The notes under the pieces: model-generated
What the model was told of the DNA's origin: nothing
Database searches by the model: none
What the model saw: the letters and a program-made list of their open reading frames with translations, nothing else
NCBI GenBank assembly: GCA_902557735.1
Contig: CACEBC010000008.1
Span: forward strand, 1 to 64,000
Origin: Porticoccaceae bacterium
Lineage (GTDB): Bacteria; Pseudomonadota; Gammaproteobacteria; Pseudomonadales; Porticoccaceae
DNA: 64,000 bases
Reading direction: 5' to 3'
Made by a program: the position numbers and the translations under genes
In this document: positions 1 to 64,000 of the stretch, piece by piece
How positions within the stretch are numbered: position 1 is the first letter of the stretch
Layout: every line of letters starts with the position of its first letter

Positions 1-2
1 GG

Positions 3-953
3 CCATGGGAAGCTTCCGAGGCAGATATTAAACCATTTCTTGGGAAGGTCGACCGAACCTCTGCAAATATGCTTGGAGAAATTGTCGCGATGGATCGTTC
101 AATCGGAAACCTGAGGCAAGGGCTCAGAGACATGGGGATCGCAGATAACACGCTTGTTTGGTTTACAAGTGACAATGGAGGGACGCCAGATGTAGACACC
201 CGCGTTACGTTTATAGAACGAGAGGATGGGGAGTTGGTTCGGGACTCGATCGAGTACCCGTCGAACTGTAGTGATGAGATCGACTATGATCTAACCAGCC
301 TTGAGGCTAGGGAACTTTTTGGTTGCTACAGGGGAGTGGATCCTGATAGCGGTGGCCACCTTCGGGGTTTTAAAAAAGATTTCTATGAGGGAGGGTTGCG
401 TGTGCCCACCATCGTTGAGTGGCCTAAGCGCATTAGGCCTCGAGTCTCAAACTTCCCTTCCGGCACAGTAGATATATTTCCTACGATGATAGATGTTGCG
501 CGACTGGCACCCAACTCTATTAACAGAGTGCATGATGGGATCTCCATTACAGACGTGTTCGAAAACGAAATCCCGCGAAGGGACAAGCCTCTTGGATTCA
601 GGGCAAATGACGGTCGCGCATGGTTAGATAACGACTGGAAGTTACTCCAAAATGTTTTATTAGTCGATGGCGAGCTTGTCACTGGACCTTTCGAGCTCTA
701 CAACGTTATTGGTGACCCCGGAGAGGAATATAACCTTATAGAGCTTTACCCTGAGGTGGCGGATCGAATGCGTCAGCAGCTTGCTAGCTGGAGCGTGTCG
801 GTTAGCAGAAGCGCGTTAGGCGCGGACTACCCCGAGGGCGAGGTGCTCCCCTCAGGACGGGATGAGGAACCGGTAGTTACTGAGCTGCGAGAGATGCGGA
901 TGAAAGAGTGGGCTGAGGAAGTTAGGCTCTCAGAGGTTAGGGTCCTGCCCTAA
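3..953 (+). CDS. Sulfatase, C-terminal part (5' end outside window)
   Basis: The reading frame is open from base 3, before the first in-window ATG at 69, so the gene starts upstream of the window. The visible part carries the sulfatase hallmark TSDNGG followed by a long variable insert, then GLRVPTIVEWPKRI, the usual step where sulfatases turn to the C-terminal subdomain. The ending with LYNVIGDPGEEYNL is also typical. Family members hydrolyse sulfate esters, usually on polysaccharides or aryl sulfates, in the periplasm or outside. The formylglycine Cys/Ser motif and any signal peptide lie outside the window, so activity cannot be judged. It converges on the acyl-CoA ligase gene, 29 bases away. 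Confidence 0.88.
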   Translation, partial: PWEASEADIKPFLGKVDRTSANMLGEIVAMDRSIGNLRQGLRDMGIADNTLVWFTSDNGGTPDVDTRVTFIEREDGELVRDSIEYPSNCSDEIDYDLTSLEARELFGCYRGVDPDSGGHLRGFKKDFYEGGLRVPTIVEWPKRIRPRVSNFPSGTVDIFPTMIDVARLAPNSINRVHDGISITDVFENEIPRRDKPLGFRANDGRAWLDNDWKLLQNVLLVDGELVTGPFELYNVIGDPGEEYNLIELYPEVADRMRQQLASWSVSVSRSALGADYPEGEVLPSGRDEEPVVTELREMRMKEWAEEVRLSEVRVLP

Positions 954-982
954 AGCCTAAAAAATCAACTGGGCCCTATAGC

Positions 983-2674
983 TCAGACTTGGTTAAGCTT
1001 TTTAATCGCATCAGCTTTTATAAGGCGTTTTACTATCTTGCCTGAGGCTCCGCGGGGCAGCGGTTGTTGTGTTTGAATGATGTAGCTTGGCATCTCGAAC
1101 CGTGCTAACTTACCGGTTAAAAATTCTTCCAAATCGACTGTTGCGACGGGGCTTAGCACCGAAACGGTTGCGCCAACTTTTTCTCCTAGCCTCTCATCCG
1201 GAAGGCCATATGCGCAGGCTTCCTTCACCAGTGGATGTTGGTTCAGAGCTGCCTCGATAGCGCTGCATGCGATATTTTCCCCACCGCGAATGATGAGGTC
1301 TTTGATTCGATCAACAATGTGCACAAATCCTTCCCGATCGATAATGGCCTTATCGCCAGTCCTGAACCAGTCGCCATCAAAGCACTCCTTGTCAGACTCT
1401 GGTCGCTCCCAGTAGCCACGAAACATGGAGGTGCCTTTGACTTGCAATTCACCCGGCTCCCCCGATACAAGTTTGTTCCCGGCCTCATCAATGACCCGCA
1501 TTTCAAGCACGGCGGAGCATTGTCCGCAACTGGATGGTCGATGGACGTAATCCTGTCCCAAAATACCAGCTCCTATTGCATTGGTCTCGGTCATCCCCCA
1601 TCCTGTGCCTGGAGCTATCGTTTCCTTAAATCCGGCAATTCCCTGAACCTGCTCGGGAGGCCTATGAGCACCCCCACCCCCAAGAACCAATAGGCTGGAG
1701 AGGTCAAATTTGGACGAGTCATCAGCATATATAACGTCGTTTGTAATTGCGGGTGCTGCAGTAAGAACTGTCACGCGTTCCTGTTCAATCAGGGCCATTG
1801 CTTTTTCCACATCCCACTTGTGCATGCAAACCATTTTTCGCTGAAGCCTCAGAGACGCGAGCATGGCTACATGGGATCCAGAGACATGAAAAAGTGGTAC
1901 CGTAAGAAGAAAACACTCTTGATACCCCGGCGCGGGGTGCTCATATGTCCCAGTATAAGTTCTGATTTCAGCATCAAGTTCCCATGAGAGTAATGCATGG
2001 ATAATGCCCCGGTGCGTTGATACAACGCCCTTTGGATATCCTGTGGTGCCCGACGTGTAAATAATTGTGGCGTCGTCGTCTGCTTGAATCACCGATGGAG
2101 GCATCTCAGTGTCCTTATGAGCCGCCAAAACGTCATTCCAGGCATCAGATTTCATTGAGGCATTGGCGTTTGAGCGAATTCGGATAATGCTCATATCCTG
2201 AGGCACTTTGTCTATGGAGGAAATAAGATCCAACCGCTCTTGGTCGACTAAAACCAGCGAGGGGCTGCAGTCTTTGAGCCCAAAAGATAGGTCACTCACT
2301 CCCCATTGGGCATTTAGGGAAACCGCTATGGCTCCAATGGATGTCGTTGCGAAAAAGGCTATCACCCATTCTGGATAGTTTCGCATCGCGATCGCCACTC
2401 GATCTCCCGGTTTGATTCCATAATGCTCAACCATTGCCGTCGCAAAAGCGCTGGCGAGCTGATAAACATGATCGAAGGTAAAACGCTCGCCCTCAAAGAC
2501 TAAATAGTCGAGGTCACTTCTAGTCTCTAAATATAGATCTCTGAGTGTATTAGGTGCGTTAACAAAAATGCGTTGGTTCTTTCCCATAATTTGGGTGAAT
2601 TTCAACTCGTACGGTTGTCCCGGAGCGCATAATTCCTCTATGGCTTGTAGTCTTGTTGTGCTAGCGTCAGGCAA
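983..2674 (-). CDS. Acyl-CoA synthetase (AMP-dependent, class I adenylating)
   Basis: A 563-residue ATP-dependent acid:CoA ligase. The P-loop-like motif IIYTSGTTGYPKGVV, the motif GWGMTETN, the hinge motif WFRTGDKAIID and the C-terminal DRIKDLIIRGGENI are all present, as is the late lysine in PRGASGKIVKR that adenylates the acid. Length fits medium/long-chain or aryl acid ligases. The substrate cannot be read from sequence. The first start is TTG with a weak ribosome site; an ATG 29 codons in would cut into the N-terminal domain less plausibly. It is divergent from the GldA-like gene across about 124 bases. A CoA-ester route is supported by the nearby enoyl-CoA hydratase. Confidence 0.92.
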   Translation of the reverse strand: MPDASTTRLQAIEELCAPGQPYELKFTQIMGKNQRIFVNAPNTLRDLYLETRSDLDYLVFEGERFTFDHVYQLASAFATAMVEHYGIKPGDRVAIAMRNYPEWVIAFFATTSIGAIAVSLNAQWGVSDLSFGLKDCSPSLVLVDQERLDLISSIDKVPQDMSIIRIRSNANASMKSDAWNDVLAAHKDTEMPPSVIQADDDATIIYTSGTTGYPKGVVSTHRGIIHALLSWELDAEIRTYTGTYEHPAPGYQECFLLTVPLFHVSGSHVAMLASLRLQRKMVCMHKWDVEKAMALIEQERVTVLTAAPAITNDVIYADDSSKFDLSSLLVLGGGGAHRPPEQVQGIAGFKETIAPGTGWGMTETNAIGAGILGQDYVHRPSSCGQCSAVLEMRVIDEAGNKLVSGEPGELQVKGTSMFRGYWERPESDKECFDGDWFRTGDKAIIDREGFVHIVDRIKDLIIRGGENIACSAIEAALNQHPLVKEACAYGLPDERLGEKVGATVSVLSPVATVDLEEFLTGKLARFEMPSYIIQTQQPLPRGASGKIVKRLIKADAIKKLNQV

Positions 2675-2798
2675 CTGTCGAGTCCGTTATAATGGTCAAA
2701 AAAGCAAGTGACACTATATCGGTCAGGCAGGCATTTGGGTAGTTGCAGTTATGCAAGAGTAAGAAAGCCAAATCAACTGAGAAAACATAGTTTAGTCA

Positions 2799-3977
2799 AT
2801 GGAACCGTATTTCCCCGCAGATGTATTCGCTGATCCTCAACAACCTCCTCCTAAGGTATTGGTTTCTCCTCAACGCTATATCCAAGGACCTGGGGTTATC
2901 AAACGTTTAGCAAGTTATCTATCGCTGCTCAACGTTAAATCCGCTGGGCTTCTGGTGTCTGAGCGAGGCTTAGCGACACAAGGTGCCGTAGTTCTAGACC
3001 GCCTAAAGACTGCCGGTATTGAGGGATTGAGTGCCAGATTTAATGGGGAATGCTCGAGACCTGAGATTGAGATGCATGTCGAACATTTTCGACCACTTCA
3101 GATCGGTTGCTTAATTGCAGCTGGCGGCGGAAAGGTGATAGACGCTGGGAGAGCAATCGCTCATAGGTTAAGTGTGCCGGTTGTGGTTGTCCCCACCTTG
3201 GCATCTAATGATGCGCCATGCTCTGCTTTGTCAGTGATATACACGCAAGAGGGTGTGGCGGACTCGGTAGAGTTTTATCCTGTGAACCCGGCGTTAGTGG
3301 TCGTTGACACGGATGTTATTGCTCAAGCTGATGAGCGATTTCTCGTGGCAGGGATAGGAGATGCAATGGCAACCTGGTATGAGGCGAGGGTTTGTCAGAA
3401 TAATCCGCGAGCTAGAACCACTCTGGGTGTTAGGCCAACAATAACCGCTTGTGCAATCGGTGAGGCATGTGCTCATACGCTTTATGAGTTTGGAGAGAAA
3501 GCTGCAGCTTCTGTCAGTGAAAATATTAATGACGATGCTGTAGAGAGGGTGGTTGAGGCTAACACACTAATGAGTGGTGTGGGTTTTGAGAGCGGTGGTC
3601 TTGCTTTGGCTCATGCTCTTGCACTCTCCTTCACCGAGATAACTTCAGTGCATGATCAATATTTGCATGGGGAGATGGTAGCCATGGGAACAATGGCTCA
3701 ACTTGCGATGGAGAAATCAGCAGATGCACGCAAGGCAGCAATTTTTTTCGCCAAAGTTGGTTTGCCGATTCATCTTGGCCAGCTTTCCCTGTCACCGAAA
3801 AATCACAAGGAACTAGATGTTATTTCTGCGGCGGCGGAAGCGAGGCCTATTGCCCATAATATGCCCATGGCTGTGACGCAAAGTTCCATTAAGAGAGCTT
3901 TGCTCGACGCGCATGATCTGGGGCTGGGGATTGCTCAGACACTTGGGGACAGCGCTTATCGGAGACTGCAGCCGTGA
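2799..3977 (+). CDS. Iron-containing alcohol dehydrogenase, GldA-like
   Basis: A 392-residue NAD(P)-dependent polyol dehydrogenase of the glycerol-dehydrogenase branch. The N-terminal Rossmann half has AAGGGKVIDAGRAIA for dinucleotide binding and PTLASNDAPCSALSVIY after it. The all-helical C-terminal half has the metal ligands seen in GldA: Asp in GIGDAMATWYEAR, His in ALAHALA and His in YLHGEMVAMG. It probably oxidises a glycerol-like or sugar-alcohol substrate; the real substrate is unknown. The ribosome site before the ATG is weak. The enoyl-CoA hydratase gene follows 36 bases downstream on the same strand, so the two may be co-transcribed. Confidence 0.87.
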   Translation: MEPYFPADVFADPQQPPPKVLVSPQRYIQGPGVIKRLASYLSLLNVKSAGLLVSERGLATQGAVVLDRLKTAGIEGLSARFNGECSRPEIEMHVEHFRPLQIGCLIAAGGGKVIDAGRAIAHRLSVPVVVVPTLASNDAPCSALSVIYTQEGVADSVEFYPVNPALVVVDTDVIAQADERFLVAGIGDAMATWYEARVCQNNPRARTTLGVRPTITACAIGEACAHTLYEFGEKAAASVSENINDDAVERVVEANTLMSGVGFESGGLALAHALALSFTEITSVHDQYLHGEMVAMGTMAQLAMEKSADARKAAIFFAKVGLPIHLGQLSLSPKNHKELDVISAAAEARPIAHNMPMAVTQSSIKRALLDAHDLGLGIAQTLGDSAYRRLQP

Positions 3978-4013
3978 CTTTTACGGTAAATTTTCTAACG
4001 AAGGAGTGTGATT

Positions 4014-4871
4014 GTGACTGACATCGAAGGAAGCGGTGCGTACGAAGAAATCATTTATGAAATCGAAGGTCCAGTGGCCACTATCACAATGAACCGTCCT
4101 GACAAACTCAATGCGCTGACTGATCTGACGCAGGCAGAGATCCGCCACGCGCTGGATATCTCGGAGAGAACAAAGGAAATTGTGGGGACCGTAATTACAG
4201 GGGCAGGACGAGGTTTTTGCTCGGGCGTTGATATGGGATCGCTTGGCGACATGAGTAAAGCGGGTAGCTTGCAAAAAAAGTCCCATGACCATCTGGCCGC
4301 GGAACCCGGTAACCCCGACAATGATCCCAACTTCAAGTCATCGCCTACCTACTTTCTCGGTTTGCGTAAGCCGCTAATCGCTGCGGTAAATGGAGCCTGC
4401 GCTGGGCTTGGCTTCAGCTATGCAACGTTCTGTGATATGCGATTCGTTGATAAAAAAGCACGTTTTATTACTTCGTTTGGGCCTCGTGGTTTGATCGCCG
4501 AGCATGGTACCAGCTGGATGTTGCCGCGTTTGGTTGGGTCATCCAATGCCCTAGACTTGCTCTGGAGCTCCCGAAAAATGGATGCGGAGGAGGCGTTCCG
4601 CATTGGATATGCAAATCGGATTTGTGAAGCTGGGGAGAGTGCCATTGAAGCTCGAAACTATCTGCAAGCAATTGCCAAAACATCCGCACCTATATCAATC
4701 ATGGTGATGAAAAAACAGGTCTACCGACACCTGAACCAAGAGTTAGGAGACGCCATGCAAGAGTCAAATGCTTGGATGGCTGAGAGCGTTGCCCGAGAGG
4801 ATTTTAAGGAGGGCGTCGCATCCTTTATTGAAAAACGGCCACCAAAATTTCAAAAAATAAAATTGCAGTAA
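4014..4871 (+). CDS. Enoyl-CoA hydratase/isomerase (crotonase family)
   Basis: A 285-residue crotonase-fold protein. It has the N-terminal ITMNRPDKLNAL strand, the oxyanion-hole segment GAGRGFCSGVDMGSL, KPLIAAVNGACAGLG, and a Glu in GLIAEHGTSWMLPRLVG at the usual catalytic place. The start is GTG at 4014: the AAGGAG at 4001-4006 sits 7 bases before it, whereas the GTG at 4008 would be only one base from that site. It hydrates or isomerises an enoyl-CoA; the chain is not predictable. It fits with the upstream acyl-CoA ligase as part of an acid degradation route. Confidence 0.9.
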   Translation: MTDIEGSGAYEEIIYEIEGPVATITMNRPDKLNALTDLTQAEIRHALDISERTKEIVGTVITGAGRGFCSGVDMGSLGDMSKAGSLQKKSHDHLAAEPGNPDNDPNFKSSPTYFLGLRKPLIAAVNGACAGLGFSYATFCDMRFVDKKARFITSFGPRGLIAEHGTSWMLPRLVGSSNALDLLWSSRKMDAEEAFRIGYANRICEAGESAIEARNYLQAIAKTSAPISIMVMKKQVYRHLNQELGDAMQESNAWMAESVAREDFKEGVASFIEKRPPKFQKIKLQ

Positions 4872-4940
4872 AGCATTGCGATCATGCTGTGACAGAATAC
4901 TAAAAAACGACTTACGTGGCATTTTATAAGGAATAACACC

Positions 4941-6335
4941 ATGATATTTACTGGATGGGGAACACCGCTAGAGTTGCTTCGGATGGAAGTGGTTCAGTGT
5001 GACTACGAGGGGCGAACAGTGCCTGAAGCTCTCAGAGAAGAGTTCATCAGTCTCTGGGACGAAAAGGAGTACATGAACTTTGATGCCGTTGATATCCTAT
5101 ATAAGAAGCTTGAGCAGTTACCAAGGGACCCTGATTTCGGTTACGTGCAGCCAAATGACCTTGAAGGTATTCGCAAGGAGCGCCCGGATGGGCCGAGACA
5201 ATTGGGGGCAGCAAGAGAAGCGGATCTGCTAGACAAGTTCCACGGCGCATGGACCGGACGTGCTGCAGGTTGTGCCCTGGGGAAACCCGTAGAGCATATG
5301 GGCATCAGGGGCCAGTTGGGGATGCGAGGTCGAAAAGCCATAAGGACCTACCTGGAGAATCGCAAGCATTGGCCGCTTGACTACTTCTTTAGTGGTGCTG
5401 ATGCAGGGGACAAATTAACGGTTTTCTGTCCGCAGTCACAGCGTGAAAACATCGCCTACATGGAACCAGATGACGACATTCACTACACTTTAATCGCGCT
5501 TGGTATACTCGAAAAAACTGGCCCCGATTTTGGTTGGCGCGATGTTGCAAATTTTTGGAACTCCAGCCTACCCTATAACGTGATTTGTACCGCTGAGTCA
5601 CAAGCAATTCTGAACTACAATAATGCGGTGCCAAGGGCCAGCAACTTCCGGGACGCCTCGGATTGGGTGACATCTGATTATACCAGCAGCAACCGTAACC
5701 CCTATCGAGAGTGGATTGGCGCCCAGATCCGCGCGGACGGCTGGGGTTACGCGTGTGCCGGCAATCCGGAGCTGGCTGCGGAATTCGCTTTCAGGGACGC
5801 TTGCTGGACTCACAGGGCCAATGGTATCTATGGCGAGATGTTGTTTGCGGCGATTATAGCGGCAGCCTTTGTGGTTAATGATCCGATTGAGCTTGTGGGC
5901 ATTGGCTTGTCGGAAATCCCAAAAAATTGCAAGCTGGCTGAGGCTTGTCGGCAAGGGCTCAACGCCGCATCAGAAAATGACGATTTCCATGGCTACATGG
6001 ATTGGGTTGAAGAGCACTATGGCGAGCTTCATGGTGTCCATACGGTAAATAATGCACTCGTCGTGATCGGAGCCATGATCTTCGGCCATATGGATTTTCA
6101 CCAATCAATTTGCAGGTCAGTTGAAGGGGGGTTAGACACGGACTGCAACGGGGCAACCTGTGGTTCGATCACAGGGGCAGTCGTGGGGGCGACGGCGATA
6201 GACTCGAGCCTCGTGCCGCCACTCAATGACACGATCAGGCCGAGCGTGATTGGGTTCCAGGAGATCACGATGACAGCGTTAGCTGAACGCACATTGCAAG
6301 TGCACCTGAAGGTTCGTGATAGCAATGGCTTTTAG
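4941..6335 (+). CDS. ADP-ribosylglycohydrolase-family protein (paralogue 1)
   Basis: A 464-residue protein of the ADP-ribosylglycohydrolase (DraG/ARH) fold. An N-terminal extension of about 95 residues precedes the family start WTGRAAGCALGKPVEH. The first acidic metal site is YMEPDDDIHYT and the second is GGLDTDCNGATCGS, so both halves of the di-metal centre appear intact. NPYREWIGAQIRADG and NGIYGEMLFAAIIAAAF are shared nearly letter for letter with the second copy at 33647-35284. Known members cut N-glycosidic bonds of ADP-ribosyl groups or related ribosides. Here, among catabolic genes and with no toxin or nitrogenase partner, a metabolic glycosidase role is my inference. Confidence 0.86.
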   Translation: MIFTGWGTPLELLRMEVVQCDYEGRTVPEALREEFISLWDEKEYMNFDAVDILYKKLEQLPRDPDFGYVQPNDLEGIRKERPDGPRQLGAAREADLLDKFHGAWTGRAAGCALGKPVEHMGIRGQLGMRGRKAIRTYLENRKHWPLDYFFSGADAGDKLTVFCPQSQRENIAYMEPDDDIHYTLIALGILEKTGPDFGWRDVANFWNSSLPYNVICTAESQAILNYNNAVPRASNFRDASDWVTSDYTSSNRNPYREWIGAQIRADGWGYACAGNPELAAEFAFRDACWTHRANGIYGEMLFAAIIAAAFVVNDPIELVGIGLSEIPKNCKLAEACRQGLNAASENDDFHGYMDWVEEHYGELHGVHTVNNALVVIGAMIFGHMDFHQSICRSVEGGLDTDCNGATCGSITGAVVGATAIDSSLVPPLNDTIRPSVIGFQEITMTALAERTLQVHLKVRDSNGF

Positions 6336-6372
6336 GAAGAAAGGGCAACAGTCTGGCTATCGGAGTATGCGT

Positions 6373-7773
6373 ATGCGCGCATTGGTATTTGTAGCTTTAA
6401 TAACAGCTTATAATTCAAGCGGCTCCGAGCACTACTCTCCCGCTATTGGTTGGGAATATCCGGAAAACCTGTACTGGGGCGACATGCATGTGCATACCTA
6501 TCTCTCGCACGATGCCTATCCGACCGGAACGCGCGTTACACCTGACCAGGCCTATCGATTTGCCAAGGGAGAAACAATTCACGCTGATGGCCACGATGTC
6601 CGCCTGAGACGACCGCTGGACTTCATGATGGTTGCCGATCATGCGGAGAATATGGGTGTTTTCCCGGGGCTTATGGCGGGCAAGAGCGGTATCCTGGCAT
6701 CTGGCGACAGGGAACGAATCTATCAGCAGCTGTCTGAACTACCCGCACCCTCTGATATTTTATCGGCAAAAACAGCTCAGGAATTTGAGATCGCCAGCGC
6801 GCGCCTTTCTAATGCCAAGGGAATTAAGGGAGAGGGTTTCAGTATCGAAGAGGGGTACAGATGGCATGTCTGGCATGACGTCATTGATAGCGCAGAGGAG
6901 CACAATCACCCCGGTAAATTCACAACTTTCATTGGTTACGAGTACAGCAGCGGGATGTTGCATCGGAATGTTGTTTTTTCAGGGGGCGCCGAGAATGCGC
7001 GGCGGGTTCTGCCTTTCTCTTCCCTTGACAGTATCAATCCGGAAGACCTATGGAGTTACCTAGAAAAATACCGCATGGACACAAGTGATGATGTGATCTC
7101 AATTCCACACAATGGTAACCTCAGCAGGGGCAACATGTTCATGGGGGTAACCTTTGATGGCGCTGAAATAACCAGCGATTACGCTAAGACGCGGGCATCC
7201 ATCGAGCCTCTTATCGAGGTTACGCAGATAAAGGGCACTAGTGAAACCCATCCATTGATCTCCCCGGATGACGAATTTGCAGACCACGAACAGCAGTGGT
7301 GGGAATTGTTGGCTGACATTAAACCCTATATGAAACTTGTAGGCTCCGAGCGTAGCTTGGCTGATCAGGCAGCAACGTCATTCGCTCGTGGTGCTCTGAA
7401 GGAGGGCCTCTCGATAGAGGCAAAGGTCGGGGTGAATCCGTTCAAGTTTGGTATGATCGGATCCACTGATAGCCACACGGGCTTTGCAACGGCTCGGGAA
7501 TCCAATTTCTGGGGGAAGATGGCTATGGATCAGCCCAGCCGCTTTCGGGCTGAAAGGTCGTCCATTTACTCCGCCGCCGGTTACGCAGCTGTCTGGGCTA
7601 AGGAGAACACGCGGCAGGCCATTTTTGCAGCGATGAAAAGGCGTGAAGTCTATGCCACGACGGGGCCTCGTATTAGGGTGCGTTTTTTTGGTGGGTGGGG
7701 CTACCTTGCAAGTGATGCTCTGCAGCCAAACCTGGCAGAGGTCGGATACCGAAAAGGTGTGCCAACGGGGTGA
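6373..7773 (+). CDS. DUF3604 protein, N-terminal part ending at a frameshift
   Basis: Start of a secreted DUF3604 (PHP-like metal hydrolase) protein. After a signal peptide (RALVFVALITAYNSSG) come the metal-binding strand GDMHVHTYLSHDAY and the motif MVADHAENMG, then EYSS and IGSTDSHTGFA, all features of the family. The frame stays open from the GTG at 6316, which overlaps the previous gene's end; ATG codons at 6325, 6367 and 6373 are possible, and GGAG at 6362-6365 favours 6373. Translation ends at TGA 7771-7773 in the middle of the conserved sequence YRKGVPTG, about 140 residues short of the family end. The rest continues in the +1 frame. Confidence 0.82.
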   Translation: MRALVFVALITAYNSSGSEHYSPAIGWEYPENLYWGDMHVHTYLSHDAYPTGTRVTPDQAYRFAKGETIHADGHDVRLRRPLDFMMVADHAENMGVFPGLMAGKSGILASGDRERIYQQLSELPAPSDILSAKTAQEFEIASARLSNAKGIKGEGFSIEEGYRWHVWHDVIDSAEEHNHPGKFTTFIGYEYSSGMLHRNVVFSGGAENARRVLPFSSLDSINPEDLWSYLEKYRMDTSDDVISIPHNGNLSRGNMFMGVTFDGAEITSDYAKTRASIEPLIEVTQIKGTSETHPLISPDDEFADHEQQWWELLADIKPYMKLVGSERSLADQAATSFARGALKEGLSIEAKVGVNPFKFGMIGSTDSHTGFATARESNFWGKMAMDQPSRFRAERSSIYSAAGYAAVWAKENTRQAIFAAMKRREVYATTGPRIRVRFFGGWGYLASDALQPNLAEVGYRKGVPTG

Positions 7774-8197
7774 CAACCGGGCGCCTTCCTTCTTAATAAG
7801 TGCGACCAGGGAACCAGATGGGGCTAACCTCGATCGCGTGCAGGTAGTCAAGGGGTGGCGCGATAAAAAGGGAGGGCTCCATGAGAAGGTTTACGACGTC
7901 GCCTGGTCCGATAACCGGGAAGCTGATATAGATGGAAGGCTGCCTCCAGCCGGCTCGACCGTGAATCTAAATGATGCAAGCTATCTCAATTCTATTGGCA
8001 GCCCTTCGTTCTCCGTCACTTGGATTGACACCGATTTTGAACGAGATGAGGCTGCTTTCTACTACGTCCGAGTACTGCAGATACCAACACCCCGATGGAC
8101 CACCTATGATGCGGTATTATATGGCTTGGGTGAATTACCTTCCCCCGAGGTCATTCAGGAGCGTGCTTATACATCACCCATATGGTACACACCATAG
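7772..8197 (+). pseudogene. DUF3604 protein, C-terminal part in the +1 frame
   Basis: Directly after the TGA that ends the upstream part, the +1 frame encodes the missing C-terminus of the same DUF3604 protein: GDNRAPSFLISATREPDGAN, then VQVVKGWRDKKG, EKVYDVAWSDNR, AAFYYVRVLQIPTPRW and the family's standard ending QERAYTSPIWYTP. No start codon with a ribosome site precedes it. The frame is open from about 7643, but that upstream stretch is the other frame of the N-terminal domain. One extra or two missing bases near the GGGG run at 7767-7770 explain the break. It is either a true mutation, an assembly error, or a +1 shift at TGA-C. Confidence 0.85.
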
Positions 8198-8254
8198 CAG
8201 CTCTAAACCGCGGTCGCTTTACTGGGTTGCAGTTTTTCCAGATAATCGCTGGGG

Positions 8255-9784
8255 CTATAGGTTCCAGAGCCCACGATGAAGCTCATCGGGATCAGATTCG
8301 ATTCGTAACGTCTCATGGATAATTAAGCTCCTTCGCTTGCCAGGCTCGTAAACCGGCCAGTCGTTGTGATTACCCGGCTGACCGGTTCGCATGAACCTCA
8401 CAATGACGTCAGACCATGCTCGGGCAATCTTTCGAACGACCGGGTCATCACGATCGTGATAGGTAAAACCATGGGTGTTGGGATTCTCGAAGATATTGAA
8501 AACGAAAGCATTTTCACTGCCGTGGGTAGCTCCTAAATGCTTGTGATCAGGCAGGGTCGGGGCTAGGTCAAACCGATAGAACCAACTTCCGGGCCCCGCT
8601 GTTGATGTCAATTCAGCGGCCTTCAATGTGGTTCTGCGGAACATATCGGTCCAGATCATTTCATGGTATTGGCCTGGGGATGCATCAGGATAAGTCTCAC
8701 GCAGAGCGGCAAGATATTTTTGGGGGTCTTCCCCACAAAGCATCTCCTTCGCGAGTCCGCGATTCCATTCTGTATAGTGGTCCTGATCTTGATCACGTCC
8801 TTGGGTGTAGAGTGAGCCCTCTCTTAGATTGGTTCCTGTCAGTAGGGGCACACCGCTGTCACCGCGATCTTTTATCGCCTCGAACGTGGAGCGTGTGACC
8901 ACTGTCTTGTCGACACATACTCGGAAGCCGAGGTTTAGAGCCAGTATCTCGCTAGCGGACATCGCGCGGAGATGGCTTAAGAACTCTTCCCGTGACACTT
9001 TGAGGCGTTTGCAAAGCTCATTGGTCGGGTCATCGGCCGTTTTATATGCGCAGGTTGCGCTGTGTGCGATTGCTTTGTGATACAGGTTATCAGCTGCCGG
9101 TGTGGCAAGAAGACTCAGAACCAGAGTGCCACCGGAGGACACGCCCGAGATTGTTACGTTTTCAGGATCCCCACCATACTCCTCAATATTATCACTGACC
9201 CATTGCAGTGCGAGCACAAGGTCGCGGATACTGTTTGAAGAAGATCCCTTGTACTTGGGACCATGACTTGAGAGATTAAGAAGCCCAAAGGCGCCCAAAC
9301 GATAGTTGACCGAGACCACCACTACATCGCCCTGGTCAGCAAGCACTGCACCGTCCAGTTCATTCCCAGAACCGTTAATGAAGCCCCCACCATGGATCCA
9401 GAACAAAACGGGCCTCAGTTTTCCTGTGATGGATGGTGTAGTGATATTCAGAAAGAGGCAATCCTCACTCATATCACCCAAAATAGGCGCCCCCAGAGTA
9501 CCTTCGGTCTTGTACTGCATTGCACGGTTGGGGTATCGCGTGGCATCAAGTGTTCCTGTCCAAGAATCTGACCCCACGGGGCTTAAGAACCTGCGCAGTC
9601 CGGTTGGAGGAGCGCCGTATCGCAGCCCCAGAAACAAGGGAACAGACGCGCTGTTTGCGCCCCGAACTTTTCCCAGCCGCGTTGATATTGTCACCATATC
9701 GTCACCAAAAGTCTGTCTGTCAAGTGGTAAATGATCATACTTTTTAACTGGCCTCTGCAAGTCCTCGAGTCGAAGTTCCCCCAA
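8255..9784 (-). CDS. Carboxylesterase type B family
   Basis: A 509-residue alpha/beta hydrolase of the carboxylesterase B (PnbA/cholinesterase) family. It has SEDCLFLNITTPS, the oxyanion loop PVLFWIHGGGFINGSG, the nucleophile elbow ISGVSSGGT (Ser), and GATHGSENAFVF with the expected catalytic His. A Glu or Asp in the middle third completes the triad in relatives. No clear signal peptide, so cytoplasmic action is likely. It is convergent with the DUF3604 gene and divergent from the OtnK-like kinase. It probably releases an acyl or aryl group from an imported ester. Confidence 0.9.
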   Translation of the reverse strand: MGELRLEDLQRPVKKYDHLPLDRQTFGDDMVTISTRLGKVRGANSASVPLFLGLRYGAPPTGLRRFLSPVGSDSWTGTLDATRYPNRAMQYKTEGTLGAPILGDMSEDCLFLNITTPSITGKLRPVLFWIHGGGFINGSGNELDGAVLADQGDVVVVSVNYRLGAFGLLNLSSHGPKYKGSSSNSIRDLVLALQWVSDNIEEYGGDPENVTISGVSSGGTLVLSLLATPAADNLYHKAIAHSATCAYKTADDPTNELCKRLKVSREEFLSHLRAMSASEILALNLGFRVCVDKTVVTRSTFEAIKDRGDSGVPLLTGTNLREGSLYTQGRDQDQDHYTEWNRGLAKEMLCGEDPQKYLAALRETYPDASPGQYHEMIWTDMFRRTTLKAAELTSTAGPGSWFYRFDLAPTLPDHKHLGATHGSENAFVFNIFENPNTHGFTYHDRDDPVVRKIARAWSDVIVRFMRTGQPGNHNDWPVYEPGKRRSLIIHETLRIESDPDELHRGLWNL

Positions 9785-9855
9785 ATATTTTGTTGAGAAC
9801 GCTTTGGTGGCTTTAAAAGGAATTTTTATTGTAGGATGTGGTCACTAAATAATTC

Positions 9856-11154
9856 ATGTTAGGTATGATTATGATACAACTTGGAATATTAGCCGATGAC
9901 TTGACAGGTGGCATGATGGTGGCGAGTCTCCTCGAGCGGGAGGGAGTGGAATGTCCGCTGGTGACTTCGGTCGAGGGATTGAAAGATGTTGCTAAATCTT
10001 CTGCTACAGCCGTGGTAGTCGCTCGCAAGATACGGTTGATTGAGGCCGGCGCTGCGGCGCAGGAGGCAATACAAACGGTGCAAGCGCTCAAGGCGATAGG
10101 GTGCACTCGCTTTTATTATAAGTATTGTGCAACGTTTGACTCAACAGATCAGGGAAACATCGGTCCGGTGGCAGAAGCGATGCTCGAGGCTACTGGTGGC
10201 GAGCATACGCTTTTCTGTCCAGCCTTTCCCGAGTATACCGTTACTATATTCCAGGGGAGAATGTTCTTGGGAAGTACACCGCTTGGAGATTCTTTTAAAC
10301 GGACGGATCCGGTCACACCGATGACGAATTCGAATCTGGTTGAGGTTTTGCAGCCGCAATGCAAGACTGAAGTGGGATTAATCCCGCACTCTCTTTTGCT
10401 GCGTGGCACCGAGGCAGTCGTTAATCATATTTCCCAGCCTGCCGAACCGAATCTATATATTGCAGACGCCGTCGACGATGAAGACCTGGTTCGGATAGCA
10501 GACCTTGCACTCGATTGGCCGCTGACAACTGGAGCGGATGCTTTGCCGATTTTCCTTGCAAGGGCTTGGCAAAGGACGTCTCGGGAACCGGATCGAAAAG
10601 AGGCTAAGACGCTTTTGCCTCCAAGCCCGGGGGCTGAGGCGTTTATAGCGGGAAGCTGCGCTGGCCCTACACTGCGCCAAGTTGATCATTTTGAGAAAAG
10701 TCATCCAGTCTTTCGGATCGACGTTATTAAGGCTGCCGACGATCCTGGTTATGTTGAAAGCGTTATTGCCTGGGCAAAAAAACACATGGACACGGGCCCA
10801 ATTGCGGTGTCTTCCTCAGCTGATTCGAATGAGTTGCAGCGCTCACAGGCAGCACTGGGCGTGGAGGGTGCGTCTAGTCATGCTGATCGAGTTCTGGGAG
10901 ATGTTGCGAAGGGCCTATTTAAGCTTGGTGTTCGCAAGTTTGTGGTTGCAGGTGGTGAGACCTCCGGTCAGGTGATGAAGTCGGTCGGAATCACGAACGT
11001 CGAGGTGGCTGAATTTGACGAGCTAAGTGGAGGCTACTGCCACCAAGGTGGCGACGATCCAGTGTCATTCGTGCTCAAGGCTGGTGCCATTGGTAAGGAG
11101 GATTTTTTCTCCATTGCCATCGAGCGAATGAGACTTGCGGAAGGCTCACAATAA
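9856..11154 (+). CDS. Four-carbon acid sugar kinase family (OtnK/DUF1537-like)
   Basis: A 432-residue member of the DUF1537 kinase family. The N-terminal sugar-acid domain begins with IQLGILADDLTGGMMVAS. The C-terminal nucleotide domain ends with KFVVAGGETSGQVMKSVGI, the family's glycine-rich ATP motif. Characterised members (OtnK, DtnK and others) phosphorylate 3-oxo-tetronates or related four-carbon acid sugars. Three in-frame ATGs at 9856, 9865 and 9871 compete for the start. A class II aldolase of the OtnC/FucA family lies near 39.0 kb, so the two may serve one acid-sugar route, though they are not adjacent. Confidence 0.85.
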   Translation: MLGMIMIQLGILADDLTGGMMVASLLEREGVECPLVTSVEGLKDVAKSSATAVVVARKIRLIEAGAAAQEAIQTVQALKAIGCTRFYYKYCATFDSTDQGNIGPVAEAMLEATGGEHTLFCPAFPEYTVTIFQGRMFLGSTPLGDSFKRTDPVTPMTNSNLVEVLQPQCKTEVGLIPHSLLLRGTEAVVNHISQPAEPNLYIADAVDDEDLVRIADLALDWPLTTGADALPIFLARAWQRTSREPDRKEAKTLLPPSPGAEAFIAGSCAGPTLRQVDHFEKSHPVFRIDVIKAADDPGYVESVIAWAKKHMDTGPIAVSSSADSNELQRSQAALGVEGASSHADRVLGDVAKGLFKLGVRKFVVAGGETSGQVMKSVGITNVEVAEFDELSGGYCHQGGDDPVSFVLKAGAIGKEDFFSIAIERMRLAEGSQ

Positions 11155-11174
11155 GACGACTCATATGGGCGCTT

Positions 11175-11184
11175 AATGGGTGAT
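11175..11184 (+). promoter_or_regulatory. Half-site of the island operator motif
   Basis: AATGGGTGAT lies about 75 bases before the first cyclase gene. It matches the right arm and flank (AATGGGTGAT) of the perfect palindrome at 23750. No left arm is visible here, so this may be chance. Listed because it falls in a promoter region of the same island. Confidence 0.3.
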
Positions 11185-11259
11185 TTTTCTGGCATCCAGC
11201 TTGTAGATGTCAGACCGCTTGACTAAGCTGCAAATGAACTCCAGCAAGGTAGCATTAAT

Positions 11260-12153
11260 ATGTTCTCACTAGACGGTTACAAAGCCATCGAGTTAAGCCC
11301 TAGAATTGTACCCCGGATTATGCGGGTGGACGGTTCCATCGAAGAGGGCGACGTAGATCCATGTGGTCGACCTTGGGTCATGTGGGAAGGCCGATTTCCA
11401 CCAGACAACTCTTTGTTCACTATTTATGCGTCCACTGGGATGCCTTTTGATGCCCGACGGGATTGGGCAGTAGGGGAAGAGGGGCCTGCCCCTGATGACA
11501 ATCTCTTAGGTCTAGAGCAGGAGCGGATGACGTCACATAATGGCTCTCACGTTCAAGGCGGAAAGGGTCACATTAGTCATTGGAAGGGTGTGCCAAACGA
11601 TATGAAAGGACTCTGGGAGCTCGATTTGGAAACATTTCTGGGTGAAGCAGCAGTTTGCAATCTGTCCAATCTTGAGCCGCAAGTGGTGACAACCGAATCA
11701 AATTACCCCAAGGAATACCCAAAAGCCAAATTTTGGCTGCCCAAGGCAGAGCCGGGAGAAACTCGTGGCCAAGAAATTCTTCCCGAGCACCTCAGTAATG
11801 TACAGAAGGGTGATATCGTGCTTATGGCGAGTCCCTTCGATGCACTTGAACAGCCCTGGCTGTCAACGAGAACGGTCGAGTGGTTAATTGAAGACCGAAA
11901 GATAAAGATGCTCGGTCTCGGGTACCCCGGAATCGAGTGGCAATATGATCTGAAAGTAGCTGCGCCTGATAACTCCCCGGTCAAGCGAATGCTGCTTGGC
12001 GCCAACATCCCTATAGTTCATCCGCTCGTTAACATCGAAACCATTTCTTCAGATAGGGTTTTCTATTATGGGATGCCGCTGAATGTCGGCAAGCTTGAGG
12101 CAAGTTTTGTAAGGGCGATAGCGTTTGAGGAGCGGGGGAAGGCTCATGATTAG
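11260..12153 (+). CDS. Cyclase-family (kynurenine-formamidase-like) hydrolase 1
   Basis: A 297-residue protein of the cyclase family (PF04199 type), metal-dependent hydrolases that include kynurenine formamidase and isatin hydrolase. The family's metal motif HxGTHxDxPxH appears here as HNGSHVQGGKGH, with Gln in place of the Asp and one extra residue before the last His. ILPEHLSNVQKGDIVLMAS matches the family's central strand. The downstream paralogue shows the same altered motif, so this is a subfamily trait. The gene overlaps the next by 8 bases (ATGATTAG), indicating translational coupling. It probably opens an amide or lactone ring; substrate unknown. Confidence 0.82.
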   Translation: MFSLDGYKAIELSPRIVPRIMRVDGSIEEGDVDPCGRPWVMWEGRFPPDNSLFTIYASTGMPFDARRDWAVGEEGPAPDDNLLGLEQERMTSHNGSHVQGGKGHISHWKGVPNDMKGLWELDLETFLGEAAVCNLSNLEPQVVTTESNYPKEYPKAKFWLPKAEPGETRGQEILPEHLSNVQKGDIVLMASPFDALEQPWLSTRTVEWLIEDRKIKMLGLGYPGIEWQYDLKVAAPDNSPVKRMLLGANIPIVHPLVNIETISSDRVFYYGMPLNVGKLEASFVRAIAFEERGKAHD

Positions 12154-12892
12154 TTTAAAAGGTAAGAGGGTCGTCGACCTCACCGCTGAACTTGTAGCGA
12201 GGGTTGCTAGGATCGATGGGACGATCGAGTCAGGAATTGCAGATGTCTATGGACATGGCTGGCTCTGCGAAGAAACAATTAATAACAAAGACGGAACAAT
12301 CGAACATCTGGTAGGCGCAGATATGGGCGCGGTCGCTGATTGGTCAATTGGAGGCTTGAGCGGGCACATGGGCTCACATATCCAGCTTGGAGTGCGTCAT
12401 AATGATAACTGGTCAGGTCTGCCCGAGGGTATGAAAGGGATATGGGAAATGCCTGTTGAGAGCTACTTCGGAGAAGCCTGTGTCTGTCAGCTAGATCACC
12501 TGAAAGGCCAGAAAATCCGCCCCGAACACCTTGAGAATGTGCAGGAAGGTGATATTGTGCTGCTGTCGAGTTGCTGGGGAACCGGTTTCTGGGATTTTAA
12601 AAGCCAACCCGAGCTTGAGGGAGACACAGCCTACTGGCTGGCCGAGGAAAAAAAGATCAAGATGCTGGGAGTTGGCGTCCCTGGTATCTCTTGGGAAACC
12701 AAGATAGATGAACCCGAGCCCGAAAACTGCCCCACACATCGTGCGATGACTGGGAACAACATCCCGATTGTCTATCCGTTGTCTAACATTGGATCGCTGG
12801 CGAGCGATAGAGTATTTTTCATTAGTCTGCCGCTAAACGTGGAGCGCATGGAAGGCACTTGGGTCAGGGCAATAGCCATCGAGGACAAATGA
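12146..12892 (+). CDS. Cyclase-family (kynurenine-formamidase-like) hydrolase 2
   Basis: A 248-residue paralogue of the preceding gene. It shares GLWELDLETFLGEAAVC-like text (here GIWEMPVESYFGEACVC) and the metal motif HMGSHIQLGVRH, again with Gln for the canonical Asp. The start is ATG at 12146, with GGGGGAAGG at 12133-12141 before it; the open frame extends upstream to a TTG at 12125 with no good ribosome site. It overlaps the stop of gene 1. Two adjacent paralogues could form a hetero-oligomer or act on two related substrates; neither can be decided here. Confidence 0.82.
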   Translation: MISLKGKRVVDLTAELVARVARIDGTIESGIADVYGHGWLCEETINNKDGTIEHLVGADMGAVADWSIGGLSGHMGSHIQLGVRHNDNWSGLPEGMKGIWEMPVESYFGEACVCQLDHLKGQKIRPEHLENVQEGDIVLLSSCWGTGFWDFKSQPELEGDTAYWLAEEKKIKMLGVGVPGISWETKIDEPEPENCPTHRAMTGNNIPIVYPLSNIGSLASDRVFFISLPLNVERMEGTWVRAIAIEDK

Positions 12893-13000
12893 ATCGGCTG
12901 AATTGCATCTCTGATAGAGAGTAAGAGGGATAGAGAGAGATTCTATTATGGTGTCTACCGTTTTCTTTACAATATGATAGTTTGAATAAGGAGGGGACTT

Positions 13001-13717
13001 ATGCCTGAAACGGCAAGCGTTATGCAATCGGAAGTTAAAAATCTGGAAACGGAAACCGCAACGGTTCAGGGTAATATCAATAGTGATTCGGCGGATGGCA
13101 AGCGTTATATCTCAGAGCGGGGTCCCTTTTCAATCCAAGCTAACCACCAGATGAAGCCCACCATTCCCCTAGGAACTTTTGACGGCAAAAAGCACGTCGC
13201 CGAAAACTGGGACATATCCAGACTAATGGATGATTGTGACAACAAGGAAAAGATTTGCGAAATGTTAGGTGAAATGCTAGAACTCGCAGCCTCTGGCTCA
13301 TCTGAACATAGGTTGCAGATGCAAGAGGGAGAGAATGGCATGCGTTTGGCACATGTCTGGTTCGGACCCAACTTTCACCTTTTCCGTCATAGTCATCCCT
13401 TAGGAGATTGCACTTATTACGTCGCTGCTGGTGAACTTACAATGGGCAAAAGAAGACTAAAGGCAGGGTCTACTATTTTTGTACCGAATGAAATGCCGTA
13501 CAAATTTGTAGCAGGACCGGACGGTGTTGAGGTGTTGGAGTTCAGGTCCGGGGGCTCTATACCCGGGAAGCCAAAAATGAAAATCGAAGAGACTTCACTT
13601 GCCTCGATTCAAAGGATCATAGATGACTATAAGGCCAACCAGCACCTTTGGAAAATTCCGCCTAACTTCAGCGACACGGGTCACGTGAAGCCTCATGAGG
13701 GTAGCAAACATCCTTGA
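13001..13717 (+). CDS. Cupin-domain protein
   Basis: A 238-residue protein whose C-terminal half is a single cupin barrel. Motif 1 reads HLFRHSHPLGDCTYYVAAGE, giving the HxH metal pair, and motif 2 covers GSTIFVPNEMPYKFVAG. The N-terminal 80 residues are not recognised. A strong ribosome site (AAGGAGGGG) precedes the ATG. Cupins of this size are often sugar isomerases, dioxygenases or ligand-binding proteins. The transferase-like gene follows after 3 bases, so the two are one transcript. No specific reaction is claimed. Confidence 0.75.
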   Translation: MPETASVMQSEVKNLETETATVQGNINSDSADGKRYISERGPFSIQANHQMKPTIPLGTFDGKKHVAENWDISRLMDDCDNKEKICEMLGEMLELAASGSSEHRLQMQEGENGMRLAHVWFGPNFHLFRHSHPLGDCTYYVAAGELTMGKRRLKAGSTIFVPNEMPYKFVAGPDGVEVLEFRSGGSIPGKPKMKIEETSLASIQRIIDDYKANQHLWKIPPNFSDTGHVKPHEGSKHP

Positions 13718-13720
13718 GTT

Positions 13721-14860
13721 ATGGATGACAAATTTGTTCAAAGTCCTCAAAACGGTAGCTATATACTTTATTCCGCACCGCATTCGTTATACGCCGGTCG
13801 AGCGCGAGCTTACTTGATAAAGAAAGGTATTCCATTCGAGGAGCGTTCCACAGGGCACGATGACTTCAAGAGGGCAGCCGCCTCAGGAAAACTGCCTACC
13901 ATTCCCATATTGGTTACCCCAGTGGGTGATGTTATTCGTGACGGCGCCGCGATCGTTGAACACTTTGAGTCGATATCTGGTCATCAGTGCAGTCCCACCA
14001 CTCCATTGCAAAACCTATTAAGCGTCCTATTCGATGTGATTGGGGCTGAGGGATAGCGCAGACCAGCCATGCATTTCCGCTGGAATTATCCTGAGGATAA
14101 CGATGAGTTCTTACGGCACCATTTTTTTTCGCTTTTCCCACCAGATACGCCCGATCGCGAGCAAAAAACAGAATCCGTGATGGTAAAGTTGCGCGGTGTC
14201 ACTGAGGAGACTCGAGAGCTGGTTGAGGACTTATATCTCGAATTTCTTGATGCTCTAAACAATCATTTTGAGCCAACCCCTTATCTGCTGGGCGGTCGCC
14301 CCTGTCTTGGCGACTTTGGATTGCTCGCACCCCTTTATGGACATTTGGGCAGGGACCCTCGCCCGGCGGGGTTAATGAAAAAACTTGCGCCGAGAGTTTA
14401 TCGTTGGGTCGAGCGAATGAATCGCGCAGATCGGGATGCCTCCGAATATTTTGCTTGTGGCGTCGATTTTTTGCCAAATGACGAGATCCCGAGCACTCTG
14501 CTGGCTGTGTTGCGTATTTTATCTCAGGATTTTGTTCCCGAGACCAGAGCTTCAGCAGATTTTCTGAATTCATGGCTCTTGGAGAAAAACCCAGAAACAG
14601 GGACTCCCGCGGTTTTTCGCCTCGGATCATCAATGGGCAGTATCGACTTTAAAGTCAGAACTCAGGTTATCAAAGCTCTCATTGTACCCTACCGGCATTT
14701 CCAGCTGCAGCGGCTACATCGAGTCTTTGACGAATCCGAAACGCAAGTGCAACGTCGGCTTAATCGGCTTCTCGTTGCCTGCGGTATGGCGGATTTGCTG
14801 AATATCAGATTACAGCGGCAGATTGGTCGATCGGATAATCTCGAGGTGTGGTTAGACTGA
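13721..14860 (+). pseudogene. Glutathione S-transferase-like gene interrupted by in-frame TAG
   Basis: Two open stretches in the same frame, 13721-14056 and 14057-14860, together encode a 379-codon GST-fold protein. The first has the thioredoxin-like half (YILYSAPHSLYAGRARAYLI, GKLPTIPILV, GAAIVEHFE). The second has the helical half (PAMHFRWNYPED, YLLGGRPCLGDFGLLAPLYG). The break is a single TAG at 14054-14056, between GAEG and RRPAMHFRW, where relatives carry a large residue such as Trp or Leu; one base change restores the frame. The ATG at 14069 has no ribosome site, so separate translation of the second part is unlikely. It could be a recent nonsense mutation or a sequence error. Confidence 0.78.
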
Positions 14861-15097
14861 GTATTTAGTATGTTGAATCGTGGCTCTGCGATGTTCGGCC
14901 ACCAAAAATCGAATCACTGGGGCATTGATTTACGGTAATAAATATAATTTCTCTAGAGCAAAGATTCAGGCTGGAGGACGACTCAGTCCAGCGCATATTA
15001 GCCAGTTCTGAGGGTTAGCAACATGTTCAATCGCCAGTAAGACGTTTCCAATTCCTCGATCATGATCATTATTCCAACCGATCAAGTGATTTGTGAT

Positions 15098-15125
15098 GGA
15101 GCCGTCGATCACCAGCGACGGCTCC
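15098..15125 (-). terminator. Hairpin downstream of TonB-dependent receptor 1
   Basis: A perfect 10-bp stem GGAGCCGTCG / CGACGGCTCC with an 8-base loop lies just after the stop of the minus-strand receptor. There is no T-run after it on that strand, so it may act as a transcription stop with Rho or as an mRNA 3' end stabiliser. The 277-base stretch 14861-15137 between the convergent genes otherwise shows nothing. Confidence 0.6.
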
Positions 15126-15137
15126 CCACGCGAAACT

Positions 15138-17411
15138 TTAAAATTGGTCATATGTAACTTGAATTGATGTAGTGCGCGGCGGCATGATACTGCCATTTGT
15201 CCAGCCTGCACTCAGAGGCTCATACATACCGTCGTAGTCTGTGACATTGTCCACCGATAGAGTTACATTCCATGGACCTTTTTCCACCCCAAAACTAAAA
15301 GTCATAAATTCATAGCTGTCTCTGGCCGGCGTGTATTCTGCATTCAGTCTGCCGCTTCCACCCTGACCCAACGTGACTGAACCATAACCATTTGGTTTGG
15401 ATCGAGCGGTGTAGTTCATAGACATGAAGGTCTCCCAACCATTCCCGAGCTCTGAGTTGAAATCGATAGAGAAGCTGTGCGTATCTGGTGAATAATTGAA
15501 AAGTTCTCCCCCCTCACGAATGGCGGGTGGAAAATCAGTGACACGATCATCAGGAATATCTTCAACTTCCGTATCGACATATGCACCCACATAAGCAATC
15601 GATAGGTTATCGGATAGGTTGTAACGGAGGCTCCATTCGTAGGATCCTACATAGCCCTCCGTACCCCCAATCCCCATCATTAGAGGGTCCCGTCCTGGAA
15701 CAATCACTGATGCATACAGGGGCACCTCGTCCCAAATGCCATGTGCATAGACGAGCTCTATCTCCAAACCACCGTCCATCGAGGACCACTTAGCACCGAT
15801 CTCAGTATTCTCTAACTCTGATGCTTTGCTGGAACTCAGGGGGGTGACTCCAGCGCTGATCAATGCCTCCTCATCTGCCGGGCTGATTAAAATCGGGGCT
15901 CTGGCCGCGGTGGACTGAGTAAGATAGATCATGCTATTTTCGGTTGGTCTCCAAGTGACCCCTACACGGTAACTGGTGTTATCGAAGTCAAATTCCTGCA
16001 CTGAAGGAGGTAAGATAAACGAATATGGTCCCGAGGCAGGATCCCCGGGCAGCGGGTATCCCTCAACCGCGGTCGTCGCGATTTCTTGATCTTGAAGTCG
16101 GACGCCAACTTGAAAACTCCATTGTTCATTAATTTTGTAATCCACCTCTCCAAAGACTGCTTTTACTTCACTATCATTCTGCTCCAAATAGTATGAGTTG
16201 TAGATAAAAGAGGGATCGTTCCCATAAAAGGGACGTAAATCGCTTGAAATATAACCGTTTCCGTTGCTTGTGGCATCAAGATAAAAAGCTCCCAAGATCC
16301 ACTGCAAATTGCTCTCCGTAGTAGAAACCAACCGCAATTCGTGCGTCTTAGACTTGCCCGGTTGATATGCTAAAAAGCCCAGGGGAAAACCATAGATCGT
16401 ATTTTCTGAGAAATTATCCTTACGAGGCGTGTCCACATAACCGCTTGACAACTGAAGAGAGGCGAAATCTAGCTCATGTTTCATTGATAGTGTTGTCCAG
16501 CGAATATCGTAAACGTTGTTTGTATAACCTGCAGGGAATAAATCGAGGAGCAAATCAGTCTGATAGGGCGTTACCACCAGCTCACCGGATAAAGTATCCT
16601 CGATTTGAGAGCCAGGCAACACTGTGTAAGATGTTTTCCATCTTGAGTGCGTTAAGTTGATGTCAGTGTCATCTGTTGGCTTCCATCGAAACTTTGCCCT
16701 CATTGAATCCCTTTCATGCGCCATTGGATTCCCGCTCCTTCCGTTGCTAAAGCGGCCATATCCTGGATCCTCCTCTCGCATAAAAGCCAACCTTAAACCG
16801 GCAGTCCCAGATGCAATAGGAGCATTCACTATGCCCCCAAAAGTCTCGCCGTTGCCGTCTCCGCCGCTTCGTTCGGAGATTCCCAACCGTACTTGATAGC
16901 CGAACTCCTCCAAATCAACAGGGTTAGTCCTCAAAATCACACTTCCAGCAGTGGAATCTTGACCATAAGATGTTCCTTGCGGCCCACGTATTACCTCTAT
17001 CCTCTCCAGATCAAAAGTGCCTATCGGCGGCGGTACCGGGGTTGTGAGGTCTACATACGGGATGTCATCTACATAGTATCCAACTGGTGGAAGGCCGTCT
17101 GAAATTCCCGACTGAGTGGCGCCGCTGGCTCTAAGTTGAATTCCCTCGTTATCCGGCGATTTGTTGGTCATAATCGTCGCACTTGGAATTAGATTGAATA
17201 CATCGGAAACGTCATCAAACGTCGGACGCTCAAGCACCTCGGCGGAGATGGCTTGTATTGACTGCGGGATATCCATCACTGCCGCTTCTCTCCTGGTGGC
17301 AGTAACGGTTACTTCCTCAATATCCGAGTCGAGACCATCGGCTGTGGTTCCTGCAGATCCTGTCACCAAAATAGTGGCGGCTAAAAAATGAGCCACGTAA
17401 AATCTTTTCAT
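15138..17411 (-). CDS. TonB-dependent outer-membrane receptor 1
   Basis: A 757-residue receptor. A signal peptide (KRFYVAHFLAATILVTGSAG) is followed by a TonB-box-like EEVTVTATRRE, the plug domain (DIPQSIQAISAEVLERP, GYYVDDIPYVD, IEVIRGPQGTSYGQDSTAG) and a beta-barrel ending in the C-terminal Phe of outer-membrane proteins (QVTYDQF). AGGGGG before the ATG gives a strong ribosome site. It is paralogous to, and divergent from, receptor 2. Such receptors import oligosaccharides or other large or scarce ligands using the TonB complex; the ligand is unknown. A putative operator at 17533 lies in the shared promoter region. Confidence 0.95.
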   Translation of the reverse strand: MKRFYVAHFLAATILVTGSAGTTADGLDSDIEEVTVTATRREAAVMDIPQSIQAISAEVLERPTFDDVSDVFNLIPSATIMTNKSPDNEGIQLRASGATQSGISDGLPPVGYYVDDIPYVDLTTPVPPPIGTFDLERIEVIRGPQGTSYGQDSTAGSVILRTNPVDLEEFGYQVRLGISERSGGDGNGETFGGIVNAPIASGTAGLRLAFMREEDPGYGRFSNGRSGNPMAHERDSMRAKFRWKPTDDTDINLTHSRWKTSYTVLPGSQIEDTLSGELVVTPYQTDLLLDLFPAGYTNNVYDIRWTTLSMKHELDFASLQLSSGYVDTPRKDNFSENTIYGFPLGFLAYQPGKSKTHELRLVSTTESNLQWILGAFYLDATSNGNGYISSDLRPFYGNDPSFIYNSYYLEQNDSEVKAVFGEVDYKINEQWSFQVGVRLQDQEIATTAVEGYPLPGDPASGPYSFILPPSVQEFDFDNTSYRVGVTWRPTENSMIYLTQSTAARAPILISPADEEALISAGVTPLSSSKASELENTEIGAKWSSMDGGLEIELVYAHGIWDEVPLYASVIVPGRDPLMMGIGGTEGYVGSYEWSLRYNLSDNLSIAYVGAYVDTEVEDIPDDRVTDFPPAIREGGELFNYSPDTHSFSIDFNSELGNGWETFMSMNYTARSKPNGYGSVTLGQGGSGRLNAEYTPARDSYEFMTFSFGVEKGPWNVTLSVDNVTDYDGMYEPLSAGWTNGSIMPPRTTSIQVTYDQF

Positions 17412-17775
17412 AATTTCCCCCTAACTTGCGCTTAATTGAAATGTTGTTTGATGAAGCTACCCTTATTTTTCTGCAACTACACTCTAACTTAAAAATATAC
17501 GCAAGTGAATAGATACCAAGCGCGATGGTTTTCCCCCATTTTTGGCAGAACTTTACCCGAAAAAATAAAAAAAAACTACTTTAATATACTGTTTTATCAA
17601 GACTTAGCCTTCTTTTCTTACATTAAAAATTCTGTCTGATCCTTCTATAAATTTTGAAAATTGCTACAATAATCTATAAAAAAATGCATACCAAGATGCT
17701 TTATAACTGGCGGTTACACCAAATTTTATGCGTTTGACATATGTTTGGAAAAATTTTATAGAAGGGGAAAACGTT
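17412..17775. other. Divergent promoter region between the two receptors
   Basis: 364 bases of very A+T-rich DNA with many short A and T runs, in contrast to the flanking genes. It must hold the promoters of both receptors. The island operator variant is at 17533-17547. No coding region was seen. Confidence 0.7.
17533..17547 (-). promoter_or_regulatory. Island operator variant
   Basis: On the minus strand it reads TGCCAAAAATGGGGG. It shares the 11-base core CCAAAAATGGG with the perfect palindrome at 23750, and has one changed base on the left arm. It sits between two divergent receptor genes, about 120 bases before receptor 1 and 230 before receptor 2. Function as a binding site is inferred from recurrence. 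Confidence 0.5.
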
Positions 17776-20001
17776 ATGGGAAAACTAGTAGTACGCATGC
17801 TATTGGCCAGCTTCCTGCTGCCGGGAGCCATTTGGGCCGTTGCGGATGATGATTCGGCGAGGGTTGGAATAGAAGAAATCATGGTCACTGCAACTCGCCG
17901 CGAAGAGTCAGTGATGGAGGTGCCGCAGTCAATACAGGCCATCCAGCGTGAAACGCTTGAAATGCCAATCTATAGAAATGTGCGGGATATCTTCAATCAA
18001 GTGCCGGGTGCGACCGCGGGTATTACCCAAGGGGGCAAGTTGCCAGTCGCTGAAGGTATCCAACTCAGAGGCAGTGGGATCACACAGACAAATGCTGGAG
18101 GAGGCATGCAGCCGGTAGGCTATTACATTGACGACATACCATATGTAGATCCTTTTGGCGCTACGCCACCGCCTTTGGGTACTTTTGACCTGAACAGTAT
18201 TGAAGTGTTGAGAGGCCCACAAGGAACGAGTTGGGGTCAGGACTCCTCTGCAGGCAGCGTGATCATGAGAACAGCGCCAGTCGATTTTGAGGAGTTTGGT
18301 TACAGGGTTTCAGCAGGTGCTATGACTTACTCAAAGGGAAGTCAGGGCTATGAGTACAGTGCTATTGTTAACGCACCTATTATTGAGGGCAAGCTGGGAC
18401 TGCGACTTGCTTATGAGACTCAAGAGGACCCTGGTTTCGGAAAGGTTCGAGGACGCCCAGAGGTTGAAGAGCCGTTCAACACTGAGCGAGATACATTGAG
18501 GGCGAAATTGACCTGGTTGCCCTCCGAGAACTCGGAGGTGACCTACACACACACGCAGTGGAACACAGAGTATACCTTCATTCCAGGATCTAACATTATT
18601 GACTCGAGTCAAGGAATTATGGAAGTCGTACCTCTTACTTGGGATCTTGGGCTGGAAGTGTTTCCTGATGGTATTCCAACTAACAACTACGATATTGAAT
18701 GGAATACATTGATGGCTAGTGTTGACCTTGGATTTGCCACTCTGACTTACTCAGGAGGCAAGGTTGAGGCCACGGATAGAGATTATAACGATGAAAATCT
18801 CGCTTTTGGGGTCGTTAGCCTAACGGAGATGCCCTCTGATACCACTACGCATGAGATTCGTTTGGTGTCCAAAGACGGCCCAATTGAATGGTTGGTTGGA
18901 TTCCTAGACATGGATGCAGAGAGCGCAAACAATCTCGCTTACAATTTCCAAGTTTACGGAGAATTTACCGATTTCAATCGAACGGACCTCGAGGCTCAAG
19001 CCGCCTATGGCGAAATTACCTGGAATGCTAATGATCAATTTAGTGTCTTTGCAGGCATTCGAAGCCAAGAAGAGGATCGAGTGGAAACTAATACCGCTCT
19101 AATGAGAGCGCCAGGAGATCCACCAGGAGGGCCTTACACTGGCTATGCGCTGGGAGGCGGGACTGCTGAGTACAGCTATGACAACACAAGCTACCGGTTC
19201 GGGGTTCGCTGGATGCCATCGGAAAACGGGATTGTATACCTGACAAGATCAACTGCGTCACGCGCACCGATTCCAGTAACAGAAACGACTCGAGCGCTTT
19301 TAGCGGCTGAGGGTTTCCCCAACTTGAGTGATTCAGACGCCTCAGAGATGGTGAGCACCGAGCTTGGAACTAAGTGGACTTTAATAGATGGAGCTCTTGA
19401 CCTCGAATTGGTTTATGCACTTGGTGAGTGGGAAGATATTCCAATGTATGCTGGCTACGGCCTTGCAGGCGGTCCCTTGTCGGCTGCAATTGGCGGGACA
19501 GACGCTGATATCGACGCCATAGAGGTAATGCTGGATTGGAGAGTAACTGACAGCTTTGGGCTCACATACGTGGGAGCTTTCACCAGCAGCGAGGTGACAG
19601 GCGTTCCAGATCCGTCGAAGGTCGCTAACTTCCCCTCTGCAATTCGTGTAGGCGGTGACTTGTATAACTACTCTCCAAAAACACATTCTCTGACCGCGAA
19701 CTATAACATGGACTTCGATTCGGGTTGGGAGGGATACGCGACTGCCACTTATGCCATGAGGGAAGCGCCGGATGGGTTCAGCTCGGTTCTAACGCCGACA
19801 GCTTATATCAGGGCTTACGAGGACTACAAGGTACTGAACCTAAGTGCGGGTGCACGAAAAGACGGTTGGGATGTCAATGTGTCGATTTCTAACGCCACAG
19901 ATTTCGATGGGCAATACACGCCAGATTACTCCGGTGTTAATCAGTCGATCATCATGTTCCCGAGAGCTTTTCACCTGAGAATCAGCTATAGCACATTCTA
20001 A
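17776..20001 (+). CDS. TonB-dependent outer-membrane receptor 2
   Basis: A 741-residue receptor, paralogous to receptor 1. The start is ATG at 17776, preceded by GAAGGGGA, giving a proper signal peptide (GKLVVRMLLASFLLPGAIWA); an ATG 16 codons upstream would spoil it. The TonB box EEIMVTATRRE, plug motifs GYYIDDIPYVD and IEVLRGPQGTSWGQDSSAG, and terminal Phe (LRISYSTF) are present. It shares long stretches of plug sequence with receptor 1, while the barrel differs more, which fits two related ligands. It converges on the PEP-utilising enzyme gene, separated by a hairpin. Confidence 0.95.
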   Translation: MGKLVVRMLLASFLLPGAIWAVADDDSARVGIEEIMVTATRREESVMEVPQSIQAIQRETLEMPIYRNVRDIFNQVPGATAGITQGGKLPVAEGIQLRGSGITQTNAGGGMQPVGYYIDDIPYVDPFGATPPPLGTFDLNSIEVLRGPQGTSWGQDSSAGSVIMRTAPVDFEEFGYRVSAGAMTYSKGSQGYEYSAIVNAPIIEGKLGLRLAYETQEDPGFGKVRGRPEVEEPFNTERDTLRAKLTWLPSENSEVTYTHTQWNTEYTFIPGSNIIDSSQGIMEVVPLTWDLGLEVFPDGIPTNNYDIEWNTLMASVDLGFATLTYSGGKVEATDRDYNDENLAFGVVSLTEMPSDTTTHEIRLVSKDGPIEWLVGFLDMDAESANNLAYNFQVYGEFTDFNRTDLEAQAAYGEITWNANDQFSVFAGIRSQEEDRVETNTALMRAPGDPPGGPYTGYALGGGTAEYSYDNTSYRFGVRWMPSENGIVYLTRSTASRAPIPVTETTRALLAAEGFPNLSDSDASEMVSTELGTKWTLIDGALDLELVYALGEWEDIPMYAGYGLAGGPLSAAIGGTDADIDAIEVMLDWRVTDSFGLTYVGAFTSSEVTGVPDPSKVANFPSAIRVGGDLYNYSPKTHSLTANYNMDFDSGWEGYATATYAMREAPDGFSSVLTPTAYIRAYEDYKVLNLSAGARKDGWDVNVSISNATDFDGQYTPDYSGVNQSIIMFPRAFHLRISYSTF

Positions 20002-20017
20002 GAAAGTATTACGCGTC

Positions 20018-20040
20018 GGCAGTCCCATTTCGGGGCTGCC
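20018..20040. terminator. Bidirectional hairpin between convergent genes
   Basis: GGCAGTCCC-atttc-GGGGCTGCC forms a 9-bp stem with one T-G pair in the 63-base gap between the receptor 2 stop and the stop of the minus-strand PEP-utilising enzyme. No strong T-run follows on either side. Confidence 0.6.
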
Positions 20041-20064
20041 AGAGTTGCGTATAGTCTTTGCCTC

Positions 20065-22869
20065 TTACTCTAGGGGGTGAATTACCACAGTACCGGCATC
20101 TCCATCGATGGTTATCAACTGCCCATGCTTGATGCGGGTGGTACCGTTTCCGACACCAAGAACCGCAGGTATTCCGTATTCTCTGGCGACAATAGATCCG
20201 TGAGCCAAGATACTTCCGACATCTGTAACTAAACCGGCAGCATGCGCGAAGAGTTGCGTCCAAGCCGGCGTTGTTAAGGGACTTACAAGAATACTGCCTG
20301 GCATCATCTTATCGAACTCCGATGGTCCCAGCACTACACTGGCCTTAGCAGTGATGGTGCCGGAGCTAACAGCGAATCCACGCATGGTATCGCTCCCTTC
20401 GTCGTTGTTGATCTGGGTCTCCTTAAAAGAGACGCCATCAATATTGCTCGCCATGGCAGGCAATGTGCCTGGCGGGTGATGTCGTTTTCGAGCTTCCCTG
20501 AGCTCTCTGCGTTCCTTCGCACGAGCAGCGAACTCCGTCTCGGTAGCAATGTTTGATCGCGCCAGTATGGCTTCGGTAATTTCCTGACTTTCCAGGAAGA
20601 AAATGTCGTCTGAGCGCTCGAAAATCCCGGCCTCAACTAACCTATCACCCAACTCGAAAGCCATCGGTCGCAATATGGACCAGGTGTAACCAAATAGGAA
20701 AGCCACTTCTTCCCGGATATAGTTGTATTTCCTGGCAAGCCAGAGCCTGAACCGAAGTTGCCAATACTCAAGTTCTGGCAGCAGCTCGGTGATTTCTTTC
20801 ATCTTCTGCTCGCGGATTGCAGCGGTCTTTCTGGACTGGTTGTCTGGATGATAGTCCTTATCTCGAACCATAGCCTTTAGAGAGGCGAACAACGCTGACG
20901 GATCCTCTATCTGAGTAGGTTCAATGAAATCCATGCTATAACCCTGGTGACCATATTTTTGTAGGTATTGATCAATTGCTGCGACAGTTTCCGACCCGTT
21001 CTTGTGATCTCGAAGTGCTTGCATTAAAAAAGGCGCGGGCACAACAAGGACTGTGTAGGTGAGCGCCTCATCTGCTCGTATGATCTTCGCTATTTCGAAT
21101 AAATCTGCATTAGATTGCATCGTCTTAGACTTGATGCCTGATAAAAATTGCCCGCTTATGAAATTATGTTCTGGGAGCGTTTCCTGCAGGAATACGTTAA
21201 GCTGGTCGTCAGTCGATTTTGCGACCCCAAATGTGTGACTGCTCCCGCTGCTCCAGTAGTGGCCCTCCTCTATCCCCATCTCACATATGCCATCGAGCAG
21301 CTCTGTGTCGGACGCATTTTTAATATCAAGTTTTCGCCATTTTTCTGCGACTCCCTCTAGCCTTGGTTTACAGTTATCGAACCAATTTTTAAGTTCGCTG
21401 TCATTCCATTTGCTGTGATTGAAAGCGAGATAAGTTTGATGCCCAATTTTTGGGAGGGTCACCAAAGAGTCAATGTTATCCTCTTCTCCGGATCGCCAAT
21501 TGTCGAAGGCTCGTCTCTCATCGTCGTCCAGGCTCGCCCTGAAAGGGTCGATATCACCCACTGCTTGGTCAGTCAACCCTGCAATCAGTTTTTCTTGCTC
21601 AGGGCCCCAGACTGCATGCTCCATCGCCTCAATTTCCTCTTCCGACACGGTACCTTGTTCGCCCTGAGCCCTGAGGTCCTCCATATACTCGTGAAGTTGA
21701 GGCCAATCAAAACGCTGATAACCATATCCGTTCACTGTAACGAACATTGGGCCGCCGCCATGCATGCCGAGGCCTTTTTTTCGAGGTGACTCAAGCCCTC
21801 GAGTTAGATATAACTCTTCAAATAGTGGGCAGATGGGGTCCGGCATGTTTTCAACAATTTGTCTACGGCTGACGTAGACGGCTGGAGGGGTTGGCTCCCA
21901 GACCACCTCTATGGGTTGGACAGGAAGATTAGTAATTGGGCGAGACTGGAGTAGATGTAATTCGCCCTTGCAGAAGGCCCATTCAATATCTTGAGGCACC
22001 CCATCATAGAGGTCTTCAATTTTCAGAGCGCACTCGGTAAGTTTTTGTAGCATTTCGTCAGACATCGAGGAGTTATCACGATTCGCTTCAGATACATCCT
22101 CAAGCCGCACGCCTTGGTCACCATCAGCAACAATTTGTTGTTTTTTGGGGCCAAGGATTGATTCTTTAATCTCTAGGGTGTCGTGATCAACGACAAAGGT
22201 GTCCGGGGTCACCTGTCCGCCAACTACAGCTTCCCCTAGGCCAAAACTCGCGTTTATTATCATTTCGGACCGCTCACCTGAGGCAGGATTGGCTGTGAAT
22301 AATATGCCCGAGACATCAGAGGGGATCATCACCTGGACGACCACGGCCATAGCTACGCTACCTTGATCAATGCCGTTCTGATGCCGGTAGCTTATCGCTT
22401 GGGCGGTCCAGAGGGATGCCCAGCACTTGTGGACTGCCTCGGCGACCTGATCGGCACCTCGGACGTTTAGAAAGGTTTCTTGCTGCCCGGCGAACGAAAA
22501 GTCAGGCAGGTCCTCTGCGTTGGCTGAGGATCGAACAGCTACCGGACATTCGCCTCTATTAAGCGCATAGTACGCAGTCTTGATTTCGTCGAGCATGCTG
22601 TCGGCCATTGGCGCCCCTCGAATCAGTGCGCTGATCTCATCCGAGCATGCGTCAAAAACTGGATATCCCTCCTTGAGGCGAGGCCTGGCTCTGTCAAGGA
22701 TAGCTGGTTGAAGTGCATTGTCAGATACGAATTTCCGGTAGGCATCGGCGGTCACAAGAAATCCGCCGGGCACAGAAAATCCGGCTCGGGCCATCCGGGC
22801 TAGTGATCTACCTTTGCCTCCTATTAGCTCGAGAGAATCAGCAGTCGTGTCTATGGGTGTGGTGTGCAT
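20065..22869 (-). CDS. PEP-synthase / rifampicin-phosphotransferase-like dikinase
   Basis: About 934 residues. The N-terminal ATP-binding domain of PPDK/PEP synthase is clear: LIGGKGRSLARMARAGF, VAVRSSANAEDLPDFSFAGQ, FTANPASGERSEMIINASFG. The C-terminal end is the swivelling phosphohistidine domain, ILAHGSIVAREYGIPAVLGV, with His in the expected place. The PEP-binding barrel of true PEP synthase is absent; a middle region of about 450 residues replaces it, as in rifampicin phosphotransferases. I infer ATP-driven phosphorylation of a small molecule by a His relay. The ATG at 22869 is chosen; the frame extends to 22911, overlapping the SDR gene by 20 bases. The two genes are probably one operon. 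Confidence 0.85.
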   Translation of the reverse strand: MHTTPIDTTADSLELIGGKGRSLARMARAGFSVPGGFLVTADAYRKFVSDNALQPAILDRARPRLKEGYPVFDACSDEISALIRGAPMADSMLDEIKTAYYALNRGECPVAVRSSANAEDLPDFSFAGQQETFLNVRGADQVAEAVHKCWASLWTAQAISYRHQNGIDQGSVAMAVVVQVMIPSDVSGILFTANPASGERSEMIINASFGLGEAVVGGQVTPDTFVVDHDTLEIKESILGPKKQQIVADGDQGVRLEDVSEANRDNSSMSDEMLQKLTECALKIEDLYDGVPQDIEWAFCKGELHLLQSRPITNLPVQPIEVVWEPTPPAVYVSRRQIVENMPDPICPLFEELYLTRGLESPRKKGLGMHGGGPMFVTVNGYGYQRFDWPQLHEYMEDLRAQGEQGTVSEEEIEAMEHAVWGPEQEKLIAGLTDQAVGDIDPFRASLDDDERRAFDNWRSGEEDNIDSLVTLPKIGHQTYLAFNHSKWNDSELKNWFDNCKPRLEGVAEKWRKLDIKNASDTELLDGICEMGIEEGHYWSSGSSHTFGVAKSTDDQLNVFLQETLPEHNFISGQFLSGIKSKTMQSNADLFEIAKIIRADEALTYTVLVVPAPFLMQALRDHKNGSETVAAIDQYLQKYGHQGYSMDFIEPTQIEDPSALFASLKAMVRDKDYHPDNQSRKTAAIREQKMKEITELLPELEYWQLRFRLWLARKYNYIREEVAFLFGYTWSILRPMAFELGDRLVEAGIFERSDDIFFLESQEITEAILARSNIATETEFAARAKERRELREARKRHHPPGTLPAMASNIDGVSFKETQINNDEGSDTMRGFAVSSGTITAKASVVLGPSEFDKMMPGSILVSPLTTPAWTQLFAHAAGLVTDVGSILAHGSIVAREYGIPAVLGVGNGTTRIKHGQLITIDGDAGTVVIHPLE

Positions 22870-22891
22870 AATATTTTCATTACCTATATAG

Positions 22892-23662
22892 TTATTCCCA
22901 GAACCGATCAAGTTTGAACCACGCTCTGACAGGGAACTCCTCGCCCGTGATCATGTCAGCCGCCGGGGAGGCAAGAAAGCAGCACATGTTTGCTACGTCG
23001 ATCGGACCCGGCGGCAGGGTCAGTCGTGGCACTCTCTCGCCGTCCTCAGTTTTTTCCGGAGGGATGACGCCATAGCCGATCATAGCCGGCGTTGCAATCA
23101 GCCCAGGCACCACAGAATTAACGCAAATATTATATTTTGCCCAAGAGTATGCGAGGTTGTTGCTCAAGCTTAAAATGCCGGCCTTGGCGGCTGAGTAGTG
23201 AAGCAGGCCGGGGTTACCCTTAGTACCTGCTGTGGACGAGATGTTGATGATCTTTCCGAAACACTGTTTGATCATTTGTTTGCCTGCTGCCATACAGCAA
23301 TTAAAGGTACCGGTTAGATTGATGTCGATCATTCGCACCCAGTCATCGTAAGATGTGTCCTCAGGTTCGCAAGGACGCACCCCGCCGCCCGCATTGTTGA
23401 TCATTACATCGATATGTCCAAACTCTGATACTGTCGCGTTGATGAGGTTTTCCACCGAATCCGGTTTTGTGATATCAGTTTGTATGGAGAGCGTTGAGTC
23501 ACCTGCCAGATTTTTTTCTGTTTCTTGCAAGGCCCCTTCATTCCTACTAGCAAGCACCACGGTAGCTCCAGCGAGTGAAAATTCCCGAGAAATGATCTGG
23601 CCGATCCCTCCGGCGGCACCCGTCACGATGACTACTTTGTTTTTAAGTTCGGAATTAGGCAT
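22892..23662 (-). CDS. Short-chain dehydrogenase/reductase 1
   Basis: A 256-residue classical SDR. It has the NAD(P) motif VTGAAGGIGQIIS, the NNAGGG strand, Ser in INISSTAGT and the YSAAKAG catalytic pair. AGGGA lies 8 bases before ATG 23662; a GTG one codon upstream is possible. The C-terminus after DMITGEEF is slightly unusual, ending in a charged aromatic tail. It oxidises or reduces a hydroxyl or keto group, probably on a sugar acid given the context. It is transcribed ahead of the PEP-utilising enzyme and is divergent from the GH32 gene. Confidence 0.92.
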   Translation of the reverse strand: MPNSELKNKVVIVTGAAGGIGQIISREFSLAGATVVLASRNEGALQETEKNLAGDSTLSIQTDITKPDSVENLINATVSEFGHIDVMINNAGGGVRPCEPEDTSYDDWVRMIDINLTGTFNCCMAAGKQMIKQCFGKIINISSTAGTKGNPGLLHYSAAKAGILSLSNNLAYSWAKYNICVNSVVPGLIATPAMIGYGVIPPEKTEDGERVPRLTLPPGPIDVANMCCFLASPAADMITGEEFPVRAWFKLDRFWE

Positions 23663-23749
23663 CACATCAGTCCCTAAATACAGGCGAGTTTATTATGCAT
23701 CCTATCAATTTTTAAGGCATCAAGGCGGCGTGAAATATTAGAATAAACC

Positions 23750-23765
23750 CACCCAAAAATGGGTG
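23750..23765. promoter_or_regulatory. Perfect palindromic operator, type site of the island motif
   Basis: CACCCA-AAAA-TGGGTG, 6-bp arms with a 4-base A spacer, in the 192-base gap between the divergent SDR and GH32 genes. Related sites occur at 17533, 27070, 35375 and 36231. The core CCAAAAATGG happens to fit the eukaryotic CArG pattern, which is presumably coincidence. A dimeric regulator is inferred. Confidence 0.65.
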
Positions 23766-23854
23766 ATAAGAGCCCGTCATAGCAGCTAACAGCTTTATTA
23801 TAGTTGCAAAAAAGAGCATCCTAGTGAGCAAGCGTCGAGATAAGGATATAGGCT

Positions 23855-25210
23855 ATGGTTGATGAGTATGGTGAACTGCATCGGCCTCAATTTCATTTTA
23901 CAGCGCGCAAAAACTGGATCAATGATCCTAATGGTCTTGTGTTTCATGACGGGCTTTGGCACTTATTCTTTCAACATAATCAGGACGCTCCCACATGGGG
24001 TAGGATGTGGTGGGGGCATGCGGTCAGTCGCGATTTATTTCACTGGCAACAGTGCGAAAATGCCCTCTACCCAGACGACATGGGGAGCATGTTTTCAGGA
24101 TCTGCTGTTGTTGATCATGAGAATACCGCCGGATTCGGAGCGGATGCGCTACTGCTTTTCTACACTGCCTATGGAAAACATGCTAAGCCTATTCGGCCCA
24201 CCTCTCAGTGCCTCGCTTACAGCACCGACAATGGCAAGACATGGACAAAGTATGTTGCCAACCCGATCGTTGGGTGGATGGAGGCGGATAATCGAGATCC
24301 CAAGGTGGTCTGGCATAAGAGTACTCGGCGCTGGATTATGGCGCTGTATCTAGAGGATGACCGCTACTGCTTGCTCAGTTCGAGCGATGCCAAGACCTGG
24401 ACGCGGTCTCAAGAGATCAGACTGAATGGGGATTCGGAGTGCCCCGATTTTTTCCCGATAGCAGATGATACGGGAGCGGAGAAGTGGGTTTTTTCAGGCG
24501 CTGGCGGAAGCTACAGCGTGGGTGACTTTGATGGAAAAGTCTTTGTGCCCGAAACACCGGTTCTTCAATACGAACGTGGGCGAAATGGTTATGCAGCACA
24601 GACTTGGAGTAACGCGCCAAATAACCGGCGGATTCAGGTTTCTTGGATGGCGGGAGGCAGGTACCCCGAAATGCCCTTTAATCAACAATTGTCAGTACCT
24701 GTGGAGCTGTCTCTGGCCGGTTCAGGGGGCTCAGTTACACTCAATCGCTGGCCTGTCCATGAGTTAGACCTTCTGCGCGTAAGGACCGTTTCTGTTGGGA
24801 GAGAAACGATCTCTAAGGATAAGCCAATGGTTGCGCAGACCGATGCAAAGTTACTGGATGTGTCATTTAAGGTTTTTCGGCAATCTGCAAAGGGTTTTTA
24901 TGTCGTCGTTCGAGGACATCCGATAGTGTTCGATTGGGACGCGATGACGCTGAGCGTCGAGACGAGCGGAAAGAGTAAGATGACCGAGGATAGGCCGTTC
25001 GTCAAACTACCAGACACGGTTATGCTTGACGTACGATTGATTATCGATCGAACCTCCATAGAGGTGTTTTTAGATGGTGGATCAATTTCTGCCTCCTATT
25101 GTTTTCTTCCAGACGGTTACGTAAACCCCTTGGTGCTCCATTCGTACAGTGGTGAGCAAATCATTGAAGATTTTGAGCTTCATGAGCTTGTCTCAACTTG
25201 GAAAGCATAA
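23855..25210 (+). CDS. Glycoside hydrolase family 32 (beta-fructofuranosidase/levanase type)
   Basis: A 451-residue GH32 enzyme. The nucleophile motif WINDPNG has Asp24, the transition-state motif RDP has Asp148, and the acid/base motif ECPDF has Glu195; all three are intact. A five-bladed propeller is followed by a beta-sandwich, ending with the typical DRTSIEVFLDGG. It cleaves fructofuranosidic bonds as in sucrose, levan or inulin. There is no signal peptide, so it should act in the cytoplasm on short oligosaccharides. AAGGA precedes the ATG. The phosphoesterase gene follows after 1 base. Confidence 0.94.
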   Translation: MVDEYGELHRPQFHFTARKNWINDPNGLVFHDGLWHLFFQHNQDAPTWGRMWWGHAVSRDLFHWQQCENALYPDDMGSMFSGSAVVDHENTAGFGADALLLFYTAYGKHAKPIRPTSQCLAYSTDNGKTWTKYVANPIVGWMEADNRDPKVVWHKSTRRWIMALYLEDDRYCLLSSSDAKTWTRSQEIRLNGDSECPDFFPIADDTGAEKWVFSGAGGSYSVGDFDGKVFVPETPVLQYERGRNGYAAQTWSNAPNNRRIQVSWMAGGRYPEMPFNQQLSVPVELSLAGSGGSVTLNRWPVHELDLLRVRTVSVGRETISKDKPMVAQTDAKLLDVSFKVFRQSAKGFYVVVRGHPIVFDWDAMTLSVETSGKSKMTEDRPFVKLPDTVMLDVRLIIDRTSIEVFLDGGSISASYCFLPDGYVNPLVLHSYSGEQIIEDFELHELVSTWKA

Positions 25211-25211
25211 G

Positions 25212-25976
25212 ATGGATGATCAGTCTAAAATCTTGATTATTAGTGATGTTCACGGTAACGCAGAGGCGCTTCGAGCTGTTATGAATGCTGAGGATGATGC
25301 GGACCACGTAGTCTTTCTTGGCGATGCTTTTGTGTCCGGTCCGCAGCCTATCGAGACGGCGGAACTGCTTGAGAAGCTAGATGCTGATGTATCGATTATG
25401 GGGAACCACGACAAGGAAGTTCTTGATACCAGCCTTTTTGCGCACTGGCCAGAGGGATGGATAGCATTTAATGAATGGATAATCGGATCACTGGGCAAGG
25501 ACGTCGTGGACCGAGTGCGAGCATTCAAGCCAGCAGGGGAATACCGGGTCGGTGGCATCTCAATGTACCTCCACCATGGGGAACTTGAAAAGGAAATGCC
25601 TTCACCTCTCCCAGATTCGCCCGCAGAGAGTTTTCTGGCTATGGGTAGCGAAAATCGTTGTCCGCTAGTCCTTTTTGGGCATACACATGTCCAGTTTACC
25701 CGAACCATCGGCGAGAAAACGTACATAAATCCCGGAAGCGTAGGGCAGCCTCGCTGTGGTAGGCTCCACGCGTGCTACGGCGTGTTTGAGAGCGGGCTCT
25801 ATTTTCCGCGTAAGGTGACCTATGACCCCAGGCCCTGGATTGAGGCGCTCGAGAGTTTAGAGGTCCTAGAGCGCCGGCCATCGATGAGGCAGTGGCTTAA
25901 GACTGCTCTTCTGAGCGGTTATGGGATCGGTGAAAAAGAACCTTGGACCCGTTATCACTCTCAGGGCTATGCTTAG
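25212..25976 (+). CDS. Metallophosphoesterase (YfcE/calcineurin-like)
   Basis: A 254-residue calcineurin-like phosphoesterase with the ordered motifs ISDVHGNAEAL, VFLGDAFVSGP (the usual GDxxDxGP altered), MGNHDKEV, LHHGE and FGHTHVQF, and PGSVGQPR near the end. This set is typical of YfcE-type phosphodiesterases. The start is ATG 25212, just after the GH32 stop; the frame runs back into the GH32 gene without a ribosome site. It may remove phosphate from an intermediate of the island pathway; the substrate is unknown. Confidence 0.9.
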   Translation: MDDQSKILIISDVHGNAEALRAVMNAEDDADHVVFLGDAFVSGPQPIETAELLEKLDADVSIMGNHDKEVLDTSLFAHWPEGWIAFNEWIIGSLGKDVVDRVRAFKPAGEYRVGGISMYLHHGELEKEMPSPLPDSPAESFLAMGSENRCPLVLFGHTHVQFTRTIGEKTYINPGSVGQPRCGRLHACYGVFESGLYFPRKVTYDPRPWIEALESLEVLERRPSMRQWLKTALLSGYGIGEKEPWTRYHSQGYA

Positions 25977-26128
25977 AAGTGGCATTGATGCCAGTAAAGA
26001 ATGTTAAATCGATGTTTTAGAGCGGGATGTGATCCATAACTCGATAAGATTGCAATCATTGAAACTGTGGTATCAAGCCTCTGGTTAAAAAAGACGTGAG
26101 CTGAAAGCCGCCCTCAGTCTTGCGCTTA

Positions 26129-26147
26129 CCGGGTAATTTTGACCCGA
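26129..26147. terminator. Small hairpin between convergent genes
   Basis: CGGGT-aattttg-ACCCG, a 5-bp G+C-rich stem, in the 214-base gap between the phosphoesterase and the HD-domain gene, which converge. It is weak and without a T-run. Nothing else was seen in this gap. Confidence 0.35.
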
Positions 26148-26190
26148 GGACTGTTTGGAATACTTTGAAACAGCATCCTCAGATGGAATT

Positions 26191-26766
26191 TTAGGCTTTG
26201 TTTCGTAGGTATATAGACCGCTTGGGTTTTGCAAATACTCGTCTTACCATGGGTTCAAACGCGTCAATTGGCATGTTGTCATAATCAGGATCGAAGCAGT
26301 TTTGGTCATATTTTTCGCAGAACTCCGCACAGGCTTGCCAGTTCACATTCGCTTTAAACTGATCGCGCATGTTCTGATCAAGGCCAAGATAGTGAAAAAA
26401 ATAGTAACCCTGAAAGATTCCATGATGCTTAATAATCCAATGATTCTGTTCTGAGACGAACGGTTCCAACATGGCGGCGGCTAAGTCGGCATGATTTGTC
26501 GAGGCAATGGAGTCGCCAATATCGTGGAGTAGCGCGCAAACGACGTACTCCTCGTCTTTTCCATCTCGGTAAGCCCTGGTGGCTGACTGAAGGCAGTGGG
26601 TGTAGCGGTCAACAGCATATCCGCCGGTATCTCCTTTCAACAGGGCGAGATGAGCTAATATTCTATCTGGGAGTTGCCTGACAAATCCTGTTGCATGCTC
26701 CATAATTATTTCATAGTCTTCAGAGGTCGCATCTGCCATCCTAGTGAATGAGGTTTGTTGGATCAT
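26191..26766 (-). CDS. HD-domain protein (phosphohydrolase or diiron oxygenase type)
   Basis: A 191-residue HD-domain protein. Metal ligands are visible as His in DRYTHCLQSA, the HD pair in CALLHDIGDS and His residues in WIIKHHGIFQGYYFFH. AAGGAG sits 9 bases before the ATG. Small single-domain HD proteins with a KHHGxFQGYYF-like helix recall PhnZ/TmpB/MIOX-like mixed-valent diiron oxygenases as much as nucleotidases, so the reaction could be oxidative C-C or C-P cleavage. This is a resemblance, not proof. It is divergent from the enolase gene over a 474-base gap. Confidence 0.72.
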   Translation of the reverse strand: MIQQTSFTRMADATSEDYEIIMEHATGFVRQLPDRILAHLALLKGDTGGYAVDRYTHCLQSATRAYRDGKDEEYVVCALLHDIGDSIASTNHADLAAAMLEPFVSEQNHWIIKHHGIFQGYYFFHYLGLDQNMRDQFKANVNWQACAEFCEKYDQNCFDPDYDNMPIDAFEPMVRRVFAKPKRSIYLRNKA

Positions 26767-27240
26767 TTATTTTTTCTCCTTGCTATTCCCCCTGGCTCCT
26801 TACAACAATATTTTAGATACATAAGGAAATTTACTTGTGATTTCAGCTGCTGTTGCAATTAACGAGGTTTTTCATACGTATTCTGCACCGCTTAGAGGGG
26901 TCAATTAACATGACTTTTAAATTTCATTGGCCTATCCAGCATAGGCACCACGATTGGGTACGACCATTTGTCTCGGAATGGGTAAATCTATTGGTTCATA
27001 ATTTAAAACAAATCTTCCGCAACTTCTATTGTTTCATTAACAGCAAGGTCCGTTTTGGGAGAAACATATCCCCCAAAATGGGTGAGAATTGTTGTTGGCG
27101 CCCTATCGATCCTTTATTGTTGTTGTGAAAGATACCAAACTTTGTGGATAAGCTTAAGGAATGGCAGATAAAATTCGCATCATTGGAGTTATTTTGTTAA
27201 TTGGCTGACACAAAAACCTTTCTGTAGGGCAGATGCAATT
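26767..27240. other. Long divergent intergenic region with a compound operator
   Basis: 474 bases between the HD and enolase genes. It holds the compound operator near 27053-27085. A 91-codon open frame at 26853-27128 has no ribosome site or recognisable product and runs through the operator; I do not call it a gene. Confidence 0.6.
27053..27085. promoter_or_regulatory. Compound island operator (three overlapping arms)
   Basis: TTTTGGG at 27053-27059 pairs with CCCAAAA at 27072-27078, and the latter overlaps a second inverted repeat CCCA-AAA-TGGG ending in TGGGTGA at 27085. So one copy of the island motif (CCCCAAAATGGGTGA) sits beside an extra inverted arm. The distance to the enolase start is about 155 bases. 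The spacer is one base shorter than in the type site at 23750. Confidence 0.55.
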
Positions 27241-28434
27241 ATGAAAATATCCGGCTTTGATACGTTACATGCCGATGCGGGTCGGTCTTTCTCATTTCTT
27301 AAAATAACCACTGATGAGGGTATAACCGGGTGGTCTGAATATACCGGTATTTCAGAGATTATTCGCCGACAGGGTCTCACTGCACTTATTGAATCAATGG
27401 CGCAACTTCTTGTTGGAAGAGACCCTAGGGAGGTTGAGAGACTGACCAACGACCTTTACTCTGCGACCCGCCAGTCCCTGTCGGGCTTAAATCATCAGGC
27501 TATCGGCGCCATCCAAAATGCCCTATTGGATATTGCCGCGAAGGCCTTGGATGTTCCCGTCTACCGTCTTTTTGGCGGGCCGCTAAGAACGAGGATTCCG
27601 TTGTATTGGTCGCACTTTGGGACTTACAGGTTGAGACGAGGTCATGAAATTCACCAAAAAAAACTGATTCGAGACTTAGATGGCATGGCCGCCCATGCCC
27701 AAGATGTGCTGGCAGCGGGATACCCAGCGCTGAAAACCAAGATCCACTATTTTGATGAGACTGGTGGGACCGGCTACTTCCCGTGTTTTGGCAGTGAAAC
27801 TGGCGCACCAGAACTAAATCTATCGCAATCAATTCTCAAGGCAATTGTGGATCAGATGACTGTTCTCAGGGAGGCAGTGGGCGATGAACTGGACCTTATC
27901 CTAGATTTAAACTCGAACTTCAAGACCGACGGTATCATACGAATTGCTCGTGCGATGGAGCACCTAAATATACGGTGGCTCGAGGTTGATGTGTTCGATG
28001 CTGATGTTCTGAGGGACATCCGCGACCGATCCCCCATGCCCATTGGTGGTTGCGAGATGCTCTGCACTGCTAGAACTTACACTCCGTTTTTTGGCCGCCG
28101 CTCAGTCGATGTCCCTCTGGTGGATGTCGTCTGGAATGGATTTCTGGAGTCAATGAAAATCGCTTCCGTTGCCGATGTCTTTGATTTAAACGTTTCGCCG
28201 CATAATTTTACCGGGCACCTAGCCACGCAGATCAATGCTCACTTTTCAGCTATCACTCCTAATCTCGAGCTGATGGAATTTGATGTGGATGAAGTGCCCT
28301 GGCTTGGCGAATTTTTTACCGAGCCACTGCAAATTGAAAAAGGAGTTTTGGTGCTGAGCGAAAAGCCAGGATGGGGCATGGATGTCGACGAGGAGGCGGT
28401 CAGGGCTAGGCCACCCAGGGTTCGAATTGACTGA
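27241..28434 (+). CDS. Enolase-superfamily enzyme (mandelate racemase type) 1
   Basis: A 397-residue enolase-superfamily protein. The Lys motif ALKTKIHY (KxK) is at the base of the barrel, metal ligands are Asp in LILDLNSN, Glu in RWLEVDVF and Glu in GGCEMLC, and a His is in NVSPHNFTGH. The family takes a proton alpha to a carboxylate; members of this kind are often sugar-acid dehydratases or racemases. It is not closely similar by eye to the second enolase protein at 32538. A putative operator lies upstream. The DUF3089 gene follows on the same strand. Confidence 0.9.
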   Translation: MKISGFDTLHADAGRSFSFLKITTDEGITGWSEYTGISEIIRRQGLTALIESMAQLLVGRDPREVERLTNDLYSATRQSLSGLNHQAIGAIQNALLDIAAKALDVPVYRLFGGPLRTRIPLYWSHFGTYRLRRGHEIHQKKLIRDLDGMAAHAQDVLAAGYPALKTKIHYFDETGGTGYFPCFGSETGAPELNLSQSILKAIVDQMTVLREAVGDELDLILDLNSNFKTDGIIRIARAMEHLNIRWLEVDVFDADVLRDIRDRSPMPIGGCEMLCTARTYTPFFGRRSVDVPLVDVVWNGFLESMKIASVADVFDLNVSPHNFTGHLATQINAHFSAITPNLELMEFDVDEVPWLGEFFTEPLQIEKGVLVLSEKPGWGMDVDEEAVRARPPRVRID

Positions 28435-28532
28435 GAATAAAACGGTAATGAACTTCTGATTTACCTTCATTCTAGGGCAGCTTGCAACATTTTCTTCCGG
28501 TGAGGCTGCGCGAGATCTTTAAGGAGATCGCC

Positions 28533-29714
28533 TTGATAAATACTCTTAAAATCTTGTTTTGGGCACTTGCAATCTTGTGTTCATTGTTCCTTTTTTCCCC
28601 TCGTTTTGTGTCGCTGGTTTTTGCATGGCTAGCAGAACCCGATCATGAATTTGGGACTGGGCCCACCCCAGATGCGCCCAACTATTCGTTGATAAGTCAC
28701 TGGGCCGCATGGCCAGACGAGTCCAGCCCAGCTGAAAGGGTTCCCGAGGGTATAGATAAAGTTCCGCAAGAGGATCGTTTAGCGGAAGCATTCTTTCTTC
28801 ACCCCAACACCTATGGGGGAAAAGCGCATTGGGTGCAGCCGCTGGATGATGAAATGACCAGACGAGAAACTGATCTAGGAACAATCTCGCGCCAGGCTTC
28901 TGTGTTCAATAAATGCTGTCGCGTTTATGCGCCCCGATACCGCCAGGCGGGCTTTGTGGGTAATAAAGATTTAAGGGGACAGCTGAGCGACCTCGCATAC
29001 TCGGATATCCGTTCTGCATTCAGGTATTTCCTGTCCGAGATAGGCCCTGATGCGCCCATTTTATTGGCTGGTCACAGCCAGGGCACGTTTCATCTCGTGA
29101 GGCTATTAATGGAGGAGGTGGATGGCAAGCCAGTGATGGACCGGCTAGTAGCCGTTTATGCTATCGGGCACTCGCTCCCCCACTCAATGCTGGAGGAGGC
29201 TTATGAAGACATTAAACTTTGCGAGACCGCAAACCAGATTGGCTGCTTGGTTTCTTGGGATGCGCACGAGAGCGACAAGTTTCCGAGCCCCTGGAGCTAT
29301 ATTGAGGAGGAGGAACTCTGGAACGGAAAGGACTACGGAGGTTTCCCGCCTAGCCGGCGTATTTGCATTAATCCGATAACATGGCAATCAGATGCGATCC
29401 CCAGTGAGAAGAACTATCACTTAGGGGCGTTGACGCTACCCAAAGGAGGGAAGTTTGATTTGGGCAGCGTTAGTGACCCTCTGCCCAGTCTGATCAAGGG
29501 CTCGGTTTCTGTTTTCTGTGAACAAGGGGAGCGAAGCAAATGGCTGATGGTCAACTCCGACAGGGACCCTATGCTCAAGGCTTCCGGTCTTTGGGCCTTC
29601 TTTGAGCGCAATCTGCATGGCTATGATTACAGCTTATTCTGGGGAAACATTCGCGAGAATGCAGAGGATCGTGCCCTCGCGTACCTAAATTGGCGGGGTG
29701 CAGAAAAGCATTAG
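28533..29714 (+). CDS. DUF3089 alpha/beta-hydrolase-like protein
   Basis: About 393 residues. TTG 28533 is chosen as start because AAGGAG at 28521-28526 lies 6 bases before it; an upstream TTG at 28482 lacks this. A signal anchor (LKILFWALAILCSLFLF) comes first, then FFLHPNTYGGKAHW, and the nucleophile elbow LLAGHSQGTFH with Ser, as in the DUF3089 family. Function is uncharacterised; the fold suggests a periplasm-facing esterase or lipase. It converges with the esterase gene 12 bases away. Confidence 0.85.
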   Translation: MINTLKILFWALAILCSLFLFSPRFVSLVFAWLAEPDHEFGTGPTPDAPNYSLISHWAAWPDESSPAERVPEGIDKVPQEDRLAEAFFLHPNTYGGKAHWVQPLDDEMTRRETDLGTISRQASVFNKCCRVYAPRYRQAGFVGNKDLRGQLSDLAYSDIRSAFRYFLSEIGPDAPILLAGHSQGTFHLVRLLMEEVDGKPVMDRLVAVYAIGHSLPHSMLEEAYEDIKLCETANQIGCLVSWDAHESDKFPSPWSYIEEEELWNGKDYGGFPPSRRICINPITWQSDAIPSEKNYHLGALTLPKGGKFDLGSVSDPLPSLIKGSVSVFCEQGERSKWLMVNSDRDPMLKASGLWAFFERNLHGYDYSLFWGNIRENAEDRALAYLNWRGAEKH

Positions 29715-29726
29715 ACTGTGGTTATC

Positions 29727-30683
29727 TCAGGTTCCCAATAAGAATTTCAGTGGGATATGCAGCCTCTCCCGCCATGCTCTAGGTAAATGGCTAGCACCCT
29801 CGAACCGATGGGTCACCCAGTCCTCGTTTTCCCTATAGCCTTTCTGGCGCATTAAAGCATCCATCTTCTTTTGGAACGGCTCATACTCCGCATCAAACGA
29901 TTTCGTTCCATAATCAAAGTACAATCTGTGTGTTCCTGCAACTGGCCAATTATTTTTGTACCAATTAACAACCGCGCCTTCGCCCAAAACCCAGTGGGTG
30001 GACAGGCAAGCGGCTGCTCCGAAAACCTCCGGATATTCAGATACCGCATATGCTGAGATCATCCCACCCATACTTGAGCCCATGATGAGAGTGTTGTCGG
30101 CATCAGGTTTGGTGAGATATGTTTTGTCGATGAATGGTTTAAGTTCGGACACCAAGAACTTGAGATAGTTGTCTGAGGTTATGGCCTCACGTGTTATGTC
30201 TGACTCAGCTCGAAGAAGCCGGCCTATCTCTTCGGTTACCGGTTTCTGGGGCATGTATTCCGTCCTTCTTTTAACCTCGGGAAGGTTCCAGACCGAGACA
30301 ACAATCGATGGCCTTATCTGTTTTGTCGCAATCAGATGTGTGATAGTCTCATCAACATTCCAGAATACGCCTCCATAAATCGAACCCTTAATTCTTTCCC
30401 AGATGCTGGTATACGGTGAGGTTGAACGATCAAACATGAACTGTCCATCGTGCATATAGATGACTGGGTAAGGGTCGTCGGATTCCTCATAGCCATCGGG
30501 AATCCAAACATCGACCGGCCTAGTTTCGACGAGGTTGGATGGAAAGGACGGATAGTGGACAAGGGTGCCAGGCTTTGAGTCGTCAATCACGGCATTATAC
30601 CTGGCATCTTGTGATCCGAGTCCATGGGTCGGGAGAATGCAAATAGACAATACTAGAGCAAAATTGCCGATGGTTTTGATCAT
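29727..30683 (-). CDS. Secreted esterase (esterase D / feruloyl-esterase-like)
   Basis: A 318-residue alpha/beta hydrolase of the putative-esterase (PF00756) family, with a signal peptide (IKTIGNFALVLSICILPTHG). It has PVIYMHDGQFMFD, the nucleophile elbow IMGSSMGGM (Ser) and a late His in FEGASHLPRAW. It should cut an ester in the periplasm, as acetyl xylan or feruloyl esterases do. It follows the kelch gene by 44 bases and probably closes the minus-strand operon. Confidence 0.88.
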   Translation of the reverse strand: MIKTIGNFALVLSICILPTHGLGSQDARYNAVIDDSKPGTLVHYPSFPSNLVETRPVDVWIPDGYEESDDPYPVIYMHDGQFMFDRSTSPYTSIWERIKGSIYGGVFWNVDETITHLIATKQIRPSIVVSVWNLPEVKRRTEYMPQKPVTEEIGRLLRAESDITREAITSDNYLKFLVSELKPFIDKTYLTKPDADNTLIMGSSMGGMISAYAVSEYPEVFGAAACLSTHWVLGEGAVVNWYKNNWPVAGTHRLYFDYGTKSFDAEYEPFQKKMDALMRQKGYRENEDWVTHRFEGASHLPRAWRERLHIPLKFLLGT

Positions 30684-30727
30684 TCAAAATCTGACCTTAA
30701 ATAATCCTGTTGTTTTAACAGCTTTGG

Positions 30728-31741
30728 CTACGTCCTGTCCGGTAGATCGGTGACCCAGACTTCTGGTGACGAAATTTGCCTATCTGCCCAATAGTTGCGA
30801 TCTGGGGTTTCTTCCGTCATCCGACCGTCCCAGCCCCCCGCAACATATAATCGCCCTTTAATGACTTTTGAGGCTGGGGAGGACATCGGTTTGGGCGCCA
30901 TGCATGTGAGCTCCCATTCCTCGCCCTCGCCAAGACTCACCACGTTGCCGCAGAAGCCTTTTTTTCCGCCCTGAGGCGTGGTGTGTCCAGCAACCATCCA
31001 GATCCGGTTGTCGTGGACGAATGTGGCTCCTTCGGAGTGGGAGTGTCCATAGGGCAGCGAAGGTCCATCGGCCCAAGTGTCGCTCGCGGGGTCATAAATA
31101 TCGACGCGATCCTGATCGATCTGCTGAGAGTCATGATTTAGTTGCCCTGCTACAACATAGATTTTGTCGTTCAGCACTGCCACCGACAGTTGGTTCCTTG
31201 CCAGCGGCAAAGGGGCAAGGTTCCTCCAGGTGCCATTCCCCGTAGCCCTCCACTCAGCCACGTCAAGAACCCAGTGGTCTGGCGAGTCTGTATCCCGATC
31301 CTCCATAAGGCCAGAAATATAGTGCAGGTTGTCACCAAGCCTAGCCAACCCCCCGCCAGCTCTTCGACCCGGCAGCAGCGGCCCGGCTGTGTAGCGGTCT
31401 TCCTGAATATCAAAGTGCCAGGTCTCCGCAATAATATGGTCCGGTTTCTTACCAGCGGGCCGATCCATATCCTTCATGCCACCCGCATACCAGAAACCTG
31501 TCTCGTCTGGTGCAAGATTAACGTGATTCGTGGCGCTTGGCAGGTCCTGCAAGCGTGTCCAGCTGCCGTGAGTGCCTGCCGCTGGATCAAAGACATGCAA
31601 TTTTTTCCTGGTAATGATCTCGGACTCATATCCGCCATGTACATACAATTTATCGTCTATGGCAATGCTAGCGGGCTCCCATTTTCCACATGGCATATCG
31701 GGTAACCGTTCCCATTTAACTTCATAAACAGGTTCACTCAT
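30728..31741 (-). CDS. Kelch-repeat beta-propeller protein
   Basis: A 337-residue protein built from about six kelch repeats, each with a Gly-Gly or similar pair after a strand and a later Trp (for example IDDKLYVHGGYES, LYVAGGWDGRM). No signal peptide, so it is cytoplasmic. Relatives include N-acetylneuraminate epimerase-type and galactose-oxidase-fold proteins, so a sugar epimerase or mutarotase role is possible. Its start ATG overlaps the SDR stop by one base (TAATG), so it is translationally coupled to that gene. Confidence 0.82.
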   Translation of the reverse strand: MSEPVYEVKWERLPDMPCGKWEPASIAIDDKLYVHGGYESEIITRKKLHVFDPAAGTHGSWTRLQDLPSATNHVNLAPDETGFWYAGGMKDMDRPAGKKPDHIIAETWHFDIQEDRYTAGPLLPGRRAGGGLARLGDNLHYISGLMEDRDTDSPDHWVLDVAEWRATGNGTWRNLAPLPLARNQLSVAVLNDKIYVVAGQLNHDSQQIDQDRVDIYDPASDTWADGPSLPYGHSHSEGATFVHDNRIWMVAGHTTPQGGKKGFCGNVVSLGEGEEWELTCMAPKPMSSPASKVIKGRLYVAGGWDGRMTEETPDRNYWADRQISSPEVWVTDLPDRT

Positions 31742-32538
31742 TAACCTTCCTCCTTTGGAAATTGTCGATTCATTGCCGCAAGCATGTCCTCGCAGCGTTT
31801 TTCTAACATCTTTCTGGTGTGCGTTCCATCGCAGAAGATGTAAAACTCTTGGTTCTTGATCGCGTTGAGAACTTGCTGCCCCACCGTATCTGCCGGGACA
31901 GCCATGTCCTCGATCATCTCTCTTACCTGGTCATTAACTTTCTCTTTCAACGCATCGATGATCGGAGTATCAGCAACGTGCGGGCACAGCACCGATACGG
32001 ACACCTCGGTGTCGGTTAAATCGTTTCTAAGGAATTCCGAGAGCCCTACCAGAGCAAACTTGCTTGCCCCATAGCAGGACTGGTTCCCATGCCCATGGAT
32101 TCCACTAAAGGAGGATGTGTTTACAATATGACCCTCCTCACCGCTCTCTAGCATGCGGGGTAGGAAGACTTTGATACCATTAATGGGCCCCCAGAGGTTA
32201 ACTTCTTGGACCCGTCTCCAGCGGTCGTCAGGCGTCTCAAGCACCTTCGCTCCACCCCCTATTCCGGCATTGTTACAAAGAACTTGCACAGTGCCGAACC
32301 GTCTCTCAATCATCTCGGCCACTTCCTGGAGCGCGGATCTGCTGCAGACGTCAACATTCACCGCCATGATGTTATTTGAGATAGCCTTTAATTCAGCTTC
32401 TGCGCGATCAAGTCGGTCGTCCTGAACGTCCCCTATCACTACATTCATGCCTTCCTTTACTAGCGTTTTTGCTATTCCAAAACCTATTCCGCTTGCTCCT
32501 CCGGTAATGAAAGCTGTTTTGTTGATAATTTCTTTCAT
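31741..32538 (-). CDS. Short-chain dehydrogenase/reductase 2
   Basis: A 265-residue classical SDR with ITGGASGIGFGIAKTL, CNNAGIGGG, NTSSFSGIHG and the YGASKFAL catalytic motif. Asp in VIGDVQ suggests NAD rather than NADP use. Its ATG overlaps the upstream enolase stop by one base (TAATG). In this operon it probably oxidises a sugar or sugar acid before or after the dehydratase step. Confidence 0.92.
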   Translation of the reverse strand: MKEIINKTAFITGGASGIGFGIAKTLVKEGMNVVIGDVQDDRLDRAEAELKAISNNIMAVNVDVCSRSALQEVAEMIERRFGTVQVLCNNAGIGGGAKVLETPDDRWRRVQEVNLWGPINGIKVFLPRMLESGEEGHIVNTSSFSGIHGHGNQSCYGASKFALVGLSEFLRNDLTDTEVSVSVLCPHVADTPIIDALKEKVNDQVREMIEDMAVPADTVGQQVLNAIKNQEFYIFCDGTHTRKMLEKRCEDMLAAMNRQFPKEEG

Positions 32539-33650
32539 TATTTCTCCAACACCTTATTACGGTGAATCAGTTCGAAGTCTATTTCGACACCCAATCCTGG
32601 TGCTTGTGGCGCGTGTACCATCCCGTTTCCATCGACCTCGATGTCATTGATAAGACCATGCTTCTGCGCAGCATCCGGCAAGAGCACTTCAAAATACTCA
32701 CAATTACGTATGGCCATAATGAGATGAAGGTTGGCTACATTCGTCAGAGAATTCCCCCCATGATGCACCTCATAATTCATCTGGAATGTCTCTGCCGTAT
32801 GCGCAGTTTTCAGGCAGGAGGTAAGACCGCCCTTGATTACTGGATCGCCTCGCAGATAGTCGGTCGCCTGCTGCATAATCCAGGGCGCATAGGCCTTTGG
32901 TCCCGTGGAAGGAAGCTCCGTTGCAGCTAAGGGTATTTTTAGCACCTGCTTTAGTTTCACGTAGCCATAGATATCGTCATAAGGCAATGGGTCTTCGTAC
33001 CAATAAAAATCAAGTTCCTCCGCTGCGCGTCCGACTCGAAGGGCGTCCGGGTAGCTGTAGGCCCAGCATGCATCAAGCATCAGTCGGTAGTCATCACCCA
33101 CTGCCTTTCGCACCATCTCACAAATCTTAATATCTAGCAGCGGCTCAGCGGGCGGATGAATTTTGTATGCAGACCAACCCAGTTCCTTGTATTTCAAAGC
33201 CTCCTCCACGTAGTGCTGAGGAGTCTCTAGGATCGCGGAACTTGCATAGGCGGGCACTGAGTCCCTGTAAGAACCCATAAGCTTGTGGATTGGAATGCCC
33301 GCAGCCTTTCCTCCTATATCCCAGAGTGCTATGTCAATTGCGCCAATTATCCGCATAGCATTCCATCCGATTGCCCAGGTTGATAGGTTCTGCCAAATTC
33401 GTTCACGGTGGAGTACATCTTGTCCAACGAGCAGAGGCTTGTATCTTTCTATGATCTGGTTGACATCATTCCCAATTGAGCCAAGCGAAGAGCCCAGGAA
33501 TGCATGGCCCTCTGAGCCGTCCTCAGCAACAATTGTGACCAGCGCCAGATGAGCGTTATGCGAGCCTGAGCTTTTGAAATGCTTTGTATAACTGGTGGCA
33601 GGGATATTTTTCCACTCCCAAACAGTGACCTTAACATTGGAAATTTTCAC
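32538..33650 (-). CDS. Enolase-superfamily enzyme (mandelate racemase type) 2
   Basis: A 370-residue enolase-superfamily protein. SAYKIHPP gives a KxH base, metal ligands are Asp in LMLDACWAY, Glu in YWYEDPLP and Glu in AATELPSTG, and YEVHHGGNS carries a His. This set fits acid-sugar dehydratases. The start is GTG, overlapping the stop of the ADP-ribosylglycohydrolase gene by 4 bases (GTGA), so the two are coupled. Confidence 0.92.
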   Translation of the reverse strand: MKISNVKVTVWEWKNIPATSYTKHFKSSGSHNAHLALVTIVAEDGSEGHAFLGSSLGSIGNDVNQIIERYKPLLVGQDVLHRERIWQNLSTWAIGWNAMRIIGAIDIALWDIGGKAAGIPIHKLMGSYRDSVPAYASSAILETPQHYVEEALKYKELGWSAYKIHPPAEPLLDIKICEMVRKAVGDDYRLMLDACWAYSYPDALRVGRAAEELDFYWYEDPLPYDDIYGYVKLKQVLKIPLAATELPSTGPKAYAPWIMQQATDYLRGDPVIKGGLTSCLKTAHTAETFQMNYEVHHGGNSLTNVANLHLIMAIRNCEYFEVLLPDAAQKHGLINDIEVDGNGMVHAPQAPGLGVEIDFELIHRNKVLEK

Positions 33651-35284
33651 TCTTGTTTCTCCTGATCTTTCGAGACCCTCACCCCACTAACAGGCTGCGC
33701 TCCAGGATAGAAGAAACCCTCCAAAGTGTCGTCATCAATTTCGCCTTCAAAGTCAACCTCGTAATCCCATCCACCCTTGTCAATCGCGAAACTAAACTTC
33801 AGTTCGGGGTGGTTATAGGAGCTAGATGCGAGCTTACTTGGGTCTGGAATGTCCTCGGTGGCATAGCTGCCCATGTCTGTAAACTCTATGATTGCTTGAG
33901 AGAAATTGAGCAGCTGGGTGCCCCAGGCGGACTGGAGTTCCCAGCTCCCCTCTGCGGGCCCTTTTAGCTTTTCTTTTGCAGTTTTTTCCGGAGCAGAGTC
34001 GATCTTCTTGCTAATTGCAAAGGTTCGCTGCGCTAGGTCAGAGATTTTGTTATCGTTCTCGCCGCCAACGGCGGAAAGCAGACGATCATTGAAAACGCCT
34101 ACCCATTTTTCAGGCAGCGACTTCGCACCATCCTTTACGCCTAGGATGGAACCAACCGTTGCGCCGGTGCAGTCTGTGTCCCAGCCACCCCTCACTGTAT
34201 AAACGATACCCTTCTCGAAATCTTTCTCACCATAATAAAGACCCATAACAATTAATGCGGCGTTGTTGATCGTATGCACCCCATGATAGTGCCCATAGTG
34301 CTCGTTGATTTTGACCCAGACATTTTCCCAGTTCTTCTCATGCTGGCACCAAGAAAATGTATTTCGCACACACTCAGCAAGGCGACTCTGAGCGGGTATT
34401 TCCCCAAGTCCAGCGGTTATAATGTCCTCGGATTTGGAGTAAACAAAGGCGGCTGCAATCATCGCGGCGACGAACATTTCACCATAAATACCGTTCTTCT
34501 CGTGCGAGATGGACGCATCTCGAAATGCTAACTCTGCGGCTAGCTGAGGTTTCCCAGCTGCTACATAGCCAAAGATATCGGCACGGATTTGAGCACCTAT
34601 CCACTCACGATAGGGATTGCGGTAGCTTGCTGATTCGGGGGGCCAGATGCTCATAACGAAATTTCGATATGCCGCTTTCTCTGCCGTATAAACCGCCCCA
34701 TAAGACATATTGGCGATCCATATGCTGGCCATGCTTCTCGGCGTCAATTTAGGGCCATAGCGTTCCAGTGCCATTAGCCCGAGTATCGGGTAATCCATAT
34801 CATCGTCCCGGTCCATGTACCTGATATTGCCGCGGGTTGATGGCTTGTGAACGCCTGACATATAGGTATCTGAAAATGGAAGATAGTTGTCGAGCTGCAG
34901 CGAGTTGGTCTCGCGGAGGAAAGTGTCAATTCGGTGCTTTGGCCACCCCTCAACTGGTTTGCCAAGTGCGCATCCGGCGGCCCGGCCAAGCCACCCGCCA
35001 TAGATTCTGTTATAGATCTCAGCATCGTCGCTGGTTACGCTTAGTTCTCGCGGTGCATCGGGACGTTCTGCTTGAATTGCCTCCAAAGTCGACGGTTCGG
35101 TGTAGGGAAAAGAGGGTTCTATGGGCAGATTCACTAATTCTTCATAGAGGCGCTTAAAATCTGTAGTTGAGCCATTCCTTTCGAGCGCAGTAGCGATACG
35201 AGAGGCCATTTCTTCAGTCCTGCAGCCCTCCTCGTTACGTTGTTTCAATTCAAGTTTTATAAGCTTTTGTTCTAGTGAACGCAT
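33647..35284 (-). CDS. ADP-ribosylglycohydrolase-family protein (paralogue 2)
   Basis: A 545-residue paralogue of the protein at 4941. It shares WLGRAAGCALGKPVEG, NPYREWIGAQIRAD and NGIYGEMFVAAMIAAAFV. The first metal site is YMDRDDDMDY and the second GGWDTDCTGATVGS. It is longer at the C-terminus by about 100 residues, a beta-rich extension with GSWELQSAWGTQLLNF that I do not recognise. It starts the minus-strand operon with enolase, SDR and kelch genes. This placement argues for a glycoside- or riboside-cleaving catabolic role rather than protein de-ADP-ribosylation; that is inference. Confidence 0.86.
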   Translation of the reverse strand: MRSLEQKLIKLELKQRNEEGCRTEEMASRIATALERNGSTTDFKRLYEELVNLPIEPSFPYTEPSTLEAIQAERPDAPRELSVTSDDAEIYNRIYGGWLGRAAGCALGKPVEGWPKHRIDTFLRETNSLQLDNYLPFSDTYMSGVHKPSTRGNIRYMDRDDDMDYPILGLMALERYGPKLTPRSMASIWIANMSYGAVYTAEKAAYRNFVMSIWPPESASYRNPYREWIGAQIRADIFGYVAAGKPQLAAELAFRDASISHEKNGIYGEMFVAAMIAAAFVYSKSEDIITAGLGEIPAQSRLAECVRNTFSWCQHEKNWENVWVKINEHYGHYHGVHTINNAALIVMGLYYGEKDFEKGIVYTVRGGWDTDCTGATVGSILGVKDGAKSLPEKWVGVFNDRLLSAVGGENDNKISDLAQRTFAISKKIDSAPEKTAKEKLKGPAEGSWELQSAWGTQLLNFSQAIIEFTDMGSYATEDIPDPSKLASSSYNHPELKFSFAIDKGGWDYEVDFEGEIDDDTLEGFFYPGAQPVSGVRVSKDQEKQE

Positions 35285-35363
35285 AGCGATGCCCTCAAAT
35301 TATGATTGAAAAACAAGGCTACCAGCGTCAGAAAATGGCTACAAGCCAACCGATTCGGAGCAA

Positions 35364-35391
35364 ATGGGTTTGTCACCCATAAAAAATGGTG
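35364..35391. promoter_or_regulatory. Compound island operator before the minus-strand operon
   Basis: ATGGGT-ttgtc-ACCCAT is a perfect inverted repeat at 35364-35380, and its right arm continues into CACCCATAAAAAATGGTG, a relaxed copy of the type palindrome. The compound layout, with one arm shared by two inverted repeats, resembles the site at 27053. It lies 80 bases before the operon start and also faces the plus-strand genes. Confidence 0.55.
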
Positions 35392-35577
35392 CCCTGGATC
35401 AAGCGCGTCTGTGTCCTTCAAAGAATTTTTCCGTGCTTGTCCTTTGATTTATCTAGTTTTGTCACGTCTTTTAAAGTTAATAATCCAGATAATATTTTAT
35501 GGGTGAATTTTGGATCAAACGCGCTTGATTACGGTCTGGAAATCGTGGAAAGTGATTCTTTTTGTGGAGGGAATCGA

Positions 35578-36210
35578 TTGTTTGTTATCGATATGAATAG
35601 TGTTAAACAGGTCGGCGAATTCGGCTCAAAAGCATGGTGTGAGGCATGTGCCGCCTTCGGCGTAGAGATTCTGAAAGCATCAGATCTTCCGGGGGATTTG
35701 TCATGGGGTTTTAGTGAAATCTATACCTCGCCGCCCTCTAGGCTAGTCAGCGATGATTGGCCCGTGTCTGGATATCACTTCATGATACATGAGGGGCTAG
35801 TGTCAGGCGGAGGAGGTGTTACAGACGCTTGTCTCGCGTTGCCCGGCTTCCATGTCAGGATGCGCTGGGCCTACATTTGTAACCAGTCGAGCACGAAATA
35901 CGGGTTTGAGGGCCAGCGGCAGCGAAGTTCAGAGGAGAATGTGCTTAAGGAACAAATGGCCAATTATCTTGGTTTTGAGCCCAACCTTGGGGCAATAGAC
36001 AACCCTGTTTGGCCAAAACCTATAATCGCTGCTTTAAGTGTTGGTGTCGAAGAGGGTGCGGGCTTGCACAATATTGCGGCAAGCCTCCAAATGTCTTCGC
36101 CGGAGTTTTCTGGTCTCCCAGTTACGGAAATGGGAGTGCCAGAATTTTCATTGATGAGCGATAGCCAGAAAGAATTTTTCTTGGCCTTGTGCGATATAAA
36201 TAGATCATGA
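35578..36210 (+). CDS. Conserved-looking protein of unknown function
   Basis: About 210 residues from TTG 35578, chosen because GGAGGG at 35566-35571 lies 6 bases before it. The frame extends back to an ATG at 35386 that lies inside the operator, which makes that start unlikely. I do not recognise the family. No signal peptide or membrane segment. It has a Cys-rich start (WCEACAAFG), a Gly-rich loop (HEGLVSGGGGVTDACL), and a late stretch GVEEGAGLHNIAASLQ. Its position between the operator and the transposase-like gene suggests a role in regulation or in the pathway; neither is supported further. Confidence 0.65.
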   Translation: MFVIDMNSVKQVGEFGSKAWCEACAAFGVEILKASDLPGDLSWGFSEIYTSPPSRLVSDDWPVSGYHFMIHEGLVSGGGGVTDACLALPGFHVRMRWAYICNQSSTKYGFEGQRQRSSEENVLKEQMANYLGFEPNLGAIDNPVWPKPIIAALSVGVEEGAGLHNIAASLQMSSPEFSGLPVTEMGVPEFSLMSDSQKEFFLALCDINRS

Positions 36211-36230
36211 TCTACATTGCCATGCTGTTA

Positions 36231-36242
36231 CAAAATGGGTGA
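36231..36242. promoter_or_regulatory. Island operator half-site before the transposase-like gene
   Basis: CAAAATGGGTGA, matching the right half and flank of the type palindrome. It sits about 55 bases before the ATG of the transposase-like gene. The left arm is degenerate (ACA for CCA). If bound by the same regulator, it would give feedback on this gene. Confidence 0.4.
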
Positions 36243-36295
36243 ATATCAAGAAAATTTTAAATAAAATATAGTCGATAAGAATTAGAGGATAAGCC

Positions 36296-37483
36296 ATGTC
36301 AAACCTTGACTCCAGGCTATATAAATTTGCAGATTACCTCTGTTCGCAGAGATTTGGGAAGCCCGTTGGAAAAGTTGACGAAAAGTTCATAAAAAACATG
36401 TTCACCGGCATTTGGCAGACGCGATCAGTCAACTTAACGGAGATAGCTCGCTCGCTTAATGAAAATATTCGACTGCACGCTACTCACAAGCGCCTTTCTC
36501 GAAATTTAGATAATCTCGAGCTACAAGAACGGTTATCATCGGGTTTGCTCAAAATGGTCGCTGAGCATGTGAAACCAGAAACACGTTTGTTGGTGCATGT
36601 TCACGAGATCACGAAGAAGTATGCATGCAAGATCGAATTTCTGCCGGATAAAGAGGCTGATTCCAAAGCAGGTTTCAAGGTCTGCGAGATTCTGGCAACC
36701 CATCCGAATTCAAAGGACTATATGCCCATGCTGGCTCGCGTCTGGTCTGACCAGACGCCCCAATATCAGTGCGACGAGATGGAAATTCAAAAAGCAGTTA
36801 AACAAGTTCTTGAGGCAACAGAAAACAGAGGCATATTGCATTTTGACGATCGAAGCTTAAAAGGTAATTTAATTCAGCAGTTAATGCGCGATAGCAAAGC
36901 TAATTTTGTTGCCATGGTGGACGATGTTAATTTGGTTGTAAACTGCAGGGGCGTTGAGGCAACACTATCGGCGCTTTGCGAGGATATCGAAACGCCCTAT
37001 GGTAAAATGATGTTTAAACTCGTTCCAGAGGGGGTGGCAGGAACCTCATCTCAAACCGATATGGATCTTTTTATGCACGTAGGTTCCCTTCCTGTTAAAT
37101 TGCTTGGAAACCCTCGAAGGCTCAGTCTGATCGCATTAAAATCAAAAAATCGCTTGGTCGGTGATCATGTGACGCCCCTTATTACTTCGCTTACCCGACT
37201 GCGATCCAGAAAGGCTTTAATGGGATTGGTTGAGTCATTTCTCTCGATACATGATGTAATTGGTCTCCATAGCGAACTACGAGATCAATTTAATCCATCT
37301 GGGTTCCGTGTCCTAACATACAATCGTCTGCAGCTACTATTGACCATGCTTCAGGCGGTGATATGTGCGGAATCATCTTTGCCTGGGAAGGTCGCTGTTG
37401 TTGACCAACAATATTCCAGGCAACCACATGATGGAGATTTAACTCGGACTTATTATCGTCCCGAAGAGGGGTTGGAGGCTTAG
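36296..37483 (+). CDS. IS4-family transposase-like protein, catalytic residues lost
   Basis: 395 residues, full-length and uninterrupted. The order of segments follows an IS4-type transposase: N-terminal IWQTRSVNLTEIARSL and THKRLSRNLDN, then VHEITKKYACKIEFL where active enzymes have LDxTDIxKPYAKKMEYL, then ILHFDDRSLKGN, and a C-terminal FRVLTYNRLQLLLTML. The first catalytic Asp is replaced by His/Glu, and the YREK-region Glu is missing (LSIHDVIGLHSE where RWxxEExFR is expected). Only the second Asp may remain. No terminal inverted repeats or target duplications were seen. AGAGGATAAG before the ATG is a plausible ribosome site, and the next gene starts 3 bases after its stop. I infer a domesticated DNA-binding protein. 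Confidence 0.72.
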   Translation: MSNLDSRLYKFADYLCSQRFGKPVGKVDEKFIKNMFTGIWQTRSVNLTEIARSLNENIRLHATHKRLSRNLDNLELQERLSSGLLKMVAEHVKPETRLLVHVHEITKKYACKIEFLPDKEADSKAGFKVCEILATHPNSKDYMPMLARVWSDQTPQYQCDEMEIQKAVKQVLEATENRGILHFDDRSLKGNLIQQLMRDSKANFVAMVDDVNLVVNCRGVEATLSALCEDIETPYGKMMFKLVPEGVAGTSSQTDMDLFMHVGSLPVKLLGNPRRLSLIALKSKNRLVGDHVTPLITSLTRLRSRKALMGLVESFLSIHDVIGLHSELRDQFNPSGFRVLTYNRLQLLLTMLQAVICAESSLPGKVAVVDQQYSRQPHDGDLTRTYYRPEEGLEA

Positions 37484-37485
37484 CA

Positions 37486-38367
37486 TTGGCTAGTGAAAGC
37501 ATGCAGGCAATACTGAGTGCCTATAAGAGTCAAGGCGCGAAGACAAAGAATCTGGGTTCCATGGAGGAGCAACGCGAGGGCTTCGACAGGCATATGGCCC
37601 ACCTGCAGCTTCCGAGAGGTATTGTGACAGAGGACTTTTTTTTGGCTGGGCGTCCAGCAAGACGTTTTCAGCCAAACGGGCTAGAAACTGAGGAGGTAGT
37701 CCTGTACCTCCATGGCGGAGGATATAGAACGGGCTCTCTAGACTCTCACAGTTCGGTCATGGGGCACCTAGCGGCTACCTGCAATGCGGGGGTAATTGGC
37801 CTGGACTATCGGTTGGCACCTGAAAATCCCTTTCCAGCGGCGCTGGACGATTCGGTAGCGGCATTTGTCGAGATTTGTACATCCTTTGATGCTCATAAAA
37901 CAATGATTGCAGGCGACTCGGCTGGCGGTGGTCTTGCTCTTGCGTGCACGCTTAGGTTAAAGGAAAAAAATATGCCCTTGGCTGGCTGTCTGGCGCTCCT
38001 ATCGCCGGCTACCGATCTGACTATGAGTGGGGATAGCTACGGAGAGTTCCGTGAACTGTGGGCTGATGATTGCCTGCTTTACTCGGGCGATTATCCGCTT
38101 GACACGGTTGGGATATCTCCTTTGTTCGGAGATATGACTGGACTTCCGCCAATATTGATTCATGTGGCGAATGACGAGCCGTTACTAAGTGATTCTATTG
38201 GGCTTGAAAGGCGCGCTACAGATATGGGTGTCACTGTTGAGCTGAAACTTTTCCACGATGCCTTCCACTGCTTCCAGATTTTTACAGACTTACCGGAAGC
38301 TCAGGACGCACTGGCTGACATCGGACGATTCTTCAAACTAAATATCCGAGGAATGGTCGGTGATTGA
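37486..38367 (+). CDS. Alpha/beta hydrolase, hormone-sensitive-lipase family
   Basis: A 293-residue hydrolase with the HSL motifs: oxyanion loop YLHGGGYRTGSL, nucleophile IAGDSAGGGLAL (Ser), Asp in HVANDEPL and His in FHDAFHCFQ. The start is TTG 37486, since GGAGG at 37474-37478 lies 7 bases before it; an ATG five codons in is weaker. It directly follows the transposase-like gene and overlaps the next gene by 8 bases. It probably cuts a small ester or lactone in the cytoplasm. Confidence 0.9.
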   Translation: MASESMQAILSAYKSQGAKTKNLGSMEEQREGFDRHMAHLQLPRGIVTEDFFLAGRPARRFQPNGLETEEVVLYLHGGGYRTGSLDSHSSVMGHLAATCNAGVIGLDYRLAPENPFPAALDDSVAAFVEICTSFDAHKTMIAGDSAGGGLALACTLRLKEKNMPLAGCLALLSPATDLTMSGDSYGEFRELWADDCLLYSGDYPLDTVGISPLFGDMTGLPPILIHVANDEPLLSDSIGLERRATDMGVTVELKLFHDAFHCFQIFTDLPEAQDALADIGRFFKLNIRGMVGD

Positions 38368-39022
38368 CCCGGATTTCGAAAGGGTTGAGTTTGAGTACAA
38401 CCGTGATGGTTTTGCCATACTTCCTGCTTATTTGGATAGCTCAGAGCTCAACATCTTGAGAGATCGGGCGATTCCCTTGGCGAGGAAGCTACTGCACTTT
38501 GAGGCTGGCGGAGGTAGGTTTCGAAACCTGCTCAAGTCCTTGCAACGGCATGACATCTGGTTTGACACCCAACTCAAGGAGGGACGCCATGTACCCTTGA
38601 TTAATCATCTCATGGGCGGCGATGCTGTTGGTGCTTCTGCCGCCTGGTTTGATCGTCCAAAGGGAGAAATATCGGGGATCGAACCCCATGTGGACGCAAT
38701 TAGTGAACGTGGTTCTGCAAGCGCAGGAGCGACTATCTGGTTTGCCTTGGATCCTGTCGATATGGGAAATGGTTGCGTGCATTACCTGAAAGGATCTCAT
38801 ACAAAAAACTATCCCGGCGGGACCTGGGTGGCCGGCGTGAACAAGCAGGCTGAGAATGCTTTCGCCGCAGAATTGAATCCCGGTGATGCAGTAATTCACA
38901 GTGCCTATACGGTCCATTGGTCTGGCGGAAATTCCTCAGGCCGCCCTAGGCGGGCGATTTCTTATTTTTATCTGAGCCAATCTGCCTATCACTTATATCA
39001 AGAAAAAGGGAAGAAAAAATGA
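38360..39022 (+). CDS. Phytanoyl-CoA dioxygenase (PhyH) family
   Basis: A 220-residue Fe(II)/2-oxoglutarate oxygenase. The iron site is HVD in EPHVDAISE with the second His in YTVHWSGGNSSGRPRRA, where the Arg binds 2-oxoglutarate. GTG start, overlapping the hydrolase end by 8 bases. It should hydroxylate a small organic substrate; the substrate is unknown. The aldolase start overlaps its stop (ATGA), so three genes are coupled. Confidence 0.88.
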   Translation: MIDPDFERVEFEYNRDGFAILPAYLDSSELNILRDRAIPLARKLLHFEAGGGRFRNLLKSLQRHDIWFDTQLKEGRHVPLINHLMGGDAVGASAAWFDRPKGEISGIEPHVDAISERGSASAGATIWFALDPVDMGNGCVHYLKGSHTKNYPGGTWVAGVNKQAENAFAAELNPGDAVIHSAYTVHWSGGNSSGRPRRAISYFYLSQSAYHLYQEKGKKK

Positions 39023-39672
39023 CAGATTTTGACGAAGCGTTACTTAGGAAAGCACTCGTTAGGGCCTACAATCAAGTCGAGGAGAAAGGCCTGATGAACC
39101 AATCTTCTGGTAACTTAAGCTGCAGAGTACCCGGCGGAATGCTGATTTCTTGCACTGGGGCGTCAGCCGAAAACCTTACGGAAGATCGTGTGGTTATGGT
39201 TGCTGATGACGGGAGCTTTACTGGAAAGTTAAAGCCGTCGACTGAATGGCGGATGCACTTGGAAGTTTATCGACGACATGATAAAGCAAATGCTGTCGTG
39301 CATACTCACTCGGATTATTGTGTGGCGATGGCCTGCAATAATCTGCCGCTGCCTGGTTTTCACTATATGGTTGGTCTGTTTGGCAATAGCAGTGTTCCCT
39401 GTGTCCCGTACTCGGTTTTTGGGTCACAAGAGCTTGCGAACGACGCAGCAGAGGGTTTAACTGATCAGGCGGCGTGTCTCCTCGGAAGTCATGGGATGAT
39501 CTGCCGTGGTGGTGATTTCGATATTGCGGTTGGGCATGCAGAGCGACTGGAGATCATCTGCAAGCACTATGTGCTGGCCAAATCCCTTGGCGAGCCAGAT
39601 CTTTTAACAGATGAGCAGTGGGACGAGTTTTTTGGAAGGGCGAAGAAGGTCGCCTACTCTAACTTTATTTGA
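39019..39672 (+). CDS. Class II aldolase/adducin family (FucA/OtnC-like)
   Basis: A 217-residue zinc aldolase-type protein. It has NQSSGNLSCRV, the Glu in KPSTEWRMHLEVYR (catalytic in FucA), the zinc pair in VVHTHSDYC and a later His in LLGSHGMICRGG. Length equals FucA and OtnC. It either cleaves a ketose phosphate or decarboxylates a 3-oxo-tetronate phosphate; the OtnK-like kinase at 9856 makes the second reading attractive. It ends the four-gene plus-strand unit. Confidence 0.9.
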   Translation: MTDFDEALLRKALVRAYNQVEEKGLMNQSSGNLSCRVPGGMLISCTGASAENLTEDRVVMVADDGSFTGKLKPSTEWRMHLEVYRRHDKANAVVHTHSDYCVAMACNNLPLPGFHYMVGLFGNSSVPCVPYSVFGSQELANDAAEGLTDQAACLLGSHGMICRGGDFDIAVGHAERLEIICKHYVLAKSLGEPDLLTDEQWDEFFGRAKKVAYSNFI

Positions 39673-39741
39673 GAAGGATTGTTTGAAACCTAGCTCCAAG
39701 TGATTCATAGCTTTAGTCGTGAGCTGGAGCAGCGTTTTACT

Positions 39742-39785
39742 GGCCCAAGGTCACTAGATGGGTTGTGCAAGACACGCCTTGGGCC
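39742..39785. repeat. Inverted repeat after the aldolase gene
   Basis: GGCCCAAGG at 39742-39750 and its exact complement CCTTGGGCC at 39777-39785, separated by 26 bases. It lies where the accessory region gives way to core-like genes. It may be a terminator hairpin with a large loop or a leftover of recombination. Confidence 0.5.
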
Positions 39786-39902
39786 CGTGAAATGTGTCCT
39801 AACAAAATGAGCTTGCAAAAACTATAATGGATAGAAAGCGGAGCCGATACGCTAGCCTTTGATCCGTTCATTTTGAAACTTTGTTTTTTGGAGATATGCG
39901 CC

Positions 39903-41060
39903 ATGAGTTTTGATTGGCAAGCTAACTGGATGACCGAGGAACACCTGATGTTCAAAGAATCGACCCGTAAATTTATGGAGGCTGAGATTGCTCCAAATGC
40001 CGATCGCTGGGACGAGCAAGGGTTTGTCGACAGAGATTTCTGGCTCAAGGCCGGCTCGAGTGGCTTACTCGGAGCTTCTGCTCCAGCTGAGTTTGGAGGC
40101 GCACAAGTAGATCAGAGTTTTGATGCACTGACTATTTATGAACAGGCACGTGTCGGTGATGCCGGGTGGGGTTTCGGTGTTCATAATATCTGTGTTCATT
40201 ACCTTGTGGCGTTTGGAAGTGACGAGCAAAAGTCTCGCTGGTTGCCGGGCCTGATTGCAGGCGAAATAATACCTGCCATTGCAATGACCGAGCCCGGAAC
40301 CGGATCGGATCTGCAAGCAGTCAAGACCACAGCCACTGCGGATGGTAATTACTATGTTATAAATGGCTCAAAAATTTTTATCACCAATGGCCAATTAGCC
40401 GATTTAGTGATCGTTGTGGCGAAGACGGACCAGGAGGCAGGTGCAAGCGGGGTGTCATTGATTGTTTTAGAACCCAATGCGGCGGTCGGTTTCCAGCGAG
40501 GACGTAACCTAAAGAAACTTGGCATGAAAGGCCAAGATACTTCGGAGTTGTTCTTTGAAAACGTCAGAGTCCCGCGAGAAAATCTCTTGGGAGAGCATGA
40601 GGGAAGAGGATTTTTCCAGTTAATGAATCAGTTAGGTTGGGAGCGTCTTGTAATTGCCATCGGAGCTGTTGGAGCAATGGACGGTATGATGAGAGAGACT
40701 GTTGCCTATGTTAGGACGCGCAAAGCATTTGGGCAGCGGTTGATGGACTTTCAAAATACGCGATTCAAACTAGCAGAAGCCAAGACTAAACTGGAGGCCA
40801 CTCGTTCCTTTGTCAATGAGTGCATTACCAAAGTGATTGGAGGTAATTTGGGGTCGGTAGACGGTGCGATGGCCAAGTGGTGGGGTTCGCAAATGCAGTG
40901 TGAGGTGGCCGACGAGTGTCTGCAACTTTTTGGAGGTTACGGTTACATGATGGAGTATCCGATTGCTAAAGCCTATGCTGACGCGCGCGTTCAAAAAATC
41001 TACGGAGGAAGTAATGAAATTCAAAAGGAGTTGATTGCACGTTTCCTTGATGCTGATTGA
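39903..41060 (+). CDS. Acyl-CoA dehydrogenase, isovaleryl/long-chain type
   Basis: A 385-residue flavoenzyme with AMTEPGTGSDLQAVKTTA, KIFITNGQLAD and the C-terminal QKIYGGSNEIQKELIAR. The position that carries the catalytic Glu in medium-chain enzymes is Gly here (YGG), while Glu is present in LGWERLVIAIGA, the position used by isovaleryl-CoA and long-chain dehydrogenases. The start is ATG 39903 (GGAG at 39889); the frame runs 10 codons further up. It feeds electrons to ETF during amino acid or fatty acid breakdown. It looks free-standing. Confidence 0.93.
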   Translation: MSFDWQANWMTEEHLMFKESTRKFMEAEIAPNADRWDEQGFVDRDFWLKAGSSGLLGASAPAEFGGAQVDQSFDALTIYEQARVGDAGWGFGVHNICVHYLVAFGSDEQKSRWLPGLIAGEIIPAIAMTEPGTGSDLQAVKTTATADGNYYVINGSKIFITNGQLADLVIVVAKTDQEAGASGVSLIVLEPNAAVGFQRGRNLKKLGMKGQDTSELFFENVRVPRENLLGEHEGRGFFQLMNQLGWERLVIAIGAVGAMDGMMRETVAYVRTRKAFGQRLMDFQNTRFKLAEAKTKLEATRSFVNECITKVIGGNLGSVDGAMAKWWGSQMQCEVADECLQLFGGYGYMMEYPIAKAYADARVQKIYGGSNEIQKELIARFLDAD

Positions 41061-41160
41061 TCTCCAGAGAGAAACAATGCATTTTGGATATGAGAGAGGC
41101 CTGAAAGGTTTGTGAAAGACATTTTGTTGTCTGCCAACCTAGTTTGAAGGAAAACCGAAA

Positions 41161-41625
41161 TTGAAGAATTTATTGAGAAATAGCGTTATATTCATATGTG
41201 TCGGTTTCATGACCAGCGCTTTGTTTATAGTTCAGACGACCTGGAGCAACCTACTTTGGTTATATCAAATGCAAATGCCAATCACCGGAGAAATTATAAT
41301 AGATGCGACGATTTTTGATCTGATAGGTTTAAATGGTGGGGGAGCTCTTCCAATCCCGATGGTTGCAATCGTAACCACAGTCTTATTAATTTCGTTTGTG
41401 ATAGCTCGCATCCTATTGATCTGGATTTTAATTAAACCGGTATTGCTATACACGATTGGCGGAGCAATTGGGATATGGACGCTCGTTGCTGTCATGCCGT
41501 TTTTTTTCTTTGACGTCGATGTGATGGCGGGCGCAAGAGGTGCTTCCGGAAAACTTTGTCTCGCTGTCATTGGCGGGATAGGTGGGTACACCTTTGGGAT
41601 TAATCTGAATCGGGGTATATCTTGA
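41161..41625 (+). CDS. Small membrane protein of unknown function
   Basis: 154 residues with about four hydrophobic helices, the first near SVIFICVGFMTSALFIVQTT. TTG start with AAGGA about 10 bases before it. I do not recognise the family. Its stop overlaps the next start (TTGA), so it is co-translated with the sugar dehydrogenase, and may assist that periplasmic protein. This is inference from position. Confidence 0.65.
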   Translation: MKNLLRNSVIFICVGFMTSALFIVQTTWSNLLWLYQMQMPITGEIIIDATIFDLIGLNGGGALPIPMVAIVTTVLLISFVIARILLIWILIKPVLLYTIGGAIGIWTLVAVMPFFFFDVDVMAGARGASGKLCLAVIGGIGGYTFGINLNRGIS

Positions 41626-42758
41626 GACAAATTTGTTGTTTTTTCTTAACGGCGATAGTCATATTTGGCCCAAGCGTTCAAGCTTCAGAAGGATATAATA
41701 TCGAAACGATAGCCAGTGATCTCGATCACCCTTGGAGTATTGCTGTTTTATCAGATAATGAATTTTTATTTACTGAGGGAGTGGGTCGATTGCGTCGGGT
41801 AATCGACTGGGAACTTGATCCATATCCAATAACAGGAATACCTCCGGTGTTGTTTAAGGGACAGGGAGCCCTGTCAGACGTGGTGTTGCATCCGGAATTC
41901 GGAGCCAATCGATATCTTTACTTGTCATTTTCTGAGACTGATTCGACCAATACTAACTTAAATACCCTGAGGGTAATCCGTGGTGAATACAAGAACGGGG
42001 TTTTGTCTAATTCTCTCACAGTTTTTAGAGCCACCCCTTTAAGAAAGCAAGCTCTTCATTTCGGGGCAAGACTGTTGTTTTTGCCAGACGGAACCCTGTT
42101 AATAACCGTAGGTGATGCTTTCAATCATCGAGAAGCTGCTCAAACGCTGGATAACCATTTTGGCAAGGTTGTTCGTATAAATGATGATGGCTCAGTGCCG
42201 CATGACAATCCATACGTTGGCCATCGTTCGGCTCTTGGTGAGATATGGTCATATGGTCATCGGAATATGCAAGGTTTGGCTTTCGGTGGGGATGGTGAGT
42301 TAATTTTTGAACATGAACATGGTCCGAAAGGTGGGGATGAACTGAACATCTTAAAACCAGGATTCAATTATGGCTGGCCCGCTGTCACGTACGGAATAGA
42401 TTACAGTGGCGCATTGATATCACCATTTACCGAAAAAGAGGGTATGCAACCGCCAATTAAATACTGGATCCCATCTATAGCACCATCAAGTATGGTGTTT
42501 TATGAAAAGGATATGTTTCCTGCTTGGAAAGGAAGCTTGCTTGTGTCCGCTCTCGTTCCCGGGGACGTGCGACGGCTAACTCTAAGTGGTGAAACAGTAA
42601 TTGGTGAGGAGATCCTTTTTGATGAGCTAGGAAGGGTAAGACACATCACTGTCGCACGTGATGGCAGTTTGCTTTTGGCTACAGATGGATCAGATGGAAA
42701 AATTATCCGCGTTTCGAAAAAGATTGTTTCTGCTACAAATTCGTTTGGAGAGGAATGA
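41622..42758 (+). CDS. PQQ-dependent sugar dehydrogenase (YliI/soluble GDH type)
   Basis: A 378-residue protein with a signal peptide (RQICCFFLTAIVIFGPSVQA). The six-bladed propeller of the glucose/sorbosone dehydrogenase family is seen in DLDHPWSIAVLSD, GDAFNHREAAQ, SYGHRNMQGLAF and HEHGPKGGDELN. It oxidises aldose sugars in the periplasm with PQQ; no PQQ synthesis genes are in the window. TTG start overlapping the membrane protein's stop. Confidence 0.9.
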   Translation: MRQICCFFLTAIVIFGPSVQASEGYNIETIASDLDHPWSIAVLSDNEFLFTEGVGRLRRVIDWELDPYPITGIPPVLFKGQGALSDVVLHPEFGANRYLYLSFSETDSTNTNLNTLRVIRGEYKNGVLSNSLTVFRATPLRKQALHFGARLLFLPDGTLLITVGDAFNHREAAQTLDNHFGKVVRINDDGSVPHDNPYVGHRSALGEIWSYGHRNMQGLAFGGDGELIFEHEHGPKGGDELNILKPGFNYGWPAVTYGIDYSGALISPFTEKEGMQPPIKYWIPSIAPSSMVFYEKDMFPAWKGSLLVSALVPGDVRRLTLSGETVIGEEILFDELGRVRHITVARDGSLLLATDGSDGKIIRVSKKIVSATNSFGEE

Positions 42759-43103
42759 AAGATTAATTTTCAGCAGATTTACTCAAACGCTGCTTTTAAT
42801 CGAGCCGTGCACTGATTATCGTGGTTTTGGGGAAGATGTGCTTCTATTCAGTAGAACAGGAAACCTATTGCGATCGCCAATCTTTAACTCCGTATCCTTC
42901 CGATAGATTGTGATTTGGAGTTGCGCAGGAGTGGTTTCGTGAACTAATCATTATAATTTCACGTAGTGTCAGAGCTGGATAATTTGCATAATAAGATTAA
43001 TAGATAGTGCAGCGTTGAAGCTTCGGGGGTTTCAATCAGACTTGTTTCTGGACAGGAGTTAGTTAATCCTAATTAACACTTCAAGGCTTCACCTTGCCTG
43101 TGG
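42759..43103. other. Intergenic region without recognisable gene
   Basis: 345 bases after the sugar dehydrogenase. Open frames here (for example 42658-42906) are out-of-frame continuations of the gene. No hairpin or motif stood out. Confidence 0.5.
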
Positions 43104-43982
43104 ATGTCAACTATGAGCAACAGAAAGTCAATTATGGGAATTTTGGTGTGCCTCGCCTCGGCCTTTGTCGTGACCGAGGCACTCAGTCTTGATAGTGCTA
43201 CAGTGCAGGGGTATCCCATTGTCGTTGTATGTTGTATTACTGCCTTCGCAATTCAGTGGTTATCGTTTATTCCCGCCTATGTATTTAAAACAGAGCACTT
43301 TTATGACCTCGCTGGATCCCTCACTCACATTACCGTGATGATAGTCGCCCTAGTTTCGATACCAACAGTCACCTTGAGGGATGTTTTACTAGTCTTACTC
43401 GTATTTGTTTGGGCGTCTAGGCTGGGTTCATTTTTATTTTTCCGAGTAAAAGAAACAGGCAGTGATGAACGATTCGCGCGCATCAAGTCCCGATTTTGGT
43501 GGTTTTTGATGGTATGGACTCTTCAAGGCTTATGGGTGTTTCTTACGCTTGCCATGGCATTAGCTGCTCTAACTTCGAATTACAAAGCAGACTTAAGTGC
43601 TTATGCTTGGTTAGGCGCAGGGATCTGGGCGCTCGGATTTGTTTTTGAGGTCATTGCTGATCATCAAAAAACCCAATTCCGAAGGGATCCTCATAAGAAA
43701 GCTGAATTTATCACCCATGGTTTGTGGTCTTGGTCAAGGCACCCCAACTATTTTGGGGAAATGTTGTTGTGGATTGGGGTTGCGGTGGTTTCAGCGCCAG
43801 TTTTAAGTGGATGGCAATGGGTTAGTTTGATTTCACCAATATTTGTGATTTTCCTATTATTGAAGCTTAGTGGGGTTGAATTACTTGAAGCTCGCGGAAA
43901 AAAGCGTTGGGGCCAAAACCCCGCCTACCAAAAATACCTCGAACAGACTTCTAAGCTTATCCCGCTCCCTCCTAAGGTATAG
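43104..43982 (+). CDS. DUF1295 membrane protein (steroid-reductase/methyltransferase-like)
   Basis: A 292-residue protein with about seven membrane helices. It has the DUF1295 core: KTEHFYDLAGSLTHI, WASRLGSFLFFRVKETG, ADHQKTQFRRDP and LWSWSRHPNYFGEMLLW. Family relatives include 5-alpha-reductases and isoprenylcysteine methyltransferases, so NADPH-dependent reduction of a lipid is possible. Nothing nearby specifies the substrate. Confidence 0.9.
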   Translation: MSTMSNRKSIMGILVCLASAFVVTEALSLDSATVQGYPIVVVCCITAFAIQWLSFIPAYVFKTEHFYDLAGSLTHITVMIVALVSIPTVTLRDVLLVLLVFVWASRLGSFLFFRVKETGSDERFARIKSRFWWFLMVWTLQGLWVFLTLAMALAALTSNYKADLSAYAWLGAGIWALGFVFEVIADHQKTQFRRDPHKKAEFITHGLWSWSRHPNYFGEMLLWIGVAVVSAPVLSGWQWVSLISPIFVIFLLLKLSGVELLEARGKKRWGQNPAYQKYLEQTSKLIPLPPKV

Positions 43983-43997
43983 AATAAGAAAATGGCT

Positions 43998-44011
43998 TCC
44001 CAGTACTGGGG
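43998..44011. terminator. Palindrome between convergent genes
   Basis: CCCAGTACTGGG, a 12-base palindrome, followed by GGCTGTGGGGTTTTT, lies between the DUF1295 stop and the RpiR gene end. The T-run suggests a weak terminator for the plus strand. Confidence 0.35.
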
Positions 44012-44050
44012 CTGTGGGGTTTTTAATTTTGGGGCTGCTAAATTCTTGAA

Positions 44051-44923
44051 TCAGTCTATAGACGTTCTAAGAGACGCAAGGCTGCCACGGAGACGCTCTA
44101 AGTGCGAATCTAATGTAGGGCCTTTCTTCTGCGCGACGCCTATAGCCAGCGCGTCTATTACGGCAAGGTGGGCTATGCGGGAAGACAAAGGCGTGTAGAT
44201 TTGGTCATCATCCTGCGAATCAACCTGAATTGGTATTGTTGCTGCGGCTGCGACTGGAGAGTTAGTTGGAGCAATGCCGATAACTATACCGCCCGAGTTC
44301 TTCACTAATTCCATAGAGTCCAGCAGCGCAATACTGCGTCCAGATTGAGAGATGGCAACGGCCACATCGCCGGGTTCTAAAGAGGTTGCTGACATATTTT
44401 GTAAATGTGGATCGGCATATGCGGAAGCGGTTATTTGCAATCGGAAAAATTTGTGTTGCGCATCAAACGCAACAGCTGCGGATGCTCCAAATCCATAAAA
44501 CTCAACACGTCTCGAGTTATGGATGGCTGCAATGGCTGCATCGAGATTTTCTAAGATAAGGTTATCTCGGACTTTGAGCAATGTATCTATGGTTGTGTCG
44601 AAAACCTTGAATGTATAATCTTTTATCGAATCAGTATCTGTTACAGCAATGCGACCATGACTAGGACTGGAAGCTAACTGCTGAGCAAGTGCCAGTTTAA
44701 AGTCTTGGAATCCGCGACATCCTATGGCTCGACAAAATCGCACGACAGTGGGTTCGCTGACTTGGGCTTTTTGAGCTAGGTCAACGATGCGCATTCTTAC
44801 GACTGGTATCAAATTTTGTAAAACGAATTCTGCAACCTTTCGCTCAGACTTTCTCAACTTAGGCAATTCTTCATTAATCGATTGTGTTAGCAACGCCGGT
44901 TTCATGTGAGTCACACTAACCAT
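44051..44923 (-). CDS. RpiR/MurR-family transcriptional regulator (HexR-like)
   Basis: A 290-residue regulator: an N-terminal winged helix (KLRKSERKVAEFVLQN, AQKAQVSEPTVVRFCRAIG) and a C-terminal SIS sugar-phosphate domain (RRVEFYGFGASAAVA, DVAVAISQSGRSIALLDS). This layout is that of HexR, which senses 2-keto-3-deoxy-6-phosphogluconate in gammaproteobacteria. It is the only classical transcription factor I see beside Zur, and it lies outside the accessory island. The ATG at 44905 is an alternative start. A putative HexR-like site overlaps the start. Confidence 0.88.
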   Translation of the reverse strand: MVSVTHMKPALLTQSINEELPKLRKSERKVAEFVLQNLIPVVRMRIVDLAQKAQVSEPTVVRFCRAIGCRGFQDFKLALAQQLASSPSHGRIAVTDTDSIKDYTFKVFDTTIDTLLKVRDNLILENLDAAIAAIHNSRRVEFYGFGASAAVAFDAQHKFFRLQITASAYADPHLQNMSATSLEPGDVAVAISQSGRSIALLDSMELVKNSGGIVIGIAPTNSPVAAAATIPIQVDSQDDDQIYTPLSSRIAHLAVIDALAIGVAQKKGPTLDSHLERLRGSLASLRTSID

Positions 44924-44941
44924 TTAGTAAAAAATTTACAA
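44924..44941 (-). promoter_or_regulatory. Possible HexR-like operator
   Basis: On the minus strand, TTGTAAATTTTTTACTAA: TGTAA and TTACT arms around a T-rich centre, near the published HexR pattern TGTAATnnnATTACA. It sits at the start of the RpiR gene, so autoregulation is plausible. It faces uvrD on the other side. Confidence 0.35.
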
Positions 44942-45080
44942 GACTCAAGTTTCTTAGACTGCTAGCCAGGATAACTGATTTTTCCTGTTGCTTTTTGGGA
45001 ACTTTCCCTTGGAGGAAATCGAAAAGAAAATATACATAATGTACCGTATTTTGGTCACCAACTTGATAAACTGCATTTCT

Positions 45081-47240
45081 ATGGATGTAACTAAAATTCT
45101 TCACAATTTGAATTCTCAGCAGGAGATTGCAGTCACTAGTGATCACCCGCATTTATTGGTACTTGCAGGAGCCGGTAGCGGAAAAACCCGTATTCTCGTT
45201 CATCGTATAGCATGGAAAATACAGGTACTCAGTATTCCATCTCATGCGGTTTTAGCGGTCACCTTTACCAATAAAGCAGCGCGCGAAATGAAGGAGCGAA
45301 TTGACCAGTTGCTCAAAACTCCTTCTCAAGGAATGTGGGTAGGAACTTTTCACGGGCTTGCCCATCGTTTGCTAAAGTCTCATTGGCGAGATGCTGGGCT
45401 GGCGGAAGATTTTCAAATATTGGATTCGGAGGATCAGTTGCGTCTGATAAAGCGACTGATGCGCACTCTGGATTTAGACGAACAGCGTTGGCCGCCTAAG
45501 CAATTTCAATGGTGGATTAATTCTCAGAAAGATGAAGGGTTAAGATCAAAAAATATTCAGGAAAACGGGGATCTTTACCAGTCAATGATGCTCCGATTAT
45601 ATCGAGAATATGAATCAAATTGTGAGCTTCTGAAGGTGGTTGATTTTGCAGAGCTCTTACTAAGATCACTGGAACTATGGAGGAGCAACGAGGCGGTTTT
45701 GAAACACTATCAAAATCGGTTCAAACATGTTTTGGTGGATGAATTTCAAGATACTAATGCTGTTCAATATGCTTGGTTACGAGTCTTGGCTGGATCAGAG
45801 TGCTGTGTTACAGCGGTTGGGGACGATGATCAGTCAATTTATGGTTGGCGCGGGGCAAAAGTAGATCACATCCTTCGTTTCGAAAAGGACTTTAAAGATA
45901 CCAGAATCGTTCGGTTAGAGCAGAACTATAGATCGACGTCTAATATTTTAAGGGCCGCTAATGCGGTGATAGAAAGAAACTCTGAAAGACTTGGAAAAAC
46001 ATTGTGGACAGAGGCTGATGAAGGAGAAGCGGTGGCGCTTTATGCGGCCTTCAATGAACACGATGAGGCGCGTTACATTGTCGAATGCGTTCAGCAATGG
46101 GTGGGCGATGGCAACAGGCGAGACGATGCGGCGATTTTATATCGCTCGAATGCTCAGTCGCGCGTTCTTGAGTCTGCGATGTTGCGTGCGGAGATTCCCT
46201 ACCGCATTTACGGGGGACAGCGGTTTTATGAACGTATGGAAATAAAGAATGCGTTGTCCTATCTGCGGCTGATAAGTAACAAAGATGATGATTTGGCATT
46301 TGAGCGCGTGGTTAACCTTCCGACACGGGGAATTGGTGAGCGAACCCAAAGTATGGTTCGACAGATCGCAAGGCAGCGAAACTGCTCCCTTTGGTCGGCG
46401 TCTTCAATTGCGATAGGAAATCATGAATTATCCAGCAGGGCAAGCAATGCATTAGCAAAGTTTTTGAGGCTTATCAGCGCAATGACCAGCGAAGTCGAAG
46501 AGCTCACTTTGATTGAAAAAGCAGAAACGATTATTAAGCGCAGCGGTTTATTGGACTTTTACAAAGGCGAGAAGGGTGAGAAAGGTATGGCTCGTGTTGA
46601 GAATCTGGAAGAGCTTGTCAGTGCTTGTGGAAGTTTTGAACCTGAGGATGCGAATTTGTCACCATTGACTCAATTTTTGGATCAAGTTGCGTTGGATTCT
46701 GGTGATCGCCAAGCCGATGTTGATGAGGATGCGGTTCAATTAATGACTCTCCACAGTGCGAAAGGTCTCGAGTATCCGCTCGTTTTTATTGCGGGCATGG
46801 AAGAGAATCTGTTCCCTCATGCCATGTCTATTGAGGAGCCTGGCAGACTTCAGGAAGAGCGCCGATTAGCCTATGTAGGCATCACTCGAGCTATGACAAA
46901 ACTTTATTTGACTTTTGCGGAGTCCCGTTCAATTCATGGAAGAGAATCCTTTAATTCGGTCTCGCGATTTGTGCGTGATATTCCTAGCGACGTTATCGAT
47001 GAAGTTCGATTAGGCAACACGATTGTTCGGTCAACCACCTACGCGAGTTCCTCGTTAGGGAGCGATCCTGAATTGGGCACAGGTTTCAGCCTCGGCCAGC
47101 AGGTATTTCACAAGGCATTCGGTGAAGGTGTGATCTTGAATTTTGAGGGCAGCGGGCCGCGCGCGCGCGTTCACATTAAATTTGAAGAAGTCGGGACAAA
47201 AATATTGATCTTGGAGTCTGCGGGGTTATCAGGGGTCTGA
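45081..47240 (+). CDS. uvrD: DNA helicase II
   Basis: 719 residues from ATG 45081, against about 720 in E. coli UvrD. The superfamily 1A motifs appear in order: LAGAGSGKTRIL (Walker A), VTFTNKAAREMKERI, VDEFQDTN (Walker B), GDDDQSIYGWRGAK, LEQNYRSTSNIL, MTLHSAKGLEYPL and AYVGITRAM. It unwinds DNA in mismatch and nucleotide excision repair. The frame is open 31 codons upstream, but that extension resembles no UvrD N-terminus. It ends with the usual basic Tudor-like tail (FHKAFGEGVILNFEG). Confidence 0.97.
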   Translation: MDVTKILHNLNSQQEIAVTSDHPHLLVLAGAGSGKTRILVHRIAWKIQVLSIPSHAVLAVTFTNKAAREMKERIDQLLKTPSQGMWVGTFHGLAHRLLKSHWRDAGLAEDFQILDSEDQLRLIKRLMRTLDLDEQRWPPKQFQWWINSQKDEGLRSKNIQENGDLYQSMMLRLYREYESNCELLKVVDFAELLLRSLELWRSNEAVLKHYQNRFKHVLVDEFQDTNAVQYAWLRVLAGSECCVTAVGDDDQSIYGWRGAKVDHILRFEKDFKDTRIVRLEQNYRSTSNILRAANAVIERNSERLGKTLWTEADEGEAVALYAAFNEHDEARYIVECVQQWVGDGNRRDDAAILYRSNAQSRVLESAMLRAEIPYRIYGGQRFYERMEIKNALSYLRLISNKDDDLAFERVVNLPTRGIGERTQSMVRQIARQRNCSLWSASSIAIGNHELSSRASNALAKFLRLISAMTSEVEELTLIEKAETIIKRSGLLDFYKGEKGEKGMARVENLEELVSACGSFEPEDANLSPLTQFLDQVALDSGDRQADVDEDAVQLMTLHSAKGLEYPLVFIAGMEENLFPHAMSIEEPGRLQEERRLAYVGITRAMTKLYLTFAESRSIHGRESFNSVSRFVRDIPSDVIDEVRLGNTIVRSTTYASSSLGSDPELGTGFSLGQQVFHKAFGEGVILNFEGSGPRARVHIKFEEVGTKILILESAGLSGV

Positions 47241-47280
47241 TACTGCGACAGCAGTTTTAATTGGCTGATGGGAGTTATTT

Positions 47281-48381
47281 ATGCGTTACTTTGGAGCCTT
47301 AATTTTAATTTATATGCTTTTTGGATGTGCAAATGAGAAGCCAGTCCAAACAGGTGAAGTCACAGCTCTGGATCCAAAACAGCAATTCGAATGGAAGTTG
47401 GTAACCAGTTGGCCAAAAAACTTTCCGGGGCTTGGAACTGCGCCTGAAAATTTTGCAGACCTTGTCGAGCGTATGAGTTCTGGCAGATTGAAGATTAAGG
47501 TATTTGGGGCGGGCCAACTGGTCCCAGCTTTCGAGGTTTTTGATGCAGTATCTCAAGGAATCACTCAGATGGGGCACGGAGCCTCTTATTACTGGACGGG
47601 AAAGGCTGAGGAAACGGTCTTCTTTACTTCCGTGCCTTTTGGTTTAAATGCCCAGGAGATAAACGGTTGGCTTCATCATGGTGGAGGACTTTCGCTATGG
47701 AGAGAGTTATATGAACCATTCAATTTGATACCGTTCGCAGGAGGCAATACTGGCGTGCAAATGGCTGGATGGTTCAATCGCGAGATCAAATCCATAGAAG
47801 ATTTAAAGGGATTAAAGATGCGTATTCCCGGTCTAGGTGGGGAAGTGATTACCCGAGCCGGTGGAACTTCAGTGACAATGCCCGGTAACGAACTATATAC
47901 GTCGATGCAGACGGGTGTAATCGATGCCACGGAATGGGTTGGTCCTTATAATGACTTGGCGCTCGGTTTTCATCAAGTGGCGAAATATTATTACTATCCT
48001 GGTTGGCATGAGCCCGGCGCAATGTTGGAATTTATAGTCAACGCCGACGCCTTCGAGCGCCTACCAGATGACTTGCGAGCAATCGTTGAGGTGGCGACGC
48101 GAGCCGTTAACCAAGATATGCTGGATGAATACACGGCTAAGAACAATCAAGCTCTATCGGAATTAACTAACAAACATGGCGTAGAACTCCGAAAGCTACC
48201 AGAACCAGTGTTGTCTGAGCTTCGCAAACTCTCGGACCAAGTTCTCACTGAGATATCCTCTAGGGGGGATCTCTCAGGACGCATTGCTAAATCCGTCAAA
48301 GAGTTTAAAGAAGAGTCTATGGCTTACCACTTTATTTCAGAGGAAGCATACTATGAAGCCAGACGAGTTCTTTTAGAATGA
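47281..48381 (+). CDS. TRAP transporter substrate-binding lipoprotein (TakP/DctP type)
   Basis: 366 residues. A lipoprotein signal with Cys16 (IYMLFGCAN) comes first. The binding-protein family is shown by KLVTSWPKNFPGLGTAPE, AGQLVPAFEVFDAVSQG, the Arg motif KGLKMRIPGLGGE and ATEWVGPYNDLALGF. Relatives bind 2-oxo acids or lactate. No DctQ or DctM membrane subunits are nearby, and the lipid anchor is not the usual soluble export form, so it is an orphan here. It converges with trkH. Confidence 0.92.
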   Translation: MRYFGALILIYMLFGCANEKPVQTGEVTALDPKQQFEWKLVTSWPKNFPGLGTAPENFADLVERMSSGRLKIKVFGAGQLVPAFEVFDAVSQGITQMGHGASYYWTGKAEETVFFTSVPFGLNAQEINGWLHHGGGLSLWRELYEPFNLIPFAGGNTGVQMAGWFNREIKSIEDLKGLKMRIPGLGGEVITRAGGTSVTMPGNELYTSMQTGVIDATEWVGPYNDLALGFHQVAKYYYYPGWHEPGAMLEFIVNADAFERLPDDLRAIVEVATRAVNQDMLDEYTAKNNQALSELTNKHGVELRKLPEPVLSELRKLSDQVLTEISSRGDLSGRIAKSVKEFKEESMAYHFISEEAYYEARRVLLE

Positions 48382-48396
48382 TTGGTGGCACAAACT

Positions 48397-49845
48397 TCAA
48401 CGCCGCCAAAAGGTGGGCGTAAAAAGAACAAGCAGCGTAAAAATCTCCAGTCGTCCAAGAAGCATTCCGCAACAAAGCACCCATTTTGGAAAATTGCCAA
48501 GTTGTGAGTAGTTGTTTGCCACTGCTCCAAGCCCCGGTCCGAGGTTATTGAGAGAAGCAGCGGTCGCGGACCAAGCCGTGACATAATCTGAGCCACTGGC
48601 CATTAGAAGAAGCACCATCAAATAAAAGATGGCGAGATAAGCACTAATAAAAGCCCATATCGCATCTACAACTCGGTCGGGAATCTTTCGATGATTTATT
48701 TTGATCGGTAAAAGAGCGTTCGGGTGAATTAGCTGATAAATTTCTCGCACGCCTTGCTGGAAGAGAATCAACATTCGACCAATTTTAATCCCGCCACCAG
48801 TCGATCCGGCGCACGCTCCAAAAAATGACATTATTATGAAAAATAAAGGCAGAAAGGTGGGCCAACTTGCAAACTCTGTTGTGGAGAAACCTGTAGTTGT
48901 CATGATAGACACGAATTGAAACCCCCCATGGGCGAGGCTTTCGCGAGGGGAATAGGTGCCGCTGGTATATAAATATAAGCAGGTAACGACTGCGCCTACC
49001 ACAAGGAGTGTTAAGTACATTCTGGCCTCTGGGTCGCTCCAGTACCAAGATAAATTTCTGTTGTGCCATGCGGTATAGTGGAGAGCAAAATTAACCCCAG
49101 AAATGATCATAAAAAAAGTGCAGATGACTATTATTATGTCGCTATTGAAATAACCAATACTGGCATCATGTGTCGAAAAACCTCCTATGGCTACAGTAGA
49201 AAAGCTGTGACAGATTGCATCAAATAATGACATTCCGGCCCACCAGTAGGCTGCGCAGCAAGCGATGGTGAGTAGAAGGTAAATCTTAAAAAGAACATTT
49301 GCAGTTTGGGCAATCCGAGGAGTTAGTTTCGTATCTTTAACTGGACCGGGGGTTTCAGCGCGATATATTTGCATTCCGCCTACTCCGAGCATGGGTAAAA
49401 TAGCTACAGCGATCACGACAATTCCAATTCCCCCCAACCATTGCAGCTGCTGTCGGTAGTAGAGTATCGACTTGGGCAAGTGATCCAACCCAGAGATGAC
49501 TGTAGCACCAGTAGTGGTTAAACCAGAAATCGATTCAAATAGAGCATCTGTGAAAGAAAGCTGCAATCCGTCCGACAGCATGAAGGGCAGGGAACCAAAG
49601 GTGCTCAAAACTAGCCAAAAAAGCACTGTAACTACGAAACCATCTCGGGTTCTTAATTCTATGGTTACAGAGCGCGCTGGCAGCCAAAATAGGAGGCCCA
49701 CTATAAGCGTTATTGAAAACGCTAAGACGAACATCTTTTTTGTTCCCTCATCGAACAGGAGAGCAACGAAAACAGGTGTTAGCATGGTCAGACTGAAAAT
49801 TATTAACAACAGGCCTAACACACGGGCAATGGGAGCTGAGTGCAT
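48397..49845 (-). CDS. trkH: Trk potassium uptake channel
   Basis: A 482-residue polytopic inner-membrane protein with about ten or more helices. The four potassium filter repeats include ISGLTTTGATVISGLD, FSTVAIGGFSTHDA, TTTGFSTTEFAS and TAWSATAASLNNLGPG, with GACAGSTGGGIKIGRM in the C-terminal half. It transports K+ together with TrkA, whose gene lies 9 bases upstream in the same operon. Confidence 0.96.
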   Translation of the reverse strand: MHSAPIARVLGLLLIIFSLTMLTPVFVALLFDEGTKKMFVLAFSITLIVGLLFWLPARSVTIELRTRDGFVVTVLFWLVLSTFGSLPFMLSDGLQLSFTDALFESISGLTTTGATVISGLDHLPKSILYYRQQLQWLGGIGIVVIAVAILPMLGVGGMQIYRAETPGPVKDTKLTPRIAQTANVLFKIYLLLTIACCAAYWWAGMSLFDAICHSFSTVAIGGFSTHDASIGYFNSDIIIVICTFFMIISGVNFALHYTAWHNRNLSWYWSDPEARMYLTLLVVGAVVTCLYLYTSGTYSPRESLAHGGFQFVSIMTTTGFSTTEFASWPTFLPLFFIIMSFFGACAGSTGGGIKIGRMLILFQQGVREIYQLIHPNALLPIKINHRKIPDRVVDAIWAFISAYLAIFYLMVLLLMASGSDYVTAWSATAASLNNLGPGLGAVANNYSQLGNFPKWVLCCGMLLGRLEIFTLLVLFTPTFWRR

Positions 49846-49854
49846 ATTTTAAAC

Positions 49855-51237
49855 CTAAAAAAAGGTAAAACCCACAGTGAAAAGTTGTTCTACGGCGCTC
49901 GTATTGGCTTTATCAACCACAAAAACAATAACATGGTCATCGTTTTCAATAATGGTGTTTCTGTGAGCGATGTGCACTTCTCCGTCGCGAACAAGGGCTG
50001 GCAGTGTGGTCCCCGGTGGTGATTTAATCTCTTCGATTTTTCGTCCCACTACCTTCGAGTTTTTGACATCTCCGTGAACTATTATTTCTAGTGCCTCAGC
50101 TGCACCTCTACGTAACGAATGGACACTAACTGTGTCGGCTTTTCTAACGTGAGCCAATAATGAGCTAGTTGTAGCTTGCTGAGGTGATATAGCAATGTCT
50201 ATATCTCCTCCTTGCATCAGATCGGCGTATGCTGGGTTGCTAATTAAAGTCATAACTTTCTTGGTGCCCAATCTTTTCGCGAGAAGAGAGGACATGACAT
50301 TAACTTCATCATCATTAGTCAGAGCGATAAATACATCAGCACGATCGACATTTTCATCAAGCAACAGCTCTCTGTCCGTCGCAGATCCATTTAGGACTAC
50401 TGCCTTGTCAAGCTTCTCAGCCAAGAATTCTGCACGTCCTTTGGAACTCTCTATGATTTTGACGCTGTATTGCTCCTCGAGTGCTCTTGAAACTCTATAT
50501 CCAATATTCCCGCCACCAACAATGACTACATTATGATATGGTTTGTCCAATTTTCGAAGCTCACTCATGACAATAGGAATATTTTTCGTCGCGGCAATAA
50601 CAAAAACTTCATCACCATCTTCAACAACGGTATCTCCAGTAGGAATAAGAGCTCTATCTTTTCTGTAAATGGCAGCCACCCGAGCGTCAACTTGGGGAAT
50701 ATGATCTTTTAGCGTCTTAAGCGAGTGGCCAACTAGGGGACTATTGGCCACGGCTCTTAAGCCAACTAACCTAATGATACCATCGGCAAAATCAAGCACT
50801 TGAAGCGCACCTGGTTGTGCTACCAGTCGGGTAATGTAGTCTGTCACCACTTGCTCTGGTGTGATCATCACGTCAACTGGCATGTGTTTGTGGTTAAAGA
50901 GCTTTTCATAATACTTCGGTTTTGTATAGCTATAGGCGCGTATTCGCGCAATTTTTGTCGGAGTATGAAACAGGGAATATGCCACCTGACATGCTATAAT
51001 ATTGACCTCATCACTATTCGTGACAGCGACCAGCATATCTGCATCTTCGATACCTGCGCGCACTAGCACATCAGGATGACTTCCCAGACCAACAATAGTC
51101 TGAATGTCTAGGCGATCCTGCAGCATCCGCAGAGCCCTTTGATTTATATCGATCAAAGTGATGTCGTTGTACTCCCGAGCAAGATTTTCCGCAAGTGTTC
51201 CCCCAACCTGACCGGCGCCAACAATTATTATTTTCAT
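49855..51237 (-). CDS. trkA: Trk system NAD-binding regulatory subunit
   Basis: 460 residues, matching E. coli TrkA. It has two RCK units, each with a Rossmann domain, MKIIIVGAGQVGGTLAENL and VVIVGGGNIGYRVSRAL, followed by a TrkA-C domain. It gates TrkH in response to nucleotides in the cytoplasm. It lies between rsmB and trkH, in the usual order for gammaproteobacteria. Confidence 0.97.
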   Translation of the reverse strand: MKIIIVGAGQVGGTLAENLAREYNDITLIDINQRALRMLQDRLDIQTIVGLGSHPDVLVRAGIEDADMLVAVTNSDEVNIIACQVAYSLFHTPTKIARIRAYSYTKPKYYEKLFNHKHMPVDVMITPEQVVTDYITRLVAQPGALQVLDFADGIIRLVGLRAVANSPLVGHSLKTLKDHIPQVDARVAAIYRKDRALIPTGDTVVEDGDEVFVIAATKNIPIVMSELRKLDKPYHNVVIVGGGNIGYRVSRALEEQYSVKIIESSKGRAEFLAEKLDKAVVLNGSATDRELLLDENVDRADVFIALTNDDEVNVMSSLLAKRLGTKKVMTLISNPAYADLMQGGDIDIAISPQQATTSSLLAHVRKADTVSVHSLRRGAAEALEIIVHGDVKNSKVVGRKIEEIKSPPGTTLPALVRDGEVHIAHRNTIIENDDHVIVFVVDKANTSAVEQLFTVGFTFF

Positions 51238-51262
51238 AATATCCCCTGAGCAAATTCAGTCT

Positions 51263-52555
51263 TTATAATTTCTGGAGTAGAGCATAATAAAATCCGTCAT
51301 GGCCATTTAAGGTCGGAAATAGTTGTCTGCCTGAAACTGTCTCTAACCCCCAATTACATTTTATCGGCCGCAATCTGGCGCTCTTAATTTCCTGTAGAAA
51401 GTTTGTTATTACTTTATCATTTTCTATCGGCATAACAGAGCACGTAGAGTACAGCAAAATACCCCCTTTTTTTAGTGTCGGCCACAAACCAAAAAGTAAG
51501 GATGTCTGAAGGCGAGAAACTTTTTCAATGTCTGCGTTGTTCCTGAGGAGTTTGATGTCTGGATGGCGGCGAATTACACCAGTGCCAGAGCAAGGAGCGT
51601 CAACGAGAATACGGTCGAAAAAATTATTTTTCCACCACTTTTGTGGTTTAGAGGCATCTGCATGCAGCGTGCTACCTTGCAGATTCAGTCTTACAAGATT
51701 TTGTTTTACCTTTTCCAATCTTTCTGCATCTTTGTCGATTGCAAGCAGCAATCTCAAATCAGATTGAGTTTCAGCTATGTGCGCTGTCTTTCCTCCAGGA
51801 GCAGCGCAAGCGTCTAAAACTGATTGATCTGGTCTCAAGTCAAGCAACTTGGCAGCAAGCTGAGCAGCCTCATCCTGAACGCTACAGAAACCTTCGGCGA
51901 AGTTTGGCAGATTGGAAATATCGGTTGGCGCCTCTAGTTGAATTCCATCGGGACTGATCAAAGTATGTTTTGCCTTTATTCCAACCTCAGAAAGTTGGTT
52001 TATGTAATCATCACGTGAGCATTTTTTATTGTTAACACGCAAACACATCGGCGCTCTAGAGTTATTGGCCTCGACAATGTCCTGACTTATTTCTGGCCAC
52101 GCTTCGTCTAGGGCCTCTAGAATCCATTCAGGATGTGCTGTCAAAAATGTGCGGTTATCGGAAAAACTTTCGCTTAAAGTTTGCTTCTTCCGCAGAAAAG
52201 ATCGAAGAACTGCATTAACCAAATTTTTCGCCCAGGGTCTTCCAAGCGACTCTGCAGCGGACACGCTTTCATGCACCACCGCATAGGCTGGCGTCTCAGA
52301 GTTCAACAACTGATAAATTCCAGAAATCAGAAGCGCCTTTATTTCGAGGTCCTTTGGTCGCAGTGGTTTTTTCAGGAGAGCTTGCAAATAACACTCAATT
52401 TGCGGAAACCAGCGAAGGGAGCCATAACACAAATCCATCAGCCTGGCTTTTTCGGATTTATTTAGATCCGCTGCATATGGAGGCAAAGCAGAAGAGAGAG
52501 ATTGACCCCTAAAAACTTTCGCAAGAACGAATGCTGAAGCTCCACGGGCATTCAA
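51263..52555 (-). CDS. rsmB: 16S rRNA m5C967 methyltransferase
   Basis: 430 residues with the N-terminal NusB-like domain (ARGASAFVLAKVFRGQSL) and the methyltransferase domain: SAM motif LDACAAPGGKTAHI, motif IV VDAPCSGTGVIRRHPD with a Cys, and motif VI LLYSTCSVMPIEND with the catalytic Cys. It methylates C967 of 16S rRNA. Gap to fmt is 6 bases, so it is part of the def-fmt-rsmB operon. Confidence 0.96.
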   Translation of the reverse strand: MNARGASAFVLAKVFRGQSLSSALPPYAADLNKSEKARLMDLCYGSLRWFPQIECYLQALLKKPLRPKDLEIKALLISGIYQLLNSETPAYAVVHESVSAAESLGRPWAKNLVNAVLRSFLRKKQTLSESFSDNRTFLTAHPEWILEALDEAWPEISQDIVEANNSRAPMCLRVNNKKCSRDDYINQLSEVGIKAKHTLISPDGIQLEAPTDISNLPNFAEGFCSVQDEAAQLAAKLLDLRPDQSVLDACAAPGGKTAHIAETQSDLRLLLAIDKDAERLEKVKQNLVRLNLQGSTLHADASKPQKWWKNNFFDRILVDAPCSGTGVIRRHPDIKLLRNNADIEKVSRLQTSLLFGLWPTLKKGGILLYSTCSVMPIENDKVITNFLQEIKSARLRPIKCNWGLETVSGRQLFPTLNGHDGFYYALLQKL

Positions 52556-52561
52556 AGGTTG

Positions 52562-53500
52562 TTACTCAAATCGTTGCCCAAGTCTAAAAAGATCAGCATT
52601 GGATTTGAAAACTTCGTCAAACTGCATGCTGGATTTTCCTTCTAGCTGGATCTGTTTGAGCACTATAGTGCCGAAACCACATGAGACTTCAAGCCCTATC
52701 TGACTGTGGTTAATTATGGTTCCGGGAGGTCTTGTGGATCTTTTTTCAAGGGCATCAGAGGTATAAATTTTTATTCGCTTACCATCGAGCATCGAATATG
52801 CGCCGGGCTTTGGACTAAATGCTCTTATCTTTCTTTGAATTATCGCTGAATGTGATGACCAATTGATGCGAGCCTCATATTTTTGAATTTTCGCTGCATA
52901 GCAACTCAAAGAATTATTTTGCGGAATTTGAATGGAGCGACCCTGAGCGATCAGTCGGATTGTGTTTAATAATGCCGGCCCACCAAGCTCAATTAGCATT
53001 TTTGAAATACTTTCTGTGTCATCATCCAAGCCTATCTTACATCGAGAGGTTGCGAGAATATCACCAGTGTCGAGGCCTTCATTCATTTGCATAATTGAAA
53101 TGCCTGTTTCGGAGTCTCCAGCTTCGATACACCTTTGAATGGGCGCTGCTCCCCTCCATCGAGGCAAGAGCGAGGCGTGGACATTTATGCAACCGAATCG
53201 GGGCATTGTTAGCACTGAATTTGGTAAAATAAGACCATATGCTACAACCACCATGAGGTCTGCTTGCAGTTCTTGGACCATTTTAAACGAAGTAACGTCG
53301 CCGAAAGACTTGGGCTGGAAGACCCGTATTTGGTTTGTTTCAGCGATCCTTTTAACTGGGCTCGGATTTGATTTTCTTCCTCTTCCTGAAGGGCGATCTG
53401 GCTGAGTGAATACCCCAACGAAATAAAAATCATTTTGTTGCAAAAGAAATTCAAGATGCGAGGCCGCAAAATCTGGAGTACCTGCAAAAATAATTCTCAA
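52562..53500 (-). CDS. fmt: Methionyl-tRNA formyltransferase
   Basis: 312 residues. The formyl donor domain begins RIIFAGTPDFAASHLEFL, the catalytic loop is NVHASLLPRWRGAAPIQR and the hexapeptide region is GISIMQMNEGLDTGDIL. It formylates initiator Met-tRNA. It lies 12 bases after def, whose product removes the formyl group later. Confidence 0.97.
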   Translation of the reverse strand: MRIIFAGTPDFAASHLEFLLQQNDFYFVGVFTQPDRPSGRGRKSNPSPVKRIAETNQIRVFQPKSFGDVTSFKMVQELQADLMVVVAYGLILPNSVLTMPRFGCINVHASLLPRWRGAAPIQRCIEAGDSETGISIMQMNEGLDTGDILATSRCKIGLDDDTESISKMLIELGGPALLNTIRLIAQGRSIQIPQNNSLSCYAAKIQKYEARINWSSHSAIIQRKIRAFSPKPGAYSMLDGKRIKIYTSDALEKRSTRPPGTIINHSQIGLEVSCGFGTIVLKQIQLEGKSSMQFDEVFKSNADLFRLGQRFE

Positions 53501-53512
53501 AACCGGCGTTAC

Positions 53513-54010
53513 CTATTCACGATTCTTTTTTAACTTTTTTCTTATGCGCTGGCGTTTCATCGCTGATAAGTAATCGACAAAGAGTTTTCCTTCGAGGTGA
53601 TCTATTTCATGCTGGATACAAACCGCCAAAAGGTCGGTTGCATCCTCTTGAAAACTTATCCCGTCCTCGTCAAGAGCTCTGATAACAACCCTGGATGGAC
53701 GCTCGATGCTTTCCACAATGTCTGGGATGGACAGACAACCTTCCTCATAAGCTACGCAAGTGGCATCCAATACCTCAATTTCGGGGTTTATAAATACACG
53801 GGGCGAGCTTCCATCGCCGTTTAGGTCCATGACAACGACTCTTTTGTGGACATCGACTTGCGTAGCGGCCAGTCCGATTCCCTTGGCATCCCACATGGTT
53901 TCAAACATATCACTGACCAAGCAACGAATGTCATTGTCTACGTGATTAACATGAGAAGCTTTTAATCTAAGACGCGGATCAGGATATTTTAATATCTGCA
54001 TAATAGACAT
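53513..54010 (-). CDS. def: Peptide deformylase
   Basis: 165 residues with the three deformylase motifs [21 protein letters not shown] (metal Cys) and [13 protein letters not shown] (HEIDH metal His pair and Glu). It removes the N-formyl group from new proteins. It is the first gene of the operon and starts near the 297-base gap. Confidence 0.97.
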
Positions 54011-54307
54011 GATTCGTCCGATTTGTTTCTGTTAGCGTTGTACGATGAATTTTTATTTACTCAAAGATTGTACCAGTTCTGTATTGCCTTAAACACATGT
54101 CAGGAGGTGATCACTAACATTGTAAACTTGTTAATGTTTAGACGAAATAGCCTGATCAGTGCCGCTAACTTTTTTTGGTCACAAAAATTCCGTTTTTGCA
54201 AATTTGGCTCGTATGTAAAGTCTATTAGTGGTAATTATTTTAAAACGGTTGCGCGCATCGATTGCTTCGGCTAGTCTGCTTTGTTTTTGATAAGCCTGAG
54301 GAAAAAA
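54011..54307. other. Intergenic region in place of the lysM-dprA genes
   Basis: 297 A+T-rich bases between def and purE, divergent. In Pseudomonas and many relatives lysM and dprA lie in this position between def and tsaC. I see no remnant of either here, only promoter space. It must carry the promoters of both directions. Confidence 0.6.
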
Positions 54308-54811
54308 ATGAGTGAAAAATTCGTAGCTATACTGATGGGATCCGATTCGGATCTGCCAATCGTTGAACCCGCTTTTAAAATTTTGGAGGATTTCGAAATA
54401 CCATACGAGGTTAAAATTACTTCCGCGCACAGAACCCCACTTGTCACGACCAAATATGTCAAAGATGCTGAAGAGCGGGGTTGCTCGGTTTTTATTTGCG
54501 CCGCAGGTATGGCTGCTCATTTAGCTGGGGCGGTAGCTGCTGCATCATTAAAACCAATAATAGGAATACCTATAAATGCGTCTCTGAACGGTCTTGATGC
54601 CTTGTTATCGACGGTACAAATGCCGGCAGGCATCCCCGTTGCAACAGTGGCCATTGGAAAAGCAGGAGCAAAAAATGCTGCATATTTGGCAGCACAAATC
54701 TTGGCAATCAGCGAAACAAGCCTGCTGCAAAAACTGGTTGAAGAACGAAAAATAAATGCAGAGGCCGTGATTTCGAAGGACCAAGCCTTGCAGGAAAAAT
54801 TGAATTCGTAG
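54308..54811 (+). CDS. purE: N5-carboxyaminoimidazole ribonucleotide mutase
   Basis: 167 residues with the class I PurE sequence: FVAILMGSDSDLPIVEPA, KITSAHRTPLVT and AGMAAHLAGAVAA. It moves the carboxyl group of N5-CAIR to form CAIR in purine synthesis. GAGGA precedes ATG 54308; the frame extends 9 codons further without support. The usual partner purK is not beside it. Confidence 0.96.
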   Translation: MSEKFVAILMGSDSDLPIVEPAFKILEDFEIPYEVKITSAHRTPLVTTKYVKDAEERGCSVFICAAGMAAHLAGAVAAASLKPIIGIPINASLNGLDALLSTVQMPAGIPVATVAIGKAGAKNAAYLAAQILAISETSLLQKLVEERKINAEAVISKDQALQEKLNS

Positions 54812-54822
54812 GTTAGCTGCTC

Positions 54823-55392
54823 ATGGACTGGATGCGTCATCCAGAAGTAATTCGTGCTGCAAGAGTTTTACAGGAAGGCGGGGTGATAGCCGTTCCTACA
54901 GAGTCAGTTTGGGGCCTGAGTTGTGATGCTAATAATGAGGTCTCAGTCAGAAGATTGTTATCTATCAAATGCCGGTCTGAGAGCAAAGGCTTGATTCTTA
55001 TAACTGATCGGGTAGAGCGCTTAGAACCTTTCCTTGAATCCGTTCCTCAAAATGCTCGACTACTTATGGAATCTTCGACGGTTGAGCGGCCCGTTACTTG
55101 TTTATTGTCGCACAATGGTAAAGTTCCAAAAGTCATAACAGGTGACAACGAAAAGGTGGCGGTCAGGTTAATTAAACACCCGCCAGCACGGGCCCTATGT
55201 GAGCATTTTGGTGGGCTACTTGTGTCGACGTCTGCCAATCCAAATGGGCAGCCACCCGCGAAATCGCAATCAAAGGTGCTGGACTATTTTTCTGACGCTA
55301 TTGATTTTTTATCTCCCGGAAGTGTGGGCGGCGCTGATAACGTAAGTGAGATTGTAGATGCGACTTCTGGTGAAGTGCTAAGGGCCCGATAA
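54823..55392 (+). CDS. tsaC: Threonylcarbamoyl-AMP synthase
   Basis: A 189-residue YrdC-domain protein with [31 protein letters not shown] and [13 protein letters not shown]. It makes threonylcarbamoyl-AMP for the t6A modification of tRNA. The length fits the short TsaC form rather than Sua5. hemF follows after 4 bases. Confidence 0.95.
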
Positions 55393-55396
55393 GAAA

Positions 55397-56293
55397 ATGG
55401 AAAAATCAGCTATTAAAGATTATTTGGACTCTCTTCAAGATCGATTATGTGACGAGTTTACTGCGATAGATGATGGGTTGTGGCGAGAGGACCAATGGTT
55501 GCGCAAAGAGGGCGGAGGTGGTTACAGTAGGTCTCTATCTGGCGGCTCCATCATAGAAAAGTTGGGTGTAAATGTATCCCATATCTTCGGTAAGACTTTA
55601 CCTTCTGCTGCAACGGACAAACGACCAGAATTAACAGGACGAGGTTTTGAAGCTATGGGACTCTCTCTGGTAGTTCATCCCAAAAATCCATATGTGCCCA
55701 CTGCGCACGCTAATGTGAGGTTCTTTGCTGCAGAAAAACCTGATCACGAACCGATATGGTGGTTTGGTGGTGGATATGATTTGACGCCCTACTATGGAAA
55801 TGTTCAGGATTGTGTGCATTGGCATCGTGAAGCGAAGAATGCTTGTGAAAAGGTGTCGCCCGATCTCTATGATAGATTTAAAAAAAGTTGTGATCAGTAC
55901 TTCTATTTGCCTCACCGTGACGAACATCGTGGCATAGGCGGATTGTTTTTCGACGATTTCAACGAACTGGGCTTTAGGGAAAGCTTTAAATTGATGAGGT
56001 GCATTGGTGATAGTTTCTCCGTAGCCTATTTCCCTATCCTTAATCGGCGTAAATCTCAGCCATTCGGAGAGCGCGAGAGAAATTTTCAGTTATACCGACG
56101 CGGCAGATATGTTGAATTTAATTTGGTTTATGATCGAGGTACGCTTTTTGGACTCCAGACAAATGGGAGGATAGAGTCTATTTTGATGTCATTGCCCCCC
56201 ATGGTAAGTTGGATTTATGATTGGAAACCTCAGCCCGAAAGTGCAGAGGCAGAATTATATGAAAACTATTTACGGCCTCGCGATTGGGTATAA
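55397..56293 (+). CDS. hemF: Coproporphyrinogen III oxidase, oxygen-dependent
   Basis: 298 residues with [31 protein letters not shown], the FDDFNELGF segment and [18 protein letters not shown]. It converts coproporphyrinogen III to protoporphyrinogen IX, using O2, so aerobic life is implied. It lies directly after tsaC as in related genomes. Confidence 0.97.
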
Positions 56294-56391
56294 ATGCCCG
56301 ATTAACAAATTTGACGTTATTCGCTGGATAGCCCTATGAATCAGATGAATTCTCGCACTTGGCAATGAACTTGTGAACGGACGGGTAAAAA

Positions 56392-57222
56392 ATGCTTGAT
56401 CAATATGCTGTGTTTGGTAATCCTATTAAACATAGTTACTCACCGATTATTCATGAAGAATTTGCTTCACAAACCAAGCAGAGGTTAATTTATAAAAGAG
56501 AGCTTGTGCCAATTGAGAGCTTTGCAGCGAGTGTTGATAAGTTTTTTCGAGGAGGTGGGTTAGGTCTGAATGTGACTTTACCATTTAAAACCGAGGCGCA
56601 TGATTATGCTGACATTGTGACTGATCGAGCGCTATTGGCGGGGGCTGCGAATATATTGTCGAGAATGCCGAACGGAGATATTTGTGGTGATAATTCCGAT
56701 GGTATTGGCCTCATCACAGATATAAAAATAAATCTTGGTTGGAAAATCCGATCTAAGCGAGTGCTGGTTTTGGGAGCTGGTGGAGCCGTTCGAGGCGTCC
56801 TCAAACCCCTTCTGCAAGAAAACCCCCGCAGCATAGTAATAGCTAATCGAACGGTCAAGAAAGCTGATGCTCTGGTCAAAGCTTTTCAAGATCAGTTTGA
56901 GATTTCGGTTTGCGGTTACGATAATCTTTGCAGTCGGTCGTTCGATTTAATAATAAACGGAACCAGCGCAGGCCTCCTAGAAAAGGGTTTGAGATTGCCT
57001 GACAGAATCCTCTCGACTGAGAACATAGCCTGTTATGATATGATGTATGGCGAAAAGCAGTCTGCTTTCCTAGACTGGGCTGTATTGCGAGGCGCCGATA
57101 TTGCTGATGGGCTAGGTATGTTGGTGGAACAGGCTGCGGAGTCATTCTTTATCTGGCGGGGTGTTCGGCCTCAAACCGAGCCAGTAATTAAGCTTCTCAG
57201 AGAGATGCTCAACACTAGCTAG
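56392..57222 (+). CDS. aroE: Shikimate dehydrogenase
   Basis: 276 residues. The substrate domain has NPIKHSYSPIIHEEF and LNVTLPFKTEAHD with the catalytic Lys, and the NADP domain has VLVLGAGGAVRGVL. It reduces 3-dehydroshikimate in aromatic amino acid synthesis. Its end overlaps the convergent yrdA-type gene by 8 bases. Confidence 0.96.
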   Translation: MLDQYAVFGNPIKHSYSPIIHEEFASQTKQRLIYKRELVPIESFAASVDKFFRGGGLGLNVTLPFKTEAHDYADIVTDRALLAGAANILSRMPNGDICGDNSDGIGLITDIKINLGWKIRSKRVLVLGAGGAVRGVLKPLLQENPRSIVIANRTVKKADALVKAFQDQFEISVCGYDNLCSRSFDLIINGTSAGLLEKGLRLPDRILSTENIACYDMMYGEKQSAFLDWAVLRGADIADGLGMLVEQAAESFFIWRGVRPQTEPVIKLLREMLNTS

Positions 57223-57763
57223 GGGTTTGCGCGTCAAGGTAAGTATTTTTTAATTTGACATAGTTGCCAGGAGAATATGTCAAAAACTCTTTTTCCTTGT
57301 CGGAAATTGGTCTGAGTGCACGACAAGGGTTGCCAACGTATACATAACCTGATTCGAGAATTTTTCGTGGGGGAACCATGCATCCGGCACCGATCATTAC
57401 CTCGTCGTGGACAATTGCACCATCATTGATTATTGCACCATTGCCAATCAATAGTTTGCTGCCTAAAGCGCAGCCATGAAGGATGGCACTGTGGCCTACG
57501 ACAACATCTGAACCAAGTGTTAACGGCCAGCCATCTGGGTTATATTCGCTGGAATGCGTGATATGAAGAACAGCGTTATCTTGGATGTTGCACCGAACTC
57601 CAATCTTGATTTTGTGCATATCTCCGCGTATAACTGCGCCTGGCCAGACAGAGCAATCGTCGTCAAGGTGGACATCGCCAATGACCACGGCTGCCGGATC
57701 AACGTACACTCTTTTGCCCAGAGTGGGTGAGATGCCCTGAAAAGAGCGTAAAGAAAAGCTCAT
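57215..57763 (-). CDS. Gamma-carbonic-anhydrase-like protein (YrdA family)
   Basis: 182 residues of left-handed beta-helix, with hexapeptide repeats such as VVIGDVHLDDDCSVWPGAVI and NGAIINDGAIVHDEVMIGAG. Metal His residues are expected in NAVLHIT and GHSAILHGC. It probably forms a trimer with zinc or iron; the physiological reaction of YrdA proteins is not settled. Divergent from the yheV-type gene. Confidence 0.92.
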   Translation of the reverse strand: MSFSLRSFQGISPTLGKRVYVDPAAVVIGDVHLDDDCSVWPGAVIRGDMHKIKIGVRCNIQDNAVLHITHSSEYNPDGWPLTLGSDVVVGHSAILHGCALGSKLLIGNGAIINDGAIVHDEVMIGAGCMVPPRKILESGYVYVGNPCRALRPISDKEKEFLTYSPGNYVKLKNTYLDAQTPS

Positions 57764-57813
57764 TTGGTAATTGTAGCGAGTCTGTTAGCAATAGTCACAA
57801 CGGCGGTCAAAAA

Positions 57814-58050
57814 ATGGCATATTCTACAAAAAAACGATTTATTGCGGGGGTGATATGCCCTAAATGCTCAAGAATGGACAAGTTGATGGTCTTTTCGAAG
57901 AATGAGGTTGATTACAGAGAATGCTCTGCTTGCGGTTTTACAGACGAGGTGCGCATTAATGCTGTTACTAGAGAAATAAAGACTCGGGTCAATCGCCCCT
58001 TGGAAAGTGAACAACAGCATATTGATGTTATTACTCTTATTGATAATTAG
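57814..58050 (+). CDS. yheV: YheV-family small zinc-ribbon protein
   Basis: 78 residues from ATG 57814 with two Cys pairs, VICPKCSRMD and RECSACGFTD, typical of the YheV/DUF2387 family. The frame runs 29 codons upstream into the yrdA-type promoter and start region, which is not used. Function unknown; often beside aroE in gammaproteobacteria. Confidence 0.88.
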   Translation: MAYSTKKRFIAGVICPKCSRMDKLMVFSKNEVDYRECSACGFTDEVRINAVTREIKTRVNRPLESEQQHIDVITLIDN

Positions 58051-58326
58051 GGACATATTTTTTGTCACAAAGCGATACTTGATCCTAGGGCGAATAGAGA
58101 ACCCACATTACTTTTGTTAAAATGTGGTCATCTAACTTAGCTAGTCTGTTTGGTCTCCTGTCAAAAACCTCTGAAGGCCAAATTGATTTTAAAAAAGCGA
58201 GAGTTACTCATAAATTAGGCGCAGGAATGCAGCGCTTTCTTTGCTTAATGGACTCATGTAAAGAACGAGCTCAGCATAAAGCCCCCTTGATCGGAGCGGA
58301 CATGGTTTTTAAACAAGGTAAGTGTT
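58051..58326. other. Gap upstream of the CoxB-like fusion
   Basis: 276 bases. A 71-codon frame at 58122-58337 overlaps the next start and has no ribosome site or recognisable product. No trace of coxA, coxC or other cox genes is seen. Confidence 0.5.
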
Positions 58327-59046
58327 TTGTCATTTGAGCTGAAGATGTTAATTATGTGGGGTTTTGCTGCGGTAAGTGCAGTCGTCTTTGCATGTATGTT
58401 CTATATTATGTTTGCCCATCGAAGATCAAAGCGGGTAAATGCGGCACATTTCCATAATAACATTGGTGTTGAAATGCTCTGGACTCTCGTGCCTATGTTG
58501 ATTCTAGTTGGCATGAGTATGCCTGCACTCCATAACTTGATCGAGAGCAGCGACCCTCAAGAACATAATATAACTCTCCGAGATCTGCGAGCACAGGGTA
58601 TCACTGGAGTCATGATAACCCCAGATGCCATGATGATTGATTTTTTTCGTAAAATTGATGACACCCGAGTCGGGCAATGGAGCTTGTTGGTTTTTGGTGA
58701 GGGGGACTGTGGTTTGGGGTGTGAGAAATTTTTGGCCGAATTGCGTATATTTACTACCAAATCACAAGAGGCAAGAGGAAAGCTGAGCATTCGTTATTTG
58801 TCAAACAGATCGTCCAGAAGGAATGATATACCCCCATTCCTATCGAGGGCTCTTCCTGAAATGAGTGCGGCTGCTGCCACTTTCTCTGAATTTAAGTCGC
58901 CGTTTCTAGACGAGGTGAGCTTTGTTGTGACAGATCATCTCGTTGGAATTTTAGTTTCCCCAGATAAATTGACGGTTCTATTCTACAACTTTCAAGTGGG
59001 CGAAAAGAACCTGCTGGAAGATTTGACACGGCTACTGAGAGGCTGA
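58327..59046 (+). CDS. Chimera of CoxB transmembrane hairpin and CxxxC domain
   Basis: 239 residues. The first 80 are the two transmembrane helices of cytochrome oxidase subunit II: MLIMWGFAAVSAVVFACMFY, AHRRSKR, then FHNNIGVEMLWTLVPM and LILVGMSMPA. The copper-A cupredoxin domain that should follow is missing. Instead comes VGQWSLLVFGEGDCGLGCEK, with a CxxxC pair, and a tail FYNFQVGEKNLLEDLTRLL; these fit the small thioredoxin-like protein encoded in many cox operons before ctaA. TTG start with AAGG 8 bases before. cyoE and sco follow. I infer a deletion that fused two cox-operon genes, or a functional copper-handling membrane protein. Confidence 0.7.
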   Translation: MSFELKMLIMWGFAAVSAVVFACMFYIMFAHRRSKRVNAAHFHNNIGVEMLWTLVPMLILVGMSMPALHNLIESSDPQEHNITLRDLRAQGITGVMITPDAMMIDFFRKIDDTRVGQWSLLVFGEGDCGLGCEKFLAELRIFTTKSQEARGKLSIRYLSNRSSRRNDIPPFLSRALPEMSAAAATFSEFKSPFLDEVSFVVTDHLVGILVSPDKLTVLFYNFQVGEKNLLEDLTRLLRG

Positions 59047-59096
59047 AATCTTGGTTTTTAAATTGCTAGATTACGGAGAATGGCAGTGACAAACTT

Positions 59097-59999
59097 ATGA
59101 ATCCACGCGTAGACATCGAGCAGCAAGGTGTTCGCGTGCAGGACTTTTTGGAACTTTGCAAACCGAGTGTGGTTGCCCTCATGCTAATTACCTCCCTCAT
59201 AGGCATGTTATTAGCGACCGATCAAATGGTGCCGCTCGATGTGTTGCTTTTGGGTAATTTGGGGATTGCCCTCAGTGCTGGGTCAGCTGCGGTGATTAAC
59301 CACGTGGTAGATCAACACATAGATGAGAAAATGGCTCGCACTGCCAACAGACCAATAGCGCGAGGTCGCATAGAACCTTGGCAGGCAGTGTTGTTTGCTC
59401 TGATTATTGGTTTCGCCGGTCTGGCAATCCTTGTTAGGTTCATCAATGCACTGACTGCTTGGCTCACGCTGGGTTCACTCGTTGGTTATGCGTTCATTTA
59501 TACAATGTATCTGAAGCGAGCAACGCCGCAAAACATAGTAATTGGAGGGTTGGCTGGTGCCTCTCCGCCGCTTCTTGGTTGGACAGCGGTTACAGGTGAT
59601 TTACACCCGCATTCACTCTTATTGGTGTTGATTATTTTTGCATGGACGCCCCCTCACTTTTGGGCCTTAGCAGTTCACCGTAGCGACGAGTATGCCATGG
59701 CTAAAATACCGATGCTTCCAGTGACACATGGTAAGAAATATACGACAATAAATATTTTTCTTTATACAATAATTTTACTGCTGGTTAGTTTTTTGCCATT
59801 TGTGACTGGAATGCTGGGCTGGTTATACCTATTTGGGGCGGCTATATTGGGACTTGGATTTATTTACTGGTCCTTGATGATGTTCAAGGTGGAGGGTGGG
59901 GATTCGGGCTTAAAGACCTTTAATTACTCTATTTTCTATTTGACCGCACTTTTTTTGGTAATGTTGCTCGATCATTATTTGATAGCTAAGTTTGCTTAA
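59097..59999 (+). CDS. cyoE: Protoheme IX farnesyltransferase (heme O synthase)
   Basis: 300 residues, about nine membrane helices, with the UbiA-family Asp-rich motifs NHVVDQHIDEKMART and, further on, HRSDEYAMAKIPMLPVTHG, plus NRPIARGRIEP. It adds a farnesyl group to heme b to make heme O for a terminal oxidase. That oxidase is not in this window. Confidence 0.96.
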   Translation: MNPRVDIEQQGVRVQDFLELCKPSVVALMLITSLIGMLLATDQMVPLDVLLLGNLGIALSAGSAAVINHVVDQHIDEKMARTANRPIARGRIEPWQAVLFALIIGFAGLAILVRFINALTAWLTLGSLVGYAFIYTMYLKRATPQNIVIGGLAGASPPLLGWTAVTGDLHPHSLLLVLIIFAWTPPHFWALAVHRSDEYAMAKIPMLPVTHGKKYTTINIFLYTIILLLVSFLPFVTGMLGWLYLFGAAILGLGFIYWSLMMFKVEGGDSGLKTFNYSIFYLTALFLVMLLDHYLIAKFA

Positions 60000-60022
60000 C
60001 CGAACAACAGAGAGGGTTTAAG

Positions 60023-60670
60023 TTGCTGGCGCAAAAACAGGTGGCTCGCTACGCTTTAAACGGCATCATGGTTATGATGCTTTTGTTTTGTGCCGGTTTG
60101 ATTTGGCGCTCCTTCACTCCAGATTTAATGTCGAAAAGGGATTTGCAGATCAATGGAGCGATGCTTTTGCATACCCCTGCCGCTTTGGCCGATTTCCAAC
60201 TGGTAGATCATTTAAATCAACCCTTTAGTCTAGATCGGTTAAAAGGCATTTGGAGCATTATTTTCTTTGCTTTTACAAGCTGCCCGGACATTTGTCCCAC
60301 TACGCTCTCGACTTTGAATAGTGTATACAACCAGCTGAGCGAGGAAGAACAGAGCAACTTGCAGGTATATATGATCTCGCTGGATACGGATCATGACACT
60401 CCTGAAAGATTGGCCCTATATGTGCCATACTTCAATTCAGATTTTGTCGGAATTACTGGCGATCAGGGCAGTGTAGGTAGGCTTGCAACCCAGCTAAACG
60501 TTGCCTACAAACGTGTTCCCTTGGATCAAAACAATTACACCATTGATCATGGCACACAACTGATTCTCATAAACCCAAGAGGTGAGTATCATGCCTTCTT
60601 CGAGTCGCCCCATAGCAAAACTTTGCTAGTAGAAAGTTGGCGTTCAATAGTGGCTATGGCCTCCGATTAA
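60023..60670 (+). CDS. SCO1/SenC copper chaperone
   Basis: 215 residues with an N-terminal membrane anchor (NGIMVMMLLFCAGLIWRSF) and a thioredoxin-like domain: FTSCPDICPTTLSTLNS gives CxxxC, and a His in IDHGTQLILI is the third copper ligand. It delivers copper to the CuA site of cytochrome oxidase. TTG start 23 bases after cyoE, so one operon with it. Confidence 0.94.
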   Translation: MLAQKQVARYALNGIMVMMLLFCAGLIWRSFTPDLMSKRDLQINGAMLLHTPAALADFQLVDHLNQPFSLDRLKGIWSIIFFAFTSCPDICPTTLSTLNSVYNQLSEEEQSNLQVYMISLDTDHDTPERLALYVPYFNSDFVGITGDQGSVGRLATQLNVAYKRVPLDQNNYTIDHGTQLILINPRGEYHAFFESPHSKTLLVESWRSIVAMASD

Positions 60671-61104
60671 ACCGAAATTCGTGCCTCGAGAATATTGCTA
60701 TAAAAAACCAGTACAAACGAAATAAGGTCAGAGCCTCCAATGCTTGACGATCCTGCCTGCTCATCTTTGGCCCACGAAATTGCAATCCTCAGAAGAATGC
60801 TCTGGGAACCGCAATGCGGGTGAGCAAATTGTCATCTGTTGGGGTGATTGACTCATACCCCGCGCTAAAGCCTGCATTATCGTAAGCACAGTTTTTAAAA
60901 GGAGTATTCCGAACAATTTCAACCTCACCCTTCAAGCAATGACAGAGACTAGAACGGTGATGACGTCATTTTTGCGGCCCACTTGGCTCAACTTTGGTGT
61001 AAATTTCACTCTGACGTAGAGGCATTAGAATGTCACTCAGTACTATCATATCTTGGAAAGATTTGTTGGCAGTTTTTAGTTCAATCGAGATCTTAATCAT
61101 TAAA
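60671..61104. other. Intergenic region between sco and zur
   Basis: 434 bases between sco and the convergent zur gene. It contains a short minus-strand frame at 60789-60965 (see next entry) and a 10-base palindrome ATGACGTCAT near 60960. No complete gene is seen. Confidence 0.5.
60789..60965 (-). pseudogene. Possible remnant C-terminus of a protein
   Basis: 58 codons open on the minus strand ending with a stop. The text NAGFSAGYESITP and LLTRIAVPRAFF is protein-like, and the last residue is Phe as in outer-membrane barrels. There is no start with a ribosome site, and a stop lies just upstream in frame. I do not recognise it; it may be a decayed gene end or chance. Confidence 0.25.
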
Positions 61105-61608
61105 TTATAAAATAAGAGGGTTTTTATTTTCTTTGCATCTTGCACAGGTCCCTGAGAGCTCGATACTTTGGGTCTTTAGATCGAATTTAGCCCTATTACA
61201 AAAAGAGCCTAGTATTGTATTCAAACTATTATCAAACACTTCAGCAGTATTGCCGCAATTCTCGCAAATAAGAAAAAGGTTGCTGTGTGGGCTATTGGGA
61301 AAGGGGCACCCTATAAATGCATTGAATGAGTGCACTTTGTGAATGAGGCCATGTGATAACAAAAAATTAATTGCGCGGTATACCGTAGTTGGAGCAATTG
61401 ATTTTTTGTTTAAGTCGGCTAGAGTATCTTGTATCTGATATGCTCCAAGCGGTTGATGACCTTGCCAAATTATTTCCAAGACAAGAGCTCTGGTAGGCGT
61501 GAGCCGCAAATTTTTTGATTTGCAAATATGCTTTGCTTGCTCCAAGGCGGCACTGATGCACCGAGAGTGGTCATGAGGGCTGTGAGCAACATTCAAATTA
61601 CTGATCAT
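61105..61608 (-). CDS. zur: Zinc uptake regulator (Fur family)
   Basis: 167 residues from ATG 61608, with AGGGGAAGC as ribosome site; the longer frame to 61659 would run through the operator. It has the winged helix (LTPTRALVLEIIWQG, APTTVYRAINFLLSHG) and structural zinc Cys pairs in LICENCGNTAEV and GTCARCKEN. HSPHDHSRC gives an extra His-rich start. It represses zinc import when zinc is plentiful. The Fur paralogue type is Zur by its sequence and its place near polA. Confidence 0.88.
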   Translation of the reverse strand: MISNLNVAHSPHDHSRCISAALEQAKHICKSKNLRLTPTRALVLEIIWQGHQPLGAYQIQDTLADLNKKSIAPTTVYRAINFLLSHGLIHKVHSFNAFIGCPFPNSPHSNLFLICENCGNTAEVFDNSLNTILGSFCNRAKFDLKTQSIELSGTCARCKENKNPLIL

Positions 61609-61627
61609 AGCTTCCCCTATAAATGAT

Positions 61628-61647
61628 AGGTTATAACATAACATAAA
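61628..61647 (-). promoter_or_regulatory. Putative Zur box
   Basis: On the minus strand TTATGTTATGTTATAACCTA, close to the known gammaproteobacterial Zur pattern with TGTTATAnnATAACA. It lies about 20 bases before the zur start, so autoregulation is likely. Confidence 0.5.
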
Positions 61648-61691
61648 ATACTTATGCAAAAAAGTACCTAAAGAATGTATTCTGAAATGAG

Positions 61692-61703
61692 CGTCATATG
61701 ACG
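61692..61703. repeat. Short perfect palindrome
   Basis: CGTCATATGACG, 12 bases, between zur and polA. Possible binding site; no further support. Confidence 0.25.
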
Positions 61704-61947
61704 TCGAAATAGGCCCCCAAGCACGCTGGATGAGCCATACTTACTGTCGCAACCGCTTTGAATTACGTCAATTGGTCTTCTGTCATGATGGTGTCATTCG
61801 AGCCCTGTAGATTTCTCAATCCATCGAAATTAATGTTAAAAGCGAAAGTTTCCCATTTGAGTCAGTGCAAGCAGATTGGCATCTGTATGTCGATCGATAT
61901 AGTATTCTCGTTTAATACCACCTACTCCGTAATTGGAGGTTTGTTAA

Positions 61948-64000
61948 ATGTCGGAAATAGCACCGCTAGTTCTCGTTGATGGCTCCTCTTATCTTTACAG
62001 AGCCTTTCACGCTTTACCTCCTCTATCAAATATCGAGAATCATCCCACTGGCGCAATGAAGGGTGTCACTTCGATGCTTTTGAGATTGCAGAAGGACTAC
62101 TCAGGAAGCTCTATAGCAGTTGTCTTTGATGCGAAAGGTAAAACATTTAGAGATGAAATCTTTCCGGAATATAAAGCTAACCGTCCTCCTATGCCAGAGG
62201 ATCTTAGGCAGCAAATTGACCCTATACACCGAATCGTGAAAGCGATGGGCTTCGCTCTACTGATGGTTCCTGGCGTCGAAGCAGATGATGTGATTGGGAC
62301 GCTCGCGAAGCAGGCAACTGAAATGGGAAGACACGTAATTATCTCCACTGGCGACAAAGATATGGCTCAACTCGTCAACGACTATGTAACGCTAGTAAAC
62401 ACCATGGATCGCAGCGAGCTCGATGTCGCGGGTGTAACTGAAAAGTTTGGGATTCCGCCCCAGTTCATCATCGACTACCTTGCGTTGATGGGCGACAAGA
62501 GTGACAATATTCCGGGAGTTCCAGGCATAGGAAAAAAAACCGCTGTCGAGTTAATCAAACAGCTGGGAAATCTATCTCAGATTTACGCAAACCTAGGCCA
62601 GGTAGTTGAACTGAATATTCGGGGCTCGAAAAGCCTTGCAGCAAAACTGGGTTCGCATGAGAACCAAGCTTTCTTATCGTATGACTTGGCAACAATAAAA
62701 ACCGACGTTAATTTACCCATTGATGCGGGGGAGCTACGCAATGCTCCGCTCCAAATTGATGTTCTGACAACTTTATTTGAAAAGTTCGAATTCAATAGTT
62801 TATTAGCTGAGTTAAGAACATCTGGGTCACTCTTCGCCTCCCTCTCTGAAGCCCCTCCGAAAGCAACACTGATAAACAAATTAGTTAATGAACCCGCATC
62901 TAATCAAAGCGTCCGCGAATTCAACTCCAATTATCGGTTGATAACCGAGGAAGAACAACTCCATGAGTGGATAGAAAAATTAAGAGAAAAAACTTTATTC
63001 GCGTTGGACACCGAAACGACAAGCCTCAATTACATGAGCGCCAAGTTGGTAGGTATTTCGTTAGCCGTAAACCCAGGTGAAGCAGCATATATTCCGTTTG
63101 CCCACGATTATATAGGAGCGCCTGATCAGATTCCCATGAATGTAGTCCTTAAATCACTTAAACCGCTACTGGAAGATCCCCTTTTGACTAAAGTTGGACA
63201 AAATTTAAAATATGACATCAACGTGCTAGCCCAGCATGGTGTTCACTTAAGAGGCGTGTTGCACGATACCATGTTGCAATCCTACGTCATAAATTCAACC
63301 GCCACTAAACATGATTTAACAAGTCTAGCAGATCACTATCTGGCTATAAAGACAACCTCATTCGAGAATGTTGCTGGCAAAGGAGCTTCCCAAATAACAT
63401 TCAATCAAGTCCCACTAGACACCGCGGCTCATTATGCCGCCGAGGACGCGGATGTGGCGCTTAGGCTGCATTCTGTATTGAACCCATTACTGGAACAATA
63501 CCGAGAAAAAGCTCGCCTTTTAAGGGAAATAGAGTCACCACTCATCTCGGTGCTGTCAAAGATTGAGCGGACCGGAGCTTTGCTGGATGCCGGCCTTCTC
63601 AAAACTCAAAGCGGACAAATTGCCGATAGGCTTAAAGACCTCGAAGAGGAGGCTTTTGTTCTGGCTGGCGAGCGGTTCAATCTGGCGTCTCCAAAACAAC
63701 TTAGCAATATTTTGTTCGACAAATTGAAACTACCAATTCGTAAAAAAACCTCAAAAGGTGTTCCATCGACTAAAGAAGAGGTCTTGCAAGATTTGGCTAT
63801 AGATTACCCCTTACCTGTTATACTTTTGGAGCATAGAGGATTGGCCAAACTCAAATCAACATATACAGATAAACTTCCCAATATGATTGACCCAGAGTCG
63901 GGTCGTGTTCACACCTCCTATCATCAGGCTGGCACAGCTACTGGCAGATTGTCATCTTCAAACCCTAACCTACAAAATATCCCCATAAAAACGAAGGAGG
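61948..64000 (+). CDS. polA: DNA polymerase I (3' end outside window)
   Basis: 684 codons are visible; the gene runs off the right edge. GGAGG at 61935-61939 precedes the ATG. The 5' nuclease domain has LVDGSSYLYRAFHALPPL, ISTGDKDMAQLV and GDKSDNIPGVPGIGKKTA. The 3'-5' proofreading domain keeps its metal residues in ALDTETTSLNYM and AAEDADVALRLH, so exonuclease activity should remain. The polymerase domain begins with LGTGRLSSSNPNLQNIP-like text. It fills gaps in repair and removes primers. Confidence 0.97.
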   Translation, partial: MSEIAPLVLVDGSSYLYRAFHALPPLSNIENHPTGAMKGVTSMLLRLQKDYSGSSIAVVFDAKGKTFRDEIFPEYKANRPPMPEDLRQQIDPIHRIVKAMGFALLMVPGVEADDVIGTLAKQATEMGRHVIISTGDKDMAQLVNDYVTLVNTMDRSELDVAGVTEKFGIPPQFIIDYLALMGDKSDNIPGVPGIGKKTAVELIKQLGNLSQIYANLGQVVELNIRGSKSLAAKLGSHENQAFLSYDLATIKTDVNLPIDAGELRNAPLQIDVLTTLFEKFEFNSLLAELRTSGSLFASLSEAPPKATLINKLVNEPASNQSVREFNSNYRLITEEEQLHEWIEKLREKTLFALDTETTSLNYMSAKLVGISLAVNPGEAAYIPFAHDYIGAPDQIPMNVVLKSLKPLLEDPLLTKVGQNLKYDINVLAQHGVHLRGVLHDTMLQSYVINSTATKHDLTSLADHYLAIKTTSFENVAGKGASQITFNQVPLDTAAHYAAEDADVALRLHSVLNPLLEQYREKARLLREIESPLISVLSKIERTGALLDAGLLKTQSGQIADRLKDLEEEAFVLAGERFNLASPKQLSNILFDKLKLPIRKKTSKGVPSTKEEVLQDLAIDYPLPVILLEHRGLAKLKSTYTDKLPNMIDPESGRVHTSYHQAGTATGRLSSSNPNLQNIPIKTKE

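Follow-up and report, generated by a model that had tools for sequence, protein, structure and literature searches.

An oriented TGGGTGA box lies before transcription units of a catabolic island in marine gammaproteobacteria and points to a single regulon

Genes and boxes of the island

The stretch of DNA analysed here, which we call the window, is contig 8 (64,000 nucleotides) of a 1.95 Mb, 69% complete assembly of a Porticoccaceae bacterium. Genes in it were called by a simple longest-ORF rule and assigned with Pfam, which gave nothing useful for the orphans hyp35 and hyp36. The genes and units that concern us are as follows.

11260..12892, + strand: unit of two cyclase-family genes (Pfam)
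15138..17411, - strand: TonB receptor 1 (Pfam)
20065..23665, - strand: unit of SDR1 and a PPDK/PEP-utilising protein (Pfam)
23855..25976, + strand: unit of GH32 and a metallophosphoesterase (Pfam)
27241..28434, + strand: enolase-superfamily gene 1 (Pfam)
30728..35284, - strand: unit of an ADP-ribosylglycohydrolase (ADPRH), enolase 2, SDR2 and a kelch protein (Pfam)
35563..36210, + strand: orphan gene hyp35, without Pfam match
36296..39672, + strand: unit of orphan hyp36, an abhydrolase, PhyH and a class II aldolase (Pfam)

The conserved start of hyp35 lies at about 35563, not at 35386. Both orphans (35563-36210 and, for hyp36, 36296-37483) travel with the ADP-ribosylglycohydrolase operon across genera.

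A short box, defined below, is found upstream of these units.

2587..2602, + strand: doubtful box, known by its matrix score, about 200 bp before an iron alcohol dehydrogenase gene (FeADH) and inside the start of a divergent AMP-binding gene
11172..11187, + strand: box before the PF04199 cyclase pair cyc1-cyc2, 76 bp from the start codon, with TAAGCT 40 bases after the box
17528..17543, - strand: variant box TGGGGGA (CCCCCATTTTTGGCAG at 17533), 120 bp upstream of TonB receptor 1; L112 and G005 also have it ahead of TonB receptors
23745..23760, - strand: box before the SDR1-PPDK operon, the left arm of a palindrome, 83 bp from the start; identical in the G005 alignment
23755..23770, + strand: box before GH32-metallophosphoesterase, the right arm of the palindrome, 88 bp from the start; present in 11 genomes
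27074..27089, + strand: box between an HD-domain gene and enolase 1, 155 bp before enolase 1; present in G005 and the genus
35369..35384, - strand: box before the ADPRH-enolase 2-SDR2-kelch operon, 88 bp from the start; TTTTATGGGTGACAAAC is kept in G005
35495..35510, + strand: box before hyp35, kept in G005 and also found before hyp35 in G003, G004, G025 and G042
36231..36246, + strand: box before the hyp36-abhydrolase-PhyH-aldolase operon, 53 bp from the start; ATGGGTGAATAT is kept in G005 within a diverged intergenic region

A clear box was missing at the heads of the window units of TonB receptor 2, dtnK, DUF3089 and, the doubtful copy aside, FeADH. This doubtful copy points at the alcohol dehydrogenase gene, and a site similar to it, TTTGGGTGG, occupies a similar place in a genome of another genus (G025, L318:11888).

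Pattern searches and retrieved stretches, on which all genome-wide counts here are based, gave 13 copies of the relaxed form WWATGGGTGANW in the assembly. Six lie in the window between 11.2 and 36.2 kb, all of them intergenic once the start of hyp35 is corrected, and the other seven are all within genes or at start codons. The form AAAATGGGTGA occurs five times in the whole assembly, three of them in the window.

The conserved element is one-sided

A sequence-only reading of the window had proposed a recurring palindrome, CACCCA-N4-TGGGTG, as the motif of the island. Its perfect copy, CACCCAAAAATGGGTG, is indeed present at 23750-23765, and the variants were located at, or within a few bases of, the positions given for them (17533, 27069, 35374 and 36235, with a half-site at 11176); a further copy, at 35499 on the + strand and kept in G005, had been missed. 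The description of these sites as intergenic, at the heads of units and often between divergent genes was borne out. What recurs, however, is not the palindrome. The exact form CACCCANNNNTGGGTG has a single occurrence in the 1.95 Mb assembly (23750-23765), and its degenerate version, allowing up to three mismatches, gives 36 matches against 21.6 +/- 4.4 expected, a weak pattern barely above chance. In most of the listed variants only one side gives a good match, and the one-sided core ATGGGTGA, recurring in the form WWTGGGTGA, is common to all of the listed sites except the variant at 17533. The conserved element is an asymmetric box, WWWTGGGKGRnWWY with core TGGGTGA, oriented toward the gene that it serves.

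At the GH32 promoter, where one of a pair of cores (TCACCCA-N-TGGGTGA) faces SDR1, the spacer is 4, 8, 9 or 11 bases across genomes; core to core it runs from 4 to 11 bp among the 11 genomes with a divergent SDR1/GH32 promoter. Because the spacer differs in this way, the perfect palindrome at 23750-23765 consists of two independent boxes placed back to back, which serve SDR1 and GH32 respectively. Loci without SDR1 have a single box facing PPDK. In L119, two boxes (4504 and 4525) stand before a TonB receptor as a direct repeat exactly 21 bp apart.

These arrangements bear on the palindrome as the symmetric operator of a dimeric regulator (GntR, LacI or similar). Sites of LacI- and IclR-family regulators are typically symmetric with fixed spacing. 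The perfect copy at 23750, present here and in G005, speaks for such an operator; the spacer of 4, 8, 9 or 11 according to genome, the single boxes or 21-bp direct repeat (L119) elsewhere and the near-chance frequency of the degenerate palindrome all speak against it. With arm spacings of 4-11 bp and most sites single, no fixed-spacing inverted repeat emerges; we rejected the palindrome as the recognition unit and regard a symmetric operator as very unlikely.

The box is conserved across genera and enriched at promoters

The closest relative carrying the same island is 'Porticoccaceae bacterium SP98' (G005, L104). In its alignment with the window, the core is conspicuous, with 26 identical bases, in the otherwise diverged intergenic DNA upstream of SDR1/GH32, and is likewise kept amid divergence before enolase 1, the ADP-ribosylglycohydrolase operon and the orphans at 35.5 and 36.3 kb. 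At 11176 the surrounding DNA is near-identical in G005 and the comparison is hence uninformative there; genomes further removed do carry a box upstream of that gene. The variant at 17528..17543 has no G005 alignment at the same promoter, where the G005 DNA is unrelated.

Further loci, about 35 from gammaproteobacteria including other genera, were collected by a GH32 protein scan, so that sampling was GH32-centred throughout and related genomes are not fully independent. The SDR1 box is kept in all nine tabulated genomes at 81-87 bp, the GH32 box in 11 genomes at 80-108 bp from the start, and the ADPRH box at 77-95 bp upstream in seven further genomes. For the cyc1 orthologue, the box lies 52-76 bp upstream in L112, G025, L120, L121, L136 and L142. 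The enolase 1 box (27074..27089) is kept in G005, takes the form AAATGRGTGG in six further genomes from the genus and is absent from the sister genus g13. In relatives, boxes also precede cyc1, dtnK, ADP-ribosylglycohydrolase, both orphans, TonB receptors and metallophosphoesterase genes. Box-to-start-codon distance is gene-specific and, for most genes, nearly constant; enolase 1 boxes lie farther out, at 121-156 bp. In four loci the metallophosphoesterase gene has TGGGGGA in place of TGGGTGA, exactly 52 bp upstream; TGGGGGA is also found upstream of a TonB receptor in L112 (122 bp) and of TonB receptor 2 in G005 (114 bp), and is a tolerated variant of the box. Where a GH32 relative occurs without the rest of the island (L106, L107, L108, L111, L116 and L117), there was no box before GH32.

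Could the box be a short word repeated by chance or composition, noticed through one palindromic copy? In favour of such an origin, the bare TGGGTG often occurs in the window's coding DNA. Against this, in an unbiased ranking of 7-mers from 15 loci of other genomes, none of which had been used in defining the motif, TGGGTGA came top of all, in 27 of 79 upstream regions and in 14 loci. Its density in the 15 loci was 15.2 per 10 kb between genes versus 1.4 inside genes. WWTGGGTGR was found within 180 bp upstream of 63 of the 135 island unit heads versus 4 of 123 heads of other genes (p = 3e-17, a value that counts related genomes as independent and is thus too small, although the contrast is still large); about half of the island unit heads are without a clear box. 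These results, together with conservation across genera, leave chance repetition scarcely credible.

A matrix trained only on other genomes placed six boxes of the window among its seven best matches there. The 2587 copy ranked first (score 19.0), yet is in coding DNA; the boxes at 36231..36246 and 11172..11187 scored 18.3 and 17.2, and the 17528 variant and the 35369 box came lower. Neither of the two outcomes named as refuting the sequence-only reading occurred: the motif is enriched in promoters over coding DNA, and cores are kept in orthologous promoters across several genera.

A probable single regulon that reaches beyond the island

As expected of a regulon, the same site stands before several separate units, enriched over background, and is conserved in orthologous promoters of several genera. 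One regulator very probably switches the island. The single regulon suggested earlier is strongly supported by sites that in this assembly are confined to the island, conserved across genera and enriched at promoters; it also reaches an SDR/acyl-CoA dehydrogenase promoter on another contig and an MFS transporter in G005. The former has AAAATGGGTGA in the DNA that separates an SDR operon from an acyl-CoA dehydrogenase gene (contig 31); this copy is kept in another genus (G025), in poorly conserved surroundings. The latter is located elsewhere in the G005 genome and has its own inverted box pair; an MFS gene 59% identical to it adjoins SDR1-PPDK in L105.

The box links about 28 kb of genes without assigned joint function in uncultured marine bacteria: TonB receptors, GH32, two enolase-superfamily enzymes, SDRs, an ADP-ribosylglycohydrolase-family protein, cyclases, PhyH, an aldolase and orphans. 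As a sequence handle it can lead to more members, such as the MFS transporter and the acyl-CoA dehydrogenase operon, and also to the regulator; to learn the substrate, both are needed. Literature searches on TGGGTGA, on Porticoccaceae regulons and on the island gene set found nothing relevant.

Position of the box in predicted promoters

In 19 of 54 non-redundant promoters, from eight gene families, the box is followed at 40 or 41 bases by a -10-like hexamer; no neighbouring pair of offsets reached 19 in any of 1000 shuffles. SDR1 and some ADP-ribosylglycohydrolase promoters have the hexamer at 50-52, about one helical turn farther, and a general periodicity of 10-11 bases is weakly supported (26 of 1000 shuffles). 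The -35 hexamers, judged by eye, are poor. Since the -10-like hexamer follows 40-41 bases after the box, the core would be centred near -57 from the predicted transcription start. On these predicted promoters, the box lies upstream of -35 and at a fixed distance from -10, as expected for an activator site.

We consider it likely that one sequence-specific activator, with its gene outside the island, binds the box and turns the island on as a regulon. Such an activator may contact RNA polymerase from near -57 and make up for the weak -35 sequences, with one box read per promoter; divergent genes would carry two boxes back to back and so take on the look of a palindrome.

The same box could instead be the operator of one repressor that blocks the promoters when the substrate is absent, a regulon under negative control that all of the regulon evidence fits equally. 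In its favour, some boxes come near a -10-like sequence or overlap it (enolase 1 of the genus: TGGTATAAT). Repressors usually bind at sites that overlap the promoter, at varying positions, whereas here the box is at a fixed distance upstream of -10 and, in most promoters, outside the -35/-10 region, which suits an activator better; negative control has a small but appreciable chance of being right.

An element of the mRNA leader (an sRNA target, part of a riboswitch or a leader peptide starting ATGGGTGA) would account for the nearly constant distance to start codons and for the ATG within the core. It sits poorly with the -10-like elements downstream of the box, with boxes serving both directions in divergent regions and with the frames after ATG GGT GA, which are not kept between G000 and G005 (hyp35 in G005 has TTTGGGTGA). 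We rejected this reading, which is highly improbable, on the lack of frame conservation and the -10 downstream of the box.

In L115, L119, L120, L122 and L123, the box upstream of the metallophosphoesterase gene is placed exactly 52-53 bp from the start codon, and TAAGCT follows 40-41 bases downstream of the box. Transcription there may start at or near the ATG, giving a possible leaderless mRNA.

Candidate regulators and known systems

No recognised regulator gene was present within the island in any genome read, and no regulator gene with its own box was seen in the island flanks of G003, G004, G005 and G025. A search of 17 genomes with the pair pattern for a regulator promoter gave, among the matches inspected, only GH32/SDR1, the G005 MFS promoter and coding matches. 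Three candidate families were rejected. Among AraC proteins, no orthologue group spans the full set of island carriers: G003, G006 and G010 have only group A, which G005, G025 and G042 are without. The RpiR gene of the window (44051-44923) is matched in all genomes searched, whether or not they have the island, and in G005 the match is broken although the boxes are intact. A LuxR/GerE domain is absent from G000, G003 and G005, all of them box carriers. As the assemblies are incomplete and absence from one genome is weak, the argument from absence rests on G005, G006, G010 and G025, which are 92-97% complete. The RpiR gene of the window adjoins the island; its G005 match (L295, G005:C36:4124-4324) is interrupted by stop codons.

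Sites of AraC/XylS-family activators are asymmetric, oriented and set at a phased distance upstream of weak promoters. The island box is likewise asymmetric, oriented and phased, and L119 has its direct repeat 21 bp apart, but most island promoters are without a second half-site and the carriers have no AraC orthologue group in common. MalT, the LuxR-type activator of maltose genes, reads a short, asymmetric, oriented box with core GGAKGA, single or in varied pairs. The island core GGGTGA is similar, and also single or paired in varying arrangement; unlike the MalT case, G000, G003 and G005 have no LuxR/GerE domain despite their boxes. In two comparative-genomic studies, LacI- and IclR-family sugar-catabolism regulons are defined by a conserved site before scattered catabolic units (PMC4052901, PMC8222616). 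The island shares that layout and differs in its one-sided box and in a regulator outside the gene neighbourhood.

We see here a new regulon, ordinary in kind. More speculatively, and in our judgement unlikely, the regulator may belong to a family not known to control catabolic islands; its gene would lie far from the targets and be conserved in several lineages of marine gammaproteobacteria, and the protein would activate from a single half-site near -57 and recruit relocated genes by gain of one TGGGTGA.

The dtnK, carboxylesterase, DUF3604 and kelch genes (8255-11154 and 30728-31741) are 97-99% identical to G005 (L027/L028), against 75-90% for their neighbours, which suggests that parts of the island were recently exchanged. 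A housekeeping block at 48-64 kb (trkA, rsmB, fmt, def, tsaC, hemF, aroE, cox genes and a Fur-like gene) is also on the island contig of G003 (L320, G003:C8); the chromosomal surroundings of the island are thus roughly preserved.

Follow-up and report, generated by a model that had tools for sequence, protein, structure and literature searches.

What is an apparently full-length transposase gene doing inside a catabolic operon? The question is raised by an open reading frame of 395 codons in a 64,000-nucleotide stretch of Porticoccaceae DNA (the window), which the initial annotation had described as an intact IS4-type transposase with its catalytic residues gone. Our analysis firmly supports the view that the product of this frame is a domesticated, cleavage-dead transposase of the IS4/Tn5 type. 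We further predict that the protein probably acts as a local regulator of transcription through end-like operators of the surrounding catabolic cluster, a role of which we infer every regulatory step. The features discussed below are collected in Table 1.

Table 1. Positions of the transposase-like gene, its conserved and altered codons, its neighbours and the operator-like sites in the window.
Feature	Position	Strand	Remarks
Operator-like motif copy	11177..11183	+	83 nt upstream of cyclase gene 11260
Operator-like motif copy	23760..23766	+	95 nt upstream of GH32 gene 23855
ADP-ribosylglycohydrolase-fold gene (ADPRGH)	33647..35284	-	heads divergent catabolic operon
Operator-like motif TGGGTGA	35373..35379	-	points at ADPRGH operon; inverted partner of 35500 site
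Operator-like motif TTTTATGGGTGAA	35500..35506	+	78 nt upstream of partner gene
Orphan partner gene	35578..36210	+	210 aa, TTG start; directly upstream of transposase-like gene
Operator-like motif AAAATGGGTGAA	36236..36242	+	60 nt upstream of transposase-like gene; also in L003-L005
Transposase-like gene, catalytically dead, IS4/Tn5 fold	36296..37483	+	intact, ATG start, 395 aa
N-terminal segment, counterpart of transposase DNA-binding domain	36368..36511 (codons 25-72)	+	most conserved part
First catalytic Asp position, His101	36596..36598 (codon 101)	+	alignment of LILDPSDL with LLVHVHEI
Second catalytic Asp, kept as D184	36845..36847 (codon 184)	+	alignment
YREK Arg position, Ile	37247..37249 (codon 318)	+	YFSRWRIE against FLSIHDVI (window)
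Catalytic Glu (YREK) position, Ile322	37259..37261 (codon 322)	+	alignment
Alpha/beta hydrolase gene (HSL-like)	37486..38367	+	lineage-specific insert in operon
PhyH-type dioxygenase gene	38360..39022	+	lasting downstream neighbour
Class II aldolase gene (FucA-like)	39019..39672	+	lasting downstream neighbour

Judging from sequence and profile comparisons, the protein is homologous to IS4-type transposases. None of the curated libraries that we scanned names it. No Pfam family matched above cutoff, the NCBIfam model NF033591 (IS4_2) reached an E value of 0.08 only, and a single-sequence search returned no PHROG and no PDB sequence match; such genes thus hide below annotation thresholds. A profile built from 12 orthologues matched the transposase of an IS element in genome G538 at E 3.6e-47, and it also matched IS transposases in other Pseudomonadota families (G506, G649 and others). 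The window protein alone found the G538 transposase by single-sequence blastp at E 6e-27, and a mixed profile reached the Tn5 transposase at E 1.5e-6, with corresponding regions aligned. A structure model was computed with AlphaFold2 on nine sequences and was weak (mean pLDDT 55.7). The top PDB match of this weak model was the full-length Tn5 transposase (Foldseek E 4e-7), and structure 1b7e was among its fold matches. Structural alignment of the same weak model with Tn5 gave a Z score of 15.1 and an rmsd of 4.6 over 277 residues, spanning residues 3-368. The RNase H-like core and the Tn5-type overall fold are both present in the model, at the pLDDT of 55.7 given above. Results from the profile, blastp and fold matches bear out the IS4-type identity that had been proposed, and the frame is intact from its ATG as claimed.

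The initial annotation had also stated that the first Asp and the Glu of the YREK region are replaced, and this was confirmed when the catalytic positions were placed by alignment with intact IS relatives and with Thermus IS proteins. We take the retained D184 to be D188 of Tn5 and the position of Ile322 to be that of Tn5 E326. In Tn5 and Tn10, the DDE triad is completed by the Glu of YREK (PMC2705183). That Glu has been lost in all 12 orthologues, where Ile, Val or Leu stands in its place. The first Asp position holds His in the genus of the window and Thr in the sister genus, and the Arg of YREK is replaced by Ile, Met or Lys across the orthologues. At the Lys position the orthologues have Arg or Lys (the window reads FLSIHDVI...R), and the protein as a whole lacks the YREK signature. 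A complete DDE set was looked for in the alignment with intact relatives, and in 12 of 12 orthologues the triad proved incomplete, with the second Asp alone kept. The N-terminal segment, which presumably corresponds to the end-binding domain of Tn5, averages 78% identity among six divergent orthologues, compared with 31-66% elsewhere in the protein. Its likeness to the IS enzyme is likewise the highest within the protein, with 46% identity to the G538 IS transposase. That conservation peaks in this segment speaks for DNA binding having been retained.

Twelve of the 144 related genomes searched carry the gene, each as one full-length copy without internal stops. Nine of these genomes belong to the same genus and three to a sister genus within the Porticoccaceae (44-86% identity), and eight of the orthologues lie on public Porticoccaceae/Cellvibrionales MAG or single-cell contigs. 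Relatives of the dead form were absent from the plasmid and viral collections searched. The home genome sequence (1.95 Mb, 68.7% complete) holds this one copy and no second. Neither a complete DDE set nor related copies with terminal repeats in the genome, the two findings that would have refuted the initial annotation, was observed. The lack of flanking inverted repeats, which had been claimed from the start, was upheld by a repeat search that returned only imperfect pairs of 14-17 nt with one or both arms inside the gene. The gene thus lacks both marks by which an IS4 insertion sequence would be recognized, terminal inverted repeats and the presence of several mobile copies.

A long stem leads to a single clade that comprises the 12 orthologues. 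Their identity matrix correlates with the partner matrix (r 0.94) and the aldolase matrix (r 0.91), as would be expected from vertical descent. Since the catalytic losses are common to all 12 members of this one clade, they most simply predate the split of the two genera, and the protein has been kept since. Pairwise dN/dS among close orthologue pairs was about 0.08-0.19, which is comparable to the PhyH neighbour and above the aldolase. The gene therefore has what is expected of a domesticated transposase, namely immobile, syntenic orthologues in 12 genomes of two genera (11 besides the home genome) and purifying selection. The protein had been interpreted initially as a domesticated DNA-binding protein. 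Of this interpretation, domestication is well supported, and DNA binding is supported indirectly, by the conserved N-terminal segment and an operator-like motif.

Gene order is kept in all loci with enough flanking sequence: the divergent ADPRGH operon is followed by the orphan partner gene, the transposase-like gene, the PhyH gene and the class II aldolase gene. In one subgroup, the ADPRGH operon is separated from the orphan gene by an additional gene. The transposase-like gene is a member of an operon, as had been proposed; however, the neighbours that persist are the orphan gene on its upstream side, PhyH and the class II aldolase, and not the hydrolase. The hydrolase gene is indeed adjacent in the window, but with two bases rather than three between the stop, which ends at 37483, and the TTG at 37486. 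The partner gene starts at about 35578 (TTG) and not at 35386. Its product belongs to no known family, with no match in Pfam, PHROGs or PDB, and its structure model, with a pLDDT of 47.5, was set aside. Of 51 genomes, the partner gene occurs in precisely the 12 that have the transposase-like gene, and it is absent from the 368 other genomes sampled across the class. The two genes behave as a unit.

In every locus, a motif of the form W(n)TGGGTGA occurs upstream of the transposase-like or partner genes, often as an inverted pair. The 8-mer TGGGTGAA was present in six of six upstream regions compared, two of which come from one subgroup, so that not all are fully independent. A GC-rich 7-mer common to all six regions was found in none of 1000 dinucleotide shuffles. 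All 26 motif sites have A/T at the three bases before TGGGTGA, and all 26 point to a downstream gene, 25 of them at 58-110 nt before the start and one (L006) just inside the annotated start. Divergent genes often carry an inverted pair of sites. In the home genome sequence, four of the approximately seven gene-proximal intergenic matches lie in the window, which makes up 3% of that sequence, and matches elsewhere are mostly inside coding sequence. We rejected the possibility that the motif is simply a -35 element, as no -10 was found at a fixed spacing. Most window genes from the start to about 44 kb were scanned, and no helix-turn-helix regulator was present among them, the first being RpiR at 44054. 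The genes scanned code for enzymes and TonB receptors, apart from two small ORFs that had no Pfam match. We regard the transposase-like protein as the best candidate for a local regulator.

The nearest sequence relatives of the dead protein are mobile, uncurated IS4-like elements (G538, G506/G649/G705 and Thermus plasmids), with the G538 transposase being about 26% identical over 344 residues. In contrast to the dead gene, these elements have an intact DDE triad and YREK (in those aligned), terminal repeats and a scattered distribution. The G538 element is bounded by perfect 18-bp inverted repeats CAGGACTTTCCCCAAAAA, with the right end TTTTTGGGGAAAGTCCTG; other related mobile IS elements end in AAAAATGGGGAGACTCCTG and the Thermus elements in TTTTGGGTAAAGCCCTG. 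The operator-like sites and the IS ends have a W(n)TGGG core in common, in the same outward orientation. When scored against an IS-end matrix, the mean of the sites was above all 2000 column permutations, but single sites had p values of only about 0.001-0.02 against random 21-mers, with some sites scoring lower still. The best IS-end score per upstream region was not exceptional for most loci. This likeness is modest, and it is suggestive of sites that resemble, or may descend from, transposon ends. A scan with the IS-end matrix did not single out the operators, which ranked 125th and 130th of 128k window positions. Close to its right end, the G670 IS has an exact TTTTGGGTGA, which consists mostly of the last transposase codons and the stop and hence was not counted as evidence. 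A Deinococcus relative (L118) was left out because none of its inverted repeats bears a clear likeness to the other ends. The uncurated IS element of the IS4 kind at L049:2862-4323 has perfect 18-bp inverted repeats and is matched by curated IS4 models only far below cutoff.

A mechanism can be proposed that begins with the capture of an IS4/Tn5-type transposase in an ancestor of the two Porticoccaceae genera. Having lost its catalytic Asp and Glu, the enzyme would have been retained by the host as one of its own proteins. Its preserved N-terminal domain would bind the W(n)TGGGTGA sites, which would be descended from, or resemble, the ancestral transposon ends. Between the divergent operons, the protein would bind inverted pairs as a synapsed dimer without cutting, much as transposases do on two ends. 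The bound dimer would then regulate the divergent catabolic operons and its own gene, with the partner protein serving as a co-regulator or effector sensor. More tentatively, it is possible that a whole DDE transposase has been converted, together with its ends, to a sequence-specific regulator, with end-like inverted pairs as its operators, that works with an orphan partner in a marine catabolic cluster.

It is rather unlikely, in our opinion, that the domesticated transposase has some other role, either as a DNA-bridging or nucleoid protein or as an enzyme or sensor in a complex with its partner, and that TGGGTGA is read by another regulator. The strict co-inheritance of the partner and the retention of most of the fold, beyond the DNA-binding domain, would suit such a role. 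So would the enrichment of the motif in genomes without the pair: its count exceeds that of the reversed control in genomes without the transposase-like gene, G002 and G013 among them, and this protein may therefore not be the only one to use it. For the same reason, motif frequency was not decisive as a marker of gene presence. However, gene-proximal intergenic copies cluster in this region and are found at the transposase-like gene in every genome. An AsnC/Lrp gene elsewhere was considered as the source of the reader. The motif lies upstream of this gene and overlaps its start codon; close orthologues were found only in G000, G007 and G011, and since several site-bearing genomes have none, AsnC/Lrp is not a general reader of the motif.

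With regulation by the transposase-like protein still the preferred reading, we consider it improbable that the protein is an RNase H-fold enzyme whose active site has been remodelled and which is still able to cut or join nucleic acid. D184, D185, D255, D257 and H261 are invariant in all orthologues, as such an enzyme might require, but the genus-specific His or Thr at the first Asp and the Ile, Val or Leu at the Glu leave the ancestral positions without a conserved substitute triad. Even less credible is a dominant-negative inhibitor of active IS elements, comparable to the Tn5 inhibitor protein, the established case of a dead transposase that poisons transposition. A full-length dead transposase that still binds ends would have this effect, and structure 1b7e is one of the fold matches; nevertheless, the home genome has no second relative, the matching related genomes hold one dead copy each, and the gene is kept inside a metabolic operon. 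Both proteins are non-catalytic derivatives of an IS4-fold transposase, but the Tn5 inhibitor is N-terminally truncated and encoded by a live element, whereas the Porticoccaceae protein is full-length, point-inactivated and host-fixed. A decaying IS remnant that is open by chance would account for the missing terminal repeats, but it is refuted by the dN/dS of 0.08-0.19 and by 12 genomes without stops down to 44% identity.

Compared with IS4/Tn5 (IS50) transposases, the protein has the full-length fold (Z 15.1), D184 at the second Asp, the N-terminal DNA-binding segment and an aligned YREK-region helix. In contrast to them, it has lost the first Asp, the YREK Arg and the Glu in all orthologues, and its gene is single-copy, without terminal repeats and fixed in an operon. 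Transcription factors derived from transposases are well known in eukaryotes. The plant factors FHY3 and FAR1 are of eukaryotic, Mutator-like origin. They are transposase-derived DNA-binding regulators kept by the host (PMC6000157). Their function is proven, whereas we infer that of the Porticoccaceae protein. The known bacterial parallel comes from the TnpB nuclease: the TldR proteins are TnpB-derived, RNA-guided repressors, and hence bacterial transcription factors from a transposon nuclease (PMC13418256). TldR works with a guide RNA, TnpB itself being an RNA-guided nuclease, whereas the dead DDE transposase presumably reads DNA with its own domain. In a review on the recruitment of prokaryotic mobile elements, there is no IS4 case among those named (PMC8987985). 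In the literature searched, which was covered in part, we found no description of a regulator domesticated from a bacterial DDE transposase, and this is weak evidence of novelty. If our prediction is correct, the retention, in a free-living bacterium, of a whole DDE transposase along with end-like operators would represent the same route in bacteria. The mobile relatives, the dead orthologues and the candidate operators are all available for a direct test.

Some additional observations concern the neighbouring genes. Several ADP-ribosylglycohydrolase-fold paralogues occur per genome (33647-35284 and 4941-6335 in the window), near sugar-acid or other catabolic genes where seen, and this suggests a catabolic role for the fold in these bacteria. 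The inserted gene of the one subgroup (L006:5554-7134, and L028) encodes 526 aa, has its own inverted motif pair and is weakly similar to the sulfatase fragment at 69-953 of the window. Lastly, the hydrolase gene is complete in the window. It is shortened in L003, apparently a short remnant in L004 and L005, and absent elsewhere, and seems to be in the process of being lost from the operon.
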